Of a DNA stretch of 64,000 bases, positions 1-64,000 are shown one piece after another. Position 1 is the stretch's first letter; every line of letters begins with the position of its first letter. Under the pieces are notes generated by a model. That model was not told where the DNA came from and did no database searches. It saw nothing but the letters and a program-made list of their open reading frames with translations. The DNA is taken from assembly GCF_006539565.1 (NCBI RefSeq), contig NZ_BJNG01000005.1:124001-188000 (forward strand). The letters are read 5' to 3'. Made by a program: the position numbers and the translations under genes. The DNA is from Pseudonocardia hydrocarbonoxydans. Lineage in GTDB: Bacteria; Actinomycetota; Actinomycetes; Mycobacteriales; Pseudonocardiaceae.

Positions 1-116
1 GCTTGAAATCCCAAGCGATACCTCCGAGTAGGCCACGTGTTGCTGCACATGCCTATCGCCACCTACCGTCTGGTAACGACGGCGACGCGGCCGTCCGAGC
101 CCCCCAGGAGCCCACG

Positions 117-1370
117 ATGACCGCACCCACCACCTCGATGGGTGGCGCGCTGCGCCACCTCGCGGCCTACAACGCCACCGCGGCGACCCGCACCACCGCC
201 GAGCTGACGCGTTCGGCGGCGCACCTGTGGCTCGACGCCGTGACCCGTCCGCGCACGCCGTGGGCCAACGCCGCCCGCGGCGCGCTGTGGTGGAGCACCA
301 TGCTCGACCGGCGCGAGCCGACCTGGCACCGCGCCAACACCGTCGCGCTCACGACGCCGTTCGCGTACCTGCGCGACTTCACCGACCCCGCCGACGCGGG
401 CGACGACGTCGTCCCCACGCTGGTGCTGCCGCCCCAGGCCGGGCACTCCAGCCACGTCATCGACTTCTCCCCGCGGCAGAGCCAGCTCGCCGTGCTCGCC
501 GGGGCCGGCCTCACGAAGCTGTACGCGCTGGAGTGGCGCCCGGCGACCACCGCGACCCGCGACGTCGGCATCACCGACTACCTCGAGGTCATCGACCGGT
601 CGATCCGCCGCATGGGCGGGCGCGCCAACCTCGTCGGCGACTGCCAGGGCGGCTGGCTGGCCGCGATCTACGCGGCGCTGCACCCCGAGCGGGTGCACAC
701 CCTCACCCTCGCCGGGGCACCGATCGACTTCCACGCGGGCGAGTCCGTCATCGCCTCCTCCACCCGGGCCATGACCGGGGCGCTCGGCCTGGCCCCGTAC
801 AAGGCGCTGGTCCGGATGGGCGGAGGCAACATGCCCGGGCGTGCCGTGCTGGCCAACTTCATCGGGATCCAGCCGCAGTCCGAGGTCTCGCGCCAGCTGC
901 AGCTGCTGCAGAACATCGACGACGAGGCCCACGTCGAGCGCTACCGGGTCTTCGAGGACTGGTTCAAGCACACCCAGGACATCCCCGGCGCGTTCTACCT
1001 GTGGCTCGTCGAGCACCTGTTCCACGGCAACGAGCTGATCTCCGGCGACCTGGTGATCGACGGCCGTCGCGCCGACCTCGCGAACATCACCTGCCCGCTG
1101 TTCCTGCTCGCCGGGTCGACCGACCACATCACGCCGCCCGCGCAGCTGTTCGCCGCGGCCGACGCCGTCGGCACGCCGCCGGAGCAGATCACCCGGCGCA
1201 CCGCGCAGGGCGGGCACCTCGGGCTGTTCATGGGCCGCGACGCGCTGCGCGACGACTGGCGGCCGCTGATGGAGGCCGTGTACGCGCTGTCGACCTCGGC
1301 CGGTCCGCGTCCGGAGCACGCGGACGCCGTGGCCGACCCGCGGGACACCCCGCGGCTCCCGGCGCCCTGA
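117..1370 (+). CDS. Alpha/beta hydrolase, PHA synthase/depolymerase-like
   Basis: A 417-residue alpha/beta-hydrolase with a cysteine nucleophile elbow, GDCQGG near residue 176. Polyhydroxyalkanoate synthases use Gly-x-Cys-x-Gly at this place. The charge-relay candidates follow in order: Asp in AGSTDHITPP and His in GGHLGLFMGR. The role is therefore probably acyl transfer or ester hydrolysis on hydroxyalkanoyl substrates, but the chain is shorter than a typical class I synthase, so substrate and direction are open. The ATG at 117 is chosen over the upstream in-frame TTG because AGGAG lies 6 bases before it. No signal peptide. It stands alone and is followed by a hairpin. Confidence 0.8.
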   Translation: MTAPTTSMGGALRHLAAYNATAATRTTAELTRSAAHLWLDAVTRPRTPWANAARGALWWSTMLDRREPTWHRANTVALTTPFAYLRDFTDPADAGDDVVPTLVLPPQAGHSSHVIDFSPRQSQLAVLAGAGLTKLYALEWRPATTATRDVGITDYLEVIDRSIRRMGGRANLVGDCQGGWLAAIYAALHPERVHTLTLAGAPIDFHAGESVIASSTRAMTGALGLAPYKALVRMGGGNMPGRAVLANFIGIQPQSEVSRQLQLLQNIDDEAHVERYRVFEDWFKHTQDIPGAFYLWLVEHLFHGNELISGDLVIDGRRADLANITCPLFLLAGSTDHITPPAQLFAAADAVGTPPEQITRRTAQGGHLGLFMGRDALRDDWRPLMEAVYALSTSAGPRPEHADAVADPRDTPRLPAP

Positions 1371-1404
1371 CGGGCCGCTGAGGGTGCGCTGAGACCGCGC
1401 TCGC

Positions 1405-1425
1405 TCCCGGGAACGATTCCCGGGA
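1405..1425 (+). terminator. Perfect 9-bp hairpin after the hydrolase gene
   Basis: The arms TCCCGGGAA and TTCCCGGGA are separated by 3 bases, 35 bases after the hydrolase stop and before the sigma-factor gene. There is no T-run, as is usual in high-GC actinobacteria. It could be a terminator, or a dyad operator for the sigma gene. Confidence 0.5.
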
Positions 1426-1511
1426 CGGGCGCGTTCAACCCCGTGAGAGCCCCGGCGACGACGGACCACAGCATCCGCTCACCGCCCGGGCCGCGCAGGG
1501 GAGGAAGACAC

Positions 1512-2633
1512 ATGACAGCGCCCACGAAGTCCGCGCCCACGCCCACCCGACCCACGAAGGCCCGATCGGCCGCCGTGAAGACCGTCCCGAGCCAGCGTAC
1601 CGGCTCCGGAGCCCGACCCGACTCCGCCGAGCCGGTGGCGTCGTCGGTCTTCGCGAACGCCGCTCCCGGCGAGCGTCCCGAGATGTCCGCCGAGGACCTC
1701 GACGCCCAGAGCCCCGCGGCCGACCTCGTCCGCGTGTACCTCAACGGCATCGGCAAGACCGCACTGCTCACCGCGGCCCAGGAGGTGGAGCTCGCGCGGC
1801 GCATCGAGGCCGGCGTGTTCGCCCAGCACGTGCTCGACAGCGCGGCCGCCGAGGGCACCGAGCTCGAGCGCCAGTACGCCGCCGACCTGCGGTGGATCGT
1901 GCGCGACGGCCGCCGGGCCCGCAACCACCTGCTCGAGGCCAACCTCCGGCTCGTGGTCTCGCTGGCCAAGCGCTACACCGGCCGCGGAATGCCGCTGCTG
2001 GACCTCATCCAGGAGGGCAACCTGGGCCTGATCCGCGCGGTCGAGAAGTTCGACTACGCCAAGGGCTTCAAGTTCTCCACCTACGCCACGTGGTGGATCC
2101 GCCAGGCCATCACGCGCGGCATGGCCGACCAGGCCCGCACGATCCGGCTGCCGGTGCACCTCGTCGAGCAGGTCAACAAGCTCGCGCGGATCAAGCGCGA
2201 CCTGCACCAGAAGCTGGGCCGCGACGCCACCCACGAGGAGCTGGCCGAGGAGTCCGGCATCCCCGAGGCCAAGATCGCCGACCTGCTCGACCACGCCCGC
2301 GACCCGGTGAGCCTCGACATGCCGGTGGGGTCCGAGGAGGAGGCGCCGCTGGGCGACTTCATCGAGGACGGCGAGGCCGCCGACGCCGAGACCACGGTGA
2401 TCTCGCACCTGCTCCACGACGACCTGCGGCGCGTGCTCGCCACCCTGGAGGACCGCGAGCGCAACGTCATCACGATGCGGTTCGGTCTCGAGGACGGCCA
2501 GCCGCGCACGCTCGACCAGATCGGCAAGCGCTTCGGGCTCTCCCGCGAGCGGGTCCGCCAGATCGAGCGCGAAGTCATGGCCAAGCTGCGGATCGGCGAG
2601 CGGGCCGACCGGCTGCGGGCCTACGCCAGCTGA
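1512..2633 (+). CDS. sigB: SigB-type RNA polymerase sigma factor
   Basis: A 373-residue sigma-70 protein. After a basic, low-complexity N-terminus of about 60 residues comes region 1.2 ([16 protein letters not shown], a close match to mycobacterial SigB). The core region 2 contains [18 protein letters not shown] and [12 protein letters not shown]. Region 4 contains the helix-turn-helix [19 protein letters not shown]. It would direct core RNA polymerase to promoters of general or stress genes. The ATG at 1512 is preferred over the upstream GTG because GAGGAAG precedes it. Group 2 (SigB/HrdA) is more likely than the essential SigA because the N-terminal extension is short. A strong hairpin follows. 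Confidence 0.9.
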
Positions 2634-2645
2634 GACCGACCCTCT

Positions 2646-2692
2646 GACCGGCACCACCCGCTGGGCTCCCCTGAGCGCGGGTGGCGCCGGTC
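2646..2692 (+). terminator. Sigma-factor gene terminator hairpin
   Basis: Two 16-base arms pair at 15 of 16 positions around a 15-base loop, starting 13 bases after the sigma-factor stop. It lies between two convergent genes and may serve both. Confidence 0.7.
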
Positions 2693-2771
2693 GGGTACCT
2701 GTCTACTCCCCCGGCGGCACCGCGGCGAGCCACCGCGCCGGGTCGAACTGGAGTTCACTCCAACGGGGCGC

Positions 2772-3311
2772 TCAGACCTGTGGGACGAGCGCCGACAGGG
2801 CCGCGGAGCCGCGCACCGCGGCGGCGAGGTCGACCAGCGCGGCGCCGTGCGCCGCGGCGAGCGCGGCCCCGTCGTCGGCGAGGGTGGAGCGGTCGACGTA
2901 GGCCGAGTGGTCGAAGTACAGGCCCGGCGCGAGGACCTGCACCGCGAAGAAGCCGGCCAGCACGTTGCGCAGGTCGTTGGCGGCGAGGAAGTGGTGGCCG
3001 CTCGCGCCGGTGAGGACGGTGGCCGCGGCCGTGCCCTGCAACGGCTGCGTCGTCTCCCCCCAGCGCCCGCGCTCGGTGGCCTCCAGCAGCGTCTTGAGCA
3101 GCGCGCTGTAGGTGGCGCGGTAGACCGGGCTGCCGAACACGACGGCGTCGGCGGCGTCGATCGCGGCCACGACGTCGGCGACGTCGGCTCCGCCGAGCTC
3201 GATCAGGCGGGTCGTCGCCCCGGCCGACCCGGCCCCGGCCAGCACGGCCGCGACCGCGGTGGAGGTGCGTCCCCCGGCGTCCGGGCCGCCGGAGATCCCC
3301 ACGACGTTCAT
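2772..3311 (-). CDS. NADPH-dependent FMN reductase family protein
   Basis: A 179-residue flavodoxin-like protein. The N-terminal GISGGPDAGGRTS has the FMN phosphate-binding loop pattern, and FGSPVYRATYSALLK is the typical second flavin-contacting segment of the SsuE/MsuE group. It would reduce FMN with NAD(P)H in the cytosol. Its ATG overlaps the TGA of the upstream flavin reductase gene, so the two are translationally coupled and probably act together, for instance to supply reduced flavin to a monooxygenase. No monooxygenase lies nearby. Confidence 0.85.
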   Translation of the reverse strand: MNVVGISGGPDAGGRTSTAVAAVLAGAGSAGATTRLIELGGADVADVVAAIDAADAVVFGSPVYRATYSALLKTLLEATERGRWGETTQPLQGTAAATVLTGASGHHFLAANDLRNVLAGFFAVQVLAPGLYFDHSAYVDRSTLADDGAALAAAHGAALVDLAAAVRGSAALSALVPQV

Positions 3312-3808
3312 CCGCCCTCCCCCGCGGTCACCGCGTAGCGCCCGCGGTAGTACAGCAGCGGCAGCCGCTCCGGGTCGGCCCCGAGGTCGCGCACCTGGGC
3401 GACGACGATCGTGTGGTCGCCGCCGTCGAACTCGTCGCGCAGCTCGCAGTCGATCCAGGCGCTCACGCCGTCGAGCACCGGGGCCCCCGACGGGCCGGGT
3501 CGCCACGCCACCCCGGCGAACTTGTCGACGCCCGAGCGCGCGAACCCGGTGGAGAGCTCCCGGTGGTCGGCGGCCAGCACGTTGACGCAGAACGCGCCGA
3601 CCGCCCGGATCCGCGGCCAGGTCGACGACGTGCGGGCGGGCGCGAAGCTCACCAGCGGCGGCTCCAGCGACAGCGACGAGAACGACTGGCAGGTGAAACC
3701 CAGCGGGCCGTCCGGCCCGGCGGCGGTGATCACGACGATCCCGGACACGAAGTGACCGAGCACGTCGCGCATCACCGCGGGCGAGACCGGTCCCGGTGGC
3801 GCGCTCAT
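3308..3808 (-). CDS. Flavin reductase-like FMN-binding protein
   Basis: A 166-residue protein of the HpaC/flavin-reductase fold. VITAAGPDGPLGFTCQSFSSLSLEPPLVSF is the flavin-binding stretch at residues 26-55, and the C-terminal HTIVVAQV segment is also typical. These split-barrel proteins reduce or bind FMN/FAD for two-component monooxygenases. It is the first gene of a two-gene leftward operon and overlaps its partner. Translation starts at the ATG at 3808. The partner oxygenase is unknown. Confidence 0.85.
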   Translation of the reverse strand: MSAPPGPVSPAVMRDVLGHFVSGIVVITAAGPDGPLGFTCQSFSSLSLEPPLVSFAPARTSSTWPRIRAVGAFCVNVLAADHRELSTGFARSGVDKFAGVAWRPGPSGAPVLDGVSAWIDCELRDEFDGGDHTIVVAQVRDLGADPERLPLLYYRGRYAVTAGEGG

Positions 3809-3898
3809 GACCCGAGCCTAACCACGGCTACGCGGTTCGGCCCAGCCGACAATTCATCGGCTGTTGAACTAGGGCCGGGGACGGCGCTACCGTGCTCC

Positions 3899-6478
3899 AT
3901 GCCCACCGTGCTCGGTCTCGCCCACGCCGCGGACGCCGCCCGTACCGGTGGCAAGGCCGCCCACCTGGCGGCGCTGCTGGCGGCCGGGTTCCCGGTGCCG
4001 GACGGCTTCTGCGTCACCACCGGGGCCTACGCGCGGGTGGCCACCGGGGTCCCCACCGGCGGACCGGACCTCGCCGCGCGCGCCCGCGCCGCACTGCTCG
4101 CTGCGACCGTCCCGGCCGACGTCGCGACGCAGGTACGCGCGGCCTACGCCGCGCTCGGCGCCGACGTGCCCGTGGCCGTCCGCTCGTCGGCGACCGCGGA
4201 GGACCTGCCCGACGCCAGCTCCGCCGGCCAGCAGGACACGTTCCTGCACGTCGTCGGCGCCGACGCGGTGCTCGACGCCGTGCGCCGCTGCTGGGCCTCG
4301 CTGTGGACCGACCGCGCCGTGAGCTACCGCACCGAGGCCGGGATCGACCACGGCACCGTCGCGCTGGCCGTCGTCGTCCAGCGCATGGTCGACGCGGAGG
4401 TGGCAGGCGTGCTGTTCACCGCCGACCCGGTCAGCGGACGGCGCACCCGCACCGTCATCGACGCCGCGCCCGGCCTCGGCGAGGCCGTGGTGTCGGGTGC
4501 GGTGAACCCCGACCACGTCGTGGTGGACGGCGGAGGGGTCGACGCGGACGGGGTGATCACCGAGCACCGGATCGGGGACAAGGCCGTCGCCGTCCGCGGG
4601 GTCGCGGGCGGCGGCACCGAGCGCGTCGCCGCGACCGCCCCGGAGCGGGCCTGCCTGTCCGACGACCAGGTGCACGCCCTGGTCGCGGTGGGCCGCCGGG
4701 TGGAGGCGCACCTGGGCACGCCGCAGGACGTCGAGTGGGCGATCGACGGGGAGGGCACGGTGTGGCTCACGCAGTCCCGGCCGATCACGACGCTCTACCC
4801 GCAGCCGCCGGACCGCGGGCCCGGGCTGCGCGTGTACTTCTGCGTCAGCCTGGCCCAGGGACTGACGGCGCCGATCACGCCGATGGGCATGTCCGGGTTC
4901 CGGGTGATCGCCGCAGCCGTCGCCGGAGGTGCGTTCGGGGCCCCGGTCGCCGACCCGACCGGCGGGCCGCCCGCGCTCGTCCAGCTGGGCGGGCGGGCGT
5001 TCGTCGAGGTCACCGAGGTGCTGCGGAGCCGGGTGGGCCGCGCGCTCGTGCCGCGGGTGCTCGACGTGATGGAGGCCCGTTCGGCGGTGGTGCTGCGCGG
5101 GCTGTCCGCCGAGCCGGACCTGGCCGTGCGGCCGGGCACGGTGCTGCCGGTCGTACGCGGGCTGGCGCGGGTCCTGGCCCGGTTCCGGGTGCCGCCGGTG
5201 GTCGCGCTGTCCCTGGCCTGCCCGGCGGCCGGGCGGCGCCGGGTCGACCGGCTCGGCGCCCGCCTGCGCGCGAGGACGGCCGTGCCCGCCGGGCTTCCCG
5301 CGCCTGCGCGGCTCGACCACGTCGAGCGGGTGCTGTCCGGGATCTTCCCCGTGCTGCCCTCGACGATGCCGGTCGCGGCCGCGGGGTTCCTCGGGCTGGC
5401 ACTGGCCCGCCGGGCCGCGGCGGGCGAGCTCGACGACGACGCCACCCACGAGGTGCTGCGCTCGCTCCCGCACAACGTCACCACGGAGATGGACCTGGAG
5501 CTGTGGGCCGCGGCCACCCGGATCCGCGCCGACGCCCGTTCCGCGGCCGCCCTGCGCGGCCCCCTCCCCGACGTGCTCCCGCCCGTGCTGGCCCGCGAGC
5601 TCGCCTCCTTCCTGTCCCGGCACGGGCACCGCGCCGTCGGGGAGATCGACCTCGGCGTGCCGCGCTGGTCCGACGACCCCGCCCACGTGCTCGGCGTGCT
5701 GGCCAACTACCTCCGCCTCGACGACCCCGACCGCGCCCCAGACGTCCGGTTCGCCCGGGGCGCGCGGGCCGCGGAGACGGCCGTGGCCCGGGTCGTCGAC
5801 CGGGTGCGGCGGCGGTCGCGGGTACGGGGCGCGCTGGTGGCGTTCGGGCTGAGCCGGACCCGTCAGCTCGCCGGGATGCGGGAGACGCACAAGGACCTCC
5901 TGGTCCGGGCCCTCGCCCACGTCCGCGCCCAGCTCGCCGTGATCGGTGCGGAGCTGGTCGCGCGCGGGCTGCTCGACGCCGTCGACGACGTGTACTTCCT
6001 GGAGCTGCCCGAGGCCCGCACCGCGATCGGCGGCGCCGACCACCGCGCGCTGGTCGCGGACCGTCGCGCCGCCCACGCCCGCGAGCTGCGCCGCCGGCAC
6101 GTGCCGCGCGTGCTGCTCTCCGACGGCACCGAGCCCGAGGCGCTCGCCGCACCCCCGCCCGACGGCGCGCTCGTCGGCACCCCGGCGTCGGCGGGCGTGG
6201 TCACCGCACCCGCCCGGGTGGTGCTCGACCCGGTCGGGGCGCACCTGGAACCCGGCGAGATCCTCGTCGCCCCGTCCACCGACCCCGGCTGGACCCCGCT
6301 GTTCCTCACCGCAGGCGGGCTCGTCATGGAGATGGGCGGGTCGAACTCGCACGGTGCGGTGGTGGCGCGGGAGTACGGCATCCCGGCCGTCGTCGGGGTG
6401 GCGGACGCGACGCGGCGGCTGCGCACCGGCGAGCTCGTCACCGTCGACGGGGCGGCGGGCGCGATCACGACGGACTGA
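3899..6478 (+). CDS. Rifampin phosphotransferase-like PEP-synthase-family dikinase
   Basis: An 859-residue protein in the order ATP-grasp domain, long middle domain, swivelling phosphohistidine domain. The N-terminal half shows VAVRSSATAEDLPDAS and QRMVDAEVAGVLFTADPVSG, and LTQSRPITTLYP closes the ATP-grasp part near residue 300. The carrier histidine is near residue 818 in SNSHGAVVAREYGIPAVVG. There is no PEP/pyruvate barrel after it, which is the layout of rifampin phosphotransferase (about 865 residues) rather than PEP synthase. Expected chemistry is ATP to AMP, Pi and a phosphorylated acceptor. Rifamycin as acceptor is a family-based guess. The ATG at 3899 starts at the first conserved residues. 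Confidence 0.8.
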   Translation: MPTVLGLAHAADAARTGGKAAHLAALLAAGFPVPDGFCVTTGAYARVATGVPTGGPDLAARARAALLAATVPADVATQVRAAYAALGADVPVAVRSSATAEDLPDASSAGQQDTFLHVVGADAVLDAVRRCWASLWTDRAVSYRTEAGIDHGTVALAVVVQRMVDAEVAGVLFTADPVSGRRTRTVIDAAPGLGEAVVSGAVNPDHVVVDGGGVDADGVITEHRIGDKAVAVRGVAGGGTERVAATAPERACLSDDQVHALVAVGRRVEAHLGTPQDVEWAIDGEGTVWLTQSRPITTLYPQPPDRGPGLRVYFCVSLAQGLTAPITPMGMSGFRVIAAAVAGGAFGAPVADPTGGPPALVQLGGRAFVEVTEVLRSRVGRALVPRVLDVMEARSAVVLRGLSAEPDLAVRPGTVLPVVRGLARVLARFRVPPVVALSLACPAAGRRRVDRLGARLRARTAVPAGLPAPARLDHVERVLSGIFPVLPSTMPVAAAGFLGLALARRAAAGELDDDATHEVLRSLPHNVTTEMDLELWAAATRIRADARSAAALRGPLPDVLPPVLARELASFLSRHGHRAVGEIDLGVPRWSDDPAHVLGVLANYLRLDDPDRAPDVRFARGARAAETAVARVVDRVRRRSRVRGALVAFGLSRTRQLAGMRETHKDLLVRALAHVRAQLAVIGAELVARGLLDAVDDVYFLELPEARTAIGGADHRALVADRRAAHARELRRRHVPRVLLSDGTEPEALAAPPPDGALVGTPASAGVVTAPARVVLDPVGAHLEPGEILVAPSTDPGWTPLFLTAGGLVMEMGGSNSHGAVVAREYGIPAVVGVADATRRLRTGELVTVDGAAGAITTD

Positions 6479-6481
6479 ACA

Positions 6482-6520
6482 GCGCGACTCGCGGGCACAG
6501 AACACGCGACTCGCGGCACC
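6482..6520. repeat. Two tandem copies of a short GC-rich repeat
   Basis: Two adjacent units share CGCGACTCGCGG with about 20-base spacing, directly after the dikinase stop codon. The reverse complement of the same core occurs several times at 10061-10140. Confidence 0.6.
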
Positions 6521-6639
6521 CGCGGGCGCCGACGCCATGTCCCGCGCACCGGCCGCCGGCGCCCCGGTGCCGATCACGCCGACGTCGATCGGGAGCACGC
6601 TCAGCGCGCCGCACGTCTCACCGCCGGCCCTCGACGGTG

Positions 6640-6942
6640 GCGCTGGCCGAGGCGGCGAAGGGGTGTGCCGAGCCCGCGGCCGGCTGCCTGGTGGCGGCGG
6701 CGGGCCAGGTCCTGGAGCGGGTGGGCCGGGCACCCACCTGGGCCTGGTGATCTGCGGCGGCAACGTCACGGCCGCGGACGTGGCGACGTGGACGGCCCGC
6801 TTCACCTCCCCTGAACCACCCTGCCCGCCGGTGTTCCAGCGCACCGGCAACTGGTTCATGCCGCGCCGCAACCGGCCCTTCCCCGCGCTACGCGAAGGCC
6901 ACGGAGACGCTGGACCCGTCGGAGCACGTGTTCCTCTCCTGA
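6640..6942 (+). pseudogene. Decayed fold-type II PLP enzyme (threonine-dehydratase-like) fragment
   Basis: No intact gene covers the stretch from 6521 to 7066. A coding relic can be read in two frames. Frame one gives TVALAEAAKGCAEPAAG up to about 6735. The next frame then gives LGLVICGGNVTAADVATW. The EPAAG and GLVICGGN segments, in this order and spacing, resemble the C-terminal part of the catalytic domain of threonine dehydratases. One indel near 6735 separates them and a stop codon follows in the first frame. A second short relic ending in DPSEHVFLS and a stop lies at 6886-6942 and is not assignable. The family assignment is tentative. Confidence 0.45.
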
Positions 6943-7066
6943 GCGGGTCACGCCGCCCGGAGTAGCCGGGCCGGGCCCCACCCGGCCTGGCGGACCGACC
7001 GGACGCGCCGGGGTTGGCCGTCCCGTGCCGGTGTGCCCGGACCCGGGGCGCTCCCAGGATGGTCGC

Positions 7067-7459
7067 GTGGAACGCAACGCGGCATCCGGTGTGCAGCAGG
7101 ACGTCGTGGACCTCGGGCGTCCGATCGCCTACCTCGCGCTCGCCGAGGGCACCCCCGTCCTGGACCGCGCACGCCGGCGGATCGGGGTGGTCGACCAGGT
7201 GATCGCCGACATCGACCTCGACCTGTTCCACGGCGTCGTCGTGCACACCCACCCGCTGCCCGGACGCGACCTCTACGCCGACCGCGACCAGATCGCGGAG
7301 CTTTACGAGCACGCGGTGCTGCTGGCGGTCACCGTCGAGGACCTGCACGAGCCCAGGGACCCCGGCCCTCCGCGCCGGGACGGCCATCCGCGTGGTCCCG
7401 AGACCCGGCTCGAGGCCGGGCTGCGCCGGGCCTGGGACCGAATCACCGGCCGGCGCTGA
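7067..7459 (+). CDS. PRC-barrel-like small protein
   Basis: A 130-residue protein. The central region (about residues 15-80: PIAYLALAEGTPVLDRA, RIGVVDQVIADIDLDLFHGVVV, LYADRDQIAELYEHAVLL) has the alternating beta pattern of PRC-barrel domains, which occur in stress proteins and adaptors. The C-terminus is charged and probably disordered. The GTG at 7067 is chosen because the conserved part starts soon after it. The DUF2267 gene starts 15 bases downstream, so both are probably cotranscribed. Confidence 0.6.
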   Translation: MERNAASGVQQDVVDLGRPIAYLALAEGTPVLDRARRRIGVVDQVIADIDLDLFHGVVVHTHPLPGRDLYADRDQIAELYEHAVLLAVTVEDLHEPRDPGPPRRDGHPRGPETRLEAGLRRAWDRITGRR

Positions 7460-7474
7460 CGCACGAGGAGCCCC

Positions 7475-8242
7475 ATGACCTACCAGCAGTTCCTGGCCAT
7501 GGTCGCCCGGATCGCGGACACCGACCGGGACACCGCCGAGCGCGCCTCCCAGGCCGTCCTCACGGTGCTGGGCCGGCACCTGAGCCGCGGCGAGGCCGCT
7601 GACGTGCTGGAGAGCCTCCCGCCGGAGCTGCAGGCCTACGTCTGGTCGGCGGGCAGCCCGGAGCGCTTCCCTCCCGAGGAGTTCCTGCGCCGCGTCGCCG
7701 AGCGGGAGGGCACCGACACGCTCACCGCGGAGCGGCACGCCCGGGCCGTGTTCACCGCGCTGCGCCAGGCGACCGGGCCCGACGAGTACGAGGACGTCCG
7801 CGCCCAGCTCGGGAGGCACTACGCCGCGCTGCTCGACGCCGACGCCCTCGTGCCCGATCTCGACACCGTCGTCGGCACGGTCGCCGCGAAGGCGGGGATC
7901 GACGACGACGCCGCACGCACGCTCGTCGAGGCGGTGCTCGAGACGCTCGCCGAGCGCATCGCCCCCGGCGACTCCGACGACCTCGCCGTGCGCCTGCCCG
8001 TGGCCCTGCACCCCCCGCTGCACCGCGGCCGCGACGCCGGCGAGCAGTCCCGCCGGATGGGGCCGGAGGAGTTCGTCGTCCGGGTCGCGCGGCGGGCCGG
8101 GCTGCAGCCGGACGAGGCCGCACGACGCATCCCCACGGTGTTCGCCACGCTGCGCCCGGTCGTCGGCGACGAGTTCTTCGACATCATCGTCCAGCTGCCG
8201 GACGGGTACCGCCCCCTGTTGGGCGCCGCCCGGACCGGCTGA
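7475..8242 (+). CDS. DUF2267 tandem-repeat protein
   Basis: A 255-residue, largely helical, acidic protein built from two DUF2267-type units. The first has FLRRVAEREG and a DVLESLPPELQAYVW segment. The second has FVVRVARRAGLQPDEAARRIPTVFATLRPVVG and FDIIVQLPDGYRPLL. The molecular function of DUF2267 proteins is not established. They often sit with PRC-barrel, universal-stress and similar genes, as here. An ATG follows AGGAG at a good distance. It lies in one rightward run with the PRC-barrel and metallo-hydrolase genes. Confidence 0.8.
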   Translation: MTYQQFLAMVARIADTDRDTAERASQAVLTVLGRHLSRGEAADVLESLPPELQAYVWSAGSPERFPPEEFLRRVAEREGTDTLTAERHARAVFTALRQATGPDEYEDVRAQLGRHYAALLDADALVPDLDTVVGTVAAKAGIDDDAARTLVEAVLETLAERIAPGDSDDLAVRLPVALHPPLHRGRDAGEQSRRMGPEEFVVRVARRAGLQPDEAARRIPTVFATLRPVVGDEFFDIIVQLPDGYRPLLGAARTG

Positions 8243-8255
8243 CCGAGGAGGCACC

Positions 8256-8885
8256 GTGCTCCCGCGCATCGACCGAGTCATCACCTCCGTCACCGAGACG
8301 ACCGACGACGGGCCGCGCACCGTCGAGACCAGCACCTGGCTGCTCGGTGACGACGAACAGGTCCTCGTCGTCGACGCCGCGCACGATCCCGCGCAGATCC
8401 GGGCCGCGATCGGGGACCGGCGGGTGGTCGGGGTCGCGTGCACGCACGCGCACCGCCACCACACGGACCAGGCCGTCGCGCTCGCGGACGCGGTCGGGGC
8501 GCCGACCATGCTGAACGAGGCCGACCATCCCCTCTGGGACGAGGTGCACGCCGACCACGGGCCCGACGAAGACCTCCCGCACGACGAGGAGATCGCCGTC
8601 GCGCACGTCACGGTTCGGGTGCTGCACACCCCGGGCCACACGCCCGGCTCGGTGTGCCTGTACGTGCCCGCGCTCGACGTCGTGTTCACCGGCGACACGC
8701 TGCTCAAGGGCGGCCCGCTGCGCACCGACCGGACGCTGAGCAAGTACCCGCAGATCACCCGGTCGCTGCGCGAGCGTGTGCTGGGGCTCCCGCCGGAGAC
8801 GCGCGTGCTGCCCGGGCACGGCGACGAGACGACGGTCGGTGCCGAGCGCGACCTCCCGGAGCTCGTGCCGCCGCTCGAGCCCTGA
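8256..8885 (+). CDS. MBL-fold metallo-hydrolase with altered metal motif
   Basis: A 209-residue metallo-beta-lactamase-fold hydrolase. The first metal motif reads THAHRHHTD where the family has THxHxDH, so the usual Asp is His. The remaining ligand positions are present: HTPGHTPGS, FTGDTLL and LPGHGDET. Related proteins hydrolyse glutathione or acyl-glutathione thioesters or unknown small molecules. The unusual second-metal position could mean a single-metal site. The GTG start has GAGG 9 bases upstream. It is the third gene of the PRC/DUF2267 run. Confidence 0.8.
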   Translation: MLPRIDRVITSVTETTDDGPRTVETSTWLLGDDEQVLVVDAAHDPAQIRAAIGDRRVVGVACTHAHRHHTDQAVALADAVGAPTMLNEADHPLWDEVHADHGPDEDLPHDEEIAVAHVTVRVLHTPGHTPGSVCLYVPALDVVFTGDTLLKGGPLRTDRTLSKYPQITRSLRERVLGLPPETRVLPGHGDETTVGAERDLPELVPPLEP

Positions 8886-8984
8886 TCCCCCTGATCGCAC
8901 TGTTCCCGGGGGGCGAACGGCGGAGCGCCACCTCGCCTCGGCGGAGCGAAGACGGGTGGTGCCGCCCCGGGCAGCATCCACGTC

Positions 8985-9566
8985 ATGACCGTGAACCCGG
9001 CTGCCGCACCACCCGTCGTCCCGCGCGGTACCAACCCTGTGGGGGACGGCATCGTCGTCGGCCTCGGACCGGTGGAGGTCGAGGCCTACATCGACTTCGC
9101 CTGTCCCTTCTGCCGGCAGTTCGAGCTGATGGCCGGGCCGACCCTCGACCGGCTGCTCGAGGACCAGCTCATCACCTTCGTCCGGCACCCGATGGACTTC
9201 CTCGACGCCGTCTCCACCACGGGGTACTCGACGCGCGCCGCGGCGGCCGCCGCGGCCGCGTCGGACGCCGGCATGTTCCACGAGTACGCCCGGACCCTGT
9301 TCGCGAACCAGCCGCCCGAGGGCGGCCCCGGCCTCACCGACGGTCAGCTCGTCCAGCTCGGGCAGGAGATCGGTATCACCGGCGAGCAGTTCCCCGAGAC
9401 GGTCCGCCGGGGCACCTACCTGCCCTGGCCGCCGTTCGTCACCCAGCGGGCGATCGGGCGCGGGATCGGGGGGACGCCCAGCGTCTTCGTGGACGGCGTG
9501 GCGATACCGGCCCGGCCGGGCCCGATCCTGACCGCGGTCCAGGCCGCGATCGACGGTGCCGTCTAG
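8985..9566 (+). CDS. DsbA-family thioredoxin-fold protein (cytosolic)
   Basis: A 193-residue protein with a CPFC redox motif near residue 40 in YIDFACPFCRQFE and a cis-Pro loop GGTPSVFVDG near the C-terminus, typical of the thioredoxin_4/DsbA group. It has no signal peptide or transmembrane segment, so it probably acts in the cytosol, unlike most actinobacterial DsbA-like proteins. It may be a thiol oxidoreductase linked to the metallo-hydrolase upstream, from which it is separated by 99 bases. The alanine run near residues 85-93 is low-complexity. Confidence 0.8.
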   Translation: MTVNPAAAPPVVPRGTNPVGDGIVVGLGPVEVEAYIDFACPFCRQFELMAGPTLDRLLEDQLITFVRHPMDFLDAVSTTGYSTRAAAAAAAASDAGMFHEYARTLFANQPPEGGPGLTDGQLVQLGQEIGITGEQFPETVRRGTYLPWPPFVTQRAIGRGIGGTPSVFVDGVAIPARPGPILTAVQAAIDGAV

Positions 9567-9573
9567 CCAGCTC

Positions 9574-10060
9574 CTAGCCGTCGGTGCGGACCTCCGTGCC
9601 GTCCTGGCCCCAGCGGGTGTGGAACGACCCGTCGGCGTCCGCGCGCACCTGCGCGAAGCCCTGCGCGTAGGCCACGACCTTGCTCGCGTAGAGGGCCTGG
9701 CGGATGTCGTCCACGAGGCTGTCGGCGCGGCGCCCGTCCCCCGGCGTGGGGCCGGCCGGCGTGGTCGACGCGGCCTTGCGCTCGTCGCGCAGCGCCGAGA
9801 GCCCGCGCGCGAACACGGCCTCGGTGATGCCGGTGAGCGGAAGTCCCAGGCCCAGCGCGTCGAGGGCGGTCCAGGTGGCCGCCGGTCTTCTCGTCGGTCT
9901 TGGCCAGCACCTTCGCCGTGATCTCGATGAGGAACGACTCCAGGTCGCCGCTGTTCCACTCCTCGAAGATCGTCGCGATGGCCGGGCGTCCAGCCCGGCG
10001 ACGGGGGTGAGCAGGTCGTAGGCCTCGGCGATGAGCTGGATGTCGGCGCACCCACCAGAC
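9574..10060 (-). pseudogene. 6-phosphogluconate dehydrogenase fragment, frameshifted
   Basis: Read leftward from about 10060, successive frames give ADIQLIAEAYDLL, then IFEEWNSGDLESFLIEITA, then WTALDALGLGLPLTGI, ITEAVFARGLSALR and ALYASKVVAYAQGF. This is the order seen in the C-terminal helical domain of 6-phosphogluconate dehydrogenase (Gnd). At least two frameshifts occur, near 9990 and 9880, and about a dozen residues are missing around the second. The N-terminal NADP domain and the true C-terminus are absent. It is a non-functional relic of pentose-phosphate-pathway origin. Confidence 0.8.
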
Positions 10061-10140
10061 CCCGCGAGTCGCGCTTTTCCCGCCCGCGAGTCGCGACGTG
10101 CCCGCCCACGGGTCGCGCCCCTCCCGTCCGCGGGTCGGGG
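10061..10140. repeat. Four degenerate copies of the CCCGCGAGTCGCG repeat
   Basis: Units of about 20-24 bases carry CCCGCGAGTCGCG (twice exact) and then CCCACGGGTCGCG and TCCGCGGGTCGGG. The array lies at the broken end of the gnd relic. The inverted form occurs next to the other relic at 6482-6520. Confidence 0.65.
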
Positions 10141-10154
10141 GATCCGGGCGACCG

Positions 10155-11072
10155 TCAGCGGAAGCGGGTGGGGTCGTCCAGGAAGGCCTGGCGGCAGCCG
10201 GTGCCGCAGAACCAGGTGGTGGTGCCGGCGTGCTGGGCGGAGATGCCGGCCGGGGTGACCGCCACCGACATCCCGCACACCGGGTCGACGGCCACCTCCG
10301 GCGCCCCCGCGGGCACGTTCGGCGCGCCTGGCAGGTGCACCCGCGGACGCCGGGCCACGATGTCGGCGAAGACCGACAGCGCGATCTCCGGGGCGCTGCG
10401 GGCGCCGATGTCGAGACCGGCCGGGGCGTGGACGCGCGCCCGGTCCGCAGGCGCGACGCCCAGCGCGGCCAGCTCGTCGAGCACCCCGGCGGCCCGGCGG
10501 GGGCTGGCCACCAGCGCCACGTAGCCGACGCCCGCGGCGAGCGCGTCGCGCAGCACCGTGGCCTCGTCCCGGCCGTCGACGTCGCGGCCGTGCGCGGCCA
10601 CCACCACCGCCGAGGTGTCCGGCGCGATCTCCGTGCCGCCGGGGCGCACGTCGTACTCCAGCGCCCCGCCCACCCGCAGCAGCGCCCGGGCCACCGGTGC
10701 GTCGCCGTACACGGTGACGAGGGTGGCGGGCACCATCGCCTCCAGGAAGATCTCCAGGGTGCCGCCGGACAGGCACGGGTTGCCGACGGTGCGCACCCCC
10801 TCCTCGGCAGGCTCCGGGGAGCCGGCGTGCGGGGTGATCCGCAGCAGGCCCGACTCGCCGGCCTGCAGCAGCCGCAGGCTCTCCAGCCGCACCGTCGACT
10901 CCGCGCACACCCCGCCGACGAAGCCGTCGACGGTGCCGTCGGCGAGCACGAGCGCGCAGTCGCCGGGCTTGGCGCTGGTCGGGCGCTCGGCACGGACCAC
11001 CGTGGCCAGCACGAACGGGGTGCGCCCGGACCGCAGCCCGTCGACCCGCGAGAGCAGCTCCGCCGTCCTCAT
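10155..11072 (-). CDS. coxF: CoxF/XdhC-family CO dehydrogenase maturation factor with YHS domain
   Basis: A 305-residue protein. The N-terminal XdhC/CoxI domain shows ATVVRAERPTSAKPG and GFVGGVCAES. A Rossmann-like C-domain follows at about residues 100-240. The last about 45 residues form a YHS/TRASH-type metal-binding domain with DPVCGMSV and TWFCGTGCRQAF. XdhC-family proteins insert or sulfurate the molybdenum cofactor of hydroxylases. Here the likely client is the CO dehydrogenase encoded just upstream, whose stop lies 2 bases before this ATG. The cysteine-rich tail suggests metal (copper?) handling, which is inference. GGAGTGA precedes the ATG. Confidence 0.85.
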   Translation of the reverse strand: MRTAELLSRVDGLRSGRTPFVLATVVRAERPTSAKPGDCALVLADGTVDGFVGGVCAESTVRLESLRLLQAGESGLLRITPHAGSPEPAEEGVRTVGNPCLSGGTLEIFLEAMVPATLVTVYGDAPVARALLRVGGALEYDVRPGGTEIAPDTSAVVVAAHGRDVDGRDEATVLRDALAAGVGYVALVASPRRAAGVLDELAALGVAPADRARVHAPAGLDIGARSAPEIALSVFADIVARRPRVHLPGAPNVPAGAPEVAVDPVCGMSVAVTPAGISAQHAGTTTWFCGTGCRQAFLDDPTRFR

Positions 11073-11074
11073 CG

Positions 11075-13437
11075 TCACTCCACCGCCAGATCGTTGCGCA
11101 GGGGCCTGCCCTGCATCGCCCGCCACACCTGCGCCGGGGTGAGCGGCATGTCGGCGTGCCGCACCCCGATCGCGTCGAGCACCGCGTTCACCACCGCCGC
11201 CGGCGACCCGACGGTGGCGCACTCCCCGATCCCCTTCGCGCCGACCGGGTGGTGCGGGGACGGCGTCACCGTCTCCCCCAGCTCCCACGACGGGCACTCC
11301 TTCGCCGTGGGCAGCAGGTAGTCCATGAACGAGGCGCCCAGGTGGTTGCCGGCCCCGTCGAAGGCCATCAGCTGCATCAGCGCCATCCCGACGCCGTCGG
11401 CGAGGCCGCCGTGGATCTGCCCCTCGACGATCGTCGGGTTGATCCGGACCCCGCAGTCGTCGACGGCGACGAACCGGCGCACGCGCACCTGCCCGGTCCC
11501 GGTGTCGACGTCGACCACGCACACGTAGGCGCCGCAGGGGAAGGTCAGGTTCGGCGGGTTGTAGACGCACGCGGCGTCCAGCTGGCCCTCGACGCCCGCG
11601 GGCAGCTCGAGGTCGGAGTGGGCGGCGAGCGCGATCTCGGCGAGCGTCGCGCCCGCGCCCGGCACGCCGCGGACGCCGAACCGGCCGTGGTCCCACTCCA
11701 GGTCCTCCGGCGCCACCTCCAGCAGCGCGGCGGCGACGGTGCGGGCCCGGTCGCGCACCCGCCGCGCGGCGATCACGGTGGCCGCCCCGGCGACCGGGGT
11801 GGAGCGCGAGCCGTAGGTCCCGAGCCCGAACGGGGTGCGGTCGGTGTCGCCCTGCACCACGTCGACCTCGTGCGGGGAGATGCCCAGCTCCTGGGCGACG
11901 AGCTGCGCGAACGTGGTCTCGTGGCCCTGCCCCTGCGACATGCAGGACACCTTCAGCACCGCCGAGCCGCTCGGGTGGATGCGCAGCTCGGCGGCGTCGG
12001 CCATGCCGAACCCGGCGACGTCCATCGTCGCGCGCGGGCCGGCGCCGACGGCCTCGGTGAAGAAGCTCAGGCCGATGCCCATGCGGGTGCTCCCGCCGGT
12101 GCCGCGCGCCTGCTCGCGGCGCAGCTCGTCGTAGCCCGCGAGCTCCAGGGCGAGCGCGAGGGTGCGCGGGTAGTCGCCGGAGTCGTACTCCCAGCCGGTG
12201 GCGCAGACGTAGGGAAGTCCGCGGGGCGCAGCAGGTTCTGCATGCGCAGCTGCGCCGGGTCGCGGCGCAGGTCGTGGGCCAGCACGTCGACGAGCCGCTC
12301 CACCAGGTAGGACGCCTCGGTCACCCGGAACGAGCACGCGTAGGCGACGCCACCGGGTGCCTTGTTGGTGTGGACGCCGGTCACGTGGCAGTGCGCGGCC
12401 GGCACGGCGTAGGAGCCGGTGAAGACGTGGAAGAACCCGGCGGGGAACTTCGAGGGCTGCGCGGTGCCGTTGAACGCGCCGTGGTCGGCCAGCACCCGGA
12501 CCCGCAGGCCCAGGATCCGGCCGTCCGCGGTGGCCGCGATCTCCCCGCGCATGTGGTAGTCGCGGGCGAAGGCGGTGCTCATCAGGTTCTCGGAACGGTC
12601 CTCGGTCCACTTCACCGGCGCCCCGGTGATCGTCGAGGCGACGACCGCGCACAGGTAGCCCGGGTACATGCCGACCTTGTTGCCGAACCCGCCGCCGATG
12701 TCGGGCGCGACGATCCGGATGCGATGCTCGGGGATGCTGGCGATCCGCGAGTACAGCGCGCGGTGCGCGTGCGGGGCCTGGGTGGTGGCGAACACCGTGA
12801 GCCCGCCACCGACCGGGTCGGCGCTCGCCACGACGCCGCAGGTCTCCAGCGGCGAGGGGTGCACCCGGGGGTAGAGCAGGTCGCAGGTGCTGACGTGGTC
12901 GGCCGCGGCGAACGCGGCGGCCGTGGCGTCGGCGTCACCGGACTCCCAGTCGAAGATCCGGTTGTCGGCCTGCTTCTCGTCGCGGACCAGCGGTGCGTCG
13001 GGGTCCAGGGCGCGGCGGGCGTCGACGACCGGCTCCAGCGGCGCGTACTCGACGTCGATCAGGGCGAGCGCGTCGCGGGCGGCGTAGCGGTTCTCCGCGA
13101 CGACGAAGGCGACCTCCTGCCCCTGGTAGCGCACCTTGTCGGTGGCCAGCACAGCGGCGACGTCGTGCGAGAGCGTCGGCATCCACGCCATCCCGCGCGC
13201 GGCCAGCGTCTCACCGGTCACCACGGCGCGCACCAGCGGGTGCGACTCGGCCGCGCTGACGTCGACGGAGACGATCCGGGCGTGCGCGTGCGGGCTGCGC
13301 AGGACCGCGCCGTGCAGCATCCCCGGCAGCGTGACGTCGTCGACGAACCGGCCCCGCCCCCGCACGAACCGCGCGTCCTCCTTGCGGAGCATGCGCCCGT
13401 GACCGGTCGGGGTCGGGTGGTCGGCGAGGGAGGTCAC
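11075..13437 (-). pseudogene. coxL: Form I CO dehydrogenase large subunit, frameshifted
   Basis: About 787 residues in two frames. Residues 1 to about 407 (GTG at 13437) carry the family N-terminus and the form I active-site loop AYACSFR, with the Cu/S-ligand Cys near 368. From 12212-12214 on the plus strand (a GGG run, CCC in the coding strand) the frame changes, and the rest, from YVCATGWEYDSGDY to the C-terminus with GAKGIGECATVG, continues in another frame. Restoring one C would rejoin them. The second half holds molybdopterin-binding residues, so the product as written would be inactive. It is either a true mutation or a homopolymer sequencing error. It overlaps the small-subunit stop by GTGA. 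Confidence 0.85.
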
Positions 13438-13898
13438 GGCGACCCGCCTGCGGCCGCGTGCCGGATCGCCCGCACGATGTTCTCGTAGCCGGTGCAGCGG
13501 CACGTCACGCCGGAGACGGCCTCGCGGATGTCGTCCTCGGAGGGGTCGGGGTCGTGGTCGAGCAGCCAGCGGGCCGTCATGAGCATGGCGGGCGTGCAGA
13601 ACCCGCACTGCAGGCCGTGGCAGGCGATGAAGGAGGTCTGCACCGGGTCGAGCCCCGAGGGCCCCTCCAGCCCCTCGACCGTGCGCACCCGCCGCCCGCC
13701 GGCCATCGCGGCGAGCACCGTGCAGGACTTGACGGGCAGCTCGTCCATCCACACCACGCACGCGCCGCAGTTGGAGGTGTCGCAGCCCCAGTGGGTGCCG
13801 GTGAGCCCGAGGTCGTCGCGCAGCAGGTGGACCAGCAGCAGCCGCGGCTCGATCTCGCGGGTGTGCTCCCGCCCGTTGACGGTCAGCGTCACCTCCAC
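13434..13898 (-). CDS. coxS: CO dehydrogenase small (2Fe-2S) subunit, leftward set
   Basis: A 154-residue iron-sulfur subunit. A plant-ferredoxin-type cluster motif CDTSNCGACVVWMDELPVKSC lies at about residues 40-60. The second, all-helical cluster motif is CGFCTPAMLMTA and CRCTGYENIV. It passes electrons from the molybdenum centre to the FAD subunit in the cytosolic heterohexamer. Start at the GTG at 13898, with GGAGGTGA 7 bases upstream. It begins 7 bases after the medium-subunit stop and overlaps the large-subunit GTG. All cluster cysteines are present. Confidence 0.92.
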   Translation of the reverse strand: MEVTLTVNGREHTREIEPRLLLVHLLRDDLGLTGTHWGCDTSNCGACVVWMDELPVKSCTVLAAMAGGRRVRTVEGLEGPSGLDPVQTSFIACHGLQCGFCTPAMLMTARWLLDHDPDPSEDDIREAVSGVTCRCTGYENIVRAIRHAAAGGSP

Positions 13899-13905
13899 CG
13901 GACGG

Positions 13906-14784
13906 TCACCTCCACGGCACGCCGGTCCGGTCGGCCGCCCGCGCCAGCGCGCGGACGGTGAGCTCGCCGGCGAGGTGGCGCTTGTAGTCGACGGGGCCGC
14001 GCTGGTCGGCCACCGGCGCGCAGTGCGCGGCGGCGAGCCGGCCGGCCCGCGCGAACGCGTCGACGCCCGCGGCCCGGCCGCGCAGGTCGTCCTCGGCCTC
14101 GGCGGCGACGAAACCGCGCGCCCCCACCGCGGTGAGCCCGATCCCGACGTCGGCCACGGTGCCGTCGGGCTCCAGGCGCAGTGCCGCCGCCGCGGCAGCG
14201 ACGGCCCAGTCGCCCGACCGGCGGTCGACCTTGACGTACGCGCTGCCGGTGCTCCACAGCGACACCCGCAGCTCGACGAGCAGCTCCGCGGGACCGACCG
14301 CCGTCTCGTAGGGCCCGCGGAAGAACGCACGCATCGGCACCTCGCGCTCGTGCCCGTCCGTGCCGCGGACGACGGCGACCGCCCGCAGCGCGCAGAATGC
14401 GGCCGAGAGGTCCTCCGACGGGTCGGCCTGGCACACCGAGCCGCCGACCGTGCCGCGGTTGCGCACCGCCGGGTCGGCGATGACGCGCTCGGCGTCGTGC
14501 AGCACCGGGACCCGCTCGCCCGCCTCGGCGCAGGCGAGCAGCTCGGCGTGGCGCAGCAGCGCGCCCAGCCGCAGCTCGCCGTCGACCACCCGGACGCCGC
14601 CGAGCTCGGCGAGGTCGTTGATGTCGACCAGCAGCTCGGGCTGGGCCAGGCGCAGCTTCATCATCGGGATCAGGCTGTGCCCGCCCGCGACGACCCGGGA
14701 CTCCGAGCCGTACCGCGCGAGCAGGGCCACGGCGTCCTGCACGCTCGTGGCGCGCCGGTACTCGAACTGGGCGGGAACCTGCAT
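13906..14784 (-). CDS. coxM: CO dehydrogenase medium (FAD) subunit, leftward set
   Basis: A 292-residue FAD-binding subunit of the CO dehydrogenase/xanthine oxidase family. The flavin-binding motifs are VVAGGHSLIPMMKLRL near residue 33 and NRGTVGGSVCQADP near residue 107. It accepts electrons from the 2Fe-2S subunit and passes them on to the quinone pool. It is the first gene of the leftward set, with GGGAGGTGAG before the ATG at 14784. A 17-base element shared with the LysR promoter lies 57-73 bases upstream. Confidence 0.92.
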   Translation of the reverse strand: MQVPAQFEYRRATSVQDAVALLARYGSESRVVAGGHSLIPMMKLRLAQPELLVDINDLAELGGVRVVDGELRLGALLRHAELLACAEAGERVPVLHDAERVIADPAVRNRGTVGGSVCQADPSEDLSAAFCALRAVAVVRGTDGHEREVPMRAFFRGPYETAVGPAELLVELRVSLWSTGSAYVKVDRRSGDWAVAAAAAALRLEPDGTVADVGIGLTAVGARGFVAAEAEDDLRGRAAGVDAFARAGRLAAAHCAPVADQRGPVDYKRHLAGELTVRALARAADRTGVPWR

Positions 14785-14840
14785 CTCACCTCCCGGGGCC
14801 ACTCCATCGTGGTCGCGGTCACACACGGCGACAAGACCTC

Positions 14841-14857
14841 TTAACCCATCACTTAGG
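14841..14857 (-). promoter_or_regulatory. Candidate LysR-regulator site in the divergent cox control region
   Basis: Seventeen bases match 12 of 17 with 24141-24157, in the same orientation, consensus nTAAnCCnTnnCTTAGG. It lies 57-73 bases before the leftward coxM start; the other copy lies 65-81 bases before the leftward coxDE operon start. The similar distances suggest a site for the adjacent LysR regulator. Inference only. Confidence 0.4.
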
Positions 14858-14865
14858 AGGGGCGG

Positions 14866-15174
14866 GTGCCGCACCCCGTCCGGGTGCAGCATGTGGCCCG
14901 CGACACACCCGACACGCCACTCCGACCGGAAGCGAGCGCGAGGCCGATGCCGATCGAGTCCGACGGGTACAGCGCGGGCAACCCGCGCATGTACCCCCTC
15001 GTCGAGGGCGCCCCCCGCGGTGGGCGGAGCTCCATCCACGCGTGGCCGCAGATCACCGAGTTCCTCAAGGTGGCCGCGCGGCCGGTGGCCGGCCCGTGGC
15101 CGCCGCACCAGGCGCCCCGCCCCGAGCCCGGCGACGACACCGGTCCGATCGCGATCGTCGAGCCGCGGCGCTAG
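14866..15174 (+). CDS. Small protein of unknown function leading the rightward cox operon
   Basis: A 102-residue protein I do not recognise. It starts with GTG at 14866, with a perfect AGGAGG 5 bases upstream. It contains RMYPLVEGAPRGGRSSIHAW and ITEFLKVAARPVAGPWPPHQ and ends in an acidic, proline-rich tail. No signal peptide, cysteines or membrane segment. It ends 9 bases before coxM, so it should be cotranscribed with the CO dehydrogenase genes. An internal ATG at 14947 would give a 75-residue protein starting near the more ordered part. Confidence 0.6.
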   Translation: MPHPVRVQHVARDTPDTPLRPEASARPMPIESDGYSAGNPRMYPLVEGAPRGGRSSIHAWPQITEFLKVAARPVAGPWPPHQAPRPEPGDDTGPIAIVEPRR

Positions 15175-15183
15175 GGGGACACC

Positions 15184-16047
15184 GTGTACCCGTCCCGCTT
15201 CCGCTACGAGGCGCCGCACTCGCTGGACGAGGCCCGCTCGCTGCTCGCGCAGTACGGCGACGAGGCGAAGGTCCTGGCCGGCGGGCAGAGCCTGGTGCCG
15301 CTGCTCAAGCTGCGCTTCGCCGCGCCGGAGCTGCTCGTCGACATCAACGGCGTCCCCGGCCTCGGGCACCACCGCGTGGAGGCGGGCGTGCTGCGGGTGG
15401 GCGCGCTGTGCCGCCACGTCGACCTGGAGCGTTCCTCCGTACTGGCCCGGCACCCGCTGGTCGCCTCGGCCGCGCCGCTGATCGCCGACCCGATCGTGCG
15501 CAACCGCGGCACCCTGGTCGGGTCGCTGTGCCACGCCGACCCGCAGGGCGACTGGGCGTCGGTGCTGCTCGCGCTCGGCGGCCACGTCGTCGCCGAGGGC
15601 CCGCACGGGCGCCGCCCGATCCCGATGGCGGAGTTCACCCTCGGCCCGTTCCAGAACGCGCTGCGACCGGGCGAGATCGCCGTCGAGGCCGTCGCCCCGG
15701 CGCCACGGGGGCAGGTCAGCGGCCGCTACCTGAAGCTGGAACGCCGCGTCGGCGACTTCGCCACGGTCGGCGTCGCCGTCGCGCTGGAGACCGACGGCGA
15801 CCGGGTCGTGCGCGCGGGCATCGCGCTCACCGGCGTCGGCCCGCACACCATCGCGGCCACGGCGGCCGAGCAGGCGCTGGTCGGCAGGCCGCTCACCGCG
15901 GCGACGGTGGAGGAGGCGGCCCAGCTCGCCGCCGAGGCGTCCCGTCCGAAGGGCGACCACCGCGGCAGCGTCGCCTACAAGCGCCACGTGGTGGCGACGT
16001 TCGTCCGGCGCGGGCTGGCCCGCACCGACCTGGAGGCGGTCGCATGA
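15184..16047 (+). CDS. coxM: CO dehydrogenase medium (FAD) subunit, rightward set
   Basis: A 287-residue FAD subunit with the paired flavin motifs VLAGGQSLVPLLKLRFA (about residue 31) and NRGTLVGSLCHADPQGDW (about residue 108). It is the electron-exit subunit of the rightward CoxMSL enzyme. GTG start with GGGGAC upstream. Its TGA overlaps the ATG of coxS. It is a clear paralogue of the leftward copy but diverged along its length, so the two sets are not a recent duplication. Confidence 0.93.
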   Translation: MYPSRFRYEAPHSLDEARSLLAQYGDEAKVLAGGQSLVPLLKLRFAAPELLVDINGVPGLGHHRVEAGVLRVGALCRHVDLERSSVLARHPLVASAAPLIADPIVRNRGTLVGSLCHADPQGDWASVLLALGGHVVAEGPHGRRPIPMAEFTLGPFQNALRPGEIAVEAVAPAPRGQVSGRYLKLERRVGDFATVGVAVALETDGDRVVRAGIALTGVGPHTIAATAAEQALVGRPLTAATVEEAAQLAAEASRPKGDHRGSVAYKRHVVATFVRRGLARTDLEAVA

Positions 16048-16561
16048 GCTACGGCAGGGCGGGCACGAGCGAGGTGCGGGAGACCCGCACCGGGGAGCGA
16101 CGGGTGACGCTCACCGTCAACGGCGAGCGCCGGGTGGTGGAGGTGGAGCCCCGGCTGCTGCTGGCGCACCTGCTGCGCGAGGGACTGTCCCTGCGCGGCA
16201 CCCACCTGGGCTGCGACACCACCAACTGCGGGGCGTGCACCGTGCTGCTCGACGGCGAGCCGGTGAAGTCCTGCACGATGCTCGCCGTCCAGGCCGACGG
16301 GCACGAGGTCACCACCGTGGAGGGGCTGGGCACGCCCGGCGAGCTCGACCCGGTGCAGGAGGGCTTCTCCCGCGAGCACGGGCTGCAGTGCGGGTTCTGC
16401 ACCGCCGGGATGATGCTCACCGCCCGGGCGCTGCTCGACCGCGTGCCCGACCCGTCCGAGGAGGACGTGCGCTGGGCCCTGTCGGGCAATCTCTGCCGCT
16501 GCACCGGCTACCAAAACATCGTCAAGGCGGTCCTGTGGGCAGCCGACCAGGAGCGGACGTC

Positions 16562-16565
<4 letters not shown>
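16044..16565 (+). CDS. coxS: CO dehydrogenase small (2Fe-2S) subunit, rightward set
   Basis: A 173-residue iron-sulfur subunit. After about 20 extra N-terminal residues it has the first cluster motif CDTTNCGACTVLLDGEPVKSC and the second CGFCTAGMMLTA with CRCTGYQNIV. All eight cysteines are present. It links the molybdenum-copper centre to FAD. Start ATG at 16044 overlaps the coxM stop, and its stop overlaps the coxL GTG, so the M-S-L order is translationally coupled. This is the gene order of Oligotropha coxMSL. Confidence 0.94.
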
Positions 16566-18943
<2,378 letters not shown>

Positions 18944-18944
18944 G

Positions 18945-19520
18945 GTGTTGCTGCGCAACGAGTTCTCCGTGGACGCCCCGATCGACCGGGTCTGGGCCCA
19001 CTTCCTCGACGTCCCGCGGCTGGCGCCCTGCCTGCCCGGCGCCACGCTCGTCGGCGACGACGGCGACGGGACCTACCAGGGCAGGGTCGTGGCCGCGCTG
19101 GGCCCGGTGCGGCTCCACTTCAGCGGCACCGCGCGGATCGTGTCCGCCGACGAGGCGGCCCACCGGATGGTGCTGCACGCCGCCGGTTCGGAGGACCGGG
19201 GCCGCGGCGAGGCGGCCATGACCATCACCGCGACGCTGGCACCCGCGGGCGGCGGCACGACCGTCACCGTCGACCAGGACCTCACGGTCTCCGGCGCGGC
19301 GGCGCAGTTCGGCCGGGGCCTGATCTCCGACGTCACGGGCGTGCTGCTGACGAGCTTCGCGGACTGCGTCCAGTACGACCTCACGCGCGGGGGCGGCACC
19401 GCCACCGCCGTGCGCGCGGCCGCCCCGGCGAGCGGTCTCACCATCGCCCTGCGCGCCGCGCGGCGGGCGCTGGCCCGCGTGTTCGCCCGGTTCTTCCTGC
19501 CCTACGACCGGAACAGGTGA
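18945..19520 (+). CDS. coxG: CoxG, SRPBCC-fold CO dehydrogenase membrane/quinone partner
   Basis: A 191-residue SRPBCC protein beginning LLRNEFSVDAPIDRVWAHF, the standard CoxG start, with CLPGATLVG and a GRGLISDVTGVLLTSFADCV helix at about residues 125-145. CoxG proteins bind CO dehydrogenase and quinone and couple it to the membrane. The C-terminal tail (about residues 160-190) is arginine-rich and amphipathic, which suits membrane contact without a full transmembrane helix. GTG start immediately after the coxL stop. Followed 6 bases later by a run of five small membrane proteins. Confidence 0.92.
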   Translation: MLLRNEFSVDAPIDRVWAHFLDVPRLAPCLPGATLVGDDGDGTYQGRVVAALGPVRLHFSGTARIVSADEAAHRMVLHAAGSEDRGRGEAAMTITATLAPAGGGTTVTVDQDLTVSGAAAQFGRGLISDVTGVLLTSFADCVQYDLTRGGGTATAVRAAAPASGLTIALRAARRALARVFARFFLPYDRNR

Positions 19521-19526
19521 GGTGAG

Positions 19527-19790
19527 ATGGTGCTCTGGTGGATCGGCAACGCCGTCCTGCTGTTCGTGGTGCTGCCGGTGGTGATCGCCCTGCTCAACCG
19601 GGTGCTCGCCGCCGTCGAGCGGATCCGCGCGGCCTGCGACGACATCCTCGTCCACGGCGAGCGGCTCACCGACGAGGTCGAGGACGTGCCGGAGCTGCTG
19701 GCCCGCACCGACGCCGTCGTCGGGCAGATCGCCGCCGGCGCCACGCGCTACGCCGGCAGCGTCGCCCTGCTGCTCCCCGAGAAGGTCTGA
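19527..19790 (+). CDS. Small one-helix membrane protein, first of five
   Basis: An 87-residue protein: an N-terminal hydrophobic helix (about residues 3-25) followed by a charged, helical segment with heptad-like spacing (RVLAAVERIRAACDDILVHGERL). I do not recognise a family; the build resembles short DUF948-type proteins. It starts 6 bases after coxG and is followed after one base by the next member of the series. The location predicts a membrane role in CO oxidation, for example docking or electron-carrier contact; this is inference. Confidence 0.7.
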   Translation: MVLWWIGNAVLLFVVLPVVIALLNRVLAAVERIRAACDDILVHGERLTDEVEDVPELLARTDAVVGQIAAGATRYAGSVALLLPEKV

Positions 19791-19791
19791 C

Positions 19792-20019
19792 ATGCCACTC
19801 GTCGCCTGGACCACGGTCGTCGTCGCCGGGTTGATCGTCGCGGTCACCGCGGTCGGCCTGCTGCGGGTGCTGCTGCACCTGTGGCACGTGCACGACACCC
19901 TCGGATCGGTGCTGGTGGCGGTGCGCGCCGTCGCGGACCGGACCCGAACCGTGCCGGTGGTCGTGCCGTCGGTCAACGCGCACCTCGCGCCCGTGCGGGC
20001 CTGGACGGAGACGGTCTGA
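19792..20019 (+). CDS. Small one-helix membrane protein, second of five
   Basis: A 75-residue protein with one strong hydrophobic helix at about residues 6-30 and a short polar tail (VHDTLGSVLVAVRAVADRTRTV) resembling the tail of its neighbours. Function unknown. It overlaps the next gene by one base (TGATG), so translation is coupled. Codon use is like the cox genes. Confidence 0.65.
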   Translation: MPLVAWTTVVVAGLIVAVTAVGLLRVLLHLWHVHDTLGSVLVAVRAVADRTRTVPVVVPSVNAHLAPVRAWTETV

Positions 20020-20264
20020 TGGTGCCCTTCGGATGGACGCTCGGCCTCGTCATCGGCCTGGTGGTCGTGGTGGTGGTCGTCGCGCTGGTGGCCCCGATCC
20101 TGGTGCTGGCCCACCGCATCGGCACCCGCGCCCACGAGATCGACGAGGCGCTGGGCCGCGCCCGCACGCACACCGCGGGCCTGGCCGGGCTGAACGAGAC
20201 CATCGACCACGCCGGCACGATCATCGCCGGCCTGCAGCGCGGCCGCGCGCGGCTGGGGGGCTGA
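20019..20264 (+). CDS. Small one-helix membrane protein, third of five
   Basis: An 81-residue protein. Residues 7-33 form a very hydrophobic, valine-rich helix. The tail AHRIGTRAHEIDEALGRARTH continues as an amphipathic helix with a pattern like the other members. Start ATG at 20019 overlaps the previous TGA. The next gene begins 1 base after the stop. Family unknown. Confidence 0.65.
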   Translation: MVPFGWTLGLVIGLVVVVVVVALVAPILVLAHRIGTRAHEIDEALGRARTHTAGLAGLNETIDHAGTIIAGLQRGRARLGG

Positions 20265-20265
20265 C

Positions 20266-20562
20266 ATGGAGCCGACCGACCCCGAGATCGCGTTCTGGAC
20301 GGTGATCCTGGTGCTCGGCGCCGTCGTCATCGTCGCCGTGGTGGCGCTGCTGTCACTGCTGGTCGCGTTCGTCCGGCGGATCGACGCCGCGGTGACGTCG
20401 ATCGGCGGGACGCTCGCCGACATCACCGCCCACACCGCCGACACCCAGCTGATCACCACCACCGGCGCCGGGCTCGACCTGGTGCTCGCCGAGGGGCTGC
20501 AGCACCACCTGTTCCTCGGCCGGGTGGCCGGCTCGATCCCCACCCCCGCCGGGAAGGGCTGA
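20266..20562 (+). CDS. Small one-helix membrane protein, fourth of five
   Basis: A 98-residue protein. A single hydrophobic helix at about residues 11-37 is preceded by an acidic N-terminus, which predicts the N-terminus outside or at the membrane face. The tail FVRRIDAAVTSIGGTLADITAHTADTQ is helical and polar. It carries no cysteines or His pairs that would suggest a cofactor. Function unknown; same series and operon as the neighbours. Confidence 0.7.
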   Translation: MEPTDPEIAFWTVILVLGAVVIVAVVALLSLLVAFVRRIDAAVTSIGGTLADITAHTADTQLITTTGAGLDLVLAEGLQHHLFLGRVAGSIPTPAGKG

Positions 20563-20565
20563 CCC

Positions 20566-20922
20566 GTGACCGTGCTGATCGTGCTCACCGTCGTCGAGAT
20601 CGTCGTGTTGATCGCCGGGCTGGCGTTCTTCCTGTGGTGGATCGGCTCGCTGCTCGGCCGCGTCGCCACCACCCTGGAGGCGGGCGACGAGCTGGTGCGA
20701 CGGATCGTCGACGACGCGCGGGCGATCCGGCCCGGCCTGCGTCACGTCACCGGCACCGGCGGCCGGATCGCCGGTGCGCTCCCGCTGCTCTACAGCTTCG
20801 CGGAGCTGATCCTCCGGAAGGTCTCCCCCACCCCGCAGCGGCCGCGGGTCGCCACCCCGGCGTCGGGCAGGCGGCGCTCGCGCATCCACGAGACGGTCGG
20901 CTACCTGCCCTCCCGCCGGTGA
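20566..20922 (+). CDS. Small one-helix membrane protein, fifth of five
   Basis: A 118-residue protein, GTG start. A hydrophobic helix at about residues 3-30 (containing FFLWWIG, echoing LWWIG in the first member) is followed by GRVATTLEAGDELVRRIVDDARAI and a basic C-terminal tail rich in Arg and Pro. It is the longest member and the last gene of the rightward cox operon; a terminator hairpin follows. Function unknown. Confidence 0.7.
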   Translation: MTVLIVLTVVEIVVLIAGLAFFLWWIGSLLGRVATTLEAGDELVRRIVDDARAIRPGLRHVTGTGGRIAGALPLLYSFAELILRKVSPTPQRPRVATPASGRRRSRIHETVGYLPSRR

Positions 20923-21009
20923 TCCGGCCGAGATCGTCTCGACTCTGAGACACCGCCGGGGCGCGGGGTCCCCGAGACTGTGCCGGTGTCCCGCCCGAAG
21001 CGGACACGA

Positions 21010-21056
21010 GGAACTCCCCCGCCGCTCGCCTCCTGGGCGGGCGGCGGAGGAGTTCC
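21010..21056. terminator. Hairpin between convergent cox operons
   Basis: Sixteen-base arms, 15 of 16 paired, around a 15-base loop. It sits between the end of the rightward cox operon and the end of the leftward coxDE operon and can serve both directions. Confidence 0.75.
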
Positions 21057-21060
21057 CGGG

Positions 21061-21474
21061 CTACTCGGCGGCGCGCTCCGGTGGCGCGGCCCCGGGGGGC
21101 CCGCCGATCCACTCGTCGCGCCAGGTGTGGTCGAACTGCTGCTCGTTGCAGAACGGGCGGTAGACGGCCACCAGCTCGTGGGTGATCTGCTCCCGGTGCG
21201 GGCGGTTGCCGCCCGGCACCTCCAGGTGGGCCACGTGCACCTGCCACCGCGATCCCGCCCGCCGCGCCCAGCACGGGGACCGGCGGTGCCGGAACGGCAG
21301 GCCCTCGGCCGACAGGTCGTCGGCGTGCCCCACGTAGATCACCGCGTACTGCTCGGACCCGGGCCGCGGCCGGTAGAGGATCGCGTAGACGCCGGGCCGG
21401 GCCGGGGGCGTCCAGCCACCCAGCAGGCGCGGGCCGGAGAACGCGTAGCCACCGAGCGACCCGAGGCGGATCAC
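21061..21474 (-). CDS. Hypothetical protein with weak GIY-YIG-like start
   Basis: A 137-residue protein. The segment PGVYAILYRPRPGSEQYAVIYVGHADDL (about residues 27-54) resembles the two-strand core of GIY-YIG domains, here GVYAI and IYVGHA. EQITHELVAVYRPFCNEQQFDH follows. The catalytic Arg and Glu cannot be placed with certainty, so nuclease activity is doubtful. GTG at 21474 overlaps the upstream stop, making it the last gene of the coxDE operon. The link to CO oxidation is unexplained. Confidence 0.6.
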   Translation of the reverse strand: MIRLGSLGGYAFSGPRLLGGWTPPARPGVYAILYRPRPGSEQYAVIYVGHADDLSAEGLPFRHRRSPCWARRAGSRWQVHVAHLEVPGGNRPHREQITHELVAVYRPFCNEQQFDHTWRDEWIGGPPGAAPPERAAE

Positions 21475-21803
21475 CCCGGCCCGTCCCCGTCGGGGACCGG
21501 CTCCCCCTCGGGGGCGGCGTCCTCGGCCTCGCTCACCGCCTCGGCCCGCACCACCGGCCACTCCGGCAGGCCGGCGCGGGCCACGGCGGCGGCGAAGTCG
21601 GCGCGGCCCTGCTCGAGCGCGGCCTCCCGGCTCGCCGCCTCCACCACGATCTGCGCGCCGTAGCGGGTGTCGCCGACGCCGGACGCGATGCCCTGCATCG
21701 GCGCGACGGCGTCGGCCAGCCCGATGATCTCCTCGACCTCCAGCACGCGGTCGCCCGCGGCCTCGATCCCGACGCTCCACCTGGTCACACGCACTCCGCT
21801 CAT
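21471..21803 (-). CDS. Hypothetical protein in the coxDE operon
   Basis: A 110-residue acidic protein, unrecognised. An ordered part (about residues 1-85) reads as beta-alpha-beta (TRWSVGIEAAGDRVLEVEEI, YGAQIVVEAASREAALEQGR), and the last 20 residues are an acidic Gly/Pro tail. It is sandwiched between coxE and the GIY-YIG-like gene with 4-base overlaps at both ends, so its stoichiometric coexpression with CoxE looks intended. Confidence 0.65.
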   Translation of the reverse strand: MSGVRVTRWSVGIEAAGDRVLEVEEIIGLADAVAPMQGIASGVGDTRYGAQIVVEAASREAALEQGRADFAAAVARAGLPEWPVVRAEAVSEAEDAAPEGEPVPDGDGPG

Positions 21804-22918
21804 CCCAGTTCCGGGAGCAGCACGGCGAGCTCGGCCAGGCTGCTCAGGTCGTGCCCGGACAGCAGGAGGTCGACGTGCGGCTGCGCCACCATCATGCCCG
21901 TCGTCAGCGGCCGGTACCCCGGGTCGTCGCCGCGGTGCGGGTTCATCCACACCACGCGGTGGCACTGCCGGGTCAGGCGCTCCATCGCCGTGGCGAGCGT
22001 GTCCGGGTCGCCGCGGTCCAGGCCGTCGGAGCAGATCACCACCACCGCGCCGCGGCACCCGCCCCGGCGGCCCCGGCCCCGGACGAACTCCTCGATCGAC
22101 GCCCCGATCCGCGTGCCCCCCTCCCAGTCGACGACCAGCGCCGCGGCCCGGGCCAGCGCCTCGTCGGGGCTGCGCCTCTGCAGGGCCACGGTGATCCGGG
22201 TGAGCCGGGTGCCGAAGCAGAACACCTCCACGCGCCGCGCCGAGTGCCGCGCCGAGTGCGCGAACTGCAGCAGCGCCCGGGAGTAGTCGGCCATCGAGCC
22301 GGACACGTCGAGGATCAGCACCAGCGGCCGGGGCTTCACGCGGCGGCGCTTGCGGCGCAGGGGCACCGGCTCGCCGTGCAGGCGCAGCGAGTCGCGGACG
22401 GTGCGGCGCAGGTCGGGGACGCGCCCGCGGGTGGCCCGCTGCGTGCGGCGGGTGCGCCGCCGCGGGGGCGTCAACCGCATCTGCGCCATGATCCGGCGCA
22501 GGGCGCGCAGCTCGTCGGGGGTGCAGGCGGCGAAGGACCGGTGCCGCAGCGCCTCGGCGTCCGAGGCGACCAGGCCCAGCCGCGTCTCGTCGCCGGGGTC
22601 CGCGGCGGAGGGCGGCGGGTCCACCGCGGGCACCTCCAGCACCCCGGCCGCGACGGCCGTCCGGGGTCGGGGCCGGGGCGGCCCGGCGGTGTCCTCGCCG
22701 AGGAAGTACGCCCGGAACACCTCGTCGTAGACCGCGAGGTCGTCGCGGCGGGTGACCAGGGTGGTGCGCCCGGCCCAGTAGAGGTCGTCGAGGTCGGTGG
22801 GGTCCAGCGGCACCATGGCCGCGCAGAACGTCTCGACGTCACCGGCCCCGACGGCGATCCCGCGCGCCCGCAGCGCCCGCCCGAACCCGACGAGCACCCG
22901 GACCGGCCCGCCGCTCAC
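21800..22918 (-). CDS. coxE: CoxE, von Willebrand factor A-domain protein
   Basis: A 372-residue protein of the CoxE family. The C-terminal VWA domain has the MIDAS motif DVSGSM near residue 200 and a later VVVICSDGLDRGD loop. The N-terminal half is the characteristic CoxE helical region. In Oligotropha, CoxD (AAA+ ATPase) and CoxE act together in building the copper-sulfur-molybdenum site of CO dehydrogenase. GTG at 22918 overlaps the coxD stop. Confidence 0.9.
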   Translation of the reverse strand: MSGGPVRVLVGFGRALRARGIAVGAGDVETFCAAMVPLDPTDLDDLYWAGRTTLVTRRDDLAVYDEVFRAYFLGEDTAGPPRPRPRTAVAAGVLEVPAVDPPPSAADPGDETRLGLVASDAEALRHRSFAACTPDELRALRRIMAQMRLTPPRRRTRRTQRATRGRVPDLRRTVRDSLRLHGEPVPLRRKRRRVKPRPLVLILDVSGSMADYSRALLQFAHSARHSARRVEVFCFGTRLTRITVALQRRSPDEALARAAALVVDWEGGTRIGASIEEFVRGRGRRGGCRGAVVVICSDGLDRGDPDTLATAMERLTRQCHRVVWMNPHRGDDPGYRPLTTGMMVAQPHVDLLLSGHDLSSLAELAVLLPELG

Positions 22919-23781
22919 GCGCCCGAGGTGATCTCGTCGAGGTTCTCCCGCGCCAGCTCCAGGTCCTCGCGCTCCTTGAGCACCGAGCCCAGGGTGAGGT
23001 CGGCGGCGTCGACGGTGAGCGCGGGCTCGCCGAGGAAGCTCAGCGTGCGGGCCCAGTCGACGGTCTCGGCGACGCCGGGCGGCTTGGCCAGGTCCAGCTC
23101 GCGCAGCCGGTGCACCGCGCCGACGACCGTGCGCGCCAGCGCCGCGTCCACCCCGGGCTGGCGGAGCAGCACGATCTCGACCTCCCGCTCCACGTCCGGG
23201 TAGTCGATCCAGTGGTACAGGCAGCGGCGCTTGAGCGCGTCGTGCAGCTCGCGGGTGCGGTTGGAGGTGAGCACCACCAACGGGGGGCTCGCCGCGGCGA
23301 TCGTGCCGACCTCGGGCACGGTGATCTGGAAGTCCGACAGCAGCTCCAGCAGGAACGCCTCGAACTCGTCGTCGGCGCGGTCGATCTCGTCGACGAGCAG
23401 CACGGCCCGCCCGCCCGCCCGCACCGCGGCGAGCAGCGGGCGCTCCAGCAGGAACTCGGGCCCGAACAGCGCCTTCACCGACGTCTCGCCGCCCTCGGCC
23501 AGCGCACGGACCTGCAGCAGCTGGCGGGCGTGGTCCCACTCGTAGAGCGCCTGGGCGGTGTCGATCCCCTCGTAGCACTGCAGGCGGATCAGCCGGCGGC
23601 CCAGCACCGCGGCCAGCACCTTCGCGATCTCGGTCTTGCCGACGCCCGGCTCGCCCTCCAGCAGCAGCGGCCGGTCGAGCGAGAGCGCCACGAACACCGC
23701 GGTGGCCAGGCCCCGGTCGGCGAGGTAGCCACCCCCGCGCAGCGTCGCGACGAGGTCGGCGACGCCGCTGGGCCGGTCCAC
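22915..23781 (-). CDS. coxD: CoxD, MoxR-type AAA+ ATPase
   Basis: A 288-residue MoxR-family ATPase with Walker A GEPGVGKT near residue 43, Walker B LLVDEIDRAD, sensor 1 LTSNRTRE and a short helical lid. CoxD uses ATP to remodel apo CO dehydrogenase during insertion of sulfur and copper, with CoxE as partner. GTG start at 23781. Coupled to coxE. It probably serves both CoxMSL sets, since only one coxDE pair is seen here. Confidence 0.92.
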   Translation of the reverse strand: MDRPSGVADLVATLRGGGYLADRGLATAVFVALSLDRPLLLEGEPGVGKTEIAKVLAAVLGRRLIRLQCYEGIDTAQALYEWDHARQLLQVRALAEGGETSVKALFGPEFLLERPLLAAVRAGGRAVLLVDEIDRADDEFEAFLLELLSDFQITVPEVGTIAAASPPLVVLTSNRTRELHDALKRRCLYHWIDYPDVEREVEIVLLRQPGVDAALARTVVGAVHRLRELDLAKPPGVAETVDWARTLSFLGEPALTVDAADLTLGSVLKEREDLELARENLDEITSGA

Positions 23782-23785
23782 GCGA

Positions 23786-24076
23786 CTAGCGCTCCGTGCC
23801 GAGGACCAGGTCGCGCACGCTGGTGGCGCCCGGCACGAGCTTGCCCTCGCGGGCCAGCAGCGCGCGCCACGCGCGGCGCTGGTCGTCGTCGACGGGGCGC
23901 GCGGTGGAGCCGCCCTCGGGGGTCTCGCCCGCCATCCCGCCGAACCCGATGTCGGTCATGTTCCGGCAGGTGCGGGTGGTGCCGGGGCCGGGGCCCGCGC
24001 CGTGCGCGCGCCGCGCGTCCCAGATCCCGCGGAACACCGCGAGTCCCTCGTCGGCCCGCGGGTCGTCCTCCGCCAT
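23786..24076 (-). CDS. Small hypothetical protein heading the coxDE operon
   Basis: A 96-residue hydrophilic protein, unrecognised. It begins AEDDPRADEGLAVFRGIWDARRAHG and has a central glycine-rich part (DIGFGGMAGETPEGGS) and a helical C-terminus. A strong AGGAGAGG precedes the ATG at 24076. CoxD starts 4 bases after its stop. Its position as first gene suggests an accessory of CO dehydrogenase maturation; no motif confirms this. Confidence 0.65.
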   Translation of the reverse strand: MAEDDPRADEGLAVFRGIWDARRAHGAGPGPGTTRTCRNMTDIGFGGMAGETPEGGSTARPVDDDQRRAWRALLAREGKLVPGATSVRDLVLGTER

Positions 24077-24140
24077 GGCACACCTCTCCTCGTGACGCGG
24101 TCCCAGCGTGGCCGCGCCGGCCGCCCGCGGCAACGGGCGG

Positions 24141-24157
24141 ATAAGCCTTTGCTTAGG
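24141..24157 (-). promoter_or_regulatory. Candidate LysR operator between coxDE operon and lysR gene
   Basis: The site contains the dyad TAAGC-N4-GCTTA (24142-24155) and matches the element at 14841-14857 in 12 of 17 positions. It lies in the 118-base divergent region between the leftward coxDE operon and the LysR gene, the usual place for LysR autoregulation. Confidence 0.5.
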
Positions 24158-24194
24158 CCGAAAGGCGGGTCGACAGCGGGTGGACACTCCGGTC

Positions 24195-25142
24195 ATGACG
24201 TTGACGCAGCTGAGCGCGTTCGTCCTCGTCGCCCGTCTCGGGTCGGTGAAGGCGGCGGCGAGCGCGCTGGGCGTCAGCGAGCCTGCGGTCTCGCAGGCGC
24301 TGGCGGCCCTGCGCCGCTACCTCGACGACCCGCTGCTCACCCGCAGCGGCAACGGCATGACGATGACGCCCGGTGGCAGCCGGCTGCTGACGATCGCGGC
24401 GCAGATGGTGTCGCTCGGCGCCGAGGCCGAGTCGGCGGTGCGCTCCGCGCAGGGCGCGGCCGAGCAGCTGCGCCTGGCCGCGCCCAGCACGATCGTCGAG
24501 TTCGTGGCGGGCCCGCTCGCCGACGCGTTCACCTCCCGCTCGGCCGGGACGATCGAGGTGTCCGCGGGGGTGTCGGCCACCGCGGAGATGGCAGTGCTGG
24601 TCTCGCAGCGCCTCGCCGACCTCGCGCTCGGCCCGTACCTCGGGGCCGACCGGAGCCTGGGGCTGGTCAGCGAACCGGTGTTCCGGTGCCGGCTCGTCGT
24701 GCTCGCCTCCCCCGAGGCCCGGTTCCGCGGCTCGCCCGCGCAGTGGCCGTGGCTGGTGGAGCCGGCGGCGACCGACCCCGGCAGCGACGTCAGCAGGCTG
24801 CTGCGCGCGGTCGGGGTGCCGGAGTCGCGGCTGAGCGTGTTCCCCAACCAGACCGCGGCCTGGGAGGCCGCCGGGCGCGGTGCCGGCGTGGCCCCCGGGA
24901 TCGCCCACCTCGCGGTGCACCAGCTGCGCCGCCGCGAGCTGCACGTCCTCGACGTGCCGGGCACGCCCGTCGACCTGTGCTGGCACGCCACCACGCTGGC
25001 CGCCGACCGGCGCTCCCCCGCCACGGCGTCGCTGCGGCACTTCCTGGGCACCCCCGAGGCCATGAAGCTGCTCCGCTCGCCGGGCGCCGGGGTGCCGCCG
25101 TCGCGGTTCCGACCGCCGGTGTACGTGACGATCTGGAGCTGA
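24195..25142 (+). CDS. LysR-family regulator, probable CO dehydrogenase regulator
   Basis: A 315-residue LysR-type regulator. The N-terminal winged helix has LSAFVLVARLGSVKAAASALGVSEPAVSQALAALRRYL in the usual place (residues 5-42). The effector domain (about 90-295) binds an unknown ligand. Mycobacterial CO dehydrogenase genes are controlled by the LysR protein CutR, and this gene is divergent from coxDE, so a CutR-like role is likely. The ATG at 24195 puts the helix-turn-helix at the standard distance from the start, although its ribosome binding site is weak. Confidence 0.85.
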   Translation: MTLTQLSAFVLVARLGSVKAAASALGVSEPAVSQALAALRRYLDDPLLTRSGNGMTMTPGGSRLLTIAAQMVSLGAEAESAVRSAQGAAEQLRLAAPSTIVEFVAGPLADAFTSRSAGTIEVSAGVSATAEMAVLVSQRLADLALGPYLGADRSLGLVSEPVFRCRLVVLASPEARFRGSPAQWPWLVEPAATDPGSDVSRLLRAVGVPESRLSVFPNQTAAWEAAGRGAGVAPGIAHLAVHQLRRRELHVLDVPGTPVDLCWHATTLAADRRSPATASLRHFLGTPEAMKLLRSPGAGVPPSRFRPPVYVTIWS

Positions 25143-25279
25143 GGACTGGTCCGTACAGCCCATTGCCCGGCGCATTCATGAAGTGGTCCTGGACAACCGG
25201 AGTATCGGCAGTACTCTCGTCACCTCCGCTCCCCGACATGCCCCGGCATATGCACGGGGAGAATGGTTGCGAACGCCCG

Positions 25280-27055
25280 ATGTGGAGATCGCTCCTCGAC
25301 ACGCTGCCGCGCGGCTACACACTCGACGAGAAGGACTTCCAGCGCCGCCACCGGCTCCTGCTCGTCCTGCTCGCCGTGCACGTCCCCGGCATCGCCCTGT
25401 TCGCCCTGCTGCTCGGCAGCCCCCCGTCGACGATCGCGTATGCGCTGGTCGTGCCGGTCCTGTCCACCCTGCTCGGCTACCTGCTGCGCCGGCGGCGGCG
25501 CGCCGCGGCCGTCACCGTCACCCTCGGTCTGGTGTGGTGCTCGGGGGCGCTGGTGGGCTTCAGCGGCGGGGCGATCGAGGCCCATTTCCATTTCTTCATC
25601 ATCATCGGATTCATCGCGCTCTACCAGGACTGGGCCCCGTTCCTGTGCAACATCGCGTTCGTCGTGATCAGTCACGGCGTCGGTTCGGTGTGGCAGCAGT
25701 CGCTGATCTTCAGTCACCCGGCGGGCCAGGGGAATCCCTGGCTGTGGTCGTTGATCCACGGGGTCGCGGTGTTGTTCGCGTGCGTCGGGATGATGCTGTT
25801 CTGGCGGTTCACCGAGGAGTCGCAGCAGGAGAAGGACGCGCTGTCGCGCCGCCTCGCCGACGCCGAGATCGGGCGCCGCCAGTTCACCTCCGACCTGCTG
25901 GTGAACCTGGCCCGCCGCAACCAGAGCCTGCTCTACCGCCAGCTCGACATCATCAACCAGCTCGAGGAGAGCGAGCGCGATCCCGACGCCCTCGCAGGCC
26001 TCTTCACCCTCGACCATCTCGCCACCCGGGTGCGGCGCAACGCCGAGAGCCTGCTCGTCCTGTCCGGGGAGCAGCCGCCGCGCACGTGGAGCGGGCCGGT
26101 GGCGCTGCGCGACGTGCTGCGCGCCTCGATCGCCGAGACCGAGGACCTCGACCGGGTCGTGTTCGTCGTCGACGAGCGGGTCGCGGTCGTCGGGCACTCC
26201 GTCACCGACCTCACCCACCTGCTGGCCGAGCTCACCGAGAACGCGGTGCGCTTCTCGCCGCCCGACACCGTGGTCACCATCCGCGGCCGCGCCGACCGGA
26301 CCTCCCCCGGCGGGATCGTGCTCACCGTCGAGGACTGGGGGGTGGGGATGCCGGCCGACGAGCTGGCCGCCGCCAACGCCCTGCTCGCCGAGCCGCCCGA
26401 GGTGGACCTGTCGGTCTCCCAGCGGCTCGGGCTGCACGTCGTCGCCCGCCTGGCCGCCCGGCACGGCGTCCGCGTGTCGCTGACCCCGACCCCCGGCTCC
26501 GGGATCACCGCGGTCCTCGCGCTCCCGCCCGACCTGTTCGCCGATCCCGAGGAGCTCCGCGCCGCACCCGAACCCGCGTCCCGCCGCCCGGTGGACGCCG
26601 GCGTCCGGACGTCGGACCGTCCGGCCGACCGGGTCGGCGGGAGGGCGCCCGACCCGGTGCCCGCGCCGCGGCTGCCGCCGGAGCCGGAGGCGTTCGCGCC
26701 GTCCCCCGGCCGGTCGCCGTTCGGCTCGGACGGGCCGTGGTCGGGCTGGTGGCAGCCCGACGCCCCCGGCGCCGCGGTGCACCACTCGCGCCCGTCGCCC
26801 ACTCCCCCGCCGCCCGCCCCCTCCCCGGTGGCGGCCTTCCCGCCGCCCGCCCGGCAGGCCCCGGCCGCGCCGCCGGCCGCCGCGGGCGGCCTCCGCCGCC
26901 GGGTGCCCCAGTCGCACCTGGCCCCCGAGCTGCGCGAACCCGCCGCCGGCCCGACCGGTCCCGGTGCGGCCCACCCGGCCGACGCCGCGTCCGCGTTGTC
27001 GCGCTACCAGGCGAGCAGGCGGGCCGCCGTCGCCGACAGCGAGGGCGCGCCGTGA
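25280..27055 (+). CDS. cvnA: Conservon sensor: membrane histidine-kinase-like ATPase
   Basis: About 591 residues. Several hydrophobic helices cover roughly residues 25-180. A coiled-coil linker follows and then a GHKL ATPase domain (about 270-420) with the N box LTENAVRFSPPD and G boxes VEDWGVGMP and LGLHVVARLAARHGV. The last 150 residues are Pro/Ala-rich and disordered. The phospho-acceptor histidine region is not canonical, as usual for conservon sensors. It heads a cvnABCD set with overlapping genes. The start is uncertain: ATGs at 25238, 25250 and 25280 are in frame. Confidence 0.85.
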   Translation: MWRSLLDTLPRGYTLDEKDFQRRHRLLLVLLAVHVPGIALFALLLGSPPSTIAYALVVPVLSTLLGYLLRRRRRAAAVTVTLGLVWCSGALVGFSGGAIEAHFHFFIIIGFIALYQDWAPFLCNIAFVVISHGVGSVWQQSLIFSHPAGQGNPWLWSLIHGVAVLFACVGMMLFWRFTEESQQEKDALSRRLADAEIGRRQFTSDLLVNLARRNQSLLYRQLDIINQLEESERDPDALAGLFTLDHLATRVRRNAESLLVLSGEQPPRTWSGPVALRDVLRASIAETEDLDRVVFVVDERVAVVGHSVTDLTHLLAELTENAVRFSPPDTVVTIRGRADRTSPGGIVLTVEDWGVGMPADELAAANALLAEPPEVDLSVSQRLGLHVVARLAARHGVRVSLTPTPGSGITAVLALPPDLFADPEELRAAPEPASRRPVDAGVRTSDRPADRVGGRAPDPVPAPRLPPEPEAFAPSPGRSPFGSDGPWSGWWQPDAPGAAVHHSRPSPTPPPPAPSPVAAFPPPARQAPAAPPAAAGGLRRRVPQSHLAPELREPAAGPTGPGAAHPADAASALSRYQASRRAAVADSEGAP

Positions 27056-27447
27056 CCGGGCGCCTGGGCTGGCTGCTCGACGAGTTCACCCGGGACACCC
27101 CCGGGGTACGGCACGCCGTCGTCGTCTCGGTCGACGGGCTGCGCCTGGCCGAGTCCCCCGAGCTGACCGACGGCCTCGGCAACGCGCTGGCCGCCGCGGC
27201 GTCCGGGCTCGCGAGCCTGGCCCGCGGCACCGCGCAGCTGCTGGCGGCGGGCGCGGTGAACCAGACGATCCTGGAGATGACCGAGGGCTACCTGTTCGTC
27301 ACGGCGATCAGCCACGGCTCCGGCCTCGCCGTGTACGCCGACCGACGCTGCGACATGGGCCTGGTCGGCTACGAGATGACGATGCTGGCCACCCGCGTCA
27401 GCCACGCCCTCACCCCGGGCATCCGCACCGGGGGCCCCGTCCGGTGA
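27052..27447 (+). CDS. cvnB: Conservon roadblock/LC7 protein
   Basis: A 131-residue roadblock/LC7-domain protein. LDEFTRDTPGVRHAVVVSVDGLRLA is the typical opening and GYLFVTAISHGSGLAVYA the second beta hairpin. In conservons it associates with the CvnD GTPase and probably acts as its GTPase-regulating partner at the membrane sensor. GTG overlaps the cvnA stop; its stop overlaps the cvnC start. Confidence 0.92.
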   Translation: MTGRLGWLLDEFTRDTPGVRHAVVVSVDGLRLAESPELTDGLGNALAAAASGLASLARGTAQLLAAGAVNQTILEMTEGYLFVTAISHGSGLAVYADRRCDMGLVGYEMTMLATRVSHALTPGIRTGGPVR

Positions 27448-27809
27448 CGCCGGTCGAGCCCGTCGGGGGCCGTGACGGCCGAGTGGTGCCGGTCTTCGCC
27501 GTCACCGGGGGCCGCACGCGCTCGACCGGCCGGGACCTCCCCGTCGAGTCGCTGGTGACGGCGACCGACCAGCGGCCCGACGACCTGCAGAAGGAGTACC
27601 GCATGATCCTCGACGCAGCGGTGGCACCGGTGTCGCTGGTGGAGATCGGGGCCGCGCTGCGGGTGCCGGTCGGGGTGGCCCGGGTGCTGGTGGGCGACCT
27701 CGCCGACGCCGGGTACCTCGTCGTCCACGCCCCCGCCCCGCGCGACGCGGCGGGCAACCCGACGCCCGCCGTGCTCACCCGGCTGCTGGCGGGTCTCCGT
27801 GCACGGTGA
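27444..27809 (+). CDS. cvnC: Conservon DUF742 protein
   Basis: A 121-residue DUF742 protein. The C-terminal half has a winged-helix pattern (SLVEIGAALRVPVGVARVLVGDLADAGYLVV), the hallmark of CvnC. Its biochemical role is not settled; it accompanies every conservon and may bind DNA or the GTPase. GTG start overlaps cvnB. The CvnD reading frame starts within its last 11 bases. Confidence 0.9.
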   Translation: MTPVEPVGGRDGRVVPVFAVTGGRTRSTGRDLPVESLVTATDQRPDDLQKEYRMILDAAVAPVSLVEIGAALRVPVGVARVLVGDLADAGYLVVHAPAPRDAAGNPTPAVLTRLLAGLRAR

Positions 27810-28365
27810 CCGGGCGGTCCCGCTCAAGATCGTGGTGGCCGGCGGGTTCGGGGCGGGCAAGACCACGCTGGTGCGGGCCCTGTCGGAGATCCCGCCGCTG
27901 CTCACCGAGGAGCCGATGACGTCGGCCTCGGTGGGCGTCGACGACATCCGGGCGGTGCCGGACAAGCACACCACCACCGTGGCGATGGACTTCGGCCGGA
28001 TCACCGTCGACGACTCGCTGATCCTGTACCTGTTCGGCACGCCGGGGCAGGACCGGTTCTGGTTCATGTGGGACGAGCTGGCGCGCGGCTCGGTGGGGGC
28101 CGTCGTGCTCGTCGACCTGCGGCGGGTCGACGACTGCTTCCCCGCGGTCGACTACTTCGAGAGCAGGCGGCTGCCGTTCGTGGTGGCGGTGAACGGGTTC
28201 CCCGGTACCGACGCGTTCAGCCGCGAGGCCGTCGCCGACGCGCTGGCGCTGGCCCCGGACACCCCGGTCGTGCGGATGGACGCCCGCAGCTCCGACTCCT
28301 GCCTGTCCACGCTCGTGGCGCTGGTCGAGCACGCGCTCGACCGCACCCACGCCGTCCATCACTGA
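27799..28365 (+). CDS. cvnD: Conservon small GTPase
   Basis: A 188-residue Ras-like GTPase with P-loop GGFGAGKTT (residues 15-23), G3 GTPGQDRF and G4-like VNGFPG. The G4 lacks the NKxD Asp, as in other CvnD proteins. It should cycle between nucleotide states under control of CvnA and CvnB and signal to development, secondary metabolism or redox genes. GTG start overlapping cvnC. Last gene of the operon, followed by a 10-bp-stem terminator. Confidence 0.92.
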   Translation: MHGDRAVPLKIVVAGGFGAGKTTLVRALSEIPPLLTEEPMTSASVGVDDIRAVPDKHTTTVAMDFGRITVDDSLILYLFGTPGQDRFWFMWDELARGSVGAVVLVDLRRVDDCFPAVDYFESRRLPFVVAVNGFPGTDAFSREAVADALALAPDTPVVRMDARSSDSCLSTLVALVEHALDRTHAVHH

Positions 28366-28398
28366 CCCCGGAAACGCCGACCCCGGAAACGACACCAC

Positions 28399-28422
28399 GC
28401 CGGGCCGCGGATGCGGCCCGGC
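28399..28422. terminator. Perfect 10-bp hairpin after the conservon
   Basis: GCCGGGCCGC and GCGGCCCGGC around a GGAT loop, between the conservon and the oppositely oriented secreted-protein gene; likely bidirectional. Confidence 0.8.
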
Positions 28423-28475
28423 GCGGATTCCCCGGTCGGACTACGGGGACGTCAGTCGTCCCCGGCGCGACCTGC

Positions 28476-28838
28476 TCAGTCGTCGAGGAGGTTGGCCTGG
28501 TTCACGCTGTCGTCGTTGACGCAGGAGGCCGCGCCGTCGGCGTCGGCGCTCCCGGCGGCGGGGCCGCCCAGGATGCCCAGCAGGTTGCCCACGCCGGCGG
28601 CGACGGGGATCGCCGGGCAGACGTTGACGTCGTTGAGGGCGTTGACGTCGCCGACGTTGACCAGGCCGAGCTGGTTGCTCTCACGGTCGTTGTCGACGCG
28701 GTTGACCTGACGGTCGTCGCCGCCACGGCCGTCGCGGCCGCCGTCGCCGTCCCACTTGACCCCGGCGAAGGCGAGCGGGCTCACCGCGAGCAGACCAGCG
28801 GCGGTTGCGGCAACGAGGATGCCAGCCTTCTTCAGCAC
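28476..28838 (-). CDS. Small secreted protein, rodlin-like build
   Basis: A 120-residue exported protein. Signal peptide at residues 1-25 (LKKAGILVAATAAGLLAVSPLAFA), cleavage after AFA. The mature part is Asn/Asp/Gly-rich with NQLGLVNVGDVNALNDVNVC, two cysteines (NVCPAI, ASCVND) and an ending SVNQANLLDD. Spacing of NxxxLxNV units resembles rodlins and similar actinomycete surface proteins, but I am not sure of the family. GTG with AGGAGA 6 bases upstream. Probably cell-surface located. Confidence 0.6.
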   Translation of the reverse strand: MLKKAGILVAATAAGLLAVSPLAFAGVKWDGDGGRDGRGGDDRQVNRVDNDRESNQLGLVNVGDVNALNDVNVCPAIPVAAGVGNLLGILGGPAAGSADADGAASCVNDDSVNQANLLDD

Positions 28839-29216
28839 AGTACTTCTCCTGTCGAGTGATCCGAATGCCAGCCTGTGAGGGGGAGCCTCGCTGACAGGAA
28901 TAAAGCTATCCGGATTCACCCAGCGAACCGCTATCAACTACCACCATCGTGTGAATGCAAATACTCGACGTGAGGATACTCGTCTATTCCGGGAGGCTCC
29001 CGCGGCCGGAATACCCTCAGGTCACCGCGTTACCGTCACTCTCCGCGTTGACGCATCACCCGATCGTCCGAACATCGCTTTCCCGAACTACGCACCGTGA
29101 TCCACCCCCTGAACGGGCATCACCCGTCACCCGGACCAGATGGGCCCGAAAAGGGAGTTGACCGGGCCGGATCACCGTGTGTCGACGCGTTCACCGGCCC
29201 GATCGGGCCCGACGGG
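28839..29216. other. Intergenic region, AT-richer than surroundings
   Basis: No convincing gene. It holds the leftward promoter of the small secreted protein and, at 29196-29209, the 14-base palindrome GGCCCGATCGGGCC just after the stop of the next leftward gene, a likely terminator. The lower GC content fits a regulated promoter zone. Confidence 0.4.
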
Positions 29217-30146
29217 TCAGGACAGCGGCGGGATACTGGGGAACTTCGGCAGCTTCGGCACCAGATCCGTGACCGGGTCGAGCACCTCCAGGCGCTCCAC
29301 CTCGCCGCACGCCACGAGCGTGTAGCTCACAGGGTTGACGGGCAGCGCCGTGGCGGTGGAGAAGTCGTGCTGGACCTCGCGGATCGACATCGTCCCGGCC
29401 TGCAGCGCGTAGCGGGCGCCCAGCGGGTTGGCGGCCGAGAGCGTGCCGTTGCCGTCCTCGTCGACCTCCCACTCCCCGACCGTCTGCTCCGCGGGCAGCG
29501 GGTTGGTCCCGTCGAGGATGCAGGGGTTGTTGTTGGTGGCACTGCTCGTCGCCCCGTAGAAGAAGCTGACGTAGCGCGAGTCCGGGTTCAGCCCCGTGGC
29601 CGTGGCCACGACGCGCTCGGCGTCGATCGTGGCGGAGCCGGTGACGCCCGAGTCGTTCTTCTCCAGCAGCGTCACGTCGGTGGAGCCGGCCTCCGCGGCG
29701 GGCAGCGCCGCCGCCGACTCCTCCCCGGCCGGTGCCGCACCGTCCTCCTGCCCGGCGTCCTCCTCATCCGGGACCTCGTCTGCGGCGGCATCGTCGGTGG
29801 CGTCCTCCGCCGGGGCGTCCTGCGCGGCCGCGCTGTCCCGGACCACGTCGGCACCGGTGACCGGGCCGGTGTCCGCGGAGTCGGAGTCCGCATCGGAGTC
29901 CGCATCGGCGTCCGCGTCGGCGTCGGAGGCGTCCGGGCCGGTACCCAGCGCCGAGCCGAGCAGCGTCCCCGCCCCGTCGACGGGGGCGGGCGGGGGCGGG
30001 TCGTCGTCGGCGAGGGCCACGGCGGGACCGGCGACGAGCAGCGCCGCGGCGAGCGGGCCCGCGGCGGCGAACCGGACGGGGCCGCGGGGGGCGGCGTGGC
30101 GCGGGCGGCCGGGGCGGGAGGCGGGACGGAGCCGGTGACGGCCCAT
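29217..30146 (-). CDS. Secreted protein with acidic low-complexity region
   Basis: A 309-residue exported protein. The long basic N-region and hydrophobic core (residues 1-46, ending AVALA before DDD) form a signal peptide. Residues 70-160 are almost only Asp, Ala, Ser and Glu, with DADADADADSDADSDS. The C-terminal domain (about 165-300) has TGLNPDSRYVSFFYG, NPCILDG and TLVACGEVERL, a beta-rich pattern with two cysteines that I cannot name. GGAAGGAGA precedes the ATG at 30146. It is probably an extracellular, wall-associated protein; the acidic part may bind cations. Confidence 0.7.
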   Translation of the reverse strand: MGRHRLRPASRPGRPRHAAPRGPVRFAAAGPLAAALLVAGPAVALADDDPPPPAPVDGAGTLLGSALGTGPDASDADADADADSDADSDSADTGPVTGADVVRDSAAAQDAPAEDATDDAAADEVPDEEDAGQEDGAAPAGEESAAALPAAEAGSTDVTLLEKNDSGVTGSATIDAERVVATATGLNPDSRYVSFFYGATSSATNNNPCILDGTNPLPAEQTVGEWEVDEDGNGTLSAANPLGARYALQAGTMSIREVQHDFSTATALPVNPVSYTLVACGEVERLEVLDPVTDLVPKLPKFPSIPPLS

Positions 30147-30447
30147 GGCTGGTCTCCTTCCGCCCTCGGGGGAAGGTTCGTCGCGGGGAGCGTCCGAGGG
30201 CGTGGGGACCGACGGTACGAAGGCGACCGCAGCCGTGGCCGAATCTGAGAACGCAGGTTGCGCCCGCACGGCCGAATGCCGTCCGGACGCGACGATCGGC
30301 GGTACGGCTAGCCCGATCGGCGCAACGCCGTGCGCCGATGACCAAGGGCGTTCTCAGGAAAGCCGTTCGTCGCGGACGGCGGCCGTCCACGGCTCTCGGT
30401 GGTCCAACGAGCGAACCCCGCCCCGGTGACGCGCGAACGTGGCCCGC
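30147..30447. other. Intergenic promoter region with spaced inverted repeat
   Basis: No gene seen. TGAGAACGC (30246-30254) and GCGTTCTCA (30348-30356) form an exact 9-base inverted repeat, 93 bases apart, upstream of the secreted-protein gene. It could be a looping operator or chance. Confidence 0.35.
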
Positions 30448-30990
30448 TCAGCCGGTGCGGCGGGTCCGCGGGTCGCCCAGCTCGGCCAGGAGCGGGGCCT
30501 GCAGCGCGGCCCACGGCGACAGCTCCCCGGAGGCGGCGGCGTCGAGGAAGCGCTCCCAGCCCCACCACTGCCAGGCCTCGACCTCGCCGGGCCGGGGGCG
30601 CGGGTCGGCGTCGAGGGTGCAGACGAACACCGGGCAGAACTCGTTCTCCTCGATCCCGGCGGCGTCGGAGGCGCGGTAGGCGAAGTCGGGCAGCACCAGG
30701 CGCAGGTCGTGGGCCCGCACGCCGAGCTCGTGGTCCAGGCGCCGGTGCACGGCGTCGGCGAGGTCCTCCCCCGGTGCCGGGTGGCCGCAGCAGGTGCCCG
30801 TCCACACCAGCGGGAACGCCCGCTTCACGCCCGCCCGCTGCGTCACCAGCACCCGGCCGGCGGCGTCGAACCCGTAGCAGGAGAACGCCAGGTGGCGCGG
30901 GGTGCTGGTGCCGTGGACGGTGGCCTTGTCGGCGACGCCCGTCGGGCGCCCGCCGTCGTCGACGAGGACGACCTGCTCGGGGGAGGACAT
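30448..30990 (-). CDS. idi: Isopentenyl-diphosphate delta-isomerase (type 1)
   Basis: A 180-residue Nudix-fold isomerase. The catalytic cysteine lies in WTGTCCGHPAPGE (about residue 68) and the catalytic glutamate in GIEENEFCPVF (about 117). It interconverts isopentenyl and dimethylallyl diphosphate in isoprenoid synthesis and needs Mg/Mn and Zn. Its length matches the family (about 180). A single gene after a terminator. C-terminal WEWW-type aromatic segment (VEAWQWWGWERF) is typical. Confidence 0.93.
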   Translation of the reverse strand: MSSPEQVVLVDDGGRPTGVADKATVHGTSTPRHLAFSCYGFDAAGRVLVTQRAGVKRAFPLVWTGTCCGHPAPGEDLADAVHRRLDHELGVRAHDLRLVLPDFAYRASDAAGIEENEFCPVFVCTLDADPRPRPGEVEAWQWWGWERFLDAAASGELSPWAALQAPLLAELGDPRTRRTG

Positions 30991-31068
30991 ACCGCCCAGC
31001 CTGCCATCGCCCCGTCGGGGCCGCCGCCCGGACCGCCCGATCGGCGATGCGCGCGCGTACCCACCGCC

Positions 31069-31098
31069 CCGGCGCGCACCGTCGACGGTGCGCGCCGG
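31069..31098 (-). terminator. 30-base perfect palindrome
   Basis: Two 12-base arms flank GTCGAC, itself palindromic, so the whole 30 bases are self-complementary. It lies 61 bases after the FdhF-like stop and before idi, and most simply ends the former transcript. Confidence 0.6.
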
Positions 31099-31158
31099 AG
31101 CGCGGGATGCGCGCGGGCCCGAGGCCGGGTGCGTGCGACAGGTGCCGAGGACAGGCGC

Positions 31159-33537
<2,379 letters not shown>

Positions 33538-33649
33538 GCGGCCGGATACCCGATCCGGACGGTGTTCAGCCCTCCGGTGTAACCCCCGGGGCCCCGCGCG
33601 CGTCCTCCTTCACGACACCCGCCGCCGAGACCCCCCGAAGGTGATCCTC

Positions 33650-34180
33650 ATGTCCGAGTCCTACGTCCCCGAGCCCTACGTCGTCGAGGCCGTCGACGCC
33701 GACGGCGACGGCTACCAGGAGACCACCGTCCTCGACTCCGACGGCGACGGTCTCGCCGACACCGCGCTCGTCGACGTCGACGGGGACGGCTACGCCGACG
33801 TCGCCGCGTTCGACAACGTCGCCGACGGCGAGTTCGTGGCCGACGTCGTGGCCCTCGACGTCGACGGCGACGGGTACGCCGACGTCGTCGCCGACGACAC
33901 CGATCTCGACGGCGTGTTCGACTCCGTCACCCACCCCGTCGACACCCCGCTCACCGACGCCAACCCCTACGGCGCCACCGGCCACCACCCGGGCACCGAC
34001 GAGGGCACCACCTACAGCGGCCCGTTCGAGGGCGGCGCCGAGGCCGCGCCGGGCGGCACCGGCGAGGGCCGGGTCATCGCCGGCGAGGGCGGCGACGCGA
34101 TCTACGTCGACCCCGACGGCGGGGTCTCGTTCTCCGGGTCGGACCTCGCAGGGAACTCGTACTCCTACGACGGCGGCTGA
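33650..34180 (+). CDS. Calcium-binding-like DxDGDG repeat protein
   Basis: A 176-residue, very acidic protein. Five units of the type DADGDGYQET, DSDGDGLADT, DVDGDGYADV, DVDGDGYADV and DTDLDGVFDS at residues 14-95 match the calcium loops of thrombospondin type 3/dockerin-like repeats. The rest is Gly-rich. It has no signal peptide, unlike most such proteins. GAAGGTGA precedes the ATG at 33650. It may buffer Ca2+ or bind it reversibly in the cytosol; the partner is unknown. Confidence 0.7.
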   Translation: MSESYVPEPYVVEAVDADGDGYQETTVLDSDGDGLADTALVDVDGDGYADVAAFDNVADGEFVADVVALDVDGDGYADVVADDTDLDGVFDSVTHPVDTPLTDANPYGATGHHPGTDEGTTYSGPFEGGAEAAPGGTGEGRVIAGEGGDAIYVDPDGGVSFSGSDLAGNSYSYDGG

Positions 34181-34497
34181 CCGGGTGGCACGAGGAGCGT
34201 CACCACGCCGGCGTCGAGATCGACGACCGTGCGGGGTGGCGCTCCGTCGTCCTGCCCGGCGGGCAGCAGCGACCGGGAGTGGCGTTCCTCCTGCTCCCGG
34301 CGCTTCGCCCCCGTGAAGAAGGCGTCGATCTCCTCGAAGCCCGTTCCCGACAGCCGGTGCGGCCCGGCGCCCCGCCCGCGCCAGGGCAGCAGGCTGCGCC
34401 CCCGCGCCCACAGCCCGAGGCGTTCCAGTGCCACGAGCAGGACCAGCAGGCACACCAGCCCCGGCAGCGTCAGCGCGAACAGCGCACCCGGGCCCAT
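34165..34497 (-). CDS. DUF6191-like one-helix membrane protein
   Basis: A 110-residue protein. N-terminal helix (about residues 5-25, LFALTLPGLVCLLVLLVALE) is followed by GFEEIDAFFTGAKRREQEER, the conserved part of small actinobacterial DUF6191-type proteins. Function unknown. Its 3' end overlaps the convergent DxDGDG gene by 16 bases. Confidence 0.65.
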   Translation of the reverse strand: MGPGALFALTLPGLVCLLVLLVALERLGLWARGRSLLPWRGRGAGPHRLSGTGFEEIDAFFTGAKRREQEERHSRSLLPAGQDDGAPPRTVVDLDAGVVTLLVPPGQPPS

Positions 34498-34577
34498 CCC
34501 CCGAGCCTGCCGACACCCGGGTGCCCGGGCAAGGCCCGGTGCGGGACGCCGTCGGTGAGGGACAGCGCCGGGGCGCG

Positions 34578-34600
34578 CCGTTGTCCGGTCGGGACAACGG
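34578..34600. promoter_or_regulatory. Perfect dyad operator upstream of stand-alone BMC-H
   Basis: CCGTTGTCC-N5-GGACAACGG, 59 bases before the BMC-H ATG. The core TTGTCC-N5-GGACAA recurs at 49777-49793 and as single good halves at 42493-42519. Best candidate binding site of the nearby GAF/PucR regulator. Confidence 0.7.
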
Positions 34601-34659
34601 CACCGGCGCGTCCCCGGCCTACCGTGGACCCGCGGGCCCGTGCCCGGCGAGGGAGCGTG

Positions 34660-34959
34660 ATGGCGATGGCGAGCGGTGCACTGGGCATGGTCGAGACCCG
34701 GGGGCTGGTCGGCGCCCTGGAGGCGGCCGACGCGATGGTGAAGTCGGCGAACGTCGAGGTGGAGGGCTACCGCACGCTGCGCAACGGCCAGGTCTCGATC
34801 CTGGTCCGGGGCGACGTCGGCGCCGTCCGGGCCGCCGTCGACGCCGGGTCCGCCGCCGCGGCCGCCGTCGGCGAGCTCTACGTCGCCCGCGTCCTGCCCC
34901 GCCCGGACCCGGGCACCGAGACGGTGATCGGCGAGGCCGTCACGGCGACGCGGACCTGA
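34660..34959 (+). CDS. BMC-H shell protein with unusual pore loop (stand-alone)
   Basis: A 99-residue single BMC-domain protein ([20 protein letters not shown], then [15 protein letters not shown]), expected to form hexagonal shell tiles. The pore segment reads YRTLRNGQVS where PduA has YEKIGSGLVT. The pore Gly-Ser is therefore Arg-Asn, predicting a basic, polar pore. It is transcribed toward the main BMC operon from its own promoter with a perfect dyad, and its last 20 bases overlap the regulator gene. ATG at 34660 with GAGGGAG upstream. Confidence 0.93.
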   Translation: MAMASGALGMVETRGLVGALEAADAMVKSANVEVEGYRTLRNGQVSILVRGDVGAVRAAVDAGSAAAAAVGELYVARVLPRPDPGTETVIGEAVTATRT

Positions 34960-37036
34960 CCACGGGGCCGGCCGCGTCCCCCTCGGCCTCGGGCTCCCCG
35001 GTGACCTGCAGCAGCCGCAGCGCGAAGTCGGCGCGCATCCGGTCCTCGTGCCGGCTCAGGTCGAGACCGGTGAGCTGTTTGATGCGTTCCAGGCGGTAGC
35101 GCAGCGTCTTGTGGTGGACGAACAGCCGCTCGGCGGCCACCCGCTGCGAGCAGTCGGCGTCGAAGAAGGCGCGCAGCGTCCGGATCAGGGACCCGTCGTT
35201 GTCGCGGTCGTAGGTCAGCAGCGGGCCGGTGACCTCCTCGACGAAGGTCATCAGGTCCGGGTCGTCGCCGGAACCCAGCAGCAGCCGCACGATGCCCAGC
35301 TCCTCGTAGAGGAACGCGTTCCCCCCGCCGAGCCGGTGCGCGGCCGACAGCGCGGTGCGCGCCTCGTTCAGCGCGCTGGGCAGCTCCACGACGTCGTCGT
35401 GCGGGCGGCTGATCCCCCAGGTCAGGCGCAGCCCGTCGCTGCCGTCGCGGACGGCCGCGCCCATCCGCACGGCCAGGTCCCGCACCTGCACCCGGTCGAC
35501 GTCGGACACCACCACGACGACGAAGTCGCCCCGCAGGCTGGCCAGCGACGTCGCGCGCCCCCCGTCGACGGCGCGGAGGGCGCGCACCGCGTCGCGGCGG
35601 ACGCGGTCGGTCTGCGAGGTGTCCCAGCCGAGGTCCGCGGCGAGCTCCTCCACGTTCTCCAGGCGGCCGTAGAGCACGCGCAGGGCGCCGCCGAGCGGGA
35701 CGTTGAGCTGCTGGGCGCGGGTGCGCGCGGCGATCCGGTGCTCGACCGGGCCCTGCAGCAGGTCCCACAGCACCTGCTCCAGCGCCTCGGACCGCGCGCG
35801 GCTCGCGGCACGCTCGCGCAGCAGGGCCAGCGAGCACGCCATGGCCACCTGGCCCGCGACCACGTCCATCATCTCCGCGGAGATGCCGTCCGGGCGCAGC
35901 AGGACCCAGCCGATGCGGTCGCCGTCGGCGTGCACCGGCTGGGTCCACACCGGGTGACCGCCCAGCGTGGTGCGCCCGGCGCGGGTGCCGGCGGGCACGC
36001 TCCCCGGCAGCTCGACGGTGAGGTCACGGCCGCCGTGGGAGGCCACCAGCGCGCCGCGGGTGTCGTAGATGCCGACCTGGCAGTGCAGCTCCCCGCCGAC
36101 CGTCCGCGCGATCGCCGGCAGCCCGCCCCCGTCGCGGACGGTCAGCAGCAGCGTCTGCTGCAGGCGCGACGAGCGGTCCAACACCGCGACCTGGCTGCGC
36201 AGCGCCTCCCCCGCCAGCTCCATCTCGCGGACGGCCGCGGCCTGCTCGTCGTGCAGCCGGGCGTTGTCGATCGCGACCGACGCGACGTCGGCGAAGGTGA
36301 CCATCCGCCGGACGTCGCGCTCGGTGAACAGCGACGGGCGCCGCCGCCACACCTCCAGCACCCCGACCAGGCGGCCGTGCAGGCGCAGCGGCACCGCCAG
36401 CGCGGACTGGGTCTGCTCCTGCACGGCCAGCGACACGAAGTCCTGGGTGATGGTGCGGTCGTCGAGGTAGTTGTCGACCTTCGCCGGCCGCCCGGTGAGG
36501 AACACCAGCCCGGCGACGCCCTGACCGCGGCGCATCCGCAGGCGCGCGGTCTCGACCACCCGGTTGCCGACGCACGAGCGCATCCGCACCTCGTCGTCCT
36601 CGCGCAGGAACACCCCGCAGATGTCGGCGTCGAGCAGCTTGGAGGTGCGGTCGGCGATGGAGAGCAGCACCTGGTCCAGGTCGCGCACCGACAGCAGCCG
36701 CTCGACGACGTCGCGCACCACCGCGGTCTCCGCGGCCTCGGCGACGGCGCCGTCGCGCGCGGCGTCGCGGGCGGCGGCGAGGGTGAGCCAGACCGTCGCC
36801 CGGCGCAGCAGGGCCCGGGTGGCGGCCGGCACCGGGACGGCCCACTGCAGCTCCCGCTCGTCGCCGGTGGCGCGCACGGTGACCGCCGCCCCGACCACGC
36901 GGGCCGCCAGCGCGACGAGCTCCACCTCGGCGGCGGCGGCGTCGGCCGGCACCCGGGCGAGGAGGTCCTCCAGCTCCGCGGCGGGGTCGTCGACGAGCCG
37001 CAGCGCCGCCCGACCCGCGCGTTCGGACGGCGTCAT
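34940..37036 (-). CDS. GAF-PucR family regulator of the BMC locus
   Basis: A 698-residue regulator. A GAF domain (about 105-260, with DADICGVFLREDDE and SALAVPLRLHGRLVGVLEVW), a coiled-coil linker, a second sensor-like stretch, a degenerate GGDEF-like domain (about 450-570) and a C-terminal PucR/CdaR helix-turn-helix (CSQRVAAERLFVHHKTLRYRLERI, about 625-650). This family usually activates catabolic operons in response to substrate. It is the last gene of the shell operon and overlaps the alcohol dehydrogenase stop. It is the obvious reader of the TTGTCC-N5-GGACAA dyads; inference. Confidence 0.88.
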   Translation of the reverse strand: MTPSERAGRAALRLVDDPAAELEDLLARVPADAAAAEVELVALAARVVGAAVTVRATGDERELQWAVPVPAATRALLRRATVWLTLAAARDAARDGAVAEAAETAVVRDVVERLLSVRDLDQVLLSIADRTSKLLDADICGVFLREDDEVRMRSCVGNRVVETARLRMRRGQGVAGLVFLTGRPAKVDNYLDDRTITQDFVSLAVQEQTQSALAVPLRLHGRLVGVLEVWRRRPSLFTERDVRRMVTFADVASVAIDNARLHDEQAAAVREMELAGEALRSQVAVLDRSSRLQQTLLLTVRDGGGLPAIARTVGGELHCQVGIYDTRGALVASHGGRDLTVELPGSVPAGTRAGRTTLGGHPVWTQPVHADGDRIGWVLLRPDGISAEMMDVVAGQVAMACSLALLRERAASRARSEALEQVLWDLLQGPVEHRIAARTRAQQLNVPLGGALRVLYGRLENVEELAADLGWDTSQTDRVRRDAVRALRAVDGGRATSLASLRGDFVVVVVSDVDRVQVRDLAVRMGAAVRDGSDGLRLTWGISRPHDDVVELPSALNEARTALSAAHRLGGGNAFLYEELGIVRLLLGSGDDPDLMTFVEEVTGPLLTYDRDNDGSLIRTLRAFFDADCSQRVAAERLFVHHKTLRYRLERIKQLTGLDLSRHEDRMRADFALRLLQVTGEPEAEGDAAGPVVRSASP

Positions 37037-38079
37037 CGCCCCTCCTGGACCGCGATCAGCGCCTTGAGGGTACGTCGCCCGGCCATGCGTGCATATGCCT
37101 GCGGGACGCCGTCGAGCGGCACGGTCTCCGAGGCCACGACCGCCGGATCGAGCGCCCCCGAGCGCACCAGCGCCAGCAGCGGCCCGGCGTCGCGGGCGAG
37201 GTCGCCGATCGCGAAGGCCAGCGTCAGCTCGTCGGCGAAGGCCCGGGCCACCGGCAGCTCCCAGCCCGGGTCGGTGTGCACCCCGACCGAGACGACGGTG
37301 CCGCGGCGGCGCACCAGCGCGCACGCGGCGTCCAGGCCGCGGCGGCCGCCGACCGCGTCGACGACGGCGTCGGCGCCGCGGCCGTCGGTGAGCCGGTCGA
37401 CGAGCGCGCGGGCGTCGTCCGGGGCGGCCACGACCGCGCCCTGGGCCGCGGCGAGCTCCCGGCGGTCCCCGACCGGTTCGACGAGCACGACGATCCCGGC
37501 GCCGCACGCCTGCGCGGCGAGCGCGGTGAGCTGCCCGACCGGGCCCCCGCCGACCACCGCGACGGTGTCGCCCGGCGCGATCCCGGCCCGGCGCACCGCG
37601 GCGTACCCGGTGGCCAGGGTGTCGCCCAGGAAGACCGCGGCGTCGACGTCCACCCCGGCGGGCACCGGCTGCAGGACGGTGTCGGCGTGCGGCACCCGGA
37701 CAAGCTCGGCCTGCGCGCCCGCCAGCGGCGGCCCGAACGCCGACCCGGTGCCGAAGAACCGCCGCTGAGCGCACTCCCAGTGGTCGCCGCGGCGACACCA
37801 CCAGCACCGGCCGCACGAGGTGAAGTCGGCCCCGACCACCAGGTCGCCGCGCCGGTGGCCGTGCACCCCCGCACCCGGCTCGACGACCTCCCCGACGAAC
37901 TCGTGCCCGAGCACGAACCCCTCCGGCAGCCCGTCCGGGTGCGCGACGACGTGCAGGTCCGTGCCGCACACCGCCGCGCGGCGCACCCGGACGACGGCGT
38001 CGGTGGGCTCCTCGATCCGGGGGTCGGGCACGGTGTCGACCTCCACCCGGCCCTGCCCCGCGTACACCACGGCCCTCAC
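37033..38079 (-). CDS. Zinc-dependent alcohol dehydrogenase in the BMC operon
   Basis: A 348-residue MDR-type dehydrogenase. Catalytic zinc ligands are in CGTDLHVV (about 39), GHEFVGEV (about 60) and the later conserved region. Structural zinc is held by CGRCWWCRRGDHWEC. The nucleotide site is VVGGGPVGQ. It would oxidise an alcohol or, inside a BMC, reduce aldehyde to regenerate NAD+ for the aldehyde dehydrogenase. Many BMCs use an iron-type enzyme for this; a zinc type is less common. GTG start overlaps the upstream stop. Confidence 0.9.
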   Translation of the reverse strand: MRAVVYAGQGRVEVDTVPDPRIEEPTDAVVRVRRAAVCGTDLHVVAHPDGLPEGFVLGHEFVGEVVEPGAGVHGHRRGDLVVGADFTSCGRCWWCRRGDHWECAQRRFFGTGSAFGPPLAGAQAELVRVPHADTVLQPVPAGVDVDAAVFLGDTLATGYAAVRRAGIAPGDTVAVVGGGPVGQLTALAAQACGAGIVVLVEPVGDRRELAAAQGAVVAAPDDARALVDRLTDGRGADAVVDAVGGRRGLDAACALVRRRGTVVSVGVHTDPGWELPVARAFADELTLAFAIGDLARDAGPLLALVRSGALDPAVVASETVPLDGVPQAYARMAGRRTLKALIAVQEGR

Positions 38080-38948
38080 GGCGGCGGGCGCCCGACGGTC
38101 TCCCGCACCCCGTCGCGGCCCAGCCGGACCTGCACGGCCCGGCCGTCCTGCGGGGCGGTGGCGGGCAGCACCTCCCCGGTGTCGCGGACCATCGCGAGCA
38201 CCATCGCCGCGGCGGCGCTGCCCGGCGCCACGCGCAGGCCGCGGGCCCCGGCCGTCCCGACGACCCGCCGGGCGGCGAACCCCGACGCCCGCCAGGTCGC
38301 CCCGAGGACCGCCGGGTCCCCGGTGACGACGACGAGCGCCGCGTCCGGCGAGGTCGCCGCGATCCGCGCGGCCACCTCCGGTCCGGCGCTCTCCGGGGCG
38401 GCGATCACGACGTGGTCCGCGGGGCCGGCGTCCTCGACCGTCGCGCACCCGCGCACGGCCGTCGCCGCCCCGGCCTGCGCGAGGTCCAGAGCGACCGCGC
38501 GCGCCCGGCCCTCGTCCGCGTCGACCAGGACGATCTCGCCGAACACCGCGGCGTCGGCGAGGCGCAGCGCGGCGACCATGCCGACCCCACCGGCCCCGAC
38601 GACCACGGCCCGCCGGACCGCGCCGGGGCGGACCGCCCGGGGCAGCGGGGCGCCCCGGCGGTACAGCGCGCCCGAGGGCGGGCGGACCGGGCGCGGGGCG
38701 GCGTCCGGGGCGCGGGCCGGTGGACGCGCGGGGCCGGGCGCGGGAGCGGGACGGGCGGGGGCGGGGGCGGGGCGCCGGTCCCCCACGACGGCCGCGGCCG
38801 CGCCCGGGGTGGCGACGACGATCTCCACGCCCCGCTCCCGCGCCCGCTCCCGCGCCAGCGGGGTGAGGAGGTCGCGCGGCCCGACGGCGAGGATCCCGGC
38901 CGCCGCGGCACCGTCGACGTCCTCGGCCCCGATCACGCGCGGGCTCAC
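38076..38948 (-). CDS. Truncated malate/lactate-dehydrogenase-like protein with BMC-type N-terminus
   Basis: A 290-residue protein. Residues 1-45 (RVIGAEDVDGAAAAGILAVG, DLLTPLARERARERGVEIVV) resemble the short TPLAR-type segment on several BMC-associated proteins. A Pro/Ala linker (about 55-105) follows. The Rossmann part has VVVGAGGVGMVAALRLADAA and SGFAARRVVGTAG, as in malate dehydrogenases. The catalytic His/Asp part (GEHGDS region) is missing, so it may bind NAD(H) without turning over malate. Possible roles are cofactor holder or core scaffold. Coupled by GTGA overlaps to BMC-T and the alcohol dehydrogenase. Confidence 0.7.
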   Translation of the reverse strand: MSPRVIGAEDVDGAAAAGILAVGPRDLLTPLARERARERGVEIVVATPGAAAAVVGDRRPAPAPARPAPAPGPARPPARAPDAAPRPVRPPSGALYRRGAPLPRAVRPGAVRRAVVVGAGGVGMVAALRLADAAVFGEIVLVDADEGRARAVALDLAQAGAATAVRGCATVEDAGPADHVVIAAPESAGPEVAARIAATSPDAALVVVTGDPAVLGATWRASGFAARRVVGTAGARGLRVAPGSAAAAMVLAMVRDTGEVLPATAPQDGRAVQVRLGRDGVRETVGRPPP

Positions 38949-39571
38949 CGGCGGTCCTCCCGCCCGTGCATCGCCTCCAGTGCCGCCACCGCCGCGTCCC
39001 GGGCCGTGACGACGTCGCTCTCGGTGCCGGAGAGGAACATGCGGCCGAACCGCCCGACGGCCCGCAGCTCGACCACGGTGATCTCCGCGGCCTTCTCCGC
39101 CTCGTTGGCCGCCACGGCGATGTAGGCCGCGGGGGCCACCTCCATGACCAGCAGGCTCTGGCCGGGCATCATCATCGAGCCCTTGCGCCACTTGTTGAGC
39201 AGCTGCGCCTGGTAGGGGTGCACGTTGGTGATGAACTGGACCGATGCGATCGTCGGCCGGATCCGGTCGGCCTCGGTGAGGCCGAGCTCGTCGAGCACGG
39301 CCTGCCCGGACGCCAGCACCTCCGCCTGCTGCTCGGAGTGGATCTCCAGCAGGCCGAACTCGCGCTCGATGATCTGCAGGGCCGGGCGGACGCCAGAGGC
39401 CTTGAGCGCGATGTCCGCGGCCCGGAACACCTCGTTGCCCGGCGCCATCTCGATGTAGAGCTCGGCCATCCCGGCGAGCGGCACGTCACCGGGGCTGGTG
39501 GCCGCGATGTGCGCGGCGCACTGCGGCTGCATGCGGTCGACGAAGGCGTAGGTGCGCAGGGTGGGGGTCAC
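38945..39571 (-). CDS. BMC-T trimeric shell protein
   Basis: A 208-residue protein of two BMC domains. The first has MAELYIEMAPGNEVFRAADIALKAS (about 30-55) and ends near 100. The second has QSLLVMEVAPAAYIAVAANEAEKAAEITVVEL (about 135-165) with FGRMFLSGTESDV as its pore-side loop. Trimers make pseudohexagonal tiles, often with gated pores for larger cofactors or substrates. Start is GTG 39571, overlapping the EutJ-like stop. Confidence 0.9.
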   Translation of the reverse strand: MTPTLRTYAFVDRMQPQCAAHIAATSPGDVPLAGMAELYIEMAPGNEVFRAADIALKASGVRPALQIIEREFGLLEIHSEQQAEVLASGQAVLDELGLTEADRIRPTIASVQFITNVHPYQAQLLNKWRKGSMMMPGQSLLVMEVAPAAYIAVAANEAEKAAEITVVELRAVGRFGRMFLSGTESDVVTARDAAVAALEAMHGREDRR

Positions 39572-40383
39572 GGGGCGCTCCGGGCGATCCCCAGCGGGGT
39601 GATCAGCAGGGCGTGCGGGTAGGTCACGACGGGGCGCTCCAGCCACGAGGCCAGCACGGAGTCCGCGCCGGGGATCATCAGGGCGCCCCCGGCGAGGTGC
39701 ACCGGGAGCCGTGGCACCTCGCGGGTCATCGCGCGTACCGACTCGGCGATCCGCTGCAGGCCCGGCACCAGGATCGGCAGGGCGTCGGCGGGGTGCTCCC
39801 GCTTGTGGGCCTCCGCCCCCTCCACGGTCAGGCCGAGCGCGCCGGCCAGCACCAGGTCGAGATGGTGGCCGCCGCCGGGACGGTCGTCGAGGGCGACGAG
39901 CACGCCGTCGCGGAAGACGCCGACACCGGTCGAGCCGCCCCCGACGTCGACGACCACCCCGTCGCGCACCTCCAGCGTGCGCTGCGCGGCGCTCACCTCG
40001 TCGACGAGGACGACGTCGGCGAACCCGGCGGTCTCGCACACGTGGACGCAGGCCCGGGCGTCCTGCACCGGGATGCACGGCGGGTACGCCGTCGCGGCGC
40101 GGGTCAGCGCGACCCCCAACGCCTCCTCGGCGCGGTCCCGCAGGTGCCGCACCGCGGCGGTGGCGCCCGCGAAGTCGACGACCACGCCGTCGCGCAGCGC
40201 ACCGCAGGGGTGGGAGTCCACCCACACCGGGGCGCCCGCGGCGTCGAGGACGACCAGCACGCAGGTGGCCGTGCCGAGGTCGACGCCGACACGCAGCGGC
40301 CCGACGGGCGGCGGCGGGACGGTCCCGGCACACGCCGCCGCGGCGGCGAGCCGGGCGCGGGGGTCGGTGGTGGTCACGGTCAT
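39568..40383 (-). CDS. EutJ-like actin-fold ATPase
   Basis: A 271-residue actin/Hsp70-fold protein with phosphate 1 loop GVDLGTATC (about 33-41), phosphate 2 loop VVDVGGGSTGVGVF (about 147) and adenosine loop LAGGALMIPG (about 230). EutJ family members accompany metabolosome operons and are thought to act as chaperones for cargo or reactivation. ATGA overlap with the aldehyde dehydrogenase. It has no substrate-binding lid domain like that of DnaK, in line with EutJ. Confidence 0.88.
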   Translation of the reverse strand: MTVTTTDPRARLAAAAACAGTVPPPPVGPLRVGVDLGTATCVLVVLDAAGAPVWVDSHPCGALRDGVVVDFAGATAAVRHLRDRAEEALGVALTRAATAYPPCIPVQDARACVHVCETAGFADVVLVDEVSAAQRTLEVRDGVVVDVGGGSTGVGVFRDGVLVALDDRPGGGHHLDLVLAGALGLTVEGAEAHKREHPADALPILVPGLQRIAESVRAMTREVPRLPVHLAGGALMIPGADSVLASWLERPVVTYPHALLITPLGIARSAP

Positions 40384-41759
40384 GCGATCTCCACCGGGTC
40401 GTACACGGTGCGCCACGGCCGCACCTCGTGCGCGATCCGCTTGATGTTGATCAGGTGCAGCGGGGTGACGTTGTCCGAGCAGATCGAGCCGCTCCAGGTT
40501 CCCGTGCCGAGCTGGAAGGACGGGTCGACCTCGCAGGAGAAGCCCATGCCGCCGAACAGCGCGGGGGTGTTGACCACGATCCGGCCCGCGGGCAGCGTGC
40601 CGAACGGGGCGATCTCCTCGGGGTCCGCGGCGTGCACCGCGCAGGTGTGGCCCTCGCCGTCGAGCGCGAGGACCTCGCGGCAGCGGGCCCAGCCCGCGGC
40701 GGCGTCGGGCACCCGGTACACCGACAGCACCGGCCCGAGGATCTCCCGCGACAGCGGCGCGTCGAGCCCGACGCGGTCGAGCCGCGCGGCCAGCACCCGG
40801 GTGCGGGTGGGCACGGTGAACCCGGACAGCTCCGCCAGCCGCACCGCGCTCTGCCCGACCGCGGCCGGGCGCAGCGCCCCCCGCTCGTCGAACAGGGTGC
40901 GGACCAGCGCGGCCTGCTGCGGCTCGTTCATCCAGTGCGCGCCGCGCTGCTCGAACGCGGCGAGGAACGCGTCGGCGACGGCCTCGACGACCACCACGGA
41001 CTGCTCGGCGACGCAGGCGGTGCCGTTGTCGAACGACTTCGAGGTGAGGATCATCTCGGCGGCCTCGGCCGGGTCGGCCACCGACGCCCCGACGTAGGCG
41101 GGCACGTTCCCGGCGCCGACGGCGATCGTCGGCTTGCCGCTGGAGTACGCGGCCCGCACCATCCCCGGCCCGCCGGTGGCGAGCACGAGTGCGATCTCCT
41201 CGCGGCGCATCAGCTCGTGGGTGGAGGCCAGGGTGGGGTCGGTGAGGCAGGAGATCAGCCCCTCCGGGGCGCCCGCGGCGACCGCGGCCGACGCCATGAT
41301 CTCCGCGGCCCGCAGCGTGCACCGCGCGGCCCGCGGGTGCGGGGCGAGCACGATCGCGTTGCCCGACTTCACCGCGGCCAGGCACTTGAACAACGCCGTC
41401 GACGTCGGGTTGGTCACCGGGATGATCCCGGCGATGACGCCCATCGGCGCGCCGACGGCGGTGACCCGCGCCTCCTCGTCCACCCACAGCACGCCCACCG
41501 CGCGGCGCTCCAGCATCCAGCGGGCCACGAAACCGGTGTTGTAGCGGTTCTTGTGGATCTTGTGCTCGTAGACGCCGTAGCCGGTCTCGTCGACGGCGAG
41601 CCGGGCCAGCTCCTCGGCCGCCCTCGTGCCGGCCACGGCCATGGCCCGCACGAAGCGGTCGAGGGTGTCCTGGTCGGCGCCCTCCAGCGCGAGGAACGCG
41701 CGCCGGGCCGCGCGGGCCTTCTCCCGGACGTCCGCGAGGCCCGCCAGGTCGGCGTCCAC
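40380..41759 (-). CDS. CoA-acylating aldehyde dehydrogenase (EutE/PduP type)
   Basis: A 459-residue aldehyde dehydrogenase. Catalytic Cys249 lies in FDNGTACVAEQSVVVVEA, the pattern of CoA-dependent BMC enzymes, with AGIIPVTNPTSTALFKCLAA for NAD binding. It converts aldehyde + CoA + NAD+ to acyl-CoA + NADH and is the core cargo enzyme. The N-terminal helix VREKARAARRAFLALEGADQ lacks a clear separate encapsulation peptide. The acyl chain is unknown. GTG start 3 bases after the BMC-H stop. Confidence 0.92.
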   Translation of the reverse strand: MDADLAGLADVREKARAARRAFLALEGADQDTLDRFVRAMAVAGTRAAEELARLAVDETGYGVYEHKIHKNRYNTGFVARWMLERRAVGVLWVDEEARVTAVGAPMGVIAGIIPVTNPTSTALFKCLAAVKSGNAIVLAPHPRAARCTLRAAEIMASAAVAAGAPEGLISCLTDPTLASTHELMRREEIALVLATGGPGMVRAAYSSGKPTIAVGAGNVPAYVGASVADPAEAAEMILTSKSFDNGTACVAEQSVVVVEAVADAFLAAFEQRGAHWMNEPQQAALVRTLFDERGALRPAAVGQSAVRLAELSGFTVPTRTRVLAARLDRVGLDAPLSREILGPVLSVYRVPDAAAGWARCREVLALDGEGHTCAVHAADPEEIAPFGTLPAGRIVVNTPALFGGMGFSCEVDPSFQLGTGTWSGSICSDNVTPLHLINIKRIAHEVRPWRTVYDPVEIA

Positions 41760-41762
41760 GGA

Positions 41763-42083
41763 TCAGCCCTTCGGGCGCGTGAGGATCGCGAGGATGCTCT
41801 CGGTCTCGTCGTGCGGGCGCGGGATGACGTGCACCGAGACGACCTCGCCCGCCTTGCCCGCGGCGACCGCGCCGGCGTCGGTGGCGGCCTTCACCGCGCC
41901 GACGTCGCCGCGCACCATCACGGTGACCAGGCCGCCGCCGATCTCGCGGTGCCCGACGATCTGCACGTTGGCCGCCTTGACCATCGCGTCGGCGGCCTCG
42001 ATCGCCCCCACCAGACCCTTGGTCTCGATGAGGCCGAGCGCGCCGCGCGGGCCGCTGGGCACGGCGGTCGGAGTGGTTGCCAT
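41763..42083 (-). CDS. BMC-H shell protein (operon copy)
   Basis: A 106-residue BMC-H protein with the canonical [20 protein letters not shown] and [18 protein letters not shown] segments. The pore loop reads [10 protein letters not shown], a Gly at the PduA Ser40 position, so a small neutral pore. It is likely the main facet tile. A good ribosome site GGAGGA precedes the ATG at 42083. Second gene of the shell operon. Confidence 0.95.
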
Positions 42084-42102
42084 GGGGGTCCTCCGGTTCG
42101 GT

Positions 42103-42396
42103 TCAGGTCTTGCGGTAGCTGACGGCGCCGCCCCGGACGACCGAGTCGGCGATGGCGACGACCGCACGGTCGGTGGGGGCGTCGGCCCCCGCCGCCACCC
42201 GGGCGGCTCCCCCCGCGGCCACCAGGACGATCTCGCCGACGCCCGCGCCGACCAGGTCGACGGCGACGTAGTGCGCCCCGGTGGAGCGCTCCGGGTCGGC
42301 GCCGGTGGCGTCCTGCAGCAGGAGCAGCGTGAACCGCTCCAGCCCCGGCTCCTTGACCGTCGAGACCACCTGGCCCAGCACCTTGGCGAGCAGCAC
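42103..42396 (-). CDS. BMC-P pentameric vertex protein (EutN/CcmL)
   Basis: A 97-residue vertex protein starting [18 protein letters not shown], with [25 protein letters not shown], the hallmark of the EutN/CcmL fold. Pentamers close the twelve corners of the shell. GTG with GGAGGTGA 5 bases upstream. It is the first gene of the leftward shell operon, whose control region carries the shared operator halves. Confidence 0.95.
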
Positions 42397-42492
42397 GAGA
42401 TCACCTCCGGCCGGGCGGGCCCGGCTGTGCGCCGCACCACGCTATGGACGGCACAGTAGGTCGGCGGCGCGCCGGCCTGCGCTATCCCGGCC

Positions 42493-42519
42493 GGACAACG
42501 TCCACCGCCCTCGTTGTCC
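42493..42519. promoter_or_regulatory. Divergent BMC control region with two operator halves
   Basis: GGACAACG (42493-42500) and CGTTGTCC (42512-42519) face outward, 11 bases apart, between the leftward shell operon and the rightward lipocalin/HAD pair. The left half is paired at N5 with a degenerate CTATCC (42482-42487). Confidence 0.6.
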
Positions 42520-42589
42520 CGGGACGCTCTGGCCCGCGGGCGACCCCGGAGGCAGGGTGTCCGGTGACGCAGGACCCAGGAGGTGCGCG

Positions 42590-43591
42590 GTGATCCGTCC
42601 CGAGGACGCCCAGTTCCACCCGCCGACCAGCGACGACCCGCTGTGGGCCGAGACCAACTACTTCGGCCTCTACGCCGCGCAGGACACCGACGCGCCGATC
42701 AACATCGGGGTCTACGGCTTGTTCCGCGAGCCGCTGGGCGTGGTCGGGTCGACGGTGTCGGTGAACCGCAGGCGCGTCACGATGCCGTGGGCCGCGGACT
42801 ACTGGGACGCCTGGGAGCACCTGGTCGTGCCGCAGCCGTCGAACCTGCTCGACTACGAGCTGGCCAACGGCCTGAAGGTCACGTGCTCCGAGCCGAACGC
42901 GGTGTGGGACGTCTCCTACACCGACGCCGCCGCCGGCCTGGACCTGCGCTTCCGCTACACCGCGCTGATGGAGGCCTACGACATCAACGACCCCGCACAG
43001 GACCCGATGGCCGCCGACCGGGACATGGCGAAGACCTGGGGCCACGCCTACGCCGGGCACTTCGACCAGACCGGGCACTTCGAGGGCGAGCTGAGGCTGC
43101 GCGGCGAGACGGTCCCGATCGACTGCGTGTCGACCATGGACCACAGCTGGGGCGTGCGCGCCGAGCGTCAGACCTCCCGGCTGTCCTGGCTGCACGCCCA
43201 TTTCGACCGCGACCTGGCGATCCACGTCATCTCCGACTTCTCCACCGACGCCGGCCCCGACGCGCCCTCCCCGCTGACCATGACCCACGGCTACGTCCTC
43301 GACGGCGGCAAGGTCTACGGGCTCAAGGCGGGCGGCGGCACGTCGGAGCGCACCGGGTTCTACGGCGAGCGGGTGACGCTGTCGGTCACCGACTCGGCGG
43401 ACCGCACCTGGGAGCTGGAGGGCACCGGGCTGACGACGTTCCCGTGGCAGGCCTGGCCGGGCACCGTCGGGCACAACGTGCTGCACCGCTGGACCCTCAC
43501 CTCGGAGTCCGGGGCCGGGCGCACCGGCTACGGGGAGTGCATGGACTTCATCGGGCTCGGCGAGCTCTCCGCCGTCTACAACAGGGCCTGA
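42590..43591 (+). CDS. Lipocalin-like (AttH/hydroxyneurosporene-hydratase-fold) protein
   Basis: A 333-residue cytosolic protein with a beta-rich, two-domain pattern. Segments such as [41 protein letters not shown] and [18 protein letters not shown] match the AttH/CrtC-like group (DUF7064/7065 type) that includes carotenoid hydratases and many uncharacterised catabolic proteins. The conserved DHSWG is a candidate catalytic segment. GTG 42590 has AGGAGG 6 bases upstream. It shares the operator region with the shell operon. A role in binding or hydrating the substrate is inference. Confidence 0.65.
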
Positions 43592-43592
43592 C

Positions 43593-44573
43593 GTGGGAAC
43601 GGCGCCGGTCCGGGCCGTCGTCTTCGACCTCGACGGCACGCTGGTGCAGACGCGCGTCGCCTCCTGGGAGGTGTTCTCGCAGATCAACGACCGGTTCGCG
43701 CTCGGCGTCGACAGCCCGGAACGCTACTTCGAGCTGTTCCGCACCAACGTGTTCGCCTCGATCCGGTCGCTGTGCCGCGACGAGGCCCACGCCGACGAGG
43801 TGAAGGCCGCGTTCCTGGCACTGCTGCGCACCGACTACACCCCGGCGATGATCCCCGGGATGACCGACGTCGTGCGACGCCTCGCGGGCGACTGCACCCT
43901 CGCGGTCATGTCGTCCAACGCGATGCAGGTGCTGCGCCGGGTGCTGGTGACCAACGACCTGGCGTTCTGTTTCGCCCACGTGTTCGGCGGCGACGTGGCG
44001 CCGGACAAGCGCGCCGCCATCCGGGCGTTCCTGGCCGACTCCGGCAGCGGGTTCGGCCGCCGCTGCGCCGCCGACTACGACGAGGCCGGGCAGCACCCCG
44101 CGCCCGACCCGGCCGGGACGGTGCTGGTCACCGACACCGCGGGCGACGTCCGCGACGCCCGGGAGACCGGGATCCGCGTCGTCGGGGTGGCGTGGGGGAT
44201 GCACTCGGTGGAGGAGCTGACCGAGGCGGGCGCGGAGTTCGTGGCCCTGTGGCCGCAGGAGATCACCGCGTACCTGCTGGGCGACGCGGCCGCGCAGCCC
44301 CCCGGCGGGGCCTGCGCCGTGCCGCCCCGCCCGGCCGGGGACGCCTGCGGGTGCGGGTGCTCGTCCGCGCCGGGGCAGGACCCCGTCCGGGAGGCCGCCG
44401 CGGCCCGGCGCCGCCGCCGCACCGCCGCCCGTGCCCACGTCCTCGCCGCCCTGACCCCGGCATCCCCGCCCCCGCCCCCGAATGGCAGCAACGTGGCTGT
44501 ACTGCCATTCGACACCCGCCGGCCGGCGGCACCGCCCGAGCTGCTCGCCGCCGTACGGGCCGTGTGCCGCTGA
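43593..44573 (+). CDS. HAD-family phosphatase with long C-terminal tail
   Basis: A 326-residue HAD hydrolase. Motif I VVFDLDGTLV (10-19), motif II VMSSNA, motif III lysine in APDKR and motif IV LVTDTAGDVRDA, all in a phosphoglycolate-phosphatase-like body to about residue 230. A further 95-residue tail has CGCGCSS and an Arg-rich helix (REAAAARRRRRTAARAHVLAAL). The tail may be a cargo-targeting segment or result of repeat insertion, as the palindrome at 44480-44513 codes for part of it. It starts 1 base after the previous stop. A phosphatase beside a dikinase suggests a phosphorylated pathway intermediate. Confidence 0.82.
   Translation: MGTAPVRAVVFDLDGTLVQTRVASWEVFSQINDRFALGVDSPERYFELFRTNVFASIRSLCRDEAHADEVKAAFLALLRTDYTPAMIPGMTDVVRRLAGDCTLAVMSSNAMQVLRRVLVTNDLAFCFAHVFGGDVAPDKRAAIRAFLADSGSGFGRRCAADYDEAGQHPAPDPAGTVLVTDTAGDVRDARETGIRVVGVAWGMHSVEELTEAGAEFVALWPQEITAYLLGDAAAQPPGGACAVPPRPAGDACGCGCSSAPGQDPVREAAAARRRRRTAARAHVLAALTPASPPPPPNGSNVAVLPFDTRRPAAPPELLAAVRAVCR
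44480..44513. repeat. Palindromic repeat inside the HAD gene 3' end
   Basis: GAATGGCAG and CTGCCATTC form 9-base arms around 13 bases, then CGAC. Base by base it matches an idealised form of the element at 61081-61140 (GCAGCAA, GTGGC, TTCGAC in the same spacing). A dispersed repeat family is likely. Confidence 0.6.
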
Positions 44574-44674
44574 CCGGTGACCGCACCGGCGTCGTGAGCA
44601 CGGCACCGGCGTCCCGGCAGCGGTGCGGTGGCGGCAGCGACGGTGCGGTGACGACGACGGTGCGGCGGCCCGGA

Positions 44675-47131
44675 CTACCCGAGCGCCGCCTTGCCCAGGG
44701 ACAGCAGCAGCGGGCGGGTCTCGTGGGCGTCGACGGCGAACCGGCGCACCCCGAGCCCGTGCAGCAGCGCGGCGGCCTCCTCGGACACCGCACCCGACAG
44801 GCGCAGCCCGACGCGACACCCCGGCACCTCGGCGGCCGTCGCGGCCACCCGGGCCAGCAGCCCCCGCACCGAGTCGTCGACGGTCGTGCGGGGGTCGGTG
44901 CCCAGCAGGCCGTCGCGGACGTAGGTGTCGAGCGGTTCGGCGGTGAGCAGGTGCCGGGCGGGGATGCCGAACACCGCGGCCTGCAGCGCCCGCACCTCCA
45001 GCCACAGGACCTCGGTGGTGGCCGCGAGCGCCGCGGCGTGGAAGACCCCGCGCGGGCTGGTGAGGTAGCAGCCGGTCGGCGGCCGGCCGTCGACGCCGGC
45101 GAGCTCCCGCAGCGCGTGCGCCTCCGCCGGGTCGCTGACGTGGCGCACCGCGAGGTGGACGCGCGCGGCGGCTCCGCTGTCGCGCACGGCGCGGCCGAGC
45201 CCGTCGAGCTGGGCCTCGACGAGCGCGGGCAGCCCGAGCGGCACCGACAGCTCGGGGTAGCGGCCGGTCAGCGCGGTCTGCTGCAGCAGCTCGCGGGACT
45301 CGTCGGCGAGGAAGTCGATCGCGCGGACGCCGACCTCCACCTCCCCCGCCGCGGCCAGCAACGGGGTGAACTCGGCGGCCACGAGGTCGGCGACGCGGGC
45401 GAACCGGGCGGTGCGCCGGTCCGCGAGCAGCGCCTCGACCAGCCCGTCGAGGTGCCCGGTCGCGGCCAGCACGTCGTCGACGGCGGTGACCAGCCCGGTG
45501 GCGCCCGCGGCCAGCGCCGGGGCGACGTCGCCGGGCAGCGTCACGCGGCTGAGCACCTCGCAGCCCGCGGCCGCCGCGGCGACGCCGAGCAGGCCCGACA
45601 GCGCGCCGGTCGCCGCGGCCGGGGTGGCCGTGACGAAGGTGCCGGCGAACAGCTCGCCGGTGGCGCCGTCGAGCGCCACGGGGTCGCCCTCGACCAGCGC
45701 CCGCCCGTCGACGGTCACCGTGCGCGCGGCCAGGTCCACCGTCATCGCCGACGCGCCCACGACGCACGCGGTGCCCAGCGCCCGCGCGACGACCGCGGCG
45801 TGGCTGGTGGACCCGCCGGTGACGGTGACGATCCCGCGCGCGGCGATCATGCCGTGCAGGTCGGCCGGGCTGGTGACGGGCCGGGCCAGCACCACTGGCG
45901 TCCCGGCGTCGGCGAGGGCCTTCGCGCGGTCGGGGTCGAGCACCAGCGCGCCGCTGACCTGGCCGGGACAGGCCCCGATGCCCGTGGTCAGCAGCCGCCC
46001 GCCCGCGCGGGCCGCGTCGACGTCGGCCGCGTCGAAGCCGGGGCGCTGCACCTGGCGCACCTGTTCGGCGGACACGCGGCGCACCGCCGCGGCGGGCGGC
46101 ACCGCGCCCTCGGCGAGCAGGTCCGCGGCGATCCGCACCGCGGCCTCCGGGGTCCGTTTGGCGCTGCGCACCTGCAGCAGCCACAGCACCGAGCGCTCGA
46201 CGGTGAACTCGATGTCGAGCACGTCGCCGTGGCGGCGTTCCAGGTCGGCACAGGTCGCGTGCAGCTCGGCGAGCACGTCGGGGGCCAGCGCGGTGGTGAC
46301 GGGGTCGGGGGTGCGGGTCCCGGACACGACGTCCTCGCCCTGGCTGTGCGCGAGGTACTCGCCGAACAGGCCGGGCTCCCCGGTCACCGGGTTGCGGGTG
46401 AACACCACCCCGGAGCCGGAGTCGGCGGACAGGTTGCCGAACACCATCGCCTGCACCACCACGGCGGTGCCGAGGTCGTGCGGGATGGCGTGGTGCTCGC
46501 GGTAGGTGCGGGCGCGGCGGGTGTTCCAGGACCGCAGCACGGCCTCCACCGCGCCGACGAGCTGGGCGTGCGGGTCGTCCGGGACGCTCTCGCCGCAGTC
46601 GTCGTCGAGCGCCTTCTCGCACGCCGCCCAGACCCGGTCGTAGGCCTCGCCGGGATCCGCGGGCAGCGGGTCGACGGCCTCGGCGGACGGGTCGAGCGCC
46701 CCCAGCACCGTCTCGGCGTACATCGTGTGGAAGCGGGCCACGAGATCGGCCATGAAGGCGACGTCGCCGGTGGCGGTGGCCAGCGCGACCGCCGCGTCGC
46801 GGCCCAGCCCCAGGTCCAGGACGGTGTCCATCATCCCGGGCATCGAGACCGGCGCGCCGGAGCGCACCGACACCAGCAGCGGCTCCGGGCCCGCCCCGAA
46901 CGTCCGCCCGGTCCGCTGCTCCAGCTCGGCGAGCCGGGCGAGCACCTCCTCCACCAGGCCGTCGGGCATCGCGCCCGCGGCGAGGTAGCGGCGGCAGGCG
47001 TCGGTGGAGACGACGAAACCCGGCGGCACCCGCAACCCGTCCTGCGTCATCCGGGCCAGGCCCGCGCCCTTGCCGCCGAGCCGGTCGACGTCGGCGGGGT
47101 CGGCGTCGGCGAAGGTCGACGTGAAGCTCAT
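44675..47131 (-). CDS. Pyruvate-phosphate-dikinase-like enzyme without canonical PEP site
   Basis: An 818-residue protein. The ATP-grasp part shows VSVRSGAPVSMPGMMDTVLDLGL and GVVFTRNPVTGEPGLFGEYL, diagnostic of pyruvate phosphate dikinase. The carrier histidine is His444 in GGSTSHAAVVARALGTACVVGA. The C-terminal barrel is short and degenerate: the GTNDLTQ and CGEHGGD segments with the catalytic cysteine are absent (CRVGLRLSGAVSEE stands in that region). It could charge a histidine from ATP but should not make PEP. The acceptor is probably the separate swivel protein or another substrate. ATGA overlap with the upstream gene. Confidence 0.85.
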   Translation of the reverse strand: MSFTSTFADADPADVDRLGGKGAGLARMTQDGLRVPPGFVVSTDACRRYLAAGAMPDGLVEEVLARLAELEQRTGRTFGAGPEPLLVSVRSGAPVSMPGMMDTVLDLGLGRDAAVALATATGDVAFMADLVARFHTMYAETVLGALDPSAEAVDPLPADPGEAYDRVWAACEKALDDDCGESVPDDPHAQLVGAVEAVLRSWNTRRARTYREHHAIPHDLGTAVVVQAMVFGNLSADSGSGVVFTRNPVTGEPGLFGEYLAHSQGEDVVSGTRTPDPVTTALAPDVLAELHATCADLERRHGDVLDIEFTVERSVLWLLQVRSAKRTPEAAVRIAADLLAEGAVPPAAAVRRVSAEQVRQVQRPGFDAADVDAARAGGRLLTTGIGACPGQVSGALVLDPDRAKALADAGTPVVLARPVTSPADLHGMIAARGIVTVTGGSTSHAAVVARALGTACVVGASAMTVDLAARTVTVDGRALVEGDPVALDGATGELFAGTFVTATPAAATGALSGLLGVAAAAAGCEVLSRVTLPGDVAPALAAGATGLVTAVDDVLAATGHLDGLVEALLADRRTARFARVADLVAAEFTPLLAAAGEVEVGVRAIDFLADESRELLQQTALTGRYPELSVPLGLPALVEAQLDGLGRAVRDSGAAARVHLAVRHVSDPAEAHALRELAGVDGRPPTGCYLTSPRGVFHAAALAATTEVLWLEVRALQAAVFGIPARHLLTAEPLDTYVRDGLLGTDPRTTVDDSVRGLLARVAATAAEVPGCRVGLRLSGAVSEEAAALLHGLGVRRFAVDAHETRPLLLSLGKAALG

Positions 47132-47742
47132 TCGACGCGGGCCCGGCCGAGGGTGCGCAGCAGGTCCTCGTGGAACTCGAACCAGACGTTGTGCACCGAG
47201 TCCAGCGTGGGCGCGGAGACCAGCTCGTGGCGCCCGGCGTCGATGCCGTCCAGGGCGGCGGCGAAGCGGCGCGGGTAGGCGCCGAAGCGCGGGTCGTGCC
47301 CGGCCAGCGCGTCGAGCAGGGGGCCCAGGCGCTGCACCAGCTTGTCGAGGCGGGCGATGACCTTGCCGTCGTACTCGGCGTCGGAGTGGTCGTTGGTGAC
47401 CCGGCGCCCGCCCACGTCGATCTGCTGCCAGGACGACATCGTGGTGAGGAACTGCGCGTTGACGGTCTCGAAGCGGTCGACGAGCGGCGCGAGCCCGGCG
47501 TCCTCGCGCACCGCCGCGTAGTGGTGGGCCGCGGCGGCCGCGAGCGCGGGCTCGGCGTCGTCGGTCGGGAAGGCGGCACCGGCGGCCACGACTATCAGGC
47601 CCCGTTCCTCGAGCCGGGCCAGCACCGACTCCACGTCGGCCGTGCCCGTGTCGGCGGCGACCACCTCGGCGGCCACCATCTTCTTCAGTGCGACGACGTT
47701 GAGGACGTCGTAGTCGGTCTTGTCCAGGACCGGCGCGGTCAT
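47128..47742 (-). CDS. Unrecognised 204-residue protein in the dikinase operon
   Basis: I do not recognise a family. Residues 5-60 (YDVLNVVALKKMVAAEVVAA, ADVESVLARLEERGLIVV) look like a small winged-helix domain. Residues 85-200 are helical with MSSWQQIDVGGRRVTNDHSD and HNVWFEFHEDLLRTLGR. It may be a subunit or specificity factor of the phosphotransfer system since its stop overlaps the dikinase ATG. GGGAGGAAC precedes the ATG at 47742. No signal peptide. Confidence 0.75.
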   Translation of the reverse strand: MTAPVLDKTDYDVLNVVALKKMVAAEVVAADTGTADVESVLARLEERGLIVVAAGAAFPTDDAEPALAAAAAHHYAAVREDAGLAPLVDRFETVNAQFLTTMSSWQQIDVGGRRVTNDHSDAEYDGKVIARLDKLVQRLGPLLDALAGHDPRFGAYPRRFAAALDGIDAGRHELVSAPTLDSVHNVWFEFHEDLLRTLGRARVE

Positions 47743-47807
47743 GGTTCCTCCCGGGACAGGCCACCGGGCGGCACGCCGCGTGGCGTGCCGCCCGGGGCGA
47801 GGGGTCC

Positions 47808-49241
47808 TTACAGCCAGCGGCCCTTGGAGTTGCGCCGGTCGGCGTCCTCGGAGAAGGGCAGGTACCCCGCCCCCGAGAAGATCTTGCTGGGCACGGTCTC
47901 CTGGGCGAAGCCGCGCTTGGTGATGTCGTAGTAGTAGTTCGCGACCCGCTGGTCGATCTCCCACAGGTCGTAGTCGCGGCAGGCCTTCTCGTAGGTGCCG
48001 GCCAACCGCATGTGCGGGAGGATCATGTCCACGTAGTAGACGTACTGGCCGTTCCAGATCAGGTCGCGCCGGTTCATCCGGGCGGTCTTGGAGTAGAGCT
48101 TGAGCGTGGCGTTCTGCACCCGGCCCAGGTGGTCGCCCAGGTCGTCCACCTTGATCGGGTACACCTCGCCCATCGGGGTGTTCCACTTCTCCCGGGCGAA
48201 CACCGCGCCACCGGTGATGGCCTCGATGTAGTTCTTGGGCCGGGTGAAGGTGGTGGAGATGTCGTTGACCCGGATCTCGTTGAGCCCCATCTTCTCCGGG
48301 TCGATCGTCAGCGCGAGGGTGTAGCAGTGGGGCAGGTTCTCGTCGTCGCAGACGTCGCTCCAGTGGAACACCTCCTCGTTGACGAACAGGTCGCGCAGGA
48401 TCAGCAGCTGCCCGTCCGGGAGCTCGTAGGGGCCGGTGTCGCCCAGGCCGAGCCGGCAGTCGTAGTGGTCGAGGAAGCTCAGCAGCTCCGCGGCCACTTT
48501 GAACTGGGTGAACGCGGCGTGCTTCGGGCTGCCCGCCTCCAGCGGCTCGATCTGCGCGGTGATCTGGGACAGGAAGTCGGGTTCGTGGATCCGGCAGCGG
48601 TAGCGGTCCTGGGAGTTGAGGATGTAGCCGTCCTGGCGCTTGCCCCACAGGATGCGCTGCATGAACTTGAGGATCTCGTTGCTCTCGCCGATGTAGTCGT
48701 CGGGCCCGATGACCTCCAGTGCGAGCAGGCCGCAGCGCCCCATCCCGAACCCGACGGCGCCGATGCACCAGTCGTGCACCGCGTTGACCTTGGTGCCGAT
48801 CCCGCGCCGCGCGCTGGCCCCGATGTCCATGATCGCCTGCGCGCCGCCGGCCTCCTTGGTGGTCATGCGCAGGATCTCCGGCCACCGGTAGAACTCGTGC
48901 ATGAAGGCCAGGATCTCGTACTCCTGGCGCGGGATCATGCCGCTCACGCCCTCGGTGGCGCGCATGACGAGCACGTCCCAGATGTTCCAGGCCAGGTAGT
49001 TGTTGAGGTCGTTCAGCTCGGGGATGGTGAACTCGTCGCGGAGGACGTCCTCCTTCGACACCTTCTCCAGCACGCCGCTCTTGGCGCGTGCCTTCATCAT
49101 CTTGTCGCCCTTGATCCCGTCGGTGACGGGCTCCATGCCGTGGAAGTTGCCGACGTAGGTCAGGTCCTGGAAGCGGAGGCCGTCGTCGCCCTCCTCGTAC
49201 CGCTGCTTGTAGGTGGCGCGCTTGCCCTCGGTGGTCGTCAC
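47808..49241 (-). CDS. Unrecognised 477-residue protein of the dikinase operon
   Basis: A well-conserved-looking, Tyr/Trp/His-rich cytosolic protein, unlike any family I can name. It has helical segments (LNDLNNYLAWNIWDVLVMRA, YEILAFMHEFYRWPEIL), then GASARRGIGTKVNAVHDWCI, FGMGRCGLLALEVIGPDDYI, FHWSDVCDDENLPHC and TITKRGF-like C-terminal residues. It lies between the swivel protein and the other two subunits. By analogy with the large subunit of phenylphosphate synthase it could hold the acceptor substrate; this is inference. GTG 49241 with AAGGAGA 6 bases upstream. Confidence 0.8.
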   Translation of the reverse strand: MTTTEGKRATYKQRYEEGDDGLRFQDLTYVGNFHGMEPVTDGIKGDKMMKARAKSGVLEKVSKEDVLRDEFTIPELNDLNNYLAWNIWDVLVMRATEGVSGMIPRQEYEILAFMHEFYRWPEILRMTTKEAGGAQAIMDIGASARRGIGTKVNAVHDWCIGAVGFGMGRCGLLALEVIGPDDYIGESNEILKFMQRILWGKRQDGYILNSQDRYRCRIHEPDFLSQITAQIEPLEAGSPKHAAFTQFKVAAELLSFLDHYDCRLGLGDTGPYELPDGQLLILRDLFVNEEVFHWSDVCDDENLPHCYTLALTIDPEKMGLNEIRVNDISTTFTRPKNYIEAITGGAVFAREKWNTPMGEVYPIKVDDLGDHLGRVQNATLKLYSKTARMNRRDLIWNGQYVYYVDMILPHMRLAGTYEKACRDYDLWEIDQRVANYYYDITKRGFAQETVPSKIFSGAGYLPFSEDADRRNSKGRWL

Positions 49242-49252
49242 AGTCGTCTCCT

Positions 49253-49672
49253 TCAGTCGTCCGCGACCACGCGGCCGACCTCGTGGTCGGTGCAGTCGAG
49301 CCGGACCTTGCGGCCGTCGAGGGCCTTCGCGATCTCCTCGAAGTGCTCGTCGCCGGTCTGGCCGACGACGTAGCGCGAGTCGCTGTCGGTGAGGTACGCC
49401 GTCATCACGCAGGGCGTCTGGAACTCCCGCGACAGGATGCCGAGGTGCGACTCGGGCGCGCCGGACATCGTGATGACGCCGATCGCCCCCATGCTCAGTG
49501 CGGGCGCGAGGAAGGTGGTCGTGCCGCCGCGGACCAGCAGGATGTGTTCCTGGAGCTTGCCGGACTTGATCAGGTTGATCACGTCCGCGGGCGCGGACAG
49601 GTACTTGATCGTGCCGCTCGGTGATTTGGCGGTGTCGAAGACGTTGTAGCCCTCGGCCAGTACCTCGGCCAT
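49253..49672 (-). CDS. Stand-alone phosphohistidine swivel (PEP-utilising mobile) protein
   Basis: A 139-residue protein corresponding to just the mobile domain of PEP synthase/dikinases. ILLVRGGTTTFLAP leads into GVITMSGAPESHLGILSREFQTPCVM, with carrier candidate His76. It should shuttle a phosphoryl group between an ATP-grasp donor and an acceptor site. It is the first gene of the leftward dikinase operon, with AAGGAGGAA before the ATG and the dyad operator about 105 bases upstream. The usual TSHAA is ESHLG, so acceptor chemistry may differ. Confidence 0.85.
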   Translation of the reverse strand: MAEVLAEGYNVFDTAKSPSGTIKYLSAPADVINLIKSGKLQEHILLVRGGTTTFLAPALSMGAIGVITMSGAPESHLGILSREFQTPCVMTAYLTDSDSRYVVGQTGDEHFEEIAKALDGRKVRLDCTDHEVGRVVADD

Positions 49673-49776
49673 CCGTTCCTCCTTGAACTGCTCCGGTAGC
49701 TGCTTGGCTGCGCCTCACTGTGCCGCGCGTCACTGCGTGCACCGATGGGCCGAACGGATAGAAGTCGCCGGACGCC

Positions 49777-49795
49777 TTGTCTCGCCCGGACAACG
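49777..49795. promoter_or_regulatory. Dyad operator upstream of the dikinase operon
   Basis: TTGTCT-N5-GGACAACG, the same geometry as the perfect site at 34578-34600, one mismatch in the left half. It links the dikinase operon to the shell genes. Confidence 0.65.
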
Positions 49796-49826
49796 TCACG
49801 CCAGGACGCCGTCACGCCAGGACGCC
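49795..49826. repeat. Two tandem 16-base units
   Basis: GTCACGCCAGGACGCC occurs twice in direct succession beside the operator. Confidence 0.8.
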
Positions 49827-49866
49827 GCCCGCCCGCCCGGCCGGGGCGGGGCGGGGAGCCGGTGGC

Positions 49867-50745
49867 TCAGCGGGTGGAGGCCGCCGCGATCTCGGCGACG
49901 GTCCGCCGGGTCACCGGCGCGCCGTCGGGCGCGGCCCGCAGGATCGGGCCGGCGATCGCGTCGAGCTCGAGCACCGCCCCGGCCTCGGCGTCCTTGAGCA
50001 TCGAGGAGCGCATCGTCGCCGGCATGCCGCTTAGCCGGGCCCGGACGGCCGCCCCGTCGAGGCCCGTGGCACCGGAGGCCGTCGCGGCGGCCACGGCCTC
50101 GTCGACGAGGTCGGCCAGCAGGTCGGGACGGGCCTCGCGGGCCGGGCCGATCGGCTCCGTCGTCCGCGTCGTGAGCAGGGCGAACGGCGCCAGGAAGCAC
50201 AGCTTGCGCCACAGCAGGGTGGCCTCGTCGGGCGCGGAGGTGTCGACGTCGAGACCCGCCCCGCGCAGCAACGCCCCCGGGCCGCCCGCGTGGGCCGCGG
50301 TGACGGCGTAGTCGGCGAACGGGGACAGGTGCTCGACGACCCCGGGGGCCACCCGTGTGGCCTCCACGGCGACGGTCATCGGCACCACCTCGGCCCGCGG
50401 GAACACCGCGCGCAGCAGCGGGACGTGGTCCACGCCGTTGAGCAGCGGCACCACCGCGGCCCCCTCGACCAGCGCCGCGGGCACGCGGCCGAGCGCGGCG
50501 AGCAGGTCCGGCGCCTTGACCGCGACGAACAGCACGTCGACGGGCGCGGCCGGCCACGGCCGCGCCGGCACCCGCACGGCGGTCCGGCCGAACCGGGCGC
50601 TGCGCAGCGTCAGCCCGTCGACGTTGATCGCGGTGCTCGTGCGGTCGGAGGCCAGCATCGTGACGAGGTGACCGGCCGCGGCCAGCAGCGCACCGAGCAT
50701 GCCGCCCACGGCCCCGGCTCCCAGTACCGCGATCCGCTGCGCCAT
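49867..50745 (-). CDS. Ketopantoate reductase-like (ApbA/PanE) protein
   Basis: A 292-residue protein with the NADP-binding start IAVLGAGAVGGMLGALLAAAGH and FVAVKAPDLLAAL, followed by the helical ApbA C-domain with the conserved lysine/asparagine part (LLWRKLCFLAPFALLT and MRSSMLKDAEAG). It would reduce a 2-oxo acid such as ketopantoate, but many paralogues in catabolic loci act on other substrates. It follows the AtuA gene by 41 bases, so both are probably cotranscribed. Confidence 0.82.
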   Translation of the reverse strand: MAQRIAVLGAGAVGGMLGALLAAAGHLVTMLASDRTSTAINVDGLTLRSARFGRTAVRVPARPWPAAPVDVLFVAVKAPDLLAALGRVPAALVEGAAVVPLLNGVDHVPLLRAVFPRAEVVPMTVAVEATRVAPGVVEHLSPFADYAVTAAHAGGPGALLRGAGLDVDTSAPDEATLLWRKLCFLAPFALLTTRTTEPIGPAREARPDLLADLVDEAVAAATASGATGLDGAAVRARLSGMPATMRSSMLKDAEAGAVLELDAIAGPILRAAPDGAPVTRRTVAEIAAASTR

Positions 50746-50786
50746 GGGGGTCCTCCCGAGGGTCGAACCGCCATCCTGGCGCACCG

Positions 50787-52508
50787 CTACCGGAGCAGCT
50801 CCGCCGGGACGTCGACGACCCGGCTGCGCAGGTACTCCCCCAGCCCCTTGGCCTGCGGGTCGGGGCGGGTCGAGGACGCGACCCCGTCGCCGAGCAGGCC
50901 GTGCACCACGACGTTGACCGCGCGCAGGTTCGGTAGGGCGAACCGCTCGATCCCCAGGTCCGCCGCCTCGGGCCCGAGGAGCTCGCGCAGCCGCGCCGCG
51001 GTGAGGTACGCGCTCAGCCAGGCGTACCCGGCGTCGTCGCGGGCCCAGAGACCGACGTTGGCGTCGCCGCCCTTGTCGCCCGACCGGGCCCCGCACACGC
51101 GCCCCAGCGGGGCCCGCACGGTCCCCCCGCTGCTCTGCGCACCCGGGCGCACCGGCCCGGCGGGTGCCGCGGCGACGGGCGCGGAGCACAGCGGCGGGTC
51201 CGGCACCGGGTGCCGGGTGCCGTCGGGGAGCACGACGACGTGCTCGACCGCCCCGCGCGGCACGGCGGCGGGCCGGTACACCCCGTAGGCCGACTCCGCG
51301 GTGGGTGGTGTCGTGGTGTGGAACCCGGCGTAGCCGGCCAGGGCCAGCTCCACCGCCGCACCCGAGAACGCCCGCCCCACCGTCGCGGGGTCGGGGGACT
51401 TCACCGTGATCCGCAGGTGGGCCGTGGCCCGGTCGTTCGACGGCGCGTCGGGCGTGTCGAACCGCAGCAGCCGGACGTCGACCTCCGCGAAGCGGTCCCG
51501 GCCGCCGAGCGCGTCGAACAGCTGCGCCTCCGCGCGCGCCGCCTTCGCCTCGACGTCCAGGCCGGTCAGCACGAACGTCATCGTGTTGCGGAAGCCGCCG
51601 ACGTCGTTGAGCGCCACCTTCAGCGTCTCCGGCGGTGCGCTGCCCCGGGTCCCGGAGATCGCGACCCGGTGCTCGCCGGCCTGCTCCAGCACCAGGGTGT
51701 CGAAGTGCGCGGTGACATCGGGCCCGGGGTAGGCGGGCCCGGCGATCTCGTAGAGCAGCTGGGCGGTGACCGTGCCGACCGACACCAGCCCGCCCGTCCC
51801 CGGGTGCTTGGTGATCACCGAGGAGCCGTCGGCCGCCACCTCCGCGATCGGGAAGCCGGGCAGGCGCAGGTCGGTGATCTCGTCGAGGAACGGGTAGTTG
51901 CCGCCGGTCGCCTGGGGGCCGCACTCGATCACGTGCCCGGCCGCCACCGCACCGGCCAGCGCGTCGAGGTCGTCGCGGGCCCAGCCGTGCCACCACGCGG
52001 CGGGACCGACCACGAGCGACGCGTCGGTGACCCGCCCGGTCACCACCACGTCGGCCCCGGCGCCGAGGGCCGCGGCGATGCCCCACCCGCCCAGGTAGGC
52101 GTTGGCCGACACCGGTGTCCCCTCCACCGGGGGCGTGATCGCCGCCAGCGATCCGCGCAGGTCGTCACCCTCGACGTGGGCGACGCGCACCGGGAGCCCG
52201 AGCCGGTCGGCCAGCGCCCGGACCGCGTCCGCCAGCCCCGCCGGGTTCAGCCCGCCGGCGTTGGCCACCACCCGGGTCCCCCGGTCGAGACAGGTGCCGA
52301 GCACCTGCTCCAGCTGGGTGAGGAACGTCCTCGCGTACCCGCCGCCCGGGTCCTTGGCCTGCGCCTTGGCCAGGATCAGCATCGTCAGCTCGGCGAGGTA
52401 GTCGCCGCACACGACGTCGAGCGGCCCGCCCTCGACCATCTCCCGCATCGCCGCGAGGCGGTCGCCGTAGAAGCCGGAGCAGTTCCCGATCAGTACCGGC
52501 CTGGTCAT
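50787..52508 (-). CDS. AtuA-family (acyclic terpene utilisation) fusion protein
   Basis: A 573-residue AtuA/DUF1446 protein. LIGNCSGFYGDRLAAMREMVEG opens the main domain, and GADVVVTGRVTDASLVVGPAAWWHGW (about 150-175) is its most conserved part. From about residue 465 a second domain (GRVCGARSGDKGGDANVGLWA) corresponds to the separate small AtuA-like subunit of other bacteria, so the two are fused here. Homologues serve citronellol/geraniol or leucine-type catabolism; the reaction is not defined. GGAGG precedes the ATG at 52508. Confidence 0.85.
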   Translation of the reverse strand: MTRPVLIGNCSGFYGDRLAAMREMVEGGPLDVVCGDYLAELTMLILAKAQAKDPGGGYARTFLTQLEQVLGTCLDRGTRVVANAGGLNPAGLADAVRALADRLGLPVRVAHVEGDDLRGSLAAITPPVEGTPVSANAYLGGWGIAAALGAGADVVVTGRVTDASLVVGPAAWWHGWARDDLDALAGAVAAGHVIECGPQATGGNYPFLDEITDLRLPGFPIAEVAADGSSVITKHPGTGGLVSVGTVTAQLLYEIAGPAYPGPDVTAHFDTLVLEQAGEHRVAISGTRGSAPPETLKVALNDVGGFRNTMTFVLTGLDVEAKAARAEAQLFDALGGRDRFAEVDVRLLRFDTPDAPSNDRATAHLRITVKSPDPATVGRAFSGAAVELALAGYAGFHTTTPPTAESAYGVYRPAAVPRGAVEHVVVLPDGTRHPVPDPPLCSAPVAAAPAGPVRPGAQSSGGTVRAPLGRVCGARSGDKGGDANVGLWARDDAGYAWLSAYLTAARLRELLGPEAADLGIERFALPNLRAVNVVVHGLLGDGVASSTRPDPQAKGLGEYLRSRVVDVPAELLR

Positions 52509-52818
52509 GCCGTCCCCCTCCGCCGACGCCCCACGCCGATCCTGCTCCCCGCCGCCGCACAGGCTCCCACGGCGGCGCCCTCGGCGGCCTCGCCGACCCG
52601 CCCCGCGGACCCGACCAGCTCGTGACGCCTCGCGCGATTCGCCCCCGAAGCGTTGGCACCGTGCCCCGCTTCCAACCCGCGCCACCGCCGACGCCGCACC
52701 CAGCTCGTCGGCCGGAGGCACGGTCCGGAGCCGGGCCGCTGAGGGCCGGCATTCAGAGGAACAGCGCCTCGCCTGCGGAACGCGTGACACGATACGGGGC
52801 AGGAACGGAGGCAGCCCT
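52509..52818. other. Divergent intergenic region, no gene seen
   Basis: About 310 bases between the leftward AtuA gene and the rightward antitoxin. It must hold both promoters. I see no strong hairpin or dyad. Confidence 0.4.
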
Positions 52819-53019
52819 ATGACGAGCACCCCGCAGCAGCCCGACGGGTGGCCGGTCGACGACTTCGTCTCGACCGAGGAACTCGTCCGACGCCACGGGG
52901 TCCGGCCCCTCACGTCCGTGACCGACCTGGCGGCCGACATCGATCCGTTCGAGTCCGACGAGGAGTACGGCGAGTTCCTCAGCGACCTCTACTCCTCCCG
53001 GCGCGCCGACAGCGCGTGA
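52819..53019 (+). CDS. VapB-like antitoxin
   Basis: A 66-residue acidic protein directly upstream of, and overlapping (GTGA), a PIN-domain gene, the standard arrangement of VapBC pairs. The C-terminus (FESDEEYGEFLSDLYSSR) is the kind of acidic tail that neutralises PIN toxins. The N-terminal DNA-binding domain is not clear. GGAGG upstream of the ATG. Confidence 0.65.
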   Translation: MTSTPQQPDGWPVDDFVSTEELVRRHGVRPLTSVTDLAADIDPFESDEEYGEFLSDLYSSRRADSA

Positions 53020-53419
53020 GCCTCGTCGTCCTCGACACCGACGTCGCCTCCGCACTCCTGCGCCGCCGGGCCCCGGACGACCTGGCCCGCCGGCTCACCG
53101 GGGAGATACCGGCCATCACCTTCGTCACCCTGGGCGAGCTGACGAAGTGGACCCTCGTCCGACGCTGGGGTCCGCGCAGCCTGGCCACGATGCAGACCTT
53201 CCTGGCCGGTCTCGTGGTCCTCCCCTACGACCGGCGTGTTGCCATCCGCTGGGGGGCGAGCTCCAGGCCTTCGCTCAGCTGCGCGGGCGACCACGACCTG
53301 CCAACGACACGTGGATCGCCGCCTGCTGCCTCGTCCGCGAACTCCCACTCGCCACGTTCAACATCAAGGACTTCGCCGACTACGAGCATCACGAAGGGCT
53401 CGAACTCATCCGCGGATAG
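53016..53419 (+). pseudogene. PIN-domain (VapC-like) toxin, frameshifted
   Basis: Read in two frames. The first gives LVVLDTDVASALL (first acidic residue) and ITFVTLGELTKW up to RVAIRWG. At a run of six G near 53251-53256 the frame shifts, and the rest continues as GELQAFAQLRGRPRPANDTWIAACCLVRELPLATFNIKDF to the stop at 53419. All four PIN acidic residues exist across the two parts. Adding one G restores the gene. As written the toxin is broken; a homopolymer sequencing error is equally possible. Confidence 0.8.
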
Positions 53420-53607
53420 GGCGTCGTCCAGAGGCCCGCGCCCGTGCCCTCTCCGGTGTCGACACCGACCACGCGCGGATCGCCCCGGCCCGAAACTGAG
53501 GTGTAACGGGGGCTGGTCACCACCCGACCGTCCCACTGAGGACAAGGGCAGGGGGACATCGTGGCCAGGCGGGTACGGACCGGTCGCGACGACACGACCG
53601 TGCGGCG

Positions 53608-54516
53608 GTGACGGACGTGGCCACGAAGGTCGACGCCCGACCGGTGCGGGAGCGCGTCGCGGAGTACGTCCGAGGCGATGTGACCCGGCGGACGTTCCGG
53701 CCGCCCGCACCGCGAGCCGGCGGCGAGATCGCGCTCTGGGCGCGCAACGGTTGGGCCGGCCAGGAGGTCGTCGGCGAACGCGCCCATCTCGCCGCACTGC
53801 GAGCGGTGGTCGGGTCGGCGCACCGAGCCGACGGGAGCGCGCATCGCTTCACGGCGACGCTGCTGCCCGAACCCACCAACCGGTTCGACCCCGACGCCGT
53901 CGCCGTCCACATAGGCGGTCAGCGCATCGGGTACCTCCCCCGCGAGGACGCCGCCCGCTACCGACCCCGGCTCGACGAGATCCACGCCGCCGGACGCATG
54001 CCGACGGTCGCTGCCCGCATCTGGGCCGCCGACTACCCGGAGTGGGACGACCACGCAGGGACCACGACAACCCGCTTCGGCGCAGGAGTGCACCTCGCCC
54101 TCGACGAGCCGCACCTGCTGCTCCCCGTCAACTCCGAGCCTGCCGAACCCCATGTGCTGCTGCCCCACGGATCGTCCGTCCAGGTCCACGACACTGCGGA
54201 CCACCTGGACCGGCTCGTCGCCATCCCGGCAGGCCACGGCGAACGCTGGGTGTACGCCACGCTGCACCACGTCCACGAACAGCTGACCCGCTCGAACCGG
54301 GACATCGTCGAGGTGCGGGTGGACGGCGCGCGCATCGGCAAGCTGAGCCCGAAGATGAGCGGCGACCTCCTCCCTGCCGTCCGCTACCTCGCCGACCGGC
54401 AACGGATCACTGCCGCGCGGCTGCTCGTGGCCGGCAACCGGGCCGCGGTCACCACGACGCTGTACGTGCTCCGCGCCCATCAGCTCGCCGATGGTTGGTT
54501 CGACGAGGTGCAGTAA
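53608..54516 (+). CDS. HIRAN-domain protein
   Basis: A 302-residue protein. Residues 50-115 (EVVGERAHLAALRAVVG, RFTATLLPEPTNRFDPDAVAVHI and RIGYLPREDAARY) are a HIRAN domain, which in other proteins recognises stalled-fork or single-stranded DNA ends. A second, weaker copy may lie at about 210-275 (VYATLHHV, VEVRVDGARIGKLSP). No helicase or nuclease domain is attached. GTG start. Located beside the toxin-antitoxin remnant. The region 53420-53607 upstream shows no gene. Confidence 0.7.
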   Translation: MTDVATKVDARPVRERVAEYVRGDVTRRTFRPPAPRAGGEIALWARNGWAGQEVVGERAHLAALRAVVGSAHRADGSAHRFTATLLPEPTNRFDPDAVAVHIGGQRIGYLPREDAARYRPRLDEIHAAGRMPTVAARIWAADYPEWDDHAGTTTTRFGAGVHLALDEPHLLLPVNSEPAEPHVLLPHGSSVQVHDTADHLDRLVAIPAGHGERWVYATLHHVHEQLTRSNRDIVEVRVDGARIGKLSPKMSGDLLPAVRYLADRQRITAARLLVAGNRAAVTTTLYVLRAHQLADGWFDEVQ

Positions 54517-54626
54517 ACGCTCCGATCCACCTGATTCCTGCCGCCCCGAGCGAACCGCTCACGAGGTCGGAGGGCACAAGGTGGACACGACATCGAGCGC
54601 CGATGACGCCTGCCGATCGGTGAAGT

Positions 54627-55030
54627 GGGACGAGCTGGCCTGTAAGCCGGATCCTGTGAGCGACGCGCCTCGCGGCCCGCCGCCCGGCGACCATCCATCT
54701 AGGCCCGCCGTCACCGACGGGCTCGTGCGACCTACCCGCAGGCTCGGACGGGCCGCCCTCGAACGCCTGCGCAGGCCCCGGAGGGCCCTCTTGGTCTTGC
54801 TCCGGGTGGGGTTTACCGAGCCACCCCGGTCACCCGGGGTGCTGGTGGTCTCTTACACCACCGTTTCACCCTTACCGCCGACTCGCGTCGGAGGCGGTCT
54901 GTTCTCTGTGGCACTGTCCCGCGGGTCACCCCGGGTTGCCGTTGACAACCACCCTGCCCTGCGGAGTCCGGACTTTCCTCGGCGACGATCCGGGGATCGT
55001 CGACGCGGCCGCCCGGCCAGCTCGTCCGCG
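54627..55030 (-). ncRNA. rnpB: RNase P RNA (M1 RNA)
   Basis: About 400 bases with the universal bacterial RNase P RNA blocks, read leftward. Near the 5' end is GAGGAAAGTCCGGACTCC and then GCAGGGCAGGGTGG. In the middle are ACAGTGCCACAGAGAACAGA and GGTAAGGGTGAAACGGTGG, then GTAAGAGACCACCAGC and CGGTAAACCCCACCC. The 3' part has GGATCCGGCTTACAGGCC. The two ends pair (GCTGGCC with GGCCAGC) as helix P1. It processes the 5' ends of tRNAs. Exact ends are estimated. Confidence 0.96.
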
Positions 55031-55038
55031 CGACCAGT

Positions 55039-55191
55039 CTAGGCCTCCGGGGCGGGCGGGGGCGGCGGGGCACCGCACCGCCAGCACGGGCCGCCCTCCT
55101 CACCCTCCACCGGCATCGCGCCGCACTCCTCGCACAGCCGGTGCAGCCAGCAGACGGGGTCACCGGGCGGGTCGTCGTGCGGGCCGGTCAT
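55039..55191 (-). CDS. Tiny zinc-ribbon-like protein
   Basis: A 50-residue protein with two CxxC pairs (CEECGAMP and CWRCGAPP) and a further Cys in DPVCWLHRL, so it could bind one zinc. Proline-rich end. Its ATG overlaps the stop of the HAD gene by one base. Function unknown. Confidence 0.55.
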   Translation of the reverse strand: MTGPHDDPPGDPVCWLHRLCEECGAMPVEGEEGGPCWRCGAPPPPPAPEA

Positions 55192-55862
55192 CAGAAGTGT
55201 TCCGGCAGCTCGCGCAGCGAGCCGACGGTGAGCACGGCGGGGTCGTCGACCTCGGCGTGTTCGTGCGCCCAGGTGTAGGGATGCGGCACGAACACCGCGT
55301 TGAGGCCGGCCGCGCGGGCGGGGAGGATGTCCGACCGCGGCGAGTTGCCGATCATCCACGTCGTCGACGGGTCGAGCGCCAGCTCGGCGGCCAGCCCGCG
55401 GTAGGTGACCACGTCCTTGCGGGCCACCACGTGCACGCTGCGGAAGTGCCGTGCCAGGCCCGAGATCTCCACCTTGCGCTCCTGCTCGACCGGGTCGCCC
55501 TTCGTCATCAGCCGCAGGTCGTGGCGCGAGCCCAGCTCGTCCAGCACGTCCTCGACGCCGGGCAGCAGTTCGAGCTGCTGCTGGACCAGCGCCGCCGCCA
55601 GCTCCGCGATCTCTGACCGCTCGGCGTCGGTGACGGGGCGGCCGCGCAGGTGCGTGACGCAGTCGTGCAGCGAGCGCAGGAACACGGCGCTGCCGTAGCC
55701 GTGCTGCGCGATGTTGACGTCCTCGATGTCGGCGCGCACCGCGCGGGCGTGCGCCTCGTCGGGGTGGGCGAGCCAGGCGAAGAAGTCCTCGCTCACCCGC
55801 TCGAACAGGACGTTGTTCTCCCACAGGGTGTCGTCGGCGTCGAAGATCAGCGTGAGCCCCAC
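55191..55862 (-). CDS. HAD-superfamily hydrolase
   Basis: A 223-residue HAD protein. Motif I IFDADDTLWENN (5-16), motif II LMTKGD, and motif IV WMIGNSPRSDI. A helical cap lies at about 20-90. The DADDTLWE pattern is that of YjjG/2-haloacid-type phosphatases acting on small phosphates. GTG 55862. Divergent from the TSUP transporter with only 27 bases between. Confidence 0.85.
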   Translation of the reverse strand: MGLTLIFDADDTLWENNVLFERVSEDFFAWLAHPDEAHARAVRADIEDVNIAQHGYGSAVFLRSLHDCVTHLRGRPVTDAERSEIAELAAALVQQQLELLPGVEDVLDELGSRHDLRLMTKGDPVEQERKVEISGLARHFRSVHVVARKDVVTYRGLAAELALDPSTTWMIGNSPRSDILPARAAGLNAVFVPHPYTWAHEHAEVDDPAVLTVGSLRELPEHF

Positions 55863-55889
55863 GGTCGACGACGTTATAGCGTCGCCGCC

Positions 55890-56651
55890 ATGATCGACGC
55901 GTCGCCGGCTGCGCTGGTGTTCCTGCTCGTGGCCGGGCTGCTGGCCGGCGGGGTCAACGCCGTCGCGGGCGGCGGGTCGCTGCTGGTGTTCCCCGCACTG
56001 CTGGCCGTCGGGTTCCCGCCGCTGGCCGCCAACGTCACCAACTCGGTGGCCCAGTGGCCGGGCTACCTCGGGATCGTCGCCGGTGCCCGCCGGGATCTGC
56101 GCGGGCAGGGCGGGCGGATCCTGCGCACCTCGGCCGTGGCCGCCGTCGGGTCGGCGATCGGGTGCGTGCTGCTGCTGGTGCTGCCCGGCGAGGTGTTCGA
56201 CGCCGTCGTGCCCGTCCTGGTGCTGCTGGCCAGCGTCGTGATGGCGCTGGGGCCCTGGCTCAAGCGGTGGATCGGCACCCCCCACGCCGGCGCCCCGGAC
56301 CGCAACCTCGGCCTGCTCCCGTCGGTGTTTCTGGCCGCGGTCTACGGCGGCTACTTCGGCGGGGCGCTCGGCGTCATCCTGGTGGCGACGCTGTCGCTGT
56401 GCGTCGGCGACGAGCTGCGCCGCGTCAACGCCCTGAAGGGTCTGCTGTCGCTGGTGATCGCGACCGTCACGGTGGCGGTGTTCGCCTTCGGCGCGCCCGT
56501 CGACTGGCTCGCCGTCGCCCTGCTCGCCCCCACCACGCTCGTCGGCGGGTACCTCGGCGCGAAGCTGGCGCGCCGGCTGCCCGAGAACGTGCTGCGCTGG
56601 GCCGTGGTGCTGCTCGGGCTCGGCGTGGCGGGCTACCTGTTCCTCACCTGA
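55890..56651 (+). CDS. TauE/SafE (TSUP) family transporter
   Basis: A 253-residue membrane protein with about eight helices. The two conserved repeats are present: AGGVNAVAGGGSLLVFPALLA (about 20-40) and AAVYGGYFGGALGVIL (about 150-165). TSUP proteins export sulfite, sulfoacetate or similar organic anions. The short 5' region contains TATAGC close to the ATG, so a leaderless transcript is likely. The 3' end overlaps the convergent permease gene by 8 bases. Confidence 0.88.
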   Translation: MIDASPAALVFLLVAGLLAGGVNAVAGGGSLLVFPALLAVGFPPLAANVTNSVAQWPGYLGIVAGARRDLRGQGGRILRTSAVAAVGSAIGCVLLLVLPGEVFDAVVPVLVLLASVVMALGPWLKRWIGTPHAGAPDRNLGLLPSVFLAAVYGGYFGGALGVILVATLSLCVGDELRRVNALKGLLSLVIATVTVAVFAFGAPVDWLAVALLAPTTLVGGYLGAKLARRLPENVLRWAVVLLGLGVAGYLFLT

Positions 56652-57891
56652 CCTGCAGCCCCGCCCACAGCGCCAGCACCGCGAGCACGAGCCCCGCGGG
56701 CACCGTCAGCAGGCCCAGTGCGGTGAACTCCCGCACCGTCGGCGCCGCCTCGGTGCGGGCGAGCACCCGCCGCCACAGCAGGGTGGCCAGCGAGCCGACG
56801 TAGGTCAGGTTCGGGCCCACGTTGACGCCGATCAGCACCGCGAGCACCAGGCCGGGCGGCGGGGCGTCACCGAGCACGGCGAGCAGCACCAGCGTGGCCG
56901 GGATGTTGTTGACGACGTTCGCGAGCACCGCGGCCAGCGCGGCGAGCCCCAGCAGGCCGGGCAGGGTCGGCGCCGACGGGACGACGGCGGCCAGCGCCGC
57001 GCCGAGGCCGTTCTCCGTCACGGCCAGCACGACCACCCCCAGCGCCAGCACGAACACGCAGAACAGCGGGTCGGCCGCGCGCAGCAGCGCCACCGGACCG
57101 GCCCGCCGCGCCGCCAGGACCCGGCCGCCCAGCACCGCCGCGCCCGCCGCGGCCACCCAGACCGGCTCCACCCCGAACAGCGACGACACCCCGAACCCGA
57201 CGAGGGTCGCGGCGAGGACGGCCAGCGCGAACCCCGGCGTCGCGACGTCCGGGGCGGGTGCCGGGGCGGCCCGGACCACCCGCAGGTCGGCGCGGAACCA
57301 CCACCGGAACACCGCGTACTCGACGGCGATCACCACCAGCCACGGCAGCGCCATCAGCGCGGCGAAGCCGAGGAACGTCAGCCCGGACGCGGCGAACGCG
57401 AGCAGGTTGGTCAGGTTCGACACCGGCAGCACCAGCGACGCCGAGTTGGCCAGGTGCGTGCAGGCGTACACGTGGGGCCGGGCGCGGACGGCGAGCAGGC
57501 GGGCGGTGGCCAGCACGACCGGCGTCAGCAGGACGACGGTGGCGTCGAGGCTCAGCACCGCGGTCGTCGCCGAGGCGGCGACGAAGGTCAGGCCCAGCAG
57601 CCGCTGCGGGCTCCCCCGCCCCGCCGCGGCCATCCGCGCCCCGAGCCAGGCGAACACGCCCTCGACCTCGGCCAGGTACCCCAGCAGCAGGATCGCGGCG
57701 AGGAACGCGACCGTCGGGCCGAGCTCGGCGACCTCGCCCAGCGCCGCGGCCGGCGTCGTCAGCCCGAGCAGCAGCACCAGGCAGGCGGCCGGGACGGCGA
57801 CGAGCGCCTCGGGCAGCCCCCGCGGCACGGCGACGGCGAAGGCCAGCACCACCGTGAGCAGGAACAGTGCGGTGGCGACGGCGACGGTCAC
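56644..57891 (-). CDS. ArsB/NhaD-type ion permease
   Basis: A 415-residue membrane protein with about 11 helices. Duplicated hairpin motifs are seen: LVLPVSNLTNLLAF in the first half, and VNNIPATLVLLAVLG and GVNVGPNLTYVGSLATLLW in the second, as in the ArsB/ion-transporter superfamily. Arsenite, antimonite or a dicarboxylate could be the substrate; no arsenic genes lie nearby. GTG start, 6 bases after the stop direction of the carbonic anhydrase gene's end. Confidence 0.85.
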   Translation of the reverse strand: MTVAVATALFLLTVVLAFAVAVPRGLPEALVAVPAACLVLLLGLTTPAAALGEVAELGPTVAFLAAILLLGYLAEVEGVFAWLGARMAAAGRGSPQRLLGLTFVAASATTAVLSLDATVVLLTPVVLATARLLAVRARPHVYACTHLANSASLVLPVSNLTNLLAFAASGLTFLGFAALMALPWLVVIAVEYAVFRWWFRADLRVVRAAPAPAPDVATPGFALAVLAATLVGFGVSSLFGVEPVWVAAAGAAVLGGRVLAARRAGPVALLRAADPLFCVFVLALGVVVLAVTENGLGAALAAVVPSAPTLPGLLGLAALAAVLANVVNNIPATLVLLAVLGDAPPPGLVLAVLIGVNVGPNLTYVGSLATLLWRRVLARTEAAPTVREFTALGLLTVPAGLVLAVLALWAGLQVR

Positions 57892-57897
57892 CGGCGG

Positions 57898-58401
57898 TCA
57901 GGCACCGGCGTCGACCTCCTGCAGGTGGCCGTCCTGCAGGTCGAGGACGAATCCGCGGATCGAGGTGTCCGGCCGCAGGAACGGGTCGCGGCGCAGCAGC
58001 GCCATGTCGCGGCGCACGCCGACCACCGGGTCGCCGAACGCGTAGGTGCGCCAGGGCGGCTGCATGCCGGTGTCGTCAGCGAGCTCCTCGGCGAACTCCT
58101 CCTCGGTGAACGAGGTGAGGCCGCACCCGGCGTGCCGGACGAGCAGCACCTCGCGGGTCTGCAGCTTGCGCTGGCTGATCGTCATCGAGCGGACGACGTC
58201 GTCGGTGACGACCCCGCCGGCGTTGCGCAGCACGTGCACCTCACCCGGCGCCAGCCCGAACGCGGAGTAGGCGTCGATGCGGCAGTCCATGCAGGTGAGC
58301 AGGACGGTGTGCAGCGCGGGCACGGCCGACAGCCCCTCGCCGCGCGCCACCGCCGCGCGGCCCCCCGCCTCGTGACGGGCCAGCAGCTCGTCGATCGCCA
58401 T
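57898..58401 (-). CDS. Beta-type carbonic anhydrase
   Basis: A 167-residue beta-carbonic anhydrase. Zinc ligands and the Asp/Arg pair lie in CMDCRIDAYSAFGL (about 37-50), and HAGCGLTSF (about 90) gives the His and second Cys. GEVHVLRNAGGVVTDD is also conserved. It hydrates CO2 to bicarbonate, possibly relevant to cells that oxidise CO to CO2. It is about the length of mycobacterial Rv1284. It is upstream of the permease on the same strand, 6 bases apart. Confidence 0.92.
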   Translation of the reverse strand: MAIDELLARHEAGGRAAVARGEGLSAVPALHTVLLTCMDCRIDAYSAFGLAPGEVHVLRNAGGVVTDDVVRSMTISQRKLQTREVLLVRHAGCGLTSFTEEEFAEELADDTGMQPPWRTYAFGDPVVGVRRDMALLRRDPFLRPDTSIRGFVLDLQDGHLQEVDAGA

Positions 58402-58486
58402 GGTCGGCACCCCTCTCCCCGGTCGGGGCGACGATAGGCGCCCGACCCGGCCGCGGTCCCCCGACCGTGCCGCGCGCCACCCGGCG

Positions 58487-59149
58487 TCAGCCCGCCGGGT
58501 GATGGCTGGTGTCGTTGACCAGGCGGACGCTGGTGCCGCCGTCGGGGTAGTACGCCACCTCGGACAGGCCCGCGAGGTCCAGGTGCATCCGGTAGAGGAT
58601 CTCCGGCCCGGCCCCCAGCGCGTCGCGCAGCAGCATCTTGATCGGCGTGACGTGGCTGACGACGACGACCGTCGACCCGGCGTACGCGGCGAGGATCGCG
58701 TCGCGCTCGGCGACGATGCGTGCCGAGACCTCCGCGAAGCTCTCCCCACCGGGCGGGGAGACGTCCTGGCTGCCCAGCCACAGCGCGTGCAGCTCGGGAT
58801 CGCGCCGGCGCGCCTCGTCGAACGTCAGGCCCTCCCAGGCGCCGAAGTCGGTCTCGATCAGCCCCTCACGCACCTCCAGCGGCGCGTTGGTCGACTCCGC
58901 GACGGTGGCCGCGGTCTGGCGGGCCCGGCGCAGCGGCGAGCTCACGATCGCGGCGATCTCGTCGGCGATCCGGCCCAGCCGCACCGCGGCCCCCGCCGCC
59001 TGCGCGTGGCCCAGCGCGGTGAGCTCGGGGTCGCCGTGGCCGGAGTAGCGGCGGCCGACCGACAGCTCGGTCTGGCCGTGGCGCAGCAGCAGCAGGCGGG
59101 TGGGCTCCCCGGTCTGGCCTGTCCAGGAACTCGACGCCGGGACGGTCAC
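58487..59149 (-). CDS. Histidine phosphatase (phosphoglycerate-mutase-like)
   Basis: A 220-residue enzyme of the histidine-phosphatase superfamily: LLLLRHGQTELSVGRRYSG (the RHG motif, about 19-37), SSPLRRARQTA, GLIETDFGAWEGLT and SHVTPIKMLLRDALG. In related actinobacteria this domain is fused to RNase H as an acid phosphatase and follows the same zinc-ribbon and Nif3 genes, so here the RNase H half is absent. GTG overlaps the zinc-ribbon stop. Confidence 0.88.
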   Translation of the reverse strand: MTVPASSSWTGQTGEPTRLLLLRHGQTELSVGRRYSGHGDPELTALGHAQAAGAAVRLGRIADEIAAIVSSPLRRARQTAATVAESTNAPLEVREGLIETDFGAWEGLTFDEARRRDPELHALWLGSQDVSPPGGESFAEVSARIVAERDAILAAYAGSTVVVVSHVTPIKMLLRDALGAGPEILYRMHLDLAGLSEVAYYPDGGTSVRLVNDTSHHPAG

Positions 59150-59883
59150 AGACCGGACTCCGCGGTGCGGACCAGGATCACGCCGCACTCCTCGCAGTGC
59201 ACGACGGCGTCGGGCGCGGCGGCCTTCAGCGCGGAGATCGCGGTGCGGTCGACGTCGAGGCGGCAGGCCTGGCAGCGGCGGGCCAGCAGCAGCGCCGCCC
59301 CGGTCCCGTTGCGGGAGCGCAGCCGCTCGTAGAGGGCGAGCAGGTCGTCCGGCAGCGTGGCCACCACCTCGTCGCGGGCCCGGCGGCGGCCGGTCTCGCC
59401 CGCGTCGATGTCGAGCAACGCGGTGTCGCGGCGCTCGAGGATCACCGCGACCTCCTTCTCCGCGGCGTCGAGGGTGGCGCGGGCGTGCCCGAGGTGGGCC
59501 TCCAGCGCCTCGCGCTGCTCCATGATCTCCAGCTGCTCGTCCTCCAGCACCGACTGGCGGCGCGCGAGCGTCTCCAGCTCGTGCTGCAGCTCGGTGGCCT
59601 GCCGGGCCCCGATGCCCGACCCGGCGAGCAGCTGGTTGTCGCGCGCCGTGCGGGTGCGGACCCCCTCGACGTCGCGCTCGATGCGGCGGATGTCGCGGTC
59701 GAGGTCGCCCGCGTTGGTCTCGGCCTCCACGACCGCGTCCTTCGCGGTGCGGACCGCCGCCTCGGCCGCGGTCAGCTCGGCGTGCTCGGGCAGCGAGGTG
59801 CGGCGGTGCGCCAGGCGCGTCAGCTCGGTGTCGACGTCGGCGAGGTCGAGCAGCCGGCGCTGGACGGCAGGTTCGGCTTTCAT
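59146..59883 (-). CDS. Coiled-coil C4 zinc-ribbon protein
   Basis: A 245-residue protein. Residues 5-175 are almost all coiled coil. The C-terminal part has a zinc ribbon with CQACRL and CEECGVI. Proteins of this type are conserved next to Nif3 genes in actinobacteria and may bind nucleic acids or act in RNA metabolism; the function is not established. ATG overlaps the Nif3 stop. Confidence 0.9.
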
Positions 59884-61067
59884 GCCCGGTCCTTCATCGT
59901 TGCCCGGTCGTTCATGGTGAGGGTCCTTCCGGTGGCGACGGACCACGGATCGGTACGGCGTTCCGAGACGCGGACGTCGACGTTACCGTCCGTGGCCGCG
60001 CGCACGACGTCGGCCGCCTGTGCGCACCACGGCCACTCCGACGCCCAGTGCGCCACGTCGACCAGTGCGGGTGTCGGACGGCCCGGGCCGGTGCCGGCCA
60101 GCAGGTGCTCGGAGGCCGGGTGGTGGCGCAGGTCGGCGGTGACGTAGGCGTCGACGCCGGACGCGACCGCCGCGCCGAGCGCGGAGTCCCCCGCCCCGCC
60201 GCACACCGCGACCCGCTCGATCGGGCGGTCCGGGTCGCCCGCGGCCCGCACCCCCCACGCCGTCGGCGGCAGCGCGGCCGCGACCCGCTCGGTGAAGGCG
60301 TGCAGCGGTTCCGGCCCGGCGAGCCGCCCGACCCGGCCCAGCCCCAGCGCCGACGGGATCTCGGCGAGCTCCAGCAGGTCGAACGCGGGCTCCTCGTAGG
60401 GGTGCGCCGCACGCAGCGCCGCGACGACCTCCGCCCGCCGGGCCCGGGGCAGCACCATCTCCAGCCGCGTCTCGGCCACCCGCTCCAGGCGTCCGACGCT
60501 GCCGATCGCCGGCCGCGCACCGTCGAGCGGCTTGAACTGGCCGGTGCCGGCCGAGGCGAACGAGCAGTGGCTGTAGTCGCCGATGTTGCCCGCACCCGCG
60601 GCGGACAGCGCGTCGTGCACCGCGGTGATCGACGGGCCGACCGGGATGAAGGTGACGATCTTGTCCAGCGCGGGCAGCGGCGCCGCCACCAGCGGGCCCT
60701 CGACGGCCAGGCCGAGCGCGGCGGCGAGGGCGTCGGACACGCCGGGGTCGGCGGAGTCGGCGTTGGTGTGGGCGGTGAACAGCGCGGTGCCACCGCGGAC
60801 CAGCCGGTGCACCAGCGCCCCCTTGGGCGTGTCGGCCCCGACGCCGTGCACCCCGCGCAGCAGCAGCGGATGGTGGGTGACCAGCAGCTGCGCCCCGATC
60901 TCGGCGGCCTCCTCGACCGTCTCGGGCACCGGGTCGACGGCGACCAGCACCGTGCGGACGGGCTCGGCCGGGTCGCCGCAGACCAGGCCCACGGCGTCCC
61001 AGTCGGCGGCCAGCCGGGGCGGGTAGGCGGCCTCCAGCGCGGCGATGACGTCGGCGACGGTGCTCAC
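59880..61067 (-). CDS. Nif3-family protein (YbgI/GTP cyclohydrolase I type 2-like)
   Basis: A 395-residue Nif3 protein with the two metal-binding halves: [12 protein letters not shown] and [13 protein letters not shown] near the N-terminus, and THWASEW-type His/Glu residues near the C-terminus ([12 protein letters not shown]). The central insert (about 130-250) is the extra PII-like domain typical of longer homologues. Two metals; reported roles vary. GTG 61067. Its start overlaps the stop of the CobC-like gene. Confidence 0.9.
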
Positions 61068-62176
61068 GCGCCCCCTCCCGATTGCAGCAAGGCCACCTTC
61101 ACGCCACCTGGTTGCGGCAAGGTGGCCTTGCTGCAATTCGACGGGGGGTGGCTCAGCGCCTCGCCCAGGGCCGCGGTCAGGCGGGCCACCGCCTCGGCGG
61201 GGCGGACGGCCACCCGGACGTGGTCGGGGCCCAGGCCGGGGAAGGTGTCGCCCCGGCGCACCGCGATGCCCGCGTCGCGCAGCCGTGCCCTGACCCGCTC
61301 ACCGTGGCCGTCGGGCAGGCGCAGCAGCAGGTAGGGGGCCCGGCCGGGCAGCACCGTGACGCCGTCGACGGCGGCGAGCGCGGCGGCCTGCTCCGCGCGG
61401 CGCACGGCCAGCGCGGACGCGGCCTCCTGCGCCTGCGCGACCGCGGCGGGCTCGCAGCAGGCGATGACGGCCTCCAGCGCGGGGGTCGACACCGGCCACG
61501 GCGGCCGCCCGTGCGCCAGCCGGGCCAGCAGCTCGGGCGAGCCGAGCGCGTACCCGGCGCGCAGGCCGGCCAGGGCCCAGGTCTTGGTGAGGCTGCGGAA
61601 CACCAGCGGCCCCGGCTCCCCGGCGAGGCTCTCCGGCTCGCCGGGCACCGCGTCGGCGAACGCCTCGTCCACGAGCACGACGCGGCCGGGCGCGGCGAGC
61701 GCGCGCACGTCGTCGGCCGGGTGCAGGACGCCGGTGGGGTTGGTCGGGTTGCCGACGACGACCAGGTCGGCCTCGGCGGGCACGGCCGAGGGGCGCAGCC
61801 GGTGGCCGTCGGCGGCGTCGGTGAGCACGCGCGCGACCGGCACCCCGGCGTCGCGCAGGGCGGCCTCGGGCTCGGTGAAGCCGGGGTGCAGCACGGCGGC
61901 CAGGCGCGGGCGCAGTCCCGGGAGCAGCGCGAACCCCTCGGCGCTGCCCGCGAGGACCAGCACCTCGTCGGGCCGGCGGCCGTGCCGGGCGGCCACGGCC
62001 TCGCGGGCGGCCCGGTCGTGCGCGGCGGAGGGGTAGCGGCCCAGGTCGTCGAGGACGGCGGCGATGCGGTCGCGCAGCCAGCGCGGCGGCCCGGTGCCCT
62101 GCACGTTCACCGCGAAGTCCAGCAGCCCCGGTGTGGCGTCGACGTCGCCGTGGTGGCGCAGCGGGGCGTGATCCAT
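61064..62176 (-). CDS. cobC: CobC-like threonine-phosphate decarboxylase/aminotransferase
   Basis: A 370-residue fold-type I PLP aminotransferase. The PLP region has [10 protein letters not shown] (about 135), [10 protein letters not shown] (about 170) and the lysine in [20 protein letters not shown] (about 195-215). Homologues make aminopropanol phosphate for cobalamin or are histidinol-phosphate-type aminotransferases. The last about 20 residues ([19 protein letters not shown]) are encoded by the palindromic repeat and are an added tail. It overlaps the Nif3 GTG. Confidence 0.82.
61081..61137. repeat. Perfect 19-base inverted repeat, dispersed element
   Basis: Arms ATTGCAGCAAGGCCACCTT (61081-61099) and its complement (61119-61137), loop 19. 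The right side ends GCAATTCGAC, as in the related palindrome at 44480. It lies within the CobC-like coding region's last codons. Confidence 0.85.
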
Positions 62177-62199
62177 GCTCCGCACCCTACGGTGGGGCC

Positions 62200-62658
<459 letters not shown>

Positions 62659-62664
62659 GCCGCC

Positions 62665-64000
62665 TCAGCCGGCGGTGTCGACCAGCTCGGCGAGCGCGCC
62701 CCCCAGCGCGTCGGCGAGCACCGCGACGTCGGGCATGGCGTCGCGGTCGGCGGTGAGGCCGTAGTGCATCGCCCCGTCGTAGGAGGTGACGCCGATGGCG
62801 ACGGCCTGGCCCCCGGCCAGCGGTACCACCGGGAACATGTCGAGCATCCGGGCGCCCAGCGCGTAGAGCGGGCGGGGCGGGCCGGGCACGTTGGTGATCA
62901 GGACGTTGTACAGCCGGCTGGAGTACTGGCTGGTCAACCGCGCGGCGAGGCTGTGCACCACCGGCGGTGCGAGGCCGACGAGGCCGATCAGGCGGGCGGC
63001 GCCGACGGCCCGGCCGCCGCGCTTGTGCGCCTCCATCGCCCCGCGCACGGCCGAGAGCCGGGCCACCGGGTCCTCCTCGGCCACCGGCAGGTCGACGAAG
63101 TACGCGGAGATGCTGTTGCCCGACCCCGCTCCGGACCGCGCCCGCACGCTGACCGGCACCAGCGCGCGCACGGTCGTGTCGTGCGTCAGCGGCTCCCCCC
63201 GGCTGATCATCCAGGTGCGCAGCGCCCCCGCCACGACCGCGAGCACCACGTCGTTGACGGTGCCGCCGTGCGCCCTGCGGACGGCCCGGTGGTCGGCGAG
63301 CGGGGTGCGCGCGGTGCCGTAGCGGCGCTGCGACCCGGTGACGGCGTTGAGCGGGTGCACCGGGCGGGTGCGGGCGGCGGTGCGCCCGGTGTCCAGTGCG
63401 GCCTCGACCGTGCGGCCGACCGCCGTCGCGGCGTGGCGGACGTCGCCGAGGATGCGTCCGGTCACGTCCAGGGCGAGCTGGGGGCGGCGCAGCGTGTCGA
63501 GCACCGCCGACGCCGCCAGCTCCAGGCCCCAGGGCTCCCGGTCGGGCCGCCAGTCGTCGTCGGGGGTCTCGCGGGGCTCGGGGCCCAGGTCGAGCAGCAC
63601 CGACCCGATGTCGACGGTCGCGAGCCCGTCGACCATCGCGTGGTGGGTCTTGGTGACCACCGCGAGCCGGCCGTCGGCCAGGCCCTCGACCAGGTAGATC
63701 TCCCACAGCGGGCGCGAGCGGTCGAGCCGGCGCGACAGCAGCCGCCCCACCAGCTCGTGCAGCACCTCCTCGGTCCCCGGCGCGGCCAGCGCCGAGCGCC
63801 GCACGTGGTAGGCCAGGTCGAAGTCGGGATCGTCGACCCAGACCGGCAGCCCGAGCCGGCCCGGCACCTCGCGCACCTTCTGCCGGTAGCGCGGTACCAG
63901 GCCCAGCCGGTGTCCGATCAGCGCGACGAGGGCGTCGACGTCGAAACCCTCCCGCGGCTCGAACGTCATCACCCCGCCGACGTGCATCGCCGCCGTGTCG
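62665..64000 (-). CDS. WS/DGAT acyltransferase (5' end outside window)
   Basis: At least 444 residues, open at the window edge; the frame continues upstream through DTAA before MHVGGVMTFEP, where homologues have about 20 more residues. Catalytic motif HHAMVDGLA (HHxxxDG, about residue 120). Second conserved part NVLITNVPGPPRPLYALGA (about 370). It joins fatty acyl-CoA to diacylglycerol or fatty alcohol, making storage triacylglycerol or wax ester. Convergent with the phosphatase gene. Confidence 0.9.
   Translation of the reverse strand, partial: DTAAMHVGGVMTFEPREGFDVDALVALIGHRLGLVPRYRQKVREVPGRLGLPVWVDDPDFDLAYHVRRSALAAPGTEEVLHELVGRLLSRRLDRSRPLWEIYLVEGLADGRLAVVTKTHHAMVDGLATVDIGSVLLDLGPEPRETPDDDWRPDREPWGLELAASAVLDTLRRPQLALDVTGRILGDVRHAATAVGRTVEAALDTGRTAARTRPVHPLNAVTGSQRRYGTARTPLADHRAVRRAHGGTVNDVVLAVVAGALRTWMISRGEPLTHDTTVRALVPVSVRARSGAGSGNSISAYFVDLPVAEEDPVARLSAVRGAMEAHKRGGRAVGAARLIGLVGLAPPVVHSLAARLTSQYSSRLYNVLITNVPGPPRPLYALGARMLDMFPVVPLAGGQAVAIGVTSYDGAMHYGLTADRDAMPDVAVLADALGGALAELVDTAG

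Follow-up and report, generated by a model that had tools for sequence, protein, structure and literature searches.

Gene content and organization of the locus

In the window (the whole 64,000-nucleotide stretch of Pseudonocardia hydrocarbonoxydans DNA that was analysed), a real and complete BMC locus adjoins a dikinase operon and a gene pair encoding a lipocalin-fold protein and a HAD phosphatase, as confirmed by the gene calls and Pfam/NCBIfam profile scans on which the following assignments are based.

34581..34597, no strand: operator TTGTC-N7-GACAA, 5' of BMC-H1, exact palindrome
34657..34959, + strand: BMC-H shell protein 1 (g42); PF00936, E 7.9e-26
34940..37036, - strand: PucR/GAF-type regulator (g43); HTH_30, GAF, GGDEF_2
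37033..38070, - strand: Zn-dependent alcohol dehydrogenase (g44); ADH_N, ADH_zinc_N
38076..38936, - strand: lactate/malate-dehydrogenase-like (MDH-like) protein (g45); Ldh_1_N, E 1.6e-07, residues 110-180
38945..39571, - strand: tandem BMC-T, CcmP-like (g46); NF053796, 252.5 bits (below the cut-off of 340); PF00936
39568..40383, - strand: EutJ/MreB-like ATPase (g47); NF011660, 278 bits (above the cut-off of 182); MreB_Mbl/EutJ
40380..41759, - strand: aldehyde dehydrogenase, CoA-acylating type (g48); PF00171; TIGR02518, 469.5 bits (below the cut-off of 620)
41763..42062, - strand: BMC-H shell protein 2 (g49); PF00936, E 2e-28
42103..42396, - strand: BMC-P shell protein (g50); PF03319, E 5.9e-23
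42482..42498, no strand: degenerate operator in the divergent BMC-P/lyase promoter, 2 mismatches
42590..43591, + strand: lipocalin-fold protein DUF7064/7065 (g51), proposed tertiary-alkyl-phosphate lyase/isomerase; AF2 model, fold match
43593..44573, + strand: HAD phosphatase (g52); HAD_2, E 2.5e-10
44675..47131, - strand: PPDK-like protein (g53) with ATP-grasp and phosphohistidine domains and a degenerate pyruvate/PEP barrel; PPDK_N, PEP-utilizers
47128..47742, - strand: 204-aa subunit (g54); no Pfam match
47808..49241, - strand: 477-aa subunit (g55), suggested to bind the substrate; fold without a known match
49253..49672, - strand: free phosphohistidine swivel protein (g56); PF00391, E 1.9e-07
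49777..49793, no strand: operator TTGTC-N7-GACAA, 5' of the dikinase operon, exact palindrome

Genes g43-g50 are spaced by -4 to +40 bp, g51 and g52 by 1 bp, and g53-g56 by -4, +65 and +11 bp. The BMC shell, aldehyde dehydrogenase, EutJ, alcohol dehydrogenase, dikinase, HAD and lipocalin-like genes named in a preliminary description of this DNA were all recovered by the scans, but that description had missed the MDH-like protein and the PucR-type regulator, relatives of the latter being present in other clusters among the related loci compared. By analogy with known examples, the N-terminal extension of the MDH-like protein may be an encapsulation signal. Genes for IDI (30448-30990), a molybdopterin oxidoreductase (31159-33537), and AtuA and PanE (49867-52508) were searched for in the related loci, counting matches longer than a quarter of the query; they were left out of the cluster because, among the matches listed, only PanE was matched, in one locus (L056) besides the window itself (L001). 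A methylfolate gene cluster lies beside the dikinase operon in P. dioxanivorans and recurs in three of 60 loci.

Correspondence to the MIC1 type

MIC1, as described in the cited section of Axen et al. 2014 (PMC4207490), contains an aldehyde dehydrogenase, a lactate/malate-dehydrogenase-type protein, a zinc dehydrogenase, an MreB-like protein, a phosphatase and a hydrolase, with neither a PTAC nor a signature enzyme in that section. The present locus likewise combines shell genes with an aldehyde dehydrogenase, a lactate/malate-dehydrogenase-type protein (g45, Ldh_1_N) with a zinc-binding dehydrogenase (g44, ADH_zinc_N), and an MreB-like protein (g47, MreB_Mbl/EutJ) with a phosphatase/hydrolase (g52, HAD), and no PTAC family occurs among the Pfam matches for g42-g56. 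Since this gene content fits that of MIC1 as given in 2014, the BMC type has probably already been described, and the earlier view that no described type has such content is not supported. The difference is that the adjoining dikinase operon and lyase are proposed here for the role of the signature enzyme.

Shared operators and conserved linkage

The exact palindrome TTGTC-N7-GACAA occurs just three times in the 5.29-Mb genome, and two of these copies, at 34581 and 49777, lie in the BMC/dikinase locus, in agreement with the shared operators noted previously. With at most two mismatches the motif is not enriched in the window (6 seen versus 7.3 expected), nor with at most one mismatch in the whole genome (32 forward matches, and 42 when the reversed motif served as control); the weight therefore falls on the exact sites and the conserved positions alone. 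These positions, namely under 200 bp 5' of the swivel gene, between the BMC-P and DUF7064 genes, and 5' of BMC-H, hold a copy with at most one mismatch in 25 of 60 related loci (a raw count, without a shuffled control); 12 related loci have 0-1-mismatch sites at the BMC-P/DUF7064 position, and 11 more copies with at most one mismatch lie elsewhere in the 60 loci. Together, the exact sites and conserved positions argue for the single regulon of BMC and dikinase genes that had been suggested.

Orthologous loci span Actinobacteria, Proteobacteria and Eremiobacterota, and BMC genes lie within 10 kb in 35 of the 37 that have full 10-kb flanks (46 of 55 when loci with incomplete flanks are included). 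The neighbourhood is therefore not due to chance and the reported linkage is genuine; a dikinase operon found mostly without BMC genes, which would contradict it, is not the pattern among orthologues. Among 200 genomes of the family, the g55 orthologue (at least 77% identity; one copy interrupted) occurs in eight, the same eight that carry this BMC-T (at least 79%), and this BMC-T is absent alongside the distant g55 relatives (at most 40% identity) found in six of the 200. Clusters lacking BMC genes in Xanthobacter, Methylocella, Paraburkholderia and Endobacter carry genes for an alcohol dehydrogenase, an aldehyde dehydrogenase and an acyl-CoA ligase.

A PPDK-like enzyme with additional subunits

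In sequence searches, g53 matches PPDK structures (403 bits) and TIGR01828 (547.6 bits, under the cut-off of 843), whereas PF02896, the pyruvate/PEP-binding barrel, was not found in it by the Pfam scan. Residues E279, R337 and H455 are kept in all 49 alignment rows, and K22 and R92 in 43 and 45 (the remaining rows being gapped), whereas R561 is present in just four. We take E279, R337, K22 and R92 to be ATP-grasp residues, H455 the phosphorylated histidine and R561 a pyruvate/PEP-site residue. Thus, g53 appears to be a PPDK-like phosphohistidine enzyme that has kept the ATP site and, in most relatives, lost the pyruvate site; it differs from PPDK also in the addition of swivel, 477-aa and 204-aa subunits. 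In the swivel protein g56, E74-S75-H76 is invariant across 54 rows. No Pfam domain was found in g54, the C-terminal quarter of which resembles the end of a fused protein of R. opacus B4 (44% over 54 residues, L077). This single 793-aa protein comprises a swivel domain, a g55-like stretch (36%), a g54-like end and a TrmB-like domain, and because of this fusion g56, g55 and g54 probably work together. The g55 family is conserved (81% mean column identity over 39 sequences), and the AF2 model of g55 (pLDDT 81) has no PDB match at E <= 0.001; sequence searches against the PDB likewise gave nothing usable. Action on terpenes by every g55 relative was considered and rejected, since the carboxyltransferase beside a distant relative in R. 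pyridinivorans is of the pyruvate-carboxylase type; the family at large is thus not confined to isoprenoids.

PPDK acts on an enol, whereas phenylphosphate synthase, in anaerobic phenol degradation, uses split PEP-synthase-like subunits to phosphorylate the hydroxyl of phenol. By description, the present system resembles the latter in its split subunits and proposed hydroxyl target, and differs in the proposed substrate and in the lyase step that would follow. That a hydroxyl is phosphorylated at the expense of ATP in the entry step, as had been put forward on this analogy, is likely, but the g51 fold displaces phenylphosphate synthase from the place of closest functional analogue.

The lipocalin-fold protein g51 points to tertiary alcohols as probable substrates

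The best PDB fold match (Foldseek) of the g51 AF2 model (pLDDT 92) is 25-phosphosteroid lyase (25-PSL; E 1.7e-12, TM 0.64, 18% identity), entries of which fill ranks 1-5 (E 1.7e-12 to 1.7e-11), followed by kievitone hydratase (2.7e-8); hydratases, cyclases and Diels-Alderases are also among the matches. Neither the profile of the g51 family nor a single relative from Methylibium PM1 retrieved 25-PSL when used to search PDB sequences; the link is at the fold level only, and phospho-lyase activity is proposed. The lipocalin-like protein had been listed earlier together with the HAD phosphatase; it is no mere accessory, since its fold match identifies the probable chemistry. According to the cited sections of PMC11061730 and PMC8449060, 25-PSL strips phosphate from a phosphorylated tertiary alcohol, yielding an alkene, and its partner 25-HSK is an ATP-to-ADP kinase with little similarity to known phosphotransferases (PMC8449060). 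In addition, tertiary alcohols can be dehydrated in an ATP-dependent manner and tertiary phosphoesters are high in energy (cited sections of PMC7411048 and PMC8449060). Because of the 25-PSL fold, the substrates are likely to be tertiary alcohols and not glycols or ketones in general; the g53-type dikinase and g51 together suggest a kinase for tertiary alcohols, driven by ATP, that acts with a phospho-lyase. The proposed reactions share with 25-HSK/25-PSL the phosphorylation of a tertiary alcohol and subsequent loss of phosphate, whereas here the phosphorylation would fall to a dikinase of several subunits resembling PPDK, the substrate would be small and a BMC would take part.

Carboxylase and oxygenase neighbours

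In Endobacter (L041), genes for an alcohol dehydrogenase, acyl-CoA ligase, aldehyde dehydrogenase, methylcrotonyl-CoA carboxylase (MCC) beta, BioB, MCC alpha, a 150-aa protein, a CitE-like lyase, ScoA, ScoB, g51, g52, g56, g55, g54, g53 and PucR follow one another on a single strand. Its carboxylase beta subunit is of the MCC type, scoring 762 bits against MCC, 447 against geranyl-CoA carboxylase and 259 against the highest-scoring propionyl-CoA carboxylase that is not in the MCC-like group. MCC genes also adjoin a BMC-H gene of the cluster on Rhodococcus pRB98 (L076/L081) and in Nocardia (L133), where the stop of the BMC-H gene and the start of MCC beta overlap. MCC-type beta subunits occur in these three clusters only among 55 loci, the plasmid loci and 40 further stretches, leaving uncounted weaker carboxylase matches (35% in L157; biotin carboxylase, 44-52%, in L142, L152, L079 and L080). 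MCC genes were not found in the window's cluster, and an MCC beta (78%) is present elsewhere in the genome.

The Rieske oxygenase of PM1 is presumably MdpJ, a tertiary-alcohol oxygenase. A relative (about 62-63%) lies one regulator gene past a BMC-H in the Eremiobacterota cluster; matches were found in 16 of 24 genomes, this copy alone being within a cluster, and the others (30-47%, on other contigs or far off) were read as ordinary Rieske relatives. In PM1, a 60-kb region of a plasmid contains the Rieske gene, a BMC cluster with no more than a fragment of g55 (residues 12-108, 56%) and a faint trace of g56, a second g51/g55/g56/g54/PPDK set (a 32-50% relative), and acyl-CoA-mutase genes of the 2-hydroxyisobutyrate route. 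The known MdpJ route for tertiary alcohols in Aquincola L108 and PM1 leads to 2-hydroxyisobutyrate. The breakdown of 2-methyl-3-buten-2-ol may begin with isomerisation to prenol, a step whose enzymes were called uncharacterised in the cited section of a 2016 paper (PMC4791888).

Proposed pathway and alternatives

On balance, we favour a role of the cluster in catabolism of a short tertiary alcohol through the dikinase, g51 and the BMC dehydrogenases. In favour of this role are the g51 fold, the kept and lost residues of g53, the R. opacus B4 fusion, the MCC genes of three clusters and of the genome of the window, the MdpJ-type neighbours, and the dehydrogenase and ligase genes of the BMC-less clusters. 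The chemistry is inferred with fair confidence and the substrate with less; reactions, substrate and shell contents are all predictions from sequences and models. Our best guess for the substrate is 2-methyl-3-buten-2-ol, a five-carbon plant volatile, which would pass via prenol and prenal to 3-methylcrotonyl-CoA. The dikinase (g53, g56, g55 and g54) would use ATP to phosphorylate a histidine and transfer the phosphoryl group to the tertiary hydroxyl of the g55-bound substrate rather than to pyruvate, the conversion of ATP to AMP paying for a tertiary phosphoester about as energy-rich as ATP; a dikinase would be used because a simple kinase would face an unfavourable equilibrium. Subsequently, g51 would ionise the tertiary phosphate, so that allylic 2-methyl-3-buten-2-ol would give the primary allylic product prenol, perhaps with prenyl phosphate as an intermediate that the HAD phosphatase (g52) cleaves; simple elimination would give an alkene instead. 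The BMC alcohol dehydrogenase and CoA-acylating aldehyde dehydrogenase would then convert prenol via toxic prenal to 3-methylcrotonyl-CoA, which would exit to the MCC (leucine) route; aldehyde handling in the BMC, as previously suggested, is consistent with this scheme. Several observations weigh against it: plain elimination from 2-methyl-3-buten-2-ol gives isoprene, not prenol; 25-HSK, the known tertiary-alcohol kinase, is an enzyme of another kind; hydratases and cyclases share the fold that links g51 to a lyase; and there are the few clusters with MCC and the fragmentary g55 in PM1.

An ATP-driven diol dehydratase is an unlikely alternative, although the g51 fold and the g53 residues fit it equally well. 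Its substrate would be a 1,2-diol in which one of the hydroxyls is tertiary; 2-methylpropane-1,2-diol, formed by MdpJ from tert-butanol, is an example. Phosphorylation at the tertiary position followed by elimination would give an enol, then isobutyraldehyde and, in the BMC, isobutyryl-CoA; this would be a propanediol-type BMC without B12 or a glycyl radical. An aldehyde made by a dehydratase is classic BMC logic, and the MdpJ-type genes by the Eremiobacterota cluster and in the PM1 region with its mutase genes agree with it. However, this route has no need for the MCC that three clusters carry, and the alcohol dehydrogenase in the four BMC-less clusters examined suggests that the product is an alcohol rather than an aldehyde.

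It is similarly improbable that the system only dehydrates a tertiary alcohol to an alkene (isoprene, isobutene or similar), with a separate oxygenase or hydratase continuing and the BMC handling a later aldehyde. In its favour, Methylibium spp. reportedly form alkenes from tertiary alcohols (a 2011 paper). However, no alkene oxygenase is among the identified recurring gene families of the clusters (rare families being partly identified), and the conserved phosphatase beside g51 would be superfluous for plain elimination. The cited sections of PMC11061730 and PMC8449060 have 25-HSK and 25-PSL making an alkene in sterol breakdown, and that of PMC7411048 suggests phosphorylation and elimination from tert-butanol to isobutene, both in line with an alkene product.

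Most doubtful is the reading in which g51 is an unrelated hydratase or cyclase and the dikinase phosphorylates something else, be it a ketone enol, a primary alcohol or, as in phenylphosphate synthase, an aromatic hydroxyl. Hydratases and Diels-Alderases do share the g51 fold, and PPDK and phenylphosphate synthase use an enol and phenol, but the E-value of 25-PSL beats the next fold match by some four orders of magnitude, and tertiary-alcohol/isoprenoid-type neighbours occur in several phyla.

Returning to the tertiary-alcohol pathway, we see a roughly even chance that the BMC signature is an ATP-driven, cofactor-free, four-subunit, PPDK-derived tertiary-alcohol dikinase, with a substrate subunit lacking a PDB fold match, together with an enzyme of lipocalin fold that shifts the tertiary phosphate or takes it off, so that 2-methyl-3-buten-2-ol yields prenol or some other alcohol or aldehyde.

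Significance

The literature covered consists of open-licence papers, and the link of the dikinase and lyase to the BMC is not claimed as unpublished. A BMC type that lacked a signature enzyme when it was catalogued in 2014 (cited section of PMC4207490) is here given a proposed one, along with a proposed class of substrates. Candidate genes are also put forward for the bacterial conversion of 2-methyl-3-buten-2-ol to prenol, called uncharacterised in 2016 (cited section of PMC4791888). If the proposal is true, tertiary alcohols, which are not directly oxidisable, would be opened by ATP-to-AMP phosphorylation, replacing B12 or radical dehydratases, and the system would offer enzymes for prenol or isoprene production. 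It would also bear on what becomes of a volatile emitted by conifers and of fuel oxygenates (MTBE, tert-amyl compounds), filling an enzymatic gap in the degradation of hemiterpenes and fuel oxygenates and assigning MIC1 organelles their missing function.

Organization and conservation of the locus

Within the 5.29 Mb genome, the window covers positions 124001-188000 of its contig. Perfect palindrome copies at 34581 and 49777 enclose a complete BMC locus together with a dikinase operon of four genes, arranged as follows:

BMC genes g50 to g43: minus strand, spacings of -4 to +40 bp, PucR-type regulator last
Second BMC-H gene: plus strand, beyond the PucR-type regulator
g51 (DUF7064/7065 protein), then g52 (HAD phosphatase): opposite direction to BMC-P with a common intergenic region, 1 bp apart
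Dikinase operon, in order: g56 (swivel protein), g55 (477 aa), g54 (204 aa), g53 (PPDK-like)

The cluster is flanked by AtuA and PanE-like genes (49867-52508) and by a gene (30448-30990) that we take, from its sequence by eye, to be isopentenyl-diphosphate isomerase-like; AtuA and isopentenyl-diphosphate isomerase are part of isoprenoid metabolism. Apart from PanE in one locus (L056), these three flank genes did not appear in the related loci compared.

The preliminary description had joined the dikinase operon to the BMC locus, and this linkage is genuine. A g55 scan of one genome per species, which picks up close relatives only (at least 68% identity), yielded 55 loci, with BMC genes in 35 of the 37 having about 10 kb on both sides and in 11 of the 18 truncated ones. 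Among these loci, the closest relatives are from Pseudonocardia, and the organisms include Pseudonocardia, Amycolatopsis, Actinomycetospora, Nocardia, Gordonia, Bradyrhizobium, Acidimicrobiia, and Eremiobacterota. All 37 fully flanked loci contain the swivel gene, 36 contain g54 and the PPDK gene, and 32 contain g51 and the HAD gene. In the 37th locus (L033), g54 and PPDK lie farther off on the same contig (stretch L143). The cluster extends past the fetched end in four of the five loci without g51 and HAD (the fifth is L038), and both genes are present in wider stretches (L133, L149) of two of them (L024, L034).

Among 200 genomes of the family, a g55 orthologue (at least 77% identity) occurs in eight, being interrupted in one (G178), and the identical eight carry the window-type BMC-T at 79% identity or more. 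In the six genomes whose g55 relatives are all distant (at most 40%), a BMC-T of the window type was not found (E 1e-20). Eleven genomes in which the locus was truncated, lacked BMC genes in its stretch, or was otherwise doubtful were rechecked for BMC-T and BMC-P: five contain both, the searched genomes of Methylocella, Xanthobacter, and Endobacter contain neither, and three metagenome-assembled genomes gave no match, although the locus of one (L044) holds BMC-H. In Actinomycetospora cinnamomea, g55 is split into two pieces about 1.3 kb apart with one internal stop (L054 8100-10870; also L063, L070).

One of the 200 genomes (G036) has a BMC-T at 54% identity without a g55 match. Its BMC locus (L159, approximately 2277-16128), with relatives of BMC-T (54%), AldDH (53%), and BMC-H (74%), also encodes octopine-dehydrogenase-like and LDH-type proteins and adjoins genes for an aromatic amino acid lyase (histidine ammonia-lyase type), urocanase, an amidohydrolase, an M20 peptidase, and glutamine synthetase, and is possibly a histidine-utilisation BMC.

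Shared operators

The suggestion that the two gene sets share operators was upheld. The palindrome TTGTC-N7-GACAA has three exact copies genome-wide, two of them within this locus. Copies with mismatches are not in excess over expectation in the window or the genome, and the case for a regulon therefore rests on operator position: 25 of 60 related loci carry a copy, exact or with one mismatch, either upstream of the swivel gene or BMC-H or within the BMC-P/g51 promoter, compared with 11 copies elsewhere within those same loci.

On the Methylibium PM1 plasmid, a perfect operator (L078 10697-10713) precedes a gene annotated as 'membrane protein', a possible candidate transporter of the regulon; a decayed BMC-P copy with two internal stops just before this gene may be the remnant of a second BMC cluster. 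The dikinase operon of P. dioxanivorans, like that of two related loci, is immediately preceded by a methylfolate cluster (L046 1017-9201) encoding MTHFR, methionine-synthase-like, SAM synthetase, formyltransferase, PfkB, and FolD proteins and a 500-aa protein that has no Pfam match.

The dikinase subunits and a putative phosphate lyase

Residues 11-587 of g53 align with PPDK (403 bits). Across 49 homologues including g53 (gene calls made in this analysis, some truncated), H455 and its neighbouring residues are invariant, and the ATP-site residues are retained wherever the row is not cut short; R561, the pyruvate-site arginine, is retained in only 4 rows. The histidine of g56 is conserved in 54 of 54 rows. 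In Rhodococcus opacus B4, one 793-aa protein combines a swivel domain at one end, a g55-like middle stretch (36%), a TrmB-like domain towards the other end, and a terminal segment similar to the final quarter of g54 (44% over 54 residues), in a cluster that also encodes a 569-aa PPDK-like protein without PF02896. Given this fusion and the PPDK-like gene in its cluster, g56, g55, and g54 are probably parts of a single enzyme supplied by g53. Around the fused protein on the R. opacus B4 plasmid (L077 4428-18896) are genes for a ferredoxin, a P450, aldehyde and alcohol dehydrogenases, a tyrosine phosphatase, and two further kinase-like proteins.

The g55 family has a mean column identity of 81%, and the predicted g55 model (pLDDT 81) has no match among PDB folds at E <= 0.001. 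Distant g55 relatives (23-40%) occur in L079, L152, and L064-L075, many with swivel proteins, some of them in tandem; those in L079 and L152 accompany PPDK-like proteins, acyl-CoA ligases, biotin carboxylases, and tyrosine-phosphatase-like proteins. Such relatives may represent a wider family of phosphotransferases.

The best fold matches of the g51 model (pLDDT 92) are five chains of 25-phosphosteroid lyase, which removes phosphate from a phosphorylated tertiary alcohol (E 1.7e-12 to 1.7e-11, TM 0.62-0.65), followed by kievitone hydratase (2.7e-8) and then by AttH and Diels-Alderases. Sequence-level searches with the g51 family gave no 25-phosphosteroid lyase match among PDB sequences, and the putative assignment of g51 as a similar enzyme rests on the fold-level match. 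As described in the sterol literature, anaerobic breakdown involves phosphorylation of a tertiary alcohol and subsequent elimination of the phosphate (PMC7411048, PMC8449060, PMC11061730), the equilibrium constant of an ATP-to-ADP kinase on such an alcohol is 0.34 (PMC8449060), and the same route is proposed to be capable of dehydrating tert-butanol (PMC7411048). The tertiary phosphoester is about as energy-rich as ATP (PMC8449060); a dikinase converting ATP to AMP would overcome this unfavourable equilibrium.

Neighbour genes and candidate substrate

In Endobacter, one strand carries genes for ADH, acyl-CoA ligase, AldDH, methylcrotonyl-CoA carboxylase (MCC) beta, BioB, MCC alpha, a 150-aa protein, a CitE-like lyase, ScoA, ScoB, g51, g52, g56, g55, g54, g53, and PucR. 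This MCC beta matches methylcrotonyl-CoA carboxylase with 762 bits, compared with 447 bits for geranyl-CoA carboxylase and 259 bits for the best-scoring propionyl-CoA carboxylase that is not in the MCC-like group, a group that includes one PDB entry named propionyl-CoA carboxylase. The best PDB match of the CitE-like protein is a citrate-lyase-beta-like protein; a CitE-like protein acts in mycobacterial leucine breakdown. On Rhodococcus pRB98, BMC-H, the beta and alpha MCC genes (beta scoring 1010 bits to AccD1), and a MaoC-family gene are adjacent. In Nocardia, g51, HAD, and BMC-H occur with both MCC genes, and the start of MCC beta overlaps the stop of BMC-H.

The Eremiobacterota cluster contains a Rieske oxygenase gene, separated from BMC-H by one regulator gene, whose product is 62% identical to that of a PM1 gene that we take to be mdpJ. 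The BMC cluster on the PM1 plasmid has g51, HAD, and PPDK, together with a g55 fragment (residues 12-108) and a weak trace of g56; a second set about 23 kb on comprises g51 (50%), g55 (34%), g56 (34%), and g54 (32%), and farther along lie the Rieske gene, its reductase gene with an adjacent tyrosine-phosphatase-type gene, and a second PPDK (44-45%). MCC genes occur in three clusters and an MdpJ-type gene in one cluster and the PM1 region. The window's own cluster has neither; its genome encodes an MCC beta (78%) outside the cluster.

Clusters without BMC genes (Xanthobacter, Methylocella, Paraburkholderia, and Endobacter; for Paraburkholderia, BMC-P is absent from the plasmid record) carry ADH, AldDH, and acyl-CoA ligase, which together would equal the two dehydrogenases of the BMC in function. 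Judged by gene content, the neighbours across the clusters suggest tertiary alcohols and C5 isoprenoids, and the cluster reads as a putative route from an alcohol to 3-methylcrotonyl-CoA. Among candidate substrates, 2-methyl-3-buten-2-ol would fit best; its breakdown in PM1 and others may start with an isomerisation that yields prenol, a step whose enzymes were called uncharacterised (PMC4791888).

In the proposed mechanism, the tertiary hydroxyl would be phosphorylated, g51 would ionise the phosphate to give an allylic cation, and phosphate or water would capture the cation at the primary carbon. The HAD phosphatase g52 would then remove the phosphate if needed, although it could instead be a pyrophosphatase or repair enzyme, and the resulting alcohol would be oxidised inside the BMC.

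Relation to known microcompartments

The preliminary description knew of no BMC type with this content, a claim that is not supported for the enzyme set: Axen et al. 2014 (PMC4207490) describe MIC1 with a matching set and no signature enzyme, and the BMC in the window is therefore probably a type already catalogued without an assigned function. In the main text of the 2021 BMC catalogue, 'kinase', 'EutJ', and 'Methylibium' do not occur. What we judge to be new is the proposed tertiary-alcohol dikinase with its proposed lyase, and the link of both to a BMC.
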